Of a DNA stretch of 34,561 nt, positions 1 through 34,561 are shown piece after piece. The notes beneath the pieces are model-generated. The model was not told the DNA's origin. It did no database searches and saw nothing but the letters and a program-made list of their open reading frames with translations. The position numbers and the translations under genes were made by a program. Position 1 is the first letter of the stretch. The number at the start of each line of letters is the position of its first letter. Source of the stretch: Saccoglossus kowalevskii (lineage: Eukaryota; Hemichordata; Enteropneusta; Harrimaniidae); assembly GCF_000003605.2 (NCBI RefSeq), contig NW_003154457.1:1-34561 (forward strand), written 5' to 3'.

Positions 1-1641
1 GGACTTATTACCTTCCCCTCTAGGAAAGTGCGACACAGTTGGTCCTATTACTTTCCGTTCTAGCAAAGTGTGACACAGTTGGTCTTATTACCCCCCTCCA
101 GCAAAGTGTGACACAGTTGGACTTATTACCCTCCCTTCTAGCATAGTGCGACACAGTTGGACTTTTTACCCTCCCCTCTAGCAAAGTGTGGTACAGTTGG
201 TCTTATTCCCCATCCTTCAAGCAAAATGTGACACAGTTGGACTTATTACCCTTCCCTCTAGCAAAATGTGACACATTTGGACTTATTACCCTCCCCTCTA
301 TAAAAGTGTGATGCAGTTGGTCTTATTACCCTACCTTCTAGCAAAGTGTGGTACAGTTGGTCTTATAACCCATCCTTCTAGCAAAGTTGAAACACAGTTG
401 GTCTTATTACCCTCTCCTCTAGCAAAGTGTGATGCAGTTGGTCTTATTGCCCTACCTACTAGTGAAGTTTGAAACAGTTGGGATTATTACCCCCCCCTCT
501 AGCAAAGTGTGACACAGTTGGTCTTATTACCCTCCCCTCTATAAAAGTGTAATGCAGTTGGTCTTATTACCCTACCTACTAGGGAAGTTTGACACAGTTG
601 TACTTATTACTCGCCCCTCTAGCAAAGTGTGACACAGTTGGTCTTATTACCTTCCTCTCTCGCAAAATGTGACACAGTTGGTCTTATTACCCTCCCTTCT
701 AGCAAAATGTGACACAGTTGATCTTATTTCCCTACCTACTAGGAAAGTTTGATACAGTTGGACTTATTACCCTCCCCTCTAGCAAAGTGTGATGCAGTTG
801 GTCTTATTACCCTACCTACGAGTGAAGTTTGAAACAGTTGGATTTATTACCCTCCCCTCTAGCAAAGTGTGACACAGTTGGACTTATTACCCTACCTACT
901 AGGGAAGTTTGACACAGTTGGTCTTATCACCCTCCCCTCTAGCAAAGTGTGACACAGTTGGTCTTATTACCCTCCTCTCTGGCAAAGTGTGACACAGTTG
1001 GTCTTATTGCCCTCCTCTCTAGCAAAATGTGACACATTTGGTCTTATTACTCTACCTACTAGGGAAGTTTGAAACAGTTGGATTTATTACCCTCCCCTCT
1101 AGCAAAGTGAGATGCAGTTGGTCTTATTATCCTCCCCTCTAGCAAAGAGTGACACAGCTGGTCTTATTACCCTCCCCTCTAGCAAAGTGTGATGCAGTTG
1201 GTCTTATTACCCTCCCTTCTAGCATAGTGCGACATAGTTGGACTTTTTACCCTCCCCTCTAGCAAAGTGTGGTACAGTTGGTCTTATTCCCCATCCTTCA
1301 AGCAAAGTGCGACACAGTTGCACGTTTTACCCTCCCTTCTAGCAAAATGTGACACAGTTGGACTTATTACCCCCCCCCTCCGCTAGCAAAGTGCGACACA
1401 GTTGGACGTTTTACACTCCCTTCTAGCAAAATGTGACACAGTTGGACTTATTACCTTCCCCTCTAGGAAAGTGCGACACAGTTGGTCCTATTACTTTCCG
1501 TTCTAGCAAAGTGTGACACAGTTGGTCTTATTACCCCCCTCCAGCAAAGTGTGACACAGTTGGACTTATTACCCTCCCTTCTAGCATAGTGCGACACAGT
1601 TGGACTTTTTACCCTCCCCTCTAGCAAAGTGTGGTACAGTT
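1..1641 (+). repeat. 1443-bp tandem HOR-A unit, one full copy plus partial second copy
   Basis: Bases 1444-1641 repeat bases 1-198 in order: the AGG monomer with GGTCCTATTAC, the CCGTTCTAG monomer, the short CCCCCCTCCAGC monomer, then GCATAGTGCGACAC. The period is 1443 bp, about 36 monomers. Relative to the colinear copy at 12289-13731, the junction at about 1107 jumps back by that same 1443 bp, inside the shared motif CTCTAGCAAAGTG. That is what unequal exchange between misaligned monomers would leave. The second copy breaks off near 1641, where TTATTATCC links it to a segment like 1120 onward. Copies near 1142 and 1664 share the private variant GCAAAGAGTGACACAGCTGG. Confidence 0.8.
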
Positions 1642-1689
1642 GGTCTTATTATCCTCCCCTCTAGCAAAGAGTGACACAGCTGGTCTTAT

Positions 1690-1790
1690 TACCCTCCCTC
1701 TAGCAAAGTGTGATGCAGTTGGTCTTATTACCTCCCCTCTAGCGAAGTGTGACACAGTTTGGTCTTATCAACCCCTCTAGCAAAGTTGAA
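1690..1790 (+). repeat. Indel-rich patch in the array
   Basis: Four length changes fall within about 110 bp compared with the related stretch near 7270-7370: a C lost in ACCCTCCCTCTAG, a C lost in TTACCTCCCCTCTAG, a T gained in CAGTTTGG, and a base lost in TATCAACCCCTC. Neighbouring monomers hold the 40-bp register. The patch is either a locally decayed or rearranged segment, or uncorrected sequencing error. Confidence 0.65.
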
Positions 1791-2424
1791 AAACAGTTGG
1801 TCTTATTACCCTCCCCTCTAGCAAAGTGTGACACTGTTGGTCTTATTACCCCCCCCCCTAGCAAAGCGTAACACAGTTGGACTTATTACCCTCCCTTCTA
1901 GCAAAGTGTGACACAGTTGGACTTTTTACCCTCTCCTCTAGCAAAGTGTGGTACAGTTGGTCTTATTACCCTCTCCTCTAGCAAAGTGTGACACAGTTGG
2001 TCTTATTACCTTCCCTTCTAGCAAAGTGAGATGCAGTTGGTCTTATTACTTTCCCCTCTAGCAAAGTGTGACACGGTTGGTCTAATTATCCTCCCCTCTA
2101 GCAAAGTGTAGTGCCGTTGGTCATATTGCCCTCCCCTCCAGCAAAGTGTGACACAGTTGGTCTTATTACCCCCCCTCTAGCAAAGTGAGATGCAGTTGGT
2201 CTTATTATCCTCCCCTCTAGCAAAGTGTGACACAGCTGGTCTTATTACGCTCCCCTCTAGCAAAGTGTGATGCAGTTGGTCTTATTACCCTCCCTTCTAG
2301 CATAGTGCGACACAGTTGGACTTTTTACCCTCCCCTCTAGCAAAGTGTGGTACAGTTGGTCTTATTCCCCATCCTTCAAGCAAAGTGCGACACAGTTGCA
2401 CGTTTTACCCTCCCTTCTAGCAAA

Positions 2425-2545
2425 ATGTGACACAGTGGACTTATTACCCTCCTTCTAGCAAAAGTGTGACACAGTTGGACTTATTACTCTCCTTCTAGCA
2501 AAGTGTGACACAGTTGGACTTTTTACCCTCCCTCTAGCAAAGTGT
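2425..2545 (+). repeat. Indel-rich patch at an HOR-A to HOR-B junction
   Basis: Several monomers in a row are off length: ACACAGTGGAC has lost a T, ACCCTCCTTCTAG and ACTCTCCTTCTAG have each lost a C, GCAAAAGTG has gained an A, and CCCTCCCTCTAGC is one C short. The patch sits where HOR-A markers stop and monomers like 17200-17400 (HOR-B) start. Confidence 0.6.
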
Positions 2546-3599
2546 GACACAGTTGGGCTTTTTACCCTCCCCTCTAGCAAAGTGTGGTACAGTTGGTCTT
2601 ATTACACATCCTTCTAGCAACGTGTGACACAGTTGGACTTTTTACCCTCCCCTCTAGCAAAGTGTGATGCAGTTGGTCTTATTACCCGCCACTCTATCAA
2701 AGTGTGACACAGTTGGTCTTATCACCTTCCCTCCTAGCAAAGTTGAAACACAGTTGGTCTTATTACTCTCCCCTCTAGAAAAGTGTGATGCAGTTGGTCT
2801 TATTACCCTACCTTCTAGCAAAGTGTGGTACAGTTGGTCTTATAACCCATCCTCCTAGCAAAGTTGAAACACACTTGGTCTTATTACACTCCCCTCTAGA
2901 AAAGTGTGATGCAGTTGGTCTTATTACCCCCTCCTCTAGAAAAGTGTGATACAGTTGGTCCTATTACTTTTCCTTCTAGCAAAGAGTGACACAGTTGGTC
3001 TTATTACCCTCCCCTCTAGCAAAGTGTGACACAGTTGGACTTATTACCCTCCCTTCTAGCAAAGTGCGACAGAGTTGGACGTTTTACCCTCCCCTCTAGC
3101 AAAGTGTGGTACAGTTGGTCTTATTCCCCATCCTTCTAGCAAAGTGCGACACAGTTGGACGTTTTACCCTCCCTTCTAGCAAAATGTGACACAGTTGGAC
3201 TTATTACCCTCCCCTCTAGCAAAGTGCGACACAGTTGGATGTTTTACTCTCTCTTCTAGCAAAATGTGACACAGTTGGACTTATTACCTTCCCCTCTAGG
3301 AAAGTGCGACACAGTTGGTCCTATTACTTTCCGTTCTAGCAAAGTGTGACACAGTTGGTCTTATTACCCCCCTCCAGCAAAGCGTGACACAGTTGGACTT
3401 ATTACCCTACCTTCTAGCATAGTGCGAAACAGTTGGACTTTTTACCCTCCCCTCTAGCAAAGTGTGGTACAGTTGGTCTTATTCCTCATCCTTCAAGCAA
3501 AATGTGACACAGTTGGACTTATTACCCTCCCCTCTAGCAAAGGGTGACACAGTTGTTCTTATTACCCTCCCCTCTAGCAAAGTGTGACACAGTTGGTCT

Positions 3600-3855
3600 T
3601 ATTCCCCTCCCTTCTAGCAAAGTGTGACACAGTTGGTCTTACCCCCCCCCCCCCTAGCAAAGCGTGACACAGTTGGACTTATTACCCTCCCTTCTAGCAA
3701 AGTGTGACACAGTAGGACTTTTTATCCTCTCCTCTAGCAAAGTGTGGTACAGTTGGTCTTATTATCCTCTCCTCTAGCAAAGTGTGACACAGTTGGTCTT
3801 ATTACCTTCCCTTCTAGCAAAGTGAGATGCAGTTGGTCTTATTACCTCCTTCTAG
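3600..3855 (+). repeat. HOR-A island inside HOR-B block 1
   Basis: About six monomers here have HOR-A character: a long C-run, then GCAAAGCGTGACAC, ACACAGTAGGAC, TTATTATCCTCTCC and GTGAGATGCAG. They match 11940-12130 at an offset of about 8305 and share its rare variant ACAGTAGGAC. HOR-B monomers lie on both sides. A short conversion tract or a double exchange would explain it. Confidence 0.75.
3642..3654 (+). repeat. 13-nt poly-C run (G13 on minus strand)
   Basis: This is the longest homopolymer I found in the window. It follows GGTCTTA and precedes TAGCAAAGCG; the usual TTATTA before the C-run is shortened to TTA. Paralogous positions carry 6 to 11 C, so this run appears length-unstable, or is a consensus error in a homopolymer. 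Confidence 0.9.
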
Positions 3856-6040
3856 CAAAATGTGACACAGTTGGACTTATTACCCTCCCTTCTAGCAAAG
3901 TGCCACACAGTTGGACGTTTTACCCTCCCCTCTAGCAAAGTGTGGTACAGTTGGTCTTATTCCCCATCCTTCTAGCAAAGTGCGACACAGTTGGACGTTT
4001 TACTCTCCCTTCTAGCAAAATGTGACAAAGTTGGACTTATTACCTTCCCCTCTAGGAAAGTGTGACACAGTTGGTCCTATTACTTTCCCTTCTAGCAAAG
4101 TGTGACACAGTTGGTCTTATTACCCTCCTCCAGCAAAGTGTGACACAGTTGGACTTATTACCCTCCCTTCTAGCATAGTGCGACACAGTTGGACTTTTTA
4201 CACATCCTTCTAGCAACGTGTGACACAGTTGGACTTTTTACCCTCCCCTCTAGCAAAGTGTGGTACAGTTGGTTTTATTACCCATCCTTCTAGCAAAATG
4301 TGACACAGTTGGTCTTATTACCCTCCCTTCTAGTAAAATGTGACACAGTTGGTCTTATTACCCTCCCCTCGAGCAAAGTGTGGTGCAGTTGGTCTTACTG
4401 CCCTCCCCCCTAGCAAAGTGTGACACAGTTGGTCTTATTACCCTCCCCTCTAGCGAAGTATGATGCAGTTGGTCTTATTACCCTCCACTCTAGCAAAGTG
4501 TGACACAGTTGGTCTTATCACCTTCCCTTCTAGCAAAGTTGAAACACAGTTGGTCTTATTACTCTCCCCTCTAGAAAAGTGTGATGCAGTTGGTCTTATT
4601 AACCTACCTTCTAGCAAAGTGTGGTACAGTTGGTCTTATAACCCATCCTTCTAGCAAAGTTGAAACACAGTTGGTCTTATTACACTCCCCTCTAGAAAAG
4701 TGTGATGCAGTTGGTCTTATTACCCCCTCCTCTAGAAAAGTGTGATACAGTTGGTCCTATTACTTTTCCTTCTAGCAAAGTGCGACACAGTTGGTCTTAT
4801 TACCCTCCCCTCTAGCAAAGTGTGACACAGTTGGACTTATTACCCTCCCTTCTAGCAAAGTGCGACAGAGTTGGACGTTTTACCCTCCCCGCTAGCAAAG
4901 TGTGGTACAGTTGGTCTTATTCCCCATCCTTCTAGCAAAGTGCGACACAGTTGGACGTTTTACTCTCCCTTCTAGCAAAATGTGACACAGTTGGACTTAT
5001 TACCTTCCCCTCTAGGAAAGTGCGACACAGTTGGTCCTATTACTTTCCCTTCTAGCAAAGTGTGACACAGTTGGTCTTATTACCCCCCTCCAGCAAAGTG
5101 TGACACAGTTGGACTTATTACCCTCCCTTCTAGCATAGTGCGACACAGTTGGACTTTTTACCCTCCCCTCTAGCAAAGTGTGGTACAGTTGGTCTTATTC
5201 CCCATCCTTCAAGCAAAATGTGACACAGTTGGAATTATTACCCTCCCCTCTAGCAAAGCGTGGCAAAGTTGAACTTATTACCCTCCCCTATGGCAAAGTG
5301 TGACACAGTTGGTCTTATTACTCTCCCGTCAAGCAAAGTGTGACACAGTTGGTCTTATTACCCCCCTCTAGCAAAGTGTGACACAGTTGGACATTTTACC
5401 CTCCCCTCTAGCAAAGTGTGGTACAGTTGGTCATATTCCTCATCCTTCTAGCAAAGTGCCACACAGTTGGACGTTTTACCCTCCGTTCTAGCAAAATGTG
5501 ACACAGTTGGACTTATTACCCTCCCCTCTAGCAAAATGTGACACATTTGGACTTATTACCTTCCCCTCTAGGAAAGTGCGACACAGTTGGTCCTATTACT
5601 TTCCCTTCTAGCAAAGTGTGACACAGATGGTCTTATTACCCCTCTCTAGCAAAGTGTGACACAGTTGGACTTTTTACCCTCCCCTCTAGCAAAGTGTGGT
5701 ACAGTTGGTCTTATTCCCGATCCTTCTAGCAAAGTGCGACAGAGTTGGACGTTTTACCCTCCCCTCTAGCAAAGTGTGGTACAGTTGGTCTTATTCCCCA
5801 TCCTTCTAGCAAAGTGCGACACAGTTGGACGTTTTACTCTCCCTTCTAGCAAAATGTGACACAGTTGGACTTATTACCTTCCCCTCTAGGAAAGTGCGAC
5901 ACAGTTGGTCCTATTACTTTCTCTTCTAGCAAAGTGTGACACAGTTGGTCTTATTACCCCCCTCCAGCAAAGTGTGACACAGTTGGTCTTATTACCCTCC
6001 CTTCTAGCATAGTGCGACACAGTTGGTCTTTTTACCCTCC

Positions 6041-9000
6041 CTTCTAGCAAAATGTGACACAGTTGGTCTTATTTCCCTACCTACTAGGAAAGTTTGATAC
6101 AGTTGGACTTATTACCCTCCCCTCTAGCAAAGTGTGATGCAGTTGGTCTTATTACCCTACCTACTAGTGAAGTTTGAAACAGTTGGATTTATTACCCTCC
6201 CCTCTAGCAAAGTGTGACACAGTTGGACTTATTACCCTACCTACTAGGGAAGTTTGACACAGTTGGACTTATCACCCTCCCCTCTAGCAAAGTGTGACAC
6301 AGTTGGTCTTATTACCCTCCTCTCTGGCAAAGTGTGACACGGTTGGTCTTATTGCCCTCCTCTCTAGCAAAATGTGACACATTTGGTCTTATTACTCTAC
6401 CTACTAGGGAAGTTTGAAACAGTTGGACTTATTACCCTCCCCTCTAGCAAAGTGTGATGCAGTTGGTCTTATTACCTTCCCGTCTAGCAAAATGTGACAC
6501 AGTTGGTCTTAATACCCTCCCCTCGAGCAAAGTGTGGTGCAGTTGGTCTTACTGCCATCCCCTCTAGCAAAGTGTGACACAGTTGGTCTTATTACCCTCC
6601 CCTCTAGCAAAGTGTGATGCAGTTGGTCTTATTACCCTCCACTCTAGCAAAGTGTGACACAGTTGGTCTTCTCACCTTCCCTTCTAGCAATGTTGAAACA
6701 CAGTTGGTCTTATTACCCTCCCCTCTAGAAAAGTGTGATGCAGTTGGTCTTATTACCCTACCTTCTAGCAAAGTGTGGTACAGTTGGTCTTATAACGCAT
6801 CCTTCTAGCAAAGTTGAAAAACAGTTGGTCTTATTACCCTCCCCTCTAGCAAAGTGTGACACTGTTGGTCTTATTACCCCCCTAGCAAAGCGTGACACAG
6901 TTGGACTTATTACCCTCCCTTCTAGCAAAGTGTGACACAGTTGGACTTTTTACCCTCTCCTCTAGCAAAGTGTGGTACAGTTGGTCTTATTACACTCTCC
7001 TCTAGCAAAGTGTGACACAGTTGGTCTTATTACCTTCCCTTCTAGCAAAGTGAGATGCAGTTGGTCTTATTACTTTCCCCTCTAGCAAAGTGTGACACGG
7101 TTGGTCTAATTATCCTCCCCTCTAGCAAAGTGTAGTGCAATTGGTCATATTGCCCTCCCCTCCAGCAAAGTGTGAAACAGTTGGTCTTATTACCCCCCCC
7201 TCTAGCAAAGTGAGATGCAGTTGGTCTTATTATCCTCCCCTCTAGCAAAGTGTGACACAGCTGGTCTTATTACCCTCCCCTCTAGCAAAGTGTGATGCAG
7301 TTGGTCTTATTACCCTCCCCTCTAGCGAAGTGTGACACAGTTGGTCTTATCACCCCCCTCTAGCAAAGTTGAAAAACAGTTGGACTTATTACCCTCCCTT
7401 CTAGCAAAGTGTGACACAGTTGGACTTTTTACCCTCTCCTCTAGCAAAGTGTGGTACAGTTGGTCTTATTACCCTCTCCTCTAGCAAAGTGTGACACAGT
7501 TGGTCTTATTACCTTCCCTTCTAGCAAAGTGAGATGCAGTTGGTCTTATTACCTTCCCCTCTAGCAAAGTGTGACACGGTTGGTCTAATTATCCTCCCCT
7601 CTAGCAAAGTGTAGTGCCGTTGGTCATATTGCCCTCCCCTCTAGCAAAGTGTGACACAGTTGGTCTTATTACCCCCCCTCTAGCAAAGTGAGATGCAGTT
7701 GGTCTTATTATCCTCCCCTCTAGCAAAGTGTGACACAGCTGGTCTTATTACCCTCCCCTCTAGCAAAGTGTGATGCAGTTGGTCTTATTACCCTCCCTTC
7801 TAGCATAGTGCGACACAGTTGGACTTTTTACCCTCCCCTCTAGCAAAGTGTGGTACAGTTGGTCTTATTCCCCATCCTTCAAGCAAAGTGCGACACAGTT
7901 GCACGTTTTACCCTCCCTTCTAGCAAAATGTGACACAGTTGGACTTATTACCCCCCTCCGCTAGCAGAGTGCGACACAGTTGGACGTTTTACTCTCCCTT
8001 CTAGCAAAATGTGACACAGTTGGACTTATTACCTTCCCCTCTAGGAAAGTGCGACACAGTTGGTCCTATTACTTTCCCTTCTAGCAAAGTGTGACACAGT
8101 TGGTCTTATTACTTTCCGTTCTAGCAAAGTGTGACACAGTTGGTCTTATTACCCTCCCTTCTAGCATAGTGCGACACAGTTGGACTTTTTACCCTCCCCT
8201 CTAGCAAAGTGTGGTACAGTTGGTCTTATTCCCCATCCTTCAAGCAAAGTGCGACACAGTTGCACGTTTTACCCTCCCTTCTAGCAAAATGTGACACAGT
8301 TGGACTTATTACCCTTCCCTCTAGCAAAATGTGACACATTTGGACTTATTACCCTCCCCTCTATAAAAGTGTGATGCAGTTGGTCTTATTACCCTACTTT
8401 CTAGCAAAGTGTGGTACAGTTGGTCTTATAACCCATCCTTCTAGCAAAGTTGAAACACAGTTGGTCTTATTACCCATCCTCTAGCAAAGTGTGATGCAGT
8501 TGGTCTTATTACCCTCTCCTCTAGCAAAGTGTGATGCAGTTGGTCTTATTGCCCTACCTACTAGTGAAGTTTGAAACAGTTGGGATTATTACCCCCCTCT
8601 AGCAAAGTGTGACACAGTTGGTCTTATTACCCTCCCCTCTATAAAAGTGTAATGCAGTTGGTCTTATTACCCTACCTACTAGGGAAGTTTGACACAGTTG
8701 TACTTATTACTCGCCCCTCTAGCAAAGTGTGACACAGTTGGTCTTATTACCATCCTCTCTCGCAAAATGTGACACAGTTGGTCTTATTACCCTCCCTTCT
8801 AGCAAAATGTGACACAGTTGGTCTTATTTCCCTACCTACTAGGAAAGTTTGATACAGTTGGACTTATTACCCTCCCCTCTAGCAAAGTGTGATGCAGTTG
8901 GTCTTATTACCCTACCTACAAGTGAAGTTTGAAACAGTTGGATTTATTACCCTCCCCTCTAGCAAAGTGTGACACAGTTGGACTTATTACCCTACCTACT

Positions 9001-10285
9001 AGGGAAGTTTGACACAGTTGGACTTATCACCCTCCCCTCTAGCAAAGTGTGACACAGTTGGTCTTATTACCCTCCTCTCTGGCAAAGTGTGACACAGTTG
9101 GTCTTATTGCCCTCCTCCTTAGCAAAATGTGACACATTTGGTCTTATTACTCTACCTACTAGGGAAGTTTGAAACAGTTGGACTTATTACCCTCCCCTCT
9201 AGCAAAGTGTGATGCAGTTGGTCTTATTACCTTCCCGTCTAGCAAAATGTGACACAGTTGGTCTTAATACCCTCCCCTCGAGCAAAGTGTGGTGCAGTTG
9301 GTCTTACTGCCATCCCCTCTAGCAAAGTGTGACACAGTTGGTCTTATTACCCTCCCCTCTAGCAAAGTGTGATGCAGTTGGTCTTATTACCCTCCACTCT
9401 AGCAAAGTGTGACACAGTTGGTCTTCTCACCTTCCCTTCTAGCAATGTTGAAACACAGTTGGTCTTATTACCCTCCCCTCTAGAAAAGTGTGATGCAGTT
9501 GGTCTTATTACCCTACCTTCTAGCAAAGTGTGGTGCAGTTGGTCTTATAACGCATCCTTCTAGCAAAGTTGAAAAACAGTTGGTCTTATTACCCTCCCCT
9601 CTAGCAAAGTGTGACACTGTTGGTCTTATTACCCCCCTAGCAAAGCGTGACACAGTTGGACTTATTACCCTCCCTTCTAGCAATGTGTGACACAGTTGAA
9701 CTTTTTACCCTCTCCTCTAGCAAAGTGTGGTACAGTTGGTCTTATTACCCTCTCCTCTAGCAAAGTGTGACACAGTTGGTCTTATTACCTTTCCTTCTAG
9801 CAAAGTGAGATGCAGTTGGTCTTATTACTTTCCCCTCTAGCAAAGTGTGACACGGTGGTCTAATTATCCTCCCCTCTAGCAAAGTGTAGTGCCGTTGGTC
9901 ATATTGCCCTCCCCTTCAGCAAAGTGTGACACAGTTGGTCTTATTACCCCCCCTCTAGCAAAGTGAGATGCAGTTGGTCTTATTATCCTCCCCTCTAGCA
10001 AAGTGTGACACAGCTGGTCTTATTACCCTCCCCTCCAGCAAAGTGTGACACAGTTGGACTTATTACCCTCCCTTCTAGCATAGTGCGACATAGTTGGACT
10101 TTTTACCCTCCCCTCTAGCAAAGTTTGGTACAGTTGGTCTTATTCCCCATCCTTCAAGCAAAGTGCGACACAGTTGCACGTTTTACCCTCCCTTCTAGCA
10201 AAATGTGACACAGATGGACTTATTACCCTTCCCTCTAGCAAAATGTGACACATTTGGACTTATTACCCTCCCCTCTATAAAAGTG
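6041..10285 (+). repeat. HOR-A block 2
   Basis: This is a long HOR-A stretch. Its left part, about 6060-6900, repeats at 8815-9655 with an offset of 2755: both AGTTTGATACAG monomers (6091 and 8846) and CTCGAG sites (6522 and 9277) fit exactly. In between lie the ACACGGTTGG, GTAGTGCCG, GTGAGATGCAG, CAGCTGG, GCATAGTGCG and AGTTGCACG monomers. The 2755-bp spacing equals a 2208-bp HOR-A cycle, as seen from 11594 to 13802, plus extra material that includes the duplication starting at 6903. The block ends near 10285, in monomers that both families share. Confidence 0.85.
6903..7791 (+). repeat. Tandem duplication, about 479 bp (12 monomers)
   Basis: The segment from 6903 recurs from 7382. GGACTTATTACC is at 6903 and 7382, the first GTGAGATGCAG at 7050 and 7529 (offset 479), and the second at 7210 and 7688 (offset 478, because a C-run is 8 in the first copy and 7 in the second). 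Similarity to the first copy stops near 7312/7791, where one copy continues as TAGCGAAGTG and the other as TAGCATAGTG. Confidence 0.85.
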
Positions 10286-11260
10286 TGATGCAGTTCGTCT
10301 TATTACCCTACCTTCTAGCAAAGTGTGGTACAGTTGGTCTTATAACCCATCCTCCTAGCAAAGTTGAAACACAGTTGGTCTTATTACACTCCCCTCTAGA
10401 AAAGTGTGATGCAGTTGGTCTTATTACCCCCTCCTCTAGAAAAAGTGTGATACAGTTGGTCCTATTACTTTTCCTTCTAGCAAAGAGTGACACAGTTGGT
10501 CTTATTACCCTCCCCTCTAGCAAAGTGTGACACAGTTGGACTTATTACCCTCCCTTCTAGCAAAGTGCGACAGAGTTGTACGTTTTACCCTCCCCTCTAG
10601 CAAAGTGTGGTACAGTTGGTCTTATTCCCCATCCTTCTAGCAAAGTGCGACACAGTTGGACGTTTTACCCTCCGTTCTAGCAAAATGTGACACAGTTGGA
10701 CTTATTACCCTCCTCTCTAGCAAAGTGCGACACAGTTGGACGTTTTACTCTCTCTTCTAGCAAAATGTGACACAGTTGGACTTATTACCTTCCCCTCTAG
10801 GAAAGTGCGACACAGTTGGTCCTATTACTTTCCCTTCTAGCAAAGTGTGACACAGTTGGTCTTATTACCCCCCTCCAGCAAAGTGTGACACAGTTGGACT
10901 TATTACCCTCCCTTCTAGCATAGTGCGAAACAGTTGGACTTTTTACCCTCCCCTCTAGCAAAGTGTGACAAAGTTGAACTTATTACCCTCCCCTATGGCA
11001 AAGTGTGACACAGTTGGTCTTATTACTCTCCCGTCTAGCAAAGTGTGACACAGTTGGTCTTATTACCCCCCCCTCTAGCAAAGTGTGACACAGTTGGACT
11101 TTTTACCCTCCCCTCTAGCAAAGTGTGGTACAGTTGGTCTTATTCCCCATCCTACTAGTGAAAGTGCGACACAGTTGGACGTTTTACCCTCCCTTCTAGC
11201 AAAATGTGACACAGTTGGACTTATTACCCTCCCTTCTAGCAAAATGTGACACAGTTGGAC
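10286..11260 (+). repeat. HOR-B block 2 (short insert between HOR-A blocks)
   Basis: HOR-B markers run from the CCATCCTCCTAGC monomer near 10350 through TCTAGAAAAGTG, GCGACAGAGTTG, GGACGTTTT, GACAAAGTTGAAC (10968) and CCTATGGC (10992). The segment is parallel to 25721-26500. The left switch falls in the GTGTGATGCAG and GTGTGGTACAG monomers common to both families. The right switch falls near 11260, where GGACTTATCACC (an HOR-A form) appears. Confidence 0.8.
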
Positions 11261-11948
11261 TTATCACCCTCCCCTCTAGCAAAGTGTGACACAGTTGGTC
11301 TTATTACTCTCCTCTCTGGCAAAGTGTGACACAGTTGGTCTTATTACCCTCCCCTCTAGCAAAGTGTGACACAGTTGGTCTTATTACCCTACCTACTCGG
11401 GAAGTTTGACACAGTTGGACTTATTACCCTCCCCTCTAGCAAAATGTGACACATTTGGTCTTATTACTCTACCTACTAGGGAAGTTTGAAACAGTTGGAC
11501 TTATTACCCTCCCCTCTAGCAAAGTGTGATGCAGTTGGTCTTATTACCTTCCCGTCTAGCAAAATGTGACACAGTTGGTCTTAATACCCTCCCCTCGAGC
11601 AAAGTGTGGTGCAGTTGGTCCTACTGCCATCCCCTCTAGCAAAGTGTGACACAGTTGGTCTTATTACCCTCCCCTCTAGCAAAGTGTGATGCAGTTGGTC
11701 TTATTACCCTCCACTCTAGCAAAGTGTGACACAGTTGGTCTTCTCACCTTCCCTTCTAGCAATGTTGAAACACAGTTGGTCTTATTACCCTCCCCTCTAG
11801 AAAAGTGTGATGCAGTTGGTCTTATTACCCTACCTTCTAGCAAAGTGTGGTACAGTTGGTCTTATAACGCATCCTTCTAGCAAAGTTGAAAAACAGTTGG
11901 TCTTATTACCCTCCCCTCTAGCAAAGTGTGACACTGTTGGTCTTATTA

Positions 11949-11959
11949 CCCCCCCCCCC
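11949..11959 (+). repeat. 11-nt poly-C run
   Basis: The run lies after GGTCTTATTA and before TAGCAAAGCG. Equivalent positions in other HOR-A copies have 10 C (1849, 14157), 9 C (15842) and 6 C (6877, 9632, 28257). It is a marker of length instability at one HOR position. Confidence 0.9.
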
Positions 11960-12551
11960 TAGCAAAGCGTGACACAGTTGGACTTATTACCCTCCCTTCT
12001 AGCAAAGTGTGACACAGTAGGACTTTTTATCCTCTCCTCTAGCAAAGTGTGGTACAGTTGGTCTTATTATCCTCTCCTCTAGCAAAGTGTGACACAGTTG
12101 GTCTTATTACCTTCCCTTCTAGCAAAGTGAGATGCAGTTGGTCTTATTACTTTCCCCTCTAGCAAAGTGTGACACGGTTGGTCTAATTATCCTCCCCTCT
12201 AGCAAAGTGTAGTGCCGTTGGTCATATTGCCCTCCCCTCCAGCAAAGTGTGACACAGTTGGTCTTATTACCCCTCCCCCTCTAGCAAAGTGAGATGCAGT
12301 TGGTCTTATTATCCTCCCCTCTAGCAAAGTGTGACACAGCTGGTCTTATTACCCTCCCCTCTAGCAAAGTGTGATGCAGTTGGTCTTATTACCCTCCCTT
12401 CTAGCATAGTGCGACACAGTTGGACTTTTTACCCTCCCCTCTAGCAAAGTGTGGTACAGTTGGTCTTATTCCCCATCCTTCAAGCAAAGTGCGACACAGT
12501 TGCACGTTTTACCCTCCCTTCTAGCAAAATGTGACACAGTTGGACTTATTA

Positions 12552-12561
12552 CCCCCCCCCC
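12552..12561 (+). repeat. 10-nt poly-C run before CCGCTAGC monomer
   Basis: The run comes before TCCGCTAGC. Equivalents have 9 C at 1370-1378 and 28851-28859, and 6 C near 7951. Confidence 0.9.
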
Positions 12562-14325
12562 TCCGCTAGCAAAGTGCGACACAGTTGGACGTTTTACTCT
12601 CCCTTCTAGCAAAATGTGACACAGTTGGACTTATTACCTTCCCCTCTAGGAAAGTGCGACACAGTTGGTCCTATTACTTTCCGTTCTAGCAAAGTGTGAC
12701 ACAGTTGGTCTTATTACCCCCCTCCAGCAAAGTGTGACACAGTTGGACTTATTACCCTCCCTTCTAGCATAGTGCGACACAGTTGGACTTTTTACCCTCC
12801 CCTCTAGCAAAGTGTGGTACAGTTGGTCTTATTCCCCATCCTTCAAGCAAAATGTGACACAGTTGGACTTATTACCCTTCCCTCTAGCAAAATGTGACAC
12901 ATTTGGACTTATTACCCTCCCCTCTATAAAAGTGTGATGCAGTTGGTCTTATTACCCTACCTTCTAGCAAAGTGTGGTACAGTTGGTCTTATAACCCATC
13001 CTTCTAGCAAAGTTGAAACACAGTTGGTCTTATTACCCTCTCCTCTAGCAAAGTGTGATGCAGTTGGTCTTATTGCCCTACCTACTAGTGAAGTTTGAAA
13101 CAGTTGGGATTATTACCCCCCCTCTAGCAAAGTGTGACACAGTTGGTCTTATTACCCTCCCCTCTATAAAAGTGTAATGCAGTTGGTCTTATTACCCTAC
13201 CTACTAGGGAAGTTAGACACAGTTGTACTTATTACTCGCCCCTCTAGCAAAGTGTGACACAGTTGGTCTTATTACCTTCCTCTCTCGCAAAATGTGACAC
13301 AGTTGGTCTTATTACCCTCCCTTCTAGCAAAATGTGACACAGTTGATCTTATTTCCCTACCTACTAGGAAAGTTTGATACAGTTGGACTTATTACCCTCC
13401 CCTCTAGCAAAGTGTGATGCAGTTGGTCTTATTACCCTACCTACGAGTGAAGTTTGAAACAGTTGGATTTATTACCCTCCCCTCTAGCAAAGTGTGACAC
13501 AGTTGGACTTATTACCCTACCTACTAGGGAAGTTTGACACAGTTGGTCTTATCACCCTCCCCTCTAGCAAAGTGTGACACAGTTGGTCTTATTACCCTCC
13601 TCTCTGGCAAAGTGTGACACAGTTGGTCTTATTGCCCTCCTCTCTAGCAAAATGTGACACATTTGGTCTTATTACTCTACCTACTAGGGAAGTTTGAAAC
13701 AGTTGGATTTATTACCCTCCCCTCTAGCAAAGTGTGATGCAGTTGGTCTTATTACCTTCCCGTCTAGCAAAATGTGACACAGTTGGTCTTAATACCCTCC
13801 CCTCGAGCAAAGTGTGGTGCAGTTGGTCTTACTGCCATCCCCTCTAGCAAAGTGTGACACAGTTGGTCTTATTACCCTCCCCTCTAGCAAAGTGTGATGC
13901 AGTTGGTCTTATTACCCTCCACTCTAGCAAAGTGTGACACAGTTGGTCTTCTCACCTTCCCTTCTAGCAATGTTGAAACACAGTTGGTCTTATTACCCTC
14001 CCCTCTAGAAAAGTGTGATGCAGTTGGTCTTATTACCCTACCTTCTAGCAAAGTGTGGTGCAGTTGGTCTTATAACGCATCCTTCTAGCAAAGTTGAAAA
14101 ACAGTTGGTCTTATTACCCTCCCCTCTAGCAAAGTGTGACACTGTTGGTCTTATTACCCCCCCCCCTAGCAAAGCGTGACACAGTTGGACTTATTACCCT
14201 CCCCTCTAGCAAAGTGTGACACGGTTGGTCTAATTATCCTCCCCTCTAGCAAAGTGTAGTGCCGTTGGTCATATTGCCCTCCCCTCCAGCAAAGTGTGAC
14301 ACAGTTGGTCTTATTACCCCCCCTC

Positions 14326-14580
14326 TAGCAAAGTGAGAGATGCAGTTGGTCTTATTATTCCTCCCTCTCTAGCAAAGTGTGACACAGCTGGTCTTATTAC
14401 GCTTCTCCTCTAGCAAAGTGTGATGCAGTTGGACTTATTACCCTCCTTCTAGCATAGTGCGACACAGTTGGACTTTTTACCCTCCCCTTCTAGCAAAGTG
14501 TGGTACAGTTGGTCTTATTCCCCATCCTTTCAAGCAAAGTGCGACACAGTTGCACGTTTTACCTTCCTCTAGCAAAATGT
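14326..14580 (+). repeat. Indel-rich patch inside HOR-A
   Basis: About seven indels fall in 250 bp against the sister segment 12282-12540: GTGAGAGATGC (+2), TTATTATTCCTCCCTCTCTAG (+2), ACGCTTCTCCTCTAG (+1), CCCTCCTTCTAG (-1), CCCTCCCCTTCTAG (+1), CCATCCTTTCAAG (+1) and ACCTTCCTCTAG (-2). Monomers on either side are on register. This is the densest such cluster in the window. Confidence 0.7.
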
Positions 14581-15972
14581 GACACAGTTGGACTTATTAC
14601 CCTTCCCTCTAGCAAAATGTGACACATTTGGACTTATTACCTTCCCCTCTAGGAAAGTGCGACATAGTTGGACTTTTTACCCTCATCTCTAGCAAAGTGT
14701 GGTACAGCTGGTCTTATTCCCCATCCTTCAAGCAAAATGTGTCACAGTTGGACTTATTACCCTCCCCTCTAGCAAAGTGCGACACAGTTGGTCTTATTAC
14801 CCTACCTACAAGGGAAGTTTGAAACAGTTGGACTTATTACCCACCCCTCTAGCAAAGTGTGACACAGTTGGTCTTATTACCCTACCTACTAGGGAAGTTT
14901 GACACAGTTGGACTTATTACTCGCCCCTCTAGCAAAGTGTGACACAGTTGGTCTTATTTCCTTCCTCTCTCGCAAAATGTGACACAGTTGGTCTTATTAC
15001 CCTCCCTTCTAGCAAAATGTGACACAGTTGGTCTTATTTCCCTACCTACTAGGAAAGTTTGATACAGTTGGACTTATTACCCTCCCCTCTAGCAAAGTGT
15101 GATGCAGTTGGTCTTATTACCCTACCTACTAGTGAAGTTTGAAACAGTTGGATTTATTACCCTCCCCTCTAGCAAAGTGTGACACAGTTGGACTTATTAC
15201 CCTACCTACTAGGGAAGTTTGACACAGTTGGACTTATCACCCTCCCCTCTAGCAAAGTGTGACACAGTTGGTCGTATTACCCACCTCTCTGGCAAAGTGT
15301 GACACAGTTGGTCTTATTGCCCTCCTCTCTAGCAAAATGTGACACATTTGGTCTTATTACTCTACCTACTAGGGAAGTTTGAAACAGTTGGCCTTATTAC
15401 CCTCACCTCTAGCAAAGTGTGATGCAGTTGGTCTTATTACCTTCCCGTCTAGCAAAATGTGACACAGTTGGTCTTAATACCCTCCCCTCGAGCAAAGTGT
15501 GGTGCAGTTGGTCTTACTGCCATCCCCTCTAGCAAAGTGTGACACAGTTGGTCTTATTACCCTCCCCTCTAGCAAAGTGTGATGCAGTTGGTCTTATTAC
15601 CCTCCACTCTAGCAAAGTGTGACACAGTTGGTCTTCTCACCTTCCCTTCTAGCAATGTTGAAACACAGTTGGTCTTATTACCCTCCCCTCTAGAAAAGTG
15701 TGATGCAGTTGGTCTTATTACCCTACCTTCTAGCAAAGTGTGGTACAGTTGGTCTTATAACGCATCCTTCTAGCAAAGTTGAAAAACAGTTGGTCTTATT
15801 ACCCTCCCCTCTAGCAAAGTGTGACACTGTTGGTCTTATTACCCCCCCCCTAGCAAACCGTGACACAGTTGGACTTATTACCCTCCCTTCTAGCAAAGTG
15901 TGACACAGTTGGACTTTTTACCCTCTCCTCTAGCAAAGTGTGGTACAGTTGGTCTTATTACCTTCCCTTCTA

Positions 15973-16012
15973 GCAAAGTGTGATTCGATTGTTATTATTA
16001 CTCTCCCCTCTA
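15973..16012 (+). repeat. Divergent single monomer at an HOR-A to HOR-B junction
   Basis: The monomer starts with GCAAAGTGTGATTCG and continues ATTGTTATTATTAC. It replaces the CAGTTGG core that nearly every other monomer keeps. The sequence TTCGATTGTTATTATT appears only once in the window. It lies exactly where HOR-A markers end and TCTAGAAAAGTG (HOR-B) monomers begin. Confidence 0.75.
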
Positions 16013-18980
16013 GAAAAGTGTGATGCAGTTGGTCTTATTACCCTACCTTCTAGCAAAGTGTGGTACAGTTGGTCTTATAACCAATCCTCCTAGCAAAGTT
16101 GAAACACAGTTGGTCTTATTACACTCCCCTCTAGAAAAGTGTGATGCAGTTGGTCTTATTACCCCCTCCTCTAGAAAAGTGTGATACAGTTGGTCCTATT
16201 ACTTTTCCTTCTAGCAAAGAGTGACACAGTTGGTCTTATTACCCTCCCCTCTAGCAAAGTGTGACACAGTTGGACTTATTACCCTCCCTTCTAGCAAAGT
16301 GCGACAGAGTTGGACGTTTTACCCTCCCCTCTAGCAAAGTGTGGTACAGTTGGTCTTATTACCCTCCCCTGGAACAAAGTGTGACACAGTTAGACTTATT
16401 ACCCTCCCCACTAGCAAAGTGTGATACAGTTGGACTTATTACCCTCCCCTCTAGCAAAGTGTGACACAGTTGGACTTATTACCCTCCAATCTAGCAAAGT
16501 GTGATACAGTTGGACTTATTACCCTCCCTTCTAGCAAAGTGCGACAGAGTTGGACGTTTTACCCTCCCCTCTAGCAAAGTGTGGTACAGTTGGTCTTATT
16601 CCCCATCCTTCTAGCAAAATGTGACACAGTTGGACTTATTACCCTCCCCTGTAGCAAAGTGCGACACAGTTGGACGTTTTACTCTCTCTTCTAGCAAAAT
16701 GTGACACAGTTGGACTTATTACCTTCCCCTCTAGGAAAGTGCGACACAGTTGGTCCTATTACTTTCCCTTCTAGCAAAGTGTGACACAGTTGGTCTTATT
16801 ACCCCCCTCCAGCAAAGTGTGACACAGTTGGACTTATTACCCTCCCTTCTAGCAAAGTGTGACACAGTTGGACTTATTACACTCCCCTCTTAGCAAAGTG
16901 TGACACAGTTGGTCTTATTACCCTTACATACTAGGGAAGTTTGAAACACTTGGACTTATTACCCTCCCCTCTAGCAAAGCGTGAAACAGTTGGTTTTATT
17001 ACCCTCCCCTATAGCAAAGTGTGACACAGTTGGTCTTATTACCCTACCTACTAGGGAAGTATGACACAGTTGGACTTATTACCCTCCCCTCTAGCAAAGT
17101 GTGACACAGTTGGTCTTATTACCCACCTCTCTAGCAAAGTGCGACACATTTGGTCATATTACCCTCCTCTCTAGCAAAGTGTGACACAGTTGGACTTATT
17201 ACCCTCCCTTCTAGCAAAGTGTGACACAGTTGGACTTATTACCCTCCCTTCTAGCAAAGTGTGACACAGTTGGACTTTTTACCCTCCCTCTAGCAAAGTG
17301 TGACACAGTTGGGCTTTTTACCCTCCCCTCTAGCAAAGTGTGGTACAGTTGGTCTTATTACACATCCTTCTAGCAACGTGTGACACAGTTGGACTTTTTA
17401 CCCTCCCCTCTAGCAAAGTGTGGTACAGTTGGTCTTATTACCAATCCTTCTAGCAAAATGTGACACAGTTGGTCTTATTACCCTCCCGTCTAGTAAAATG
17501 TGACACAGTTGGTCTTATTACCCTCCCCTCGAGCAAAGTGCTGTGCAGTTGGTCTTATTACCCTCCCCTCTAGCAAAGTGTGATGCAGTTGGTCTTATTA
17601 CCCGCCACTCTAGCAAAGTGTGACACAGTTGGTCTTATCACCTTCCCTCCTAGCAAAGTTGAAACACAGTTGGTCTTATTACTCTCCCCTCTAGAAAAGT
17701 GTGATGCAGTTGGTCTTATTACCCTACCTTCTAGCAAAGTGTGGTACAGTTGGTCTTATAACCCATCCTCCTAGCAAAGTTGAAACACACTTGGTCTTAT
17801 TACACTCCCCTCTAGAAAAGTGTGATGCAGTTGGTCTTATTACCCCCTCCTCTAGAAAAGTGTGATACAGTTGGTCCTATTACTTTTCCTTCTAGCAAAG
17901 AGTGACACAGTTGGTCTTATTACCCTCCCCTCTAGCAAAGTGTGACACAGTTGGACTTATTACCCTCCCTTCTAGCAAAGTGCGACAGAGTTGGACGTTT
18001 TACCCTCCCCTCTAGCAAAGTGTGGTACAGTTGGTCTTATTCCCCATCCTTCTAGCAAAGTGCGACACAGTTGGACGTTTTACCCTCCCTTCTAGCAAAA
18101 TGTGACACAGTTGGACTTATTACCCTCCCCTCTAGCAAAGTGCGACACAGTTGGACGTTTTACTCTCTCTTCTAGCAAAATGTGACACAGTTGGACTTAT
18201 TACCTTCCCCTCTAGGAAAGTGCGACACAGTTGGTCCTATTACTTTCCGTTCTAGCAAAGTGTGACACAGTTGGTCTTATTACCCCCCTCCAGCAAAGCG
18301 TGACACAGTTGGACTTATTACCCTCCCTTCTAGCATAGTGCGAAACAGTTGGACTTTTTACCCTCCCCTCTAGCAAAGTGTGGTACAGTTGGTCTTATTC
18401 CCCATCCTTCAAGCAAAATGTGACACAGTTGGACTTATTACCCTCCCCTCTAGCAAAGTGTGACAAAGTTGAACTTATTACCCTCCCCTATGGCAAAGTG
18501 TGACACAGTTGGTCTTATTACTCTCCCGTCTAGCAAAGTGTGACACAGTTGGTCTTATTACCCCCTCCTCTAGCAAAGTGTGACACAGTTGGACTTTTTA
18601 CCCTCCCCTCTAGCAAAGTGTGGTACAGTTCGTCTTATTCCCCATTCTTCTAGCAAAGTGCGACACAGTTGGACGTTTTACCCTCTCTTCTAGCAAAATG
18701 TGACACAGTTGGACTTATTACCCTCCCTTCTAGCAAAATGTGACACAGTTGGACTTATTACCCTCCCTTCTAGCAAAGTGCGACACAGTTGGACGTTTTA
18801 CCCTCCCCTCTAGCAAAGTGTGGTACAGTTGGTCTTATTCCCCATCCTTCTGGCAAAGTGCGACACAGTTGGACGTTTTACCCTCCCTTCTAGCAAAATT
18901 TGACACAGTTGGACTTATTACCCTCCCCTCTAGCAAAATGTGACACATTTGGACTTATTACCTTCCCCTCTAGGAAAGTG

Positions 18981-19470
18981 CGACACAGTTGGTCTTAATA
19001 CCCTACCAACTCGGAAAGTTTGACACAGTTGGACTTATTACCCTCCCCTCTAGCAAAGTGTGACACAGTTGGACTTTTTACCCTCCCCTCTAGCAAAGTG
19101 TGGTACAGTTGGTCTTATTCCCGATCCTTCTAGCAAAGAGCGACGCAGTTGGACGTTTTACCCTCCCTTCTAGCAAAATGTGACACAGTTGGACTTATTA
19201 CCTTCCCTTCTAGCAAAGTGCGACACAGTTGGATGTTTTACCCTTCCCTCTAGCAAAGTGTGGTACAGTTGGTCTTATTCCCCATCCTTCTAGCAAAGTG
19301 TGACACAGTTGGACGTTCTACCCTCCCTTCTAGCAAAATGTGAAACAGTTGGTCTTATTCCCCTCCCATCTAGCAAAGTGTGACACAGTTGGTCTCATTA
19401 CCCTCCCCTCTAGCAAAGCGTGACACAGTTGGTCTTAATACCCTACCAACTCGGGAAGTTTGACACAGTT
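18981..19470 (+). repeat. 440-bp spaced repeat of the CTACCAACTCGG monomer
   Basis: The stretch with GGTCTTAATACC and CTACCAACTCGG occurs at 18981 and again at 19421, with CTACCAAC at 19003 and 19443, 440 bp or 11 monomers apart. The same 440-bp spacing recurs at 32571/33011, where two full copies are kept. Here only the edges are clearly doubled. Confidence 0.75.
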
Positions 19471-20899
19471 GGACTTATTACCCTCCCCTCTAGCAAAGTG
19501 TGACACAGTTGGACTTATTACCCTCCCCAATAGCAAAGTGTGACACAGTTGGACTTATTACCCTCCCCTCTAGCAAAGTGTGACACAGTTGGTCTTATTA
19601 CCCTCCCCTCTAGCAAAGTGTGATGCAGTTGGTCTTATTACCCGCCACTCTAGCAAAGTGTGACACAGTTGGTCTTATCACCTTCCCTTCTAGCAAAGTT
19701 GAAACACAGTTGGTCTTATTACTCTCCCCTCTAGAAAAGTGTGATGCAGTTGGTCTTATTACCCTACCTTCTAGCAAAGTGTGGTACAGTTGGTCTTATA
19801 ACCCATCCTCCTAGCAAAGTTGAAACACAGTTGGTCTTATTACACTCCCCTCTAGAAAAGTGTGATGCAGTTGGTCTTATTACCCCCTCCTCTAGAAAAG
19901 TGTGATACAGTTGGTCCTATTACTTTTCCTTCTAGCAAAGAGTGACACAGTTGGTCTTATTACCCTCCCCTCTAGCAAAGTGTGACACAGTTGGACTTAT
20001 TACCCTCCCTTCTAGCAAAGTGCGACAGAGTTGGACGTTTTACCCTCCCCTCTAGCAAAGTGTGGTACAGTTGGTCTTATTACCCTCCCCTGGAACAAAG
20101 TGTGACACAGTTAGACTTATTACCCTCCCCTCTAGCAATGTGTGATACAGTTGGACTTATTACCCTCCCCTCTAGCAAAGTGTGACACAGTTGGACTTAT
20201 TACCCTCCAATCTAGCAAAGTGTGATACAGTTGGACTTATTACCCTCCCTTCTAGCAAAGTGTGACACAGTTGGACTTATTACCTTCCCCTCTAGGAAAG
20301 TGCGACACAGTTGGTCCTATTAATTTCCCTTCTAGCAAAGTGTGACACAGTTGGTCTTATTACCCCCACTCCAGCAAAGTGTGACACAGTTGGACTTATT
20401 ACCCTCCCTTCTAGCAAAGTGTGACACAGTTGGACTTATTACACTCCCCTCTAGCAAAGTGTGACACAGTTGGTCTTATTACCCTACATACTAGGGAAGT
20501 TTGAAACAGTTGGACTTATTACCCTCCCCTCTAGCAAAGCGTGAAACAGTTGGTTTTATTACCCTCCCCTATAGCAAAGTGTGACACAGTTGGTCTTATT
20601 ACCCTACCTACTAGGGAAGTATGACACAGTTGGACTTATTACCCTCCCCTCTAGCAAAGTGTGACACAGTTGGTCTTATTACCCACCTCTCTAGCAAAGT
20701 GCGACACATTTGGTCTTATTACCCTCCTCTCTAGCAAAGTGTGACACAGTTGGACTTATTACCCTCCCTTCTAGCAAAGTGTGACACAGTTGGACTTATT
20801 ACCCTCCCTTCTAGCAAAGTGTGACACAGTTGGACTTTTTACCCTCCCTCTAGCAAAGTGTGACACAGTTGGGCTTTTTACCCTCCCCTCTAGCAAAGT

Positions 20900-22020
20900 G
20901 TGGTACTGTTGGTCTTATTACACATCCTTCTAGCAACGTGTGACACAGTTGGACTTTTTACCCTCCCCTCTAGCAAAGTGTGGTACAGTTGGTCTTATTA
21001 CCAATCCTTCTAGCAAATGTGACACAGTTGGTCTTATTACCCTCCCGTCTAGTAAAATGTGACACAGTTGGTCTTATTACCCTCCCCTCGAGCAAAGTGT
21101 TGTGCAGTTGGTCTTATTACCCTCCCCTCTAGCAAAGTGTGATGCAGTTGGTCTTATTACCCGCCACTCTAGCAAAGTGTGACACAGTTGGTCTTATCAC
21201 CTTCCCTTCTAGCAAAGTTGAAACACAGTTGGTCTTATTACTCTCCCCTCTAGAAAAGTGTGATGCAGTTGGTCTTATTACCCTACCTTCTAGCAAAGTG
21301 TGGTACAGTTGGTCTTATAACCCATCCTCCTAGCAAAGTTGAAACACAGTTGGTCTTATTACACTCCCCTCTAGAAAAGTGTGATGCAGTTGGTCTTATT
21401 ACCCCCTCCTCTAGAAAAGTGTGATACAGTTGGTCCTATTACTTTTCCTTCTAGCAAAGAGTGACACAGTTGGACTTTTTACCCTCCCTCTTGCAAAGTG
21501 TGACACAGTTGGACTTTTTACCCTCCCCTCTAGCAAAGTGTGGTACAGTTGGTCTTATTACCCGTCCTTCTAGCAAAATGTGACACAGTTGGTCTTATTA
21601 CCCTCCCGTCTAGTAAAATGTGACACAGTTGGTCTTATTACCCTCCCCTCGAGCAAAGTGTGGTGCAGTTGGTCTTATTACCCTCCCCTCTAGCAAAGTG
21701 TGATGCAGTTGGTCTTATTACCCGCCACTCTAGCAAAGTGTGACACAGTTGGTCTTATCACCTTCCCTTCTAGCAAAGTTGAAACACAGTTGGTCTTATT
21801 ACTCTCCCCTCTAGAAAAGTGTGATGCAGTTGGTCTTATTACCCTACCTTCTTGCAAAGTGTGGTACAGTTGGTCTTATAACCCATCCTCCTAGCAAAGT
21901 TGAAACACAGTTGGTCTTATTACTCTCCCCTCTAGAAAAGTGTGATGCAGTTGGTCTTATTACCCTCCCCTCTAGCAAAGTGTGGTACAGTTGGTCTTAT
22001 TCCCCATCCTACTAGCAAAG
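20900..22020 (+). repeat. Tandem duplication, 561 bp, followed by a 121-bp duplication
   Basis: CTCGAG monomers at 21087 and 21648 and GTGTGATGCAG monomers at 21139 and 21700 are each 561 bp apart, so this 14-monomer segment is doubled. The left part of the second copy has lost two monomers relative to the first: the offset is 640 at 20821/21461 and 561 further on. At the right end, the GTTGAAACACAG plus TCTAGAAAAGTG pair is itself repeated 121 bp apart (about 21777 and 21898). The odd length of 121 comes from one 41-bp monomer. Confidence 0.8.
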
Positions 22021-23485
22021 TGCGACACAGTTGGACGTTTTACCCTCCCTTCTAGCAAAATGTGACACAGTTGGACTTATTACCCTCCCTTTTAGCAAAA
22101 TGTGACACAGTTGGACTCATTACCCTCCCTTCTAGCAAAGTGCGACACAGTTGGACGTTTTACCCTCCCCTCTAGCAAAGTGTGGTACAGTTGGTCTTAT
22201 TCCCCATCCTTCTGGCAAAGTGCGACACAGTTGGACGTTTTACCCTCCCTTCTAGCAAAATGTGACACAGTTGGACTTATTACCCTCCCCTCTAGCAAAA
22301 TGTGACACATTTGGACTTATTACCTTCCCCTCTAGGAAAGTGTGACACAGTTGGTCCTATTACTTTCCCTTCTAGCAAAGTGTGACACAGTTGGTCTTAT
22401 TACCCCCCCCTCTAGCAAAGTGTGACACAGTTGGACTTTTTACCCTCCCCTCTAGCAAAGTGTGGTACAGTTGGTCTTATTCCCGATCCTTCTAGCAAAG
22501 AGAGACGCAGTTGGACGTTTTACCCTCCCTTCTAGCAAAATGTGACACAGTTGGACTTATTACCCTCCCTTCTAGCAAAGTGCGACACAGTTGGACGTTT
22601 TACCCTCCCCTCTAGCAAAGTGTGGTACAGTTGGTCTTATTACCCATCCTTCTAGCAAAGTGCGACACAGTTGGACGTTCTACCCTCCCTTCTAGCAAAA
22701 TGTGAAACAGTTGGTCTTATTACCCTCCCATCTAGCAAAGTGTGACACAGTTGGTCTCATTACCCTCCCCTCTAGCAAAGCGTGACACAGTTGGTCTTAA
22801 TACCCTACCAACTCGGAAAGTTTGACACAGTTGGTCTTATTACTCTCCCCTCTAGAAAAGTGTGATGCAGTTGGTCTTATTACCCTACCTTCTAGCAAAG
22901 TGTGGTACAGTTGGTCTTATAACCCATCCTCCTAGCAAAGTTGAAACACAGTTGGTCTTATTACACTCCCCTCTAGAAAAGTGTGATGCAGTTGGTCTTA
23001 TTACCCCCTCCTCTAGAAAAGTGTGATACAGTTGGTCCTATTACTTTTCCTTCTAGCAAAGAGTGACACAGTTGGTCTTATTACCCTCCCCTCTAGCAAA
23101 GTGTGACACAGTTGGACTTATTACCCTCCCTTCTAGCAAAGTGCGACAGAGTTGTACGTTTTACCCTCCCCTCTAGCAAAGTGTGGTACAGTTGGTCTTA
23201 TTCCCCATCCTTCTAGCAAAGTGCGACACAGTTGGACGTTTTACCCTCCGTTCTAGCAAAATGTGACACAGTTGGACTTATTACCCTCCTCTCTAGCAAA
23301 GTGCGACACAGTTGGACGTTTTACTCTCTCTTCTAGCAAAATGTGACACAGTTGGACTTATTACCTTCCCTTCTAGCAAGGTTGAAACACAGTTGGTCCT
23401 ATTACTTTCCCTTCTAGAAAAGTGTGATGCAGTTGGTCTTATTACTCCTACCTTCTAGCAAAGTGTGACACAGTTGGACTTTTTA

Positions 23486-23495
23486 CCCCCCCCCC
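23486..23495 (+). repeat. 10-nt poly-C run at an HOR-B to HOR-A junction
   Basis: The run follows ACTTTTTA and is joined directly to GCTAGCAAAGTGCGATAC. The usual TC between the C-run and CGCTAGC (as at 12562) is missing. Confidence 0.85.
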
Positions 23496-23973
23496 GCTAG
23501 CAAAGTGCGATACAGTTGGACGTTTTACTCTCCCTTCTAGCAAAATGTGACACAGTTGGACTTATTACCTTCCCCTCTAGGAAAGTGCGACACAGTTGGT
23601 CCTATTACTTTCCCTTCTAGCAAAGTGTGACACAGTTGGTCTTATTACCCCCCCTCCAGCAAAGTGTGACACAGTTGGACTTATTACCCTCCCTTCTAGC
23701 ATAGTGAGACACAGTTGGACTTTTTACCCTCCCCTCTAGCAAAGTGTGGTACAGTTGGTCTTATTCTCCATCCTTCAAGCAAAGTGCGACACAGTTGCAC
23801 GTTTTACTCTCCCTTCTAGCAAAATGTGACACAGTTGGACTTATTACCCTTCCCTCTAGCAAAATGTGACACATTTGGACTTATTACCCTCCCCTCTAGG
23901 AAAGTGCGACACAGTTGGTCCTATTACTTTCCCTTCTAGCAAAGTGTGACACAGTTGGTCTTATTACCCCCCT

Positions 23974-24021
23974 CTAGCAAAGTGTGACACTGTGACAGTT
24001 GGTCTTATTACCCCCCCCCTC
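23974..24021 (+). repeat. Monomer with 6-nt internal duplication and long C-run
   Basis: GTGTGACAC is followed by an extra TGTGAC before AGTTGG, so TGTGAC occurs twice. A run of nine C then ends the monomer. This is a micro-duplication inside the core motif, not seen in any other copy. Confidence 0.8.
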
Positions 24022-25720
24022 TAGCAAAGTTTGATACAGTTGGACTTATTACCCTCCCCTCTAGCAAAGTGTGATGCAGTTGGTCTTATTACCCTACATA
24101 CTAGTGAAGTTTGAAACAGTTGGATTTATTACCCTCCCCTCTAGCAAAGTGTGACACAGTTTGACTTATTACCCTACCTACTAGGGAAGTTTGACACAGT
24201 TGGACTTATCACCCTCCCCTCTAGCAAAGTGTGACACAGTTGGTCTTATTACCCTCCTCTCTGGCAAAGTGTGACACAGTTGGTCTTATTGCCCTCCTCT
24301 CTAGCAAAATGTGACACATTTGGTCTTATTACTCTACCTACTAGGGAAGTTTGAAACAGTTGGACTTATTACCCTCCCCTCTAGCAAAGTGTGATGCAGT
24401 TGGTCTTATTACCTTCCCGTCTAGCAAAATGTGACACAGTTGGTCTTAATACCCTCCCCTCGAGCAAAGTGTGGTGCAGTTGGTCTTACTGCCATCCCCT
24501 CTAGCAAAGTGTGACACAGTTGGTCTTATTACCCTCCCCTCTAGCAAAGTGTGATGCAGTTGGTCTTATTACCCTCCACTCTAGCAAAGTGTGACACAGT
24601 TGGTCTTCTCACCTTCCCTTCTAGCAATGTTGAAACACAGTTGGTCTTATTACCCTCCCCTCTAGAAAAGTGTGATGCAGTTGGTCTTATTACCCTACCT
24701 TCTAGCAAAGTGTGGTGCAGTTGGTCTTATAACGCATCCTTCTAGCAAAGTTGAAAAACAGTTGGTCTTATTACCCTCCCCTCTAGCAAAGTGTGGTACA
24801 GTTGGTCTTATTCCCCATCCTTCAAGCAAAGTGCGACACAGTTGCACGTTTTACCCTCCCTTCTAGCAAACTGTGACAGAGTTGGACTTATTACCCTTCG
24901 CTCTAGCAAAATGTGACACATTTGGACTTATTACCCTCCCCTCTATAAAAGTGTGATGCAGTTGGTCTTATTACCCTACCTTCTAGCAAAATGTGACACA
25001 GTTGATCTTATTTCCCTACCTACTAGGAAAGTTTGATACAGTTGGACTTATTACCCTCCCCTCTAGCAAAGTGTGATGCAGTTGGTCTTATTACCCTACC
25101 TACGAGTGAAGTTTGAAACAGTTGGATTTATTACCCTCCCCTCTAGCAAAGTGTGACACAGTTGGACTTATTACCCTACCTACTAGGGAAGTTTGACACA
25201 GTTGGTCTTATCACCCTCCCCTCTAGCAAAGTGTGACACAGTTGGTCTTATTACCCTCCTCTCTGGCAAAGTGTGACACAGTTGGTCTTATTGCCCTCCT
25301 CTCTAGCAAAATGTGACACATTTGGTCTTATTACTCTACCTACTAGGGAAGTTTGAAACAGTTGGATTTATTACCCTCCCCTCTAGCAAAGTGTGATGCA
25401 GTTGGTCTTATTACCTTCCCGTCTAGCAAAATGTGACACAGTTGGTCTTAATACCCTCCCCTCGAGCAAAGTGTGGTGCAGTTGGTCTTACTGCCATCCC
25501 CTCTAGCAAAGTGTGGCACAGTTGGTCTTATAACCCATCCCCTCTAGCAAAGTTGAAACACAGTTGGTCTTATTACCCTCCACCCTAGCAAAGTGTGACA
25601 CAGTTGGTCTTCTCACCTTCCCTTCTAGCAATGTTGAAACACAGTTGGTCTTATTACCCTCCCCTCTAGAAAAGTGTGATGCAGTTGGTCTTATTACCCT
25701 ACCTTCTAGCAAAGTGTGAC

Positions 25721-26815
25721 ACAGTTGGACTTATTACCCTCCCTTCTAGCAAAGTGCGACAGAGTTGTACGTTTTACCCTCCCCTCTAGCAAAGTGTGGT
25801 ACAGTTGGTCTTATTCCCCATCCTTCTAGCAAAGTGCGACACAGTTGGACGTTTTACCCTCCCTTCTAGCAAAATGTGACACAGTTGGACTTATTACCCT
25901 CCTCTCTAGCAAAGTGCGACACAGTTGGACGTTTTACTCTCTCTTCTAGCAAAATGTGACACAGTTGGACTTATTACCTTCCCCTCTAGGAAAGTGCGAC
26001 ACAGTTGGTCCTATTACTTTCCCTTCTAGCAAAGTGTGACACAGTTGGTCTTATTACCCCCCTCCAGCAAAGTGTGACACAGTTGGACTTATTACCCTCC
26101 CTTCTAGCATAGTGCGAAACAGTTGGACTTTTTACCCTCCCCTCTAGCAAAGTGTGGTACAGTTGGTCTTATTCCCCATCCTTCAAGCAAAATGTGACAC
26201 AGTTGGACTTATTACCCTCCCCTCTAGCAAAGTGTGACAAAGTTGAACTTATTACCCTCCCCTATGGCAAAGTGTGACACAGTTGGTCTTATTACTCTCC
26301 CGTCTAGCAAAGTGTGACACAGTTGGTCTTATTACCCCCCCCCCTCTAGCAAAGTGTGACACAGTTGGACTTTTTACCCTCCCCTCTAGCAAAGTGTGGT
26401 ACAGTTGGTCTTATTCCCCATCCTACTAGCAAAGTGCGACACAGTTGGACGTTTTACCCTCCCTTCTAGCAAAATGTGACACAGTTGGACTTATTACCCT
26501 CCCTTTTAGCAAAATGTGACACAGTTGGACTTATTACCCTCCCTTCTAGCAAAGTGCGACACAGTTGGACGTTTTACCCTACCCTCTAGCAAAGTGTGGT
26601 ACAGTTGGTCTTATTCCCCATCCTTCTGGCAAAGTGCGACACAGTTGGACGTTTTACCCTCCCTTCTAGCAAAATGTGACACAGTTGGACTTATTACCCT
26701 CCCCTCTAGCAAAATGTGACACATTTGGACTTATTACCTTCCCTCTAGAAAGTGTGACACAGTTGGTCCTATTACTTTCCCTTCTAGCAAAGTGTGACAC
26801 AGTTGGTGTTATTAC
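25721..26815 (+). repeat. HOR-B block 4
   Basis: This block is colinear with 31075-32100 at a constant offset of 5354. GCGACAGAGTTG at 25757/31111, CCTATGGC at 26261/31615 and the GTGACACAG monomer starting the trimer at 26516/31870 all fit. At the C-run near 26335, ten C here equal C-A-C8 in the other copy, so lengths agree. The near-absence of length changes over about 1 kb suggests a recent shared origin. Confidence 0.85.
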
Positions 26816-26945
26816 CCCCTCTAGCATAGTGCGACACAGTTGGACTTTTTACCTCCCGTCTAGCAAAGTGTGGTACAGTTGGTCTTATTCCCCATCCTTC
26901 AAGCAAAAGTGCGACACAGTTGCACGTTTTTACCCTCCCTTCTAG
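26735..26945 (+). repeat. Indel-rich patch at an HOR-B to HOR-A junction
   Basis: Compared with sister copies, CCTTCCCTCTAGAAAGTG is two bases short, ACCTCCCGTCTAG is one C short, AAGCAAAAGTGCG has an extra A and GCACGTTTTTACC an extra T. These shifts also keep one frame open for 89 codons (26676-26945), the longest open frame in the window. That length is therefore an effect of indels, not of selection. Confidence 0.7.
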
Positions 26946-29900
26946 CAAAATGTGACACAGTTGGACTTATTACTCTTCCCTCTAGCAAAATGTGACACAT
27001 TTGGTCTTATTACCCTCCCCTCTATAAAAGTGTGATGCAGTTGGTCTTATTACCCTACCTTCTAGCAAAGTGTGGTACAGTTGGTCTTATAACCCATCCT
27101 TCTAGCAAAGTTGAAACACAGTTGGTCTTATCACACTCTCCTCTAGCAAAGTGTGATGCAGTTGGTCTTATTGCCCTACCTACTAGTGAAGTTTGAAACA
27201 GTTGGGATTATTACCCCCCCCCTCTAGCAAAGTGTGACACAGTTGGTCTTATTACCCTCCCCTCTATAAAAGTGTAATGCAGTTGGTCTTATTACCCTAC
27301 CTACTAGGGAAGTTTGACACAGTTGTACTTATTACTCGCCCCTCTAGCAAAGTGTGACACAGTTGGTCTTATTACCTTCCTCTCTCGCAAAATGTGACAC
27401 AGTTGGTCTTATTACCCTCCCTTCTAGCAAAATGTGACACAGTTGATCTTATTTCCCTACCTACTAGGAAAGTTTGATACAGTTGGACTTATTACCCTCC
27501 CCTCTAGCAAAGTGTGATGCAGTTGGTCTTATTACCCTACCTACTAGTGAAGTTTGAAACAGTTTGATTTATTACCCTCCCCTCTAGCAAAGTGTGACAC
27601 AGTTGGACTTATTACCCTACCTACTAGGGAAGTTTGACACAGTTGGACTTATCACCCTCCCCTCTAGCAAAGTGTGACACAGTTGGTCTTATTACCCTCC
27701 TCTCTGGCAAAGTGTGACACAGTTGGTCTTATTGCCCTCCTCTCTAGCAAAATGTGACACATTTGGTCTTATTACTCTACCTACTAGGGAAGTTTGAAAC
27801 AGTTGGACTTATTACCCTCCCCTCTAGCAAAGTGTGATGCAGTTGGTCTTATTACCTTCCCGTCTAGCAAAATGTGACACAGTTGGTCTTAATACCCTCC
27901 CCTCGAGCAAAGTGTGGTGCAGTTGGTCTTACTGCCATCCCCTCTAGCAAAGTGTGACACAGTTGGTCTTATTACCCTCCCCTCTAGCAAAGTGTGATGC
28001 AGTTGGTCTTATTACCCTCCACTCTAGCAAAGTGTGACACAGTTGGTCTTCTCACCTTCCCTTCTAGCAATGTTGAAACACAGTTGGTCTTATTACCCTC
28101 CCCTCTAGAAAAGTGTGATGCAGTTGGTCTTATTACCCTACCTTCTAGCAAAGTGTGGTGCAGTTGGTCTTATAACGCATCCTTCTAGCAAAGTTGAAAA
28201 ACAGTTGGTCTTATTACCCTCCCCTCTAGCAAAGTGTGACACTGTTGGTCTTATTACCCCCCTAGCAAAGCGTGACACAGTTGGACTTATTACCCTCCCT
28301 TCTAGCAAAGTGTGACACAGTTGGACTTGTTATCCTCTCCTCTAGCAAAGTGTGGTACAGTTGGTCTTATTACCCTCTCCTCTAGCAAAGTGTGACACAG
28401 TTGGTCTTATTACCTTCCCTTCTAGCAAAGTGAGATGCAGTTGGTCTTATTACTTTCCCCTCTAGCAAAGTGTGACACGGTGGTCTAATTATCCTCCCCT
28501 CTAGCAAAGTGTAGTGCCGTTGGTCATATTGCCCTCCCCTTCAGCAAAGTGTGACACAGTTGGTCTTATTACTCCCCCTCTAGCAAAGAGAGATGCAGTT
28601 GGTCTTATTATCCTCCCCTCTAGCAAAGTGTGACACAGCTGGTCTTATAACCCTCCCCTCTAGCAAAGTGTGATGCAGTTGGTCTTATTACCCTCTCTTC
28701 TAGCATAGTGCGACACAGTTGGACTTTTTACCCTCCCCTCTAGCAAAGTGTGGTACAGTTGGTCTTATTCCCCATCCTTCAAGCAAAGTGCGACACAGTT
28801 GCACGTTTTACCCTCCCTTCTAGCAAAATGTGACACAGTTGGACTTATTACCCCCCCCCTCCGCTAGCAAAGTGCGACACAGTTGGACGTTTTACTCTCC
28901 CTTCTAGCAAAATGTGACACAGTTGGACTTATTACCTTCCCCTCTAGGAAAGTGCGACACAGTTGGTCCTATTACTTTCCGTTCTAGCAAAGTGTGACAC
29001 AGTTGGTCTTATTACCCCCTCCAGCAAAGTGTGACACAGTTGGACTTATTACCCTCCCTTCTAGCATAGTGCGACACAGTTGGACTTTTTACCCTCCCCT
29101 CTAGCAAAGTGTGGTACAGTTGGTCTTATTCCCCATCCTTCAAGCAAAGTGCGACACAGTTGCACGTTTTACCCTCCCTTCTAGCAAAATGTGACACAGT
29201 TGGACTTATTACCCTTCCCTCTAGCAAAATGTGACACATTTGGACTTATTACCCTCCCCTCTATAAAAGTGTGATGCAGTTGGTCTTATTACCCTACCTT
29301 CTAGCAAAGTGTGGTACAGTTGGTCTTATAACCCATCCTTCTAGCAAAGTTGAAACACAGTTGGTCTTATTACCCTCTCCTCTAGCAAAGTGTGATGCAG
29401 TTGGTCTTATTGCCCTACCTACTAGTGAAGTTTGAAACAGTTGGGATTATTACCCCCCCTCTAGCAAAGTATGACACAGTTGGTCTTATTACCCTCCCCT
29501 CTATGAAAGTGTAATGCAGTTGGTCTTATTACCCTACCTTCTAGCAAAGTGTGGTACAGTTGGTCTTATAACCCATCCTTCTAGCAAAGTTGAAACACAG
29601 TTGTTTTAATACACTCTCCTCTAGCAAAGTGTGATGCAGTTGGTCTTATTGCCATACGTACTAGTGAAGTTTGAAACAATTGGGATTATTACCCCCCTCT
29701 AGCAAAGTGTGACACAGTTGGTCTTATTACCCTCCCCTCTATAAAAAGTGTAATGCAGTTGGTCTTATTACCCTACCTACTAGGGAAGTTTGACACAGTT
29801 GTACTTATTACTCGCCCCTCTAGCAAAGTGTGACACAGTTGGTATTATTACCATCCTCTCTCGCAAAATGTGACACAGTTGGTCTTATTACCCTCCCTTC

Positions 29901-30310
29901 TAGCAAAATGTGACACAGTTGGTCTTATTTCCCTACCTACTAGGAAAGTTTGATACAGTTGGACTTATTACCCTCCCCTCTAGCAAAGTGTGATGCAGTT
30001 GGTCTTATTACCCTACCTACAAGTGAAGTTTGAAACAGTTGGATTTATTACCCTCCCCTCTAGCAAAGTGTGACACAGTTGGACTTATTACCCTACCTAC
30101 TAGGGAAGTTTGACACAGTTGGACTTATCACCCTCCCCTCTAGCAAAGTGTGACACAGTTGGTCTTATTACCCTCCTCTCTGGCAAAGTGTGACACAGTT
30201 GGTCTTATTGCCCTCCTCTCTAGCAAAATGTGACACATTTGGTCTTATTACTCTACCTACTAGGGAAGTTTGAAACAGTTGGACTTATTACCCTCCCCTC
30301 TAGCAAAGTG
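26816..30310 (+). repeat. HOR-A block 5
   Basis: CTCGAG stands at 27902. The stretch 27902-28620 is sister to 9277-9960 at an offset of about 18625: both have ACACGGTGG with one T lost, and CCCTTCAGC in place of CCCTCCAGC. After 28850 comes the CCGCTAGC to ACACATTTGG to ATAAAAGTGT series. The next CTCGAG monomer would be expected shortly after 30290, but the order switches near 30310 to HOR-B monomers like 17090-17200. Confidence 0.85.
29262..29741 (+). repeat. Tandem duplication, 240 bp (6 monomers)
   Basis: The series ATAAAAGTGT, GTGTGGTACAG (29311), GTTGAAACACAG, GTGTGATGCAG and AGTGAAGTTT is repeated starting near 29502, with GTGTGGTACAG at 29551. The second copy starts with a changed ATGAAAGTGT and contains other private changes (GTTGTTTTAATAC, GCCATACGTAC, ACAATTGGG). 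The copies have thus diverged somewhat since duplication. Confidence 0.8.
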
Positions 30311-31259
30311 TGACACAGTTGGTCTATTACCCACCTCTCTAGCAAAGTGCGACACATTTGGTCTTATTACCCTCCTCTCTAGAAAAGTGTGACACAGTTG
30401 GACTTATTACCCTCCCTTCTAGCAAAGTGTGACACAGTTGAACTTATTACCCTCCCTTCTAGCAAAGTGTGACACAGTTGGACTTTTTACCCTCCCTCTA
30501 GCAAAGTGTGACACAGTTGGACTTTTTACCCTCCCCTCTAGCAAAGTGTGGTACAGTTGGTCTTATTACCCGTCCTTCTAGCAAAATGTGACACAGTTGG
30601 TCTTATTACCCTCCCGTCTAGTAAAATGTGACACAGTTGGTCTTATTACCCTCCCCTCGAGCAAAGTGTGGTGCAGTTGGTCTTATTACCCTCCCCTCTA
30701 GCAAAGTGTGATGCAGTTGGTCTTATTACCCGCCACTCTAGCAAAGTGTGACACAGTTGGTCTTATCACCTTCCCTTCTAGCAAAGTTGAAACACAGTTG
30801 GACTTATTACTCTCCCCTCTAGAAAAGTGTGATGCAGTTGGTCTTATTACCCTACCTTCTAGCAAAGTGTGGTACAGTTGGTCTTATAACCCATCCTCCT
30901 AGCAAAGTTGAAACACAGTTGGTCTTATTACACTCCCCTCTAGAAAAGTGTGATGCAGTTGGTCTTATTACCCCCTCCTCTAGAAAAGTGTGATACAGTT
31001 GGTCCTATTACTTTTCCTTCTAGCAAAGAGTGACACAGTTGGTCTTATTACCCTCCCCTCTAGCAAAGTGCGACACAGTTGGACTTATTACCCTCCCTTC
31101 TAGCAAAGTGCGACAGAGTTGTACGTTTTACCCTCCCCTCTAGCAAAGTGTGGTACAGTTGGTCTTATTCCCCATCCTTCTAGCAAAGTGCGACACAGTT
31201 GGACGTTTTACCCTCCCTTCTAGCAAAATGTGACACAGTTGGACTTATTACCCTCCTCT

Positions 31260-34200
31260 CTAGCAAAGTGCGACACAGTTGGATGTTTTACTCTCTCTTC
31301 TAGCAAAATGTGACACAGTTGGACTTATTACCTTCCCCTCTAGGAAAGTGCGACACAGTTGGTCCTATTACTTTCCCTTCTAGCAAAGTGTGACACAGTT
31401 GGTCTTATTACCCCCCTCCAGCAAAGTGTGACACAGTTGGACTTATTACCCTCCCTTCTAGCATAGTGCGAAACAGTTGGACTTTTTACCCTCCCCTCTA
31501 GCAAAGTGTGGTACAGTTGGTCTTATTCCCCATCCTTCAAGCAAAATGTGACACAGTTGGACTTATTACCCTCCCCTCTAGCAAAGTGTGACAAAGTTGA
31601 ACTTATTACCCTCCCCTATGGCAAAGTGTGACACAGTTGGTCTTATTACTCTCCCGTCTAGCAAAGTGTGACACAGTTGGTCTTATTACACCCCCCCCTC
31701 TAGCAAAGTGTGACACAGTTGGACTTTTTACCCTCCCCTCTAGCAAAGTGTGGTACAGTTGGTCTTATTCCCCATCCTACTAGCAAAGTGCGACACAGTT
31801 GGACGTTTTACCCTCCCTTCTAGCAAAATGTGACACAGTTGGACTTATTACCCTCCCTTCTAGCAAAATGTGACACAGTTGGACTTATTACCCTCCCTTC
31901 TAGCAAAGTGCGACACAGTTGGACGTTTTACCCTACCCTCTAGCAAAGTGTGGTACAGTTGGTCTTATTCCCCATCCTTCTGGCAAAGTGCGACACAGTT
32001 GGACGTTTTACCCTCCCTTCTAGCAAAATGTGACACAGTTGGACTTATTACCCTCCCCTCTAGCAAAATGTGACACATTTGGACTTATTACCTTCCCCTC
32101 TAGGAAAGTGTGACACAGTTGGTCCTATTACTTTCCCTTCTAGCAAAGTGTGACACAGTTGGTCTTATTACCCCCCTCTAGCAAAGTGTGACACAGTTGG
32201 ACTTTTTACCCTCCCCTCTAGCAAAGTGTGGTACAGTTGGTCTTATTCCCGATCCTTCTAGCAAAGAGAGACGCAGTTGGACGTTTTACCCTCCCTTCTA
32301 GCAAAATGTGACCCAGTTGGACTTATTACCCTCCCTTCTAGCAAAGTGCGACACAGTTGGACGTTTTACCCTCCCCTCTAGCAAAGTGTGGTACAGTTGG
32401 TCTTATTCCCCATCCTTCTAGCAAAGTGCGACACAGTTGGACGTTCTACCCTCCCTTCTAGCAAAATGTGAAACAGTTGGTCTTATTACCCTCCCATCTA
32501 GCAAAGTGTGACACAATTGGTCTCATTACCCTCCCCTCTAGCGAAGCGTGACACAGTTGGTCTTAATACCCTACCAACTCGGAAAGTTTGACACAGTTGG
32601 ACTTATTACCCTCCCCTCTAGCAAAGTGTGACACAGTTGGACGTTTTACCCTCCCCTCTAGCAAAGTGTGGTACAGTTGGTCTTATTCCCGATCCTTCTA
32701 GCAAAGAGCGACGCAGTTGGACGTTTTACCCTCCCTTCTAGCAAAATGTGACACAGTTGGACTTATTACCCTCCCTTCTAGCAAAGTGCGACACAGTTGG
32801 ATGTTTTACCCTCCCCTCTAGCAAAGTGTGGTACAGTTGGTCTTATTCCCCATCCTTCTAGCAAAGTGCGACACAGTTGGACGTTCTACCCTCCCTTCTA
32901 GCAAAATGTGAAACAGTTGGTCTTACTACCCTCCCATCTAGCAAAGTGTGACACAGTTGGTCTCATTACCCTCCCCTCTAGCAAAGCGTGACACAGTTGG
33001 TCTTAATACCCTACCAACTCGGGAAGTTTGACACAGTTGGACTTATTACCCTCCCCTCTAGCAAAGTGTGGTGCAGTTGGTCTTACTGCCCTCCCCCCTA
33101 GCAAAGTGTGACACAGTTGGTCTTATTACCCTCCCCTCTAGCAAAGTGTGATGCAGTTGGTCTTATTACCCTCCACTCTAGCAAAGTGTGACACAGTTGG
33201 TATTATCACCTTCCCTTCTAGCAAAGTTGAAACACAGTTGGTCTTATTACTCTCCTTTCTAGAAAAGTGTGATGCAGTTGGTCTTATTACCCTACCTTCT
33301 AGCAAAGTGTGGTACAGTTGGTCTTATAACCCATCCTTCTAGCAAAGTTGAAACACAGTTGGTCTTATTACACTCCCCCCTAGCAAAGTGTGACACAGTT
33401 GGTCTTATTACCCTCCCCTCTAGCAAAGTGCGACACAGTTGGACGTTTTACTCTCTCTTCTAGCAAAATGTGACACAGTTGGACTTATTACCTTCCCCTC
33501 TAGGAAAGTGCGACACAGTTGGTCCTATTACTTTCCCTTCTAGCAAAGTGTGACACAGTTGGTCTTATTACCCCCCTCCAGCAAAGTGTGACACAGTTGG
33601 ACTTATTACCCTCCCTTCTAGCATAGTGCGAAACAGTTGGACTTTTTACCCTCCCCTCTAGCAAAGTGTGGTACAGTTGGTCTTATTCCCCATCCTTCAA
33701 GCAAAATGTGACACAGTTGGACTTATTACCCTCCCCTCTAGCAAAGTGTGACAAAGTTGAACTTATTACCCTCCCCTATGGCAAAGTGTGACACAGTTGG
33801 TCTTATTACTCTCCCGTCTAGCAAAGTGTGACACAGTTGGTCTTATTACACCCCCCCTCTAGCAAAGTGTGACACAGTTGGACTTTTTACCCTCCCCTCT
33901 AGCAAAGTGTGGTACAGTTGGTCTTATTCCCCATCCTACTAGCAAAGTGCGACACAGTTGGACGTTTTACCCTCCCTTCTAGCAAAATGTGACACAGTTG
34001 GACTTATTACCCTCCCTTTTAGCAAAATGTGACACAGTTGGACTCATTACCCTCCCTTCTAGCAAAGTGCGACACAGTTGGACGTTTTACCCTCCCCTCT
34101 AGCAAAGTGTGGTACAGTTGGTCTTATTCCCCATCCTTCTGGCAAAGTGCGACACAGTTGGACGTTTTACCCTCCCTTCTAGCAAAATGTGACACAGTTG

Positions 34201-34561
34201 GACTTATTACCCTCCCCTCTAGCAAAATGTGACACATTTGGACTTATTACCTTCCCCTCTAGGAAAGTGTGACACAGTTGGTCCTATTACTTTCCCTTCT
34301 AGCAAAGTGTGACACAGTTGGTCTTATTACCCCCCTCTTGCAAAGTGTGACACAGTTGGACTTTTTACCCTCCCCTCTAGCAAAGTGTGGTACAGTTGGT
34401 CTTATTCCCGATCCTTCTAGCAAAGAGAGACGCAGTTGGACGTTTTACCCTCCCTTCTAGCAAAATGTGACACAGTTGGACTTATTACCCTCCCTTCTAG
34501 CAAAGTGCGACACAGTTGGACGTTTTACCCTCCCCTCTAGCAAAGTGTGGTACAGTTGGTC
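31260..34561 (+). repeat. 2160-bp HOR-B unit, one full copy plus 1142 bp of the next
   Basis: Bases 33420-34561 repeat 31260-32402 at an offset of 2160 (54 monomers exactly). The offset is 2159 after the C-run near 33850, which is one C shorter than that at 31690. Anchors are GTGCGACAC at 31268/33428, CCTATGGC at 31615/33775 and the trimer starts at 31870/34029. This is the best-preserved complete HOR-B period in the window. Confidence 0.9.
32181..33060 (+). repeat. 440-bp tandem duplication (11 monomers), two full copies
   Basis: Bases 32181-32620 and 32621-33060 match monomer by monomer: GCAAAGAGAG at 32261 with GCAAAGAGCG at 32701, and CTACCAACTC at 32571 with the same at 33011. Differences are mainly single substitutions such as GACGTTTT against GATGTTTT. 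The CTACCAACTCGG monomer, rare elsewhere, marks the end of each copy. Confidence 0.88.

Follow-up and report, generated by a model that had tools for sequence, protein, structure and literature searches.

Two interleaved families of irregular higher-order repeats on one 40-bp monomer in a 34.5-kb satellite array

The stretch of DNA analysed here (34,561 bp, the window) is filled by a single 40-bp satellite in which two families of irregular higher-order repeats (HORs), HOR-A and HOR-B, alternate in segments that are joined in monomer register. It is very likely that both families are lineages of one ancestral block, amplified block by block and then joined by recombination in the 40-bp register.

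Results

The array runs head to tail through the whole window and comprises 865 monomers of 307 distinct sequences; 741 of the 865 are exactly 40 bp long when cut by wraparound alignment, which was made to the forward consensus only. TRF reports 864 copies of period 40 with 81% matches over bases 4–34561. Any two monomers differ by 7.0 edits on average. Only two open reading frames of at least 80 codons occur (81 and 89 aa), the window holds no tRNA and no Rfam match at the gathering score, and the 34.5-kb stretch is apparently non-coding. A long head-to-tail array of a short non-coding unit of this kind is a satellite or long minisatellite. In a check of helical phasing, the WW autocorrelation peaked at 20 and 40 bp and was negative at 10. 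The CENP-B box, with its core TTCGNNNNANNCGGG, has no match in the window with up to one mismatch. Phage and plasmid collections queried with positions 5000–7000 (2001 of the 34,561 bases), and viral and genome contig collections queried with one 22-base pattern, gave no match; these collections are not eukaryotic and do not address eukaryotes. A full-text literature search with six short monomer stretches returned four papers, in each of which a single 12-base term occurs once; judged by their titles, these look like chance. The array is probably of eukaryotic origin.

Table 1. Features of the window, by position
Feature	Start	End	Strand	Basis or remark
40-bp satellite array, all monomers in the same orientation	1	34561	+	TRF, wraparound alignment
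HOR-A segment 1	1	2395	+	sticky HMM
9-monomer module, example of the A version	1238	1599	+	class strings, module comparison
HOR-B segment 1, contains the small A-type patch	2396	5982	+	sticky HMM
9-monomer module, example of the B version	3075	3432	+	class strings, module comparison
Small A-type patch in HOR-B segment 1 (limits approximate)	3553	3832	+	stay-0.99 HMM solutions, copy parse, exact match
HOR-A segment 2	5983	10333	+	sticky HMM
HOR-B segment 2 (short)	10334	11254	+	sticky HMM
HOR-A segment 3	11255	16068	+	sticky HMM
HOR-B segment 3	16069	23754	+	sticky HMM; right edge ambiguous
HOR-A segment 4	23755	25684	+	sticky HMM
633-bp exact repeat, the longest in the window	24163	24795	+	other copy starts at 27606; both lie in A
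HOR-B segment 4 (short)	25685	26802	+	sticky HMM
HOR-A segment 5	26803	30278	+	sticky HMM
HOR-B segment 5	30279	34561	+	sticky HMM, repeat runs

The original prediction held that two families with separate diagnostic variants share one monomer, and four lines of evidence bear it out. First, its A/B labels carry 0.667 bits of information about monomer class, compared with maxima of 0.479 bits (mean 0.187) in 845 circular shifts and 0.381 bits in 1000 segment permutations. Second, a sticky two-state hidden Markov model (HMM) of the monomer classes, blind to the predicted coordinates (stay probabilities 0.999 and 0.99999, 24 random starts each), yields 10 segments and nine switches and assigns 98.4% of the monomers as predicted. 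The switches are sharp, as had been foreseen; eight of the nine boundaries lie less than 100 bp from those predicted, and the largest gap is 284 bp (23755 versus 23471), in a module common to A and B. Since a small A-type patch, with a 202-bp exact match from 3644 to an A copy at 11949, lies inside the first B segment, the predicted count of "at least nine" alternations is right. Third, under the HMM labels 38 classes with at least five copies, accounting for 323 monomers, are confined to a single family, where circular shifts reach at most 25 classes and 170 monomers; this test is less independent than that of label information because the HMM labels had themselves been fitted to these classes. 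Fourth, with HMM labels and a segment's own sequence left out, A lies 0.78 edits per 40 bp from other A segments and 3.26 from B, and B 1.10 from other B segments and 2.89 from A. Classes present in both families hold 410 of the 865 monomers, or about half.

The split depends on how strongly switching is penalized. Raising the stay probability to 0.99999999 leaves five and seven switches in the two best distinct solutions (92.7% and 94.8% agreement with the prediction), and at 0.99 the solutions shown have 21–35 segments (61–88%). A freely fitted HMM agrees at only 67.6%, with BIC favouring one state and AIC three; its gain of 387 over one state is matched by six first-order Markov surrogates (365–406), and six plain shuffles reach only 91–108. 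Free models of one to four states recover sub-modules instead of A and B, which counts against A/B as the only level of organization. As loose or free transitions favour smaller modules, A/B is a coarse level only; within these limits, diagnostic variants and sharp switches place two lineages in one array. Two of 20 block permutations give the sticky HMM a higher likelihood than the real order does; the switch count alone separates all 20.

Neither HOR-A nor HOR-B is a clean HOR. In HOR-A some 47 monomers form an irregular chain, at times with an added 9-mer, and HOR-B is a set of rows, most of which restart at a GGTACAG monomer and whose commonest offsets are 89 and 54 monomers. Multi-monomer blocks are far more alike than monomers at large: 12 runs of 27–40 monomers diverge by only 0.28–2.22%. 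In HOR-B segment 5, for example, a 28-monomer stretch at 31279 recurs at 33439, 54 monomers (2160 bp) further on. The repeats lack a fixed period, however; offsets within a segment vary (69, 42, 97, 55, and 62 monomers in A; 89, 54, and 45 in B), and they are therefore called irregular HORs.

Two multi-monomer blocks are common to both families. A 9-monomer module (four A and seven B copies; one of 12 was dropped as it crosses a segment edge) diverges by 2.0% within A, 3.8% within B, and 5.2% between A and B. A 6-monomer block, C-Q-p/m (seven A and eight B copies), diverges by 0.24%, 1.86%, and 3.73%, respectively, with 12 consensus differences between the families. Since the two families have these homologous blocks in common, 3.7–5.2% apart, a single ancestral block seems to have given rise to both as separate lineages. 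The 3.8% between 9-mer copies within B indicates that B is not tightly homogenized.

Near-identical blocks are largely confined to one family. The 134 ungapped near-identical runs of at least six monomers comprise 53 A–A, 53 B–B, and 28 mixed runs; the eight pure A–B runs span 6–7 monomers each, compared with up to 37 for A–A and 40 for B–B. With one segment edge set at 23514/23515, the longest exact tracts measure 633 bp (A–A), 542 bp (B–B), and 202 bp (A–B). In a greedy copy parse, 51 copied phrases cover 808 of the 865 monomers, and 48 of the 51 have a source in the same family. A gapped monomer-level self-alignment was discarded, as its many gaps merged unrelated blocks, and was replaced by the ungapped runs and the greedy parse. 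Within the window similarity does not decay with distance. A runs test on phrase order finds 10–12 runs against 26 expected (z −4.0 to −4.6), and 20 of 20 permutations of that order produce 17–31 switches, compared with the nine observed.

All nine junctions join the families in monomer register. Of the seven adjacencies surrounding each boundary, one or more is unique in the window; the same is true of 45–51% of within-family control windows (n = 728). The junctions at 10334, 25685, 26803, and 30279 are crisp two-parent chimeras with 9–17 mismatches per about 680 bp, and those at 2396 and 11255 need 21–22. Those near 5983, 15.96 kb, and 23.4–24.0 kb need 28–56 and enclose unique monomers, so that extra events or unsampled parents are required. 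The right edge of HOR-B segment 3 is ambiguous from about 23471 to 24040 because a shared module and unique monomers lie there, and it is not fixed at 23755 since a run of nine monomers matching 28883 in A extends across this HMM boundary. Estimated crossover tracts measure 2–89 bp. Parental monomers at the crossovers differ by 5.1 edits on average, versus 7.1 for random A × B pairs (p = 0.012), a comparison biased towards similar parents by placing the crossover where mismatches are fewest. Three motifs had been proposed as natural exchange points; they occur at four of nine junctions against 3.6 expected in a 2-monomer window (p = 0.51) and, again without enrichment, at six of nine against 5.8 in a 4-monomer window. 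At the coordinates originally predicted the count, a bare one without an expectation, is five of nine. Clean single-step insertion of A into B, or the reverse, was rejected: in class strings read by eye (A segments 2–5, B segments 1–2) the unit phase breaks across the inserted block.

Discussion

A multi-monomer block of the 40-bp unit would have been ancestral to two lineages, HOR-A and HOR-B, each of which would then have been amplified by copying blocks of about 4–39 monomers (0.2–1.6 kb). The near-identical blocks are probably copies of each other made by recombination. Recombination would finally have joined A and B stretches with the 40-bp register intact but the longer unit out of phase. 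Unequal exchange, gene conversion, or break-induced replication that switches templates between repeats would each be expected to do so; a pathway of this type presumably made the joins, which appear younger than much of the amplification. The proposal of recombination between two HOR lineages is supported by the diagnostic variants, the sharp switches, and the joins in monomer register, and is retained without the named exchange motifs. Its premise that arrays go to one HOR is too strong, given that published descriptions of satellites include several HOR arrays or irregular HORs (PMC12058530, PMC2588610).

In one variant compatible with this history, each lineage expanded at a locus of its own, and the two arrays later merged and were then shuffled. 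The persistent clustering of the families in blocks, seen in the runs test and the phrase permutations, and the confinement of most near-identical blocks to one family fit such a merger. Both homologous blocks, the register, and the orientation are nevertheless common to A and B, so that a single array that diverged internally accounts for the data just as well, and a merger seems rather unlikely.

It is improbable that there are no two families, just a set of modules for which A/B is a coarse label. The free HMM does favour sub-blocks with a gain no larger than that of Markov surrogates, the 9-mer module is common to both families, nearly half of the monomers fall in shared classes, and a sticky three-state model splits A in two while mostly keeping B. 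Against this stand the 38 exclusive classes, the context gap (0.8–1.1 versus 2.9–3.3 edits), and the 39 of 50 joins between copied phrases that are within one family by source.

A periodic alternation, with A and B together forming one very long super-HOR, is highly improbable. Offsets of 328 and 379 monomers (13–15 kb) do give the highest match fractions among offsets 1–400, and the two short B segments, compared by eye, span a similar part of the B unit; yet the best offset, 328, matches only 11.7% of pairs, which excludes a fixed period across the window, every junction has some adjacency uncopied elsewhere, and the single run among 134 that extends two or more monomers to each side of a junction (23755) has its partner inside A, where there is no switch. 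An assembly or library artefact that wrongly joined reads of two arrays can hardly be credited, since repeats that are identical over as much as 633 bp stand apart in the window, while the longest exact match between A and B is 202 bp, since long-read overlaps should not misjoin at tracts as short as the crossovers, and since nine misjoins would be needed, every one in the 40-bp register.

The array can be read as a record of satellite evolution. Two diverged lineages expose switches that a homogeneous array would hide, which makes it possible to measure how identity affects exchange, along with block sizes, register, and phase. Near-identical copies reach across blocks of the other family, with A and B interleaved every 0.9–7.7 kb. 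Because copies stay in the family, reach over other blocks, and show no distance decay, homogenization might conceivably be governed here by sequence identity irrespective of position, with intermixed subfamilies keeping separate identities, although we consider this doubtful. If true, a sequence difference of only about 4–8% would keep two interleaved subfamilies apart; if the separation is maintained and not transient, homogenization would need to act by identity and not by neighbourhood.

Comparison with known systems

Monomers of similar length are described from plants. CficCl-61-40 of Chenopodium has a monomer of about 40 bp in higher-order units, and for C. vulvaria the authors suggest that several related HOR units formed at once (PMC6429384, PMC7320549). 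The present array resembles it in both respects, whereas the conserved motif given for CficCl-61-40, TTTCATTTGA (PMC7320549), has no match in the window with up to one mismatch. Carrot CentDc, likened here by unit length alone, combines 39–40-bp monomers in a higher-order unit, which, unlike those of HOR-A and HOR-B, is described as about 159 bp and typically four monomers long (PMC8259371).

Other parallels concern arrangement. In cascading HORs, as in HOR-B, several copies of one monomer type occur within a unit, set out in rows; the published 58-mer shows high regularity, with 0.25% mean divergence between canonical copies (PMC12428378), whereas HOR-B is irregular. Patchwork centromeres of orangutan alpha-satellite typically hold three or four HOR pockets and up to nine HOR arrays (PMC12058530, PMC12428378). 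As described there, several distinct HOR lineages adjoin within one satellite. Here the monomer is 40 bp, in contrast to the 171 bp of alpha-satellite, and switches come every 0.9–7.7 kb. The array of the 61-bp VNTR at human Xp22.33 spans 18 kb and contains HORs, irregular ones, of 1.6 and 2.5 kb (PMC2588610). Set side by side by description, the two differ in monomer length (61 versus 40 bp) and share a short monomer, a similar array scale, more than one irregular HOR size, and a complex arrangement. The array is of a kind known from eukaryotes, the satellite or long minisatellite array, and of the block-wise shuffling already known inside satellites it is a clear example.

Array Composition

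The window constitutes one tandem array, captured in a single TRF row (period 40, 864 copies, 81% matches, bases 4–34561). Aligned with wraparound to the forward consensus, it resolves into 865 monomers; 741 of them measure exactly 40 bp, and the set comprises 307 distinct sequences. The array looks non-coding, since its open reading frames of at least 80 aa number two (81 and 89 aa), it contains no tRNA and it has no Rfam match at the gathering score. Inverted-repeat pairs of at least 20 nt give no sign of inverted blocks in the window, as all six use one 22-nt arm and are 77% complementary. GC content is 44–46%. Over positions 1–34561, CpG observed/expected is 0.20 (0.16 in A and 0.23 in B, the two higher-order repeat (HOR) families built from the monomer) and TpG is 1.29; the low CpG is compatible with a CpG-methylated genome, although CpG is already absent from the consensus monomer. 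The commonest CpG site in the window is the GTGCGACAC/GTGTGACAC variant position. WW dinucleotide autocorrelation over the same positions has maxima at 20 and 40 bp and is negative at 10 bp.

Two Families as a Coarse Level of Organization

The original prediction, in which A and B stretches alternate with at least nine switches, is upheld: its labels hold 0.667 bits on monomer class, versus at best 0.479 in 845 circular shifts and 0.381 in 1000 segment permutations. A sticky two-state HMM (stay 0.999 or 0.99999), blind to these labels, returns ten segments with 98.4% agreement; eight of nine boundaries lie at most 100 bp from those predicted, and one, 284 bp off, falls inside a module common to both families.

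Segments of the two HOR families according to the sticky two-state HMM
Family	Positions
A	1–2395
A	5983–10333
A	11255–16068
A	23755–25684
A	26803–30278
B	all stretches between A segments

Several results count against the two-family labelling. Raising the stay value to 0.99999999 leaves 6 and 8 segments in the top two distinct solutions, and at 0.99 the solutions listed have 21–35 (61–88% agreement with the predicted labels). A free HMM yields sub-modules (67.6% agreement), with one state selected by BIC and three by AIC. Two states gain 387 log units over one, as compared to 91–108 in six shuffles and 365–406 in six first-order Markov surrogates. Because sub-modules emerge, segment number changes with the stay value and the gain lies within the Markov-surrogate range, A/B is a coarse level that becomes visible when long segments are demanded, and the smaller modules are equally real. 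With three sticky states, the best two of 12 starts split A in two parts and keep B mostly whole; in the second-best, 23352–24039 no longer belongs to B. Monomer classes (sequence clusters) with at least three copies comprise 28 confined to A (201 monomers), 24 confined to B (169) and 25 present in both (410), the remaining 85 of 865 monomers belonging to rarer classes.

Read by eye from class strings and successor counts, both families are irregular HORs. A is a chain of ~47 monomer classes in which some units gain a 9-monomer module, and its commonest within-segment spacings are not constant (69, 42, 97, 55 and 62 monomers). B consists of rows of 4–9 monomers, most beginning at a GGTACAG monomer, with offsets of 89 and 54 monomers commonest; one 28-monomer stretch recurs 54 monomers (2160 bp) downstream at 0.63% divergence. 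Two low-copy stretches within B (16350–16867 and 20071–20430), partly alike at an offset of 89–93 monomers, are possibly older divergent satellite.

Probable Block Copying and Common Origin

Near-identical ungapped runs of at least six monomers number 134 (53 A-A, 53 B-B and 28 mixed); eight of the mixed runs, 6–7 monomers long, are purely A-B. A greedy parse of the monomer string, which shows likeness between stretches and not the direction of copying, covers 808 of 865 monomers with 51 copied phrases of 4–39 monomers, leaving 57 single monomers. A same-family source exists for 48 phrases; of the other three, two sit where segments end (15989, 23474) and the third, at 3593, belongs to a small A-type patch inside a B segment (3553–3832). 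This patch, which from 3644 matches an A copy at 11949 exactly over 202 bp, is likely a recent short conversion or copy event. By source, 39 of 50 steps between consecutive phrases remain in one family, and phrase order is clustered (10–12 runs versus 26 expected). All 20 block permutations gave 17–31 switches versus the nine observed, although two of them surpassed the observed HMM likelihood. Among 10-mer pairs averaging two or fewer edits per monomer, similarity is independent of distance in A (101 pairs, Spearman -0.09, p = 0.39) and B (79 pairs, 0.03, p = 0.79).

A and B have two multi-monomer blocks in common. In the 9-mer module (four A and seven B copies; a twelfth, crossing a segment edge, was left out), divergence is 2.0% among A copies, 3.8% among B copies and 5.2% across the families, with 7 consensus differences. 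For the 6-mer C-Q-p/m block (seven A, eight B), the values are 0.24%, 1.86% and 3.73%, with 12 consensus differences. Judged from these shared blocks, the two families appear to be sister lineages and not separate assemblies of monomers.

Junctions

Monomer register is kept within a few bases at all nine junctions, nearby monomers measuring 37–44 bp. Misjoined assembly is an unlikely source of the switches, as it would have had to keep the register nine times at tracts no longer than 89 bp. Repeats that are exact over as much as 633 bp are present as separate copies, while exact A-B sharing does not exceed 202 bp. Of the seven adjacencies surrounding each boundary, one or more are unmatched anywhere else in the window at all nine junctions; the same is true of 45–51% of 728 within-family windows (four settings). 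By simple arithmetic, nine of nine would have a chance of ~0.002 if junctions are independent. This suggests that the joins postdate much of the block copying. Three junctions are messy (5983, about 15.96 kb and 23.4–24.0 kb). The position of the 23755 boundary is uncertain, because it sits within a 9-monomer run matching 28883 inside A. At one B-to-A switch, a cluster of odd monomers (23393–24040), some with long C runs and 41–44 bp in length, is poorly explained by either family.

Best-crossover tracts measure 24, 89, 75, 13, 2, 5, 14, 45 and 39 bp, the 89-bp tract at 5983 depending on a poor left parent; exact identical stretches in random in-register pairs have a median length of 8, with the 99th percentile at 49, a rough guide as the two were measured differently. 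Parent monomers at crossovers are closer than random (5.1 versus 7.1 edits, p = 0.012), with a bias in that crossovers were picked for few mismatches. The three monomers proposed as natural exchange points are not enriched at junctions; if similarity helps exchange, it is general similarity rather than these monomers.

Relation to Known Satellites

In open-licence full text, six short stretches of the monomer gave single 12-base matches in four papers. Among known families of ~40 bp, CficCl-61-40 is ruled out for the window by its motif (PMC7320549), and carrot CentDc (PMC8259371) resembles the array in monomer length. The window is a genuine and informative mosaic in which two HOR lineages are combined, of a kind already known: published work describes several HOR lineages within one satellite (PMC12058530, PMC12428378), irregular HORs in a short-unit VNTR (PMC2588610) and cascading HORs (PMC12428378).
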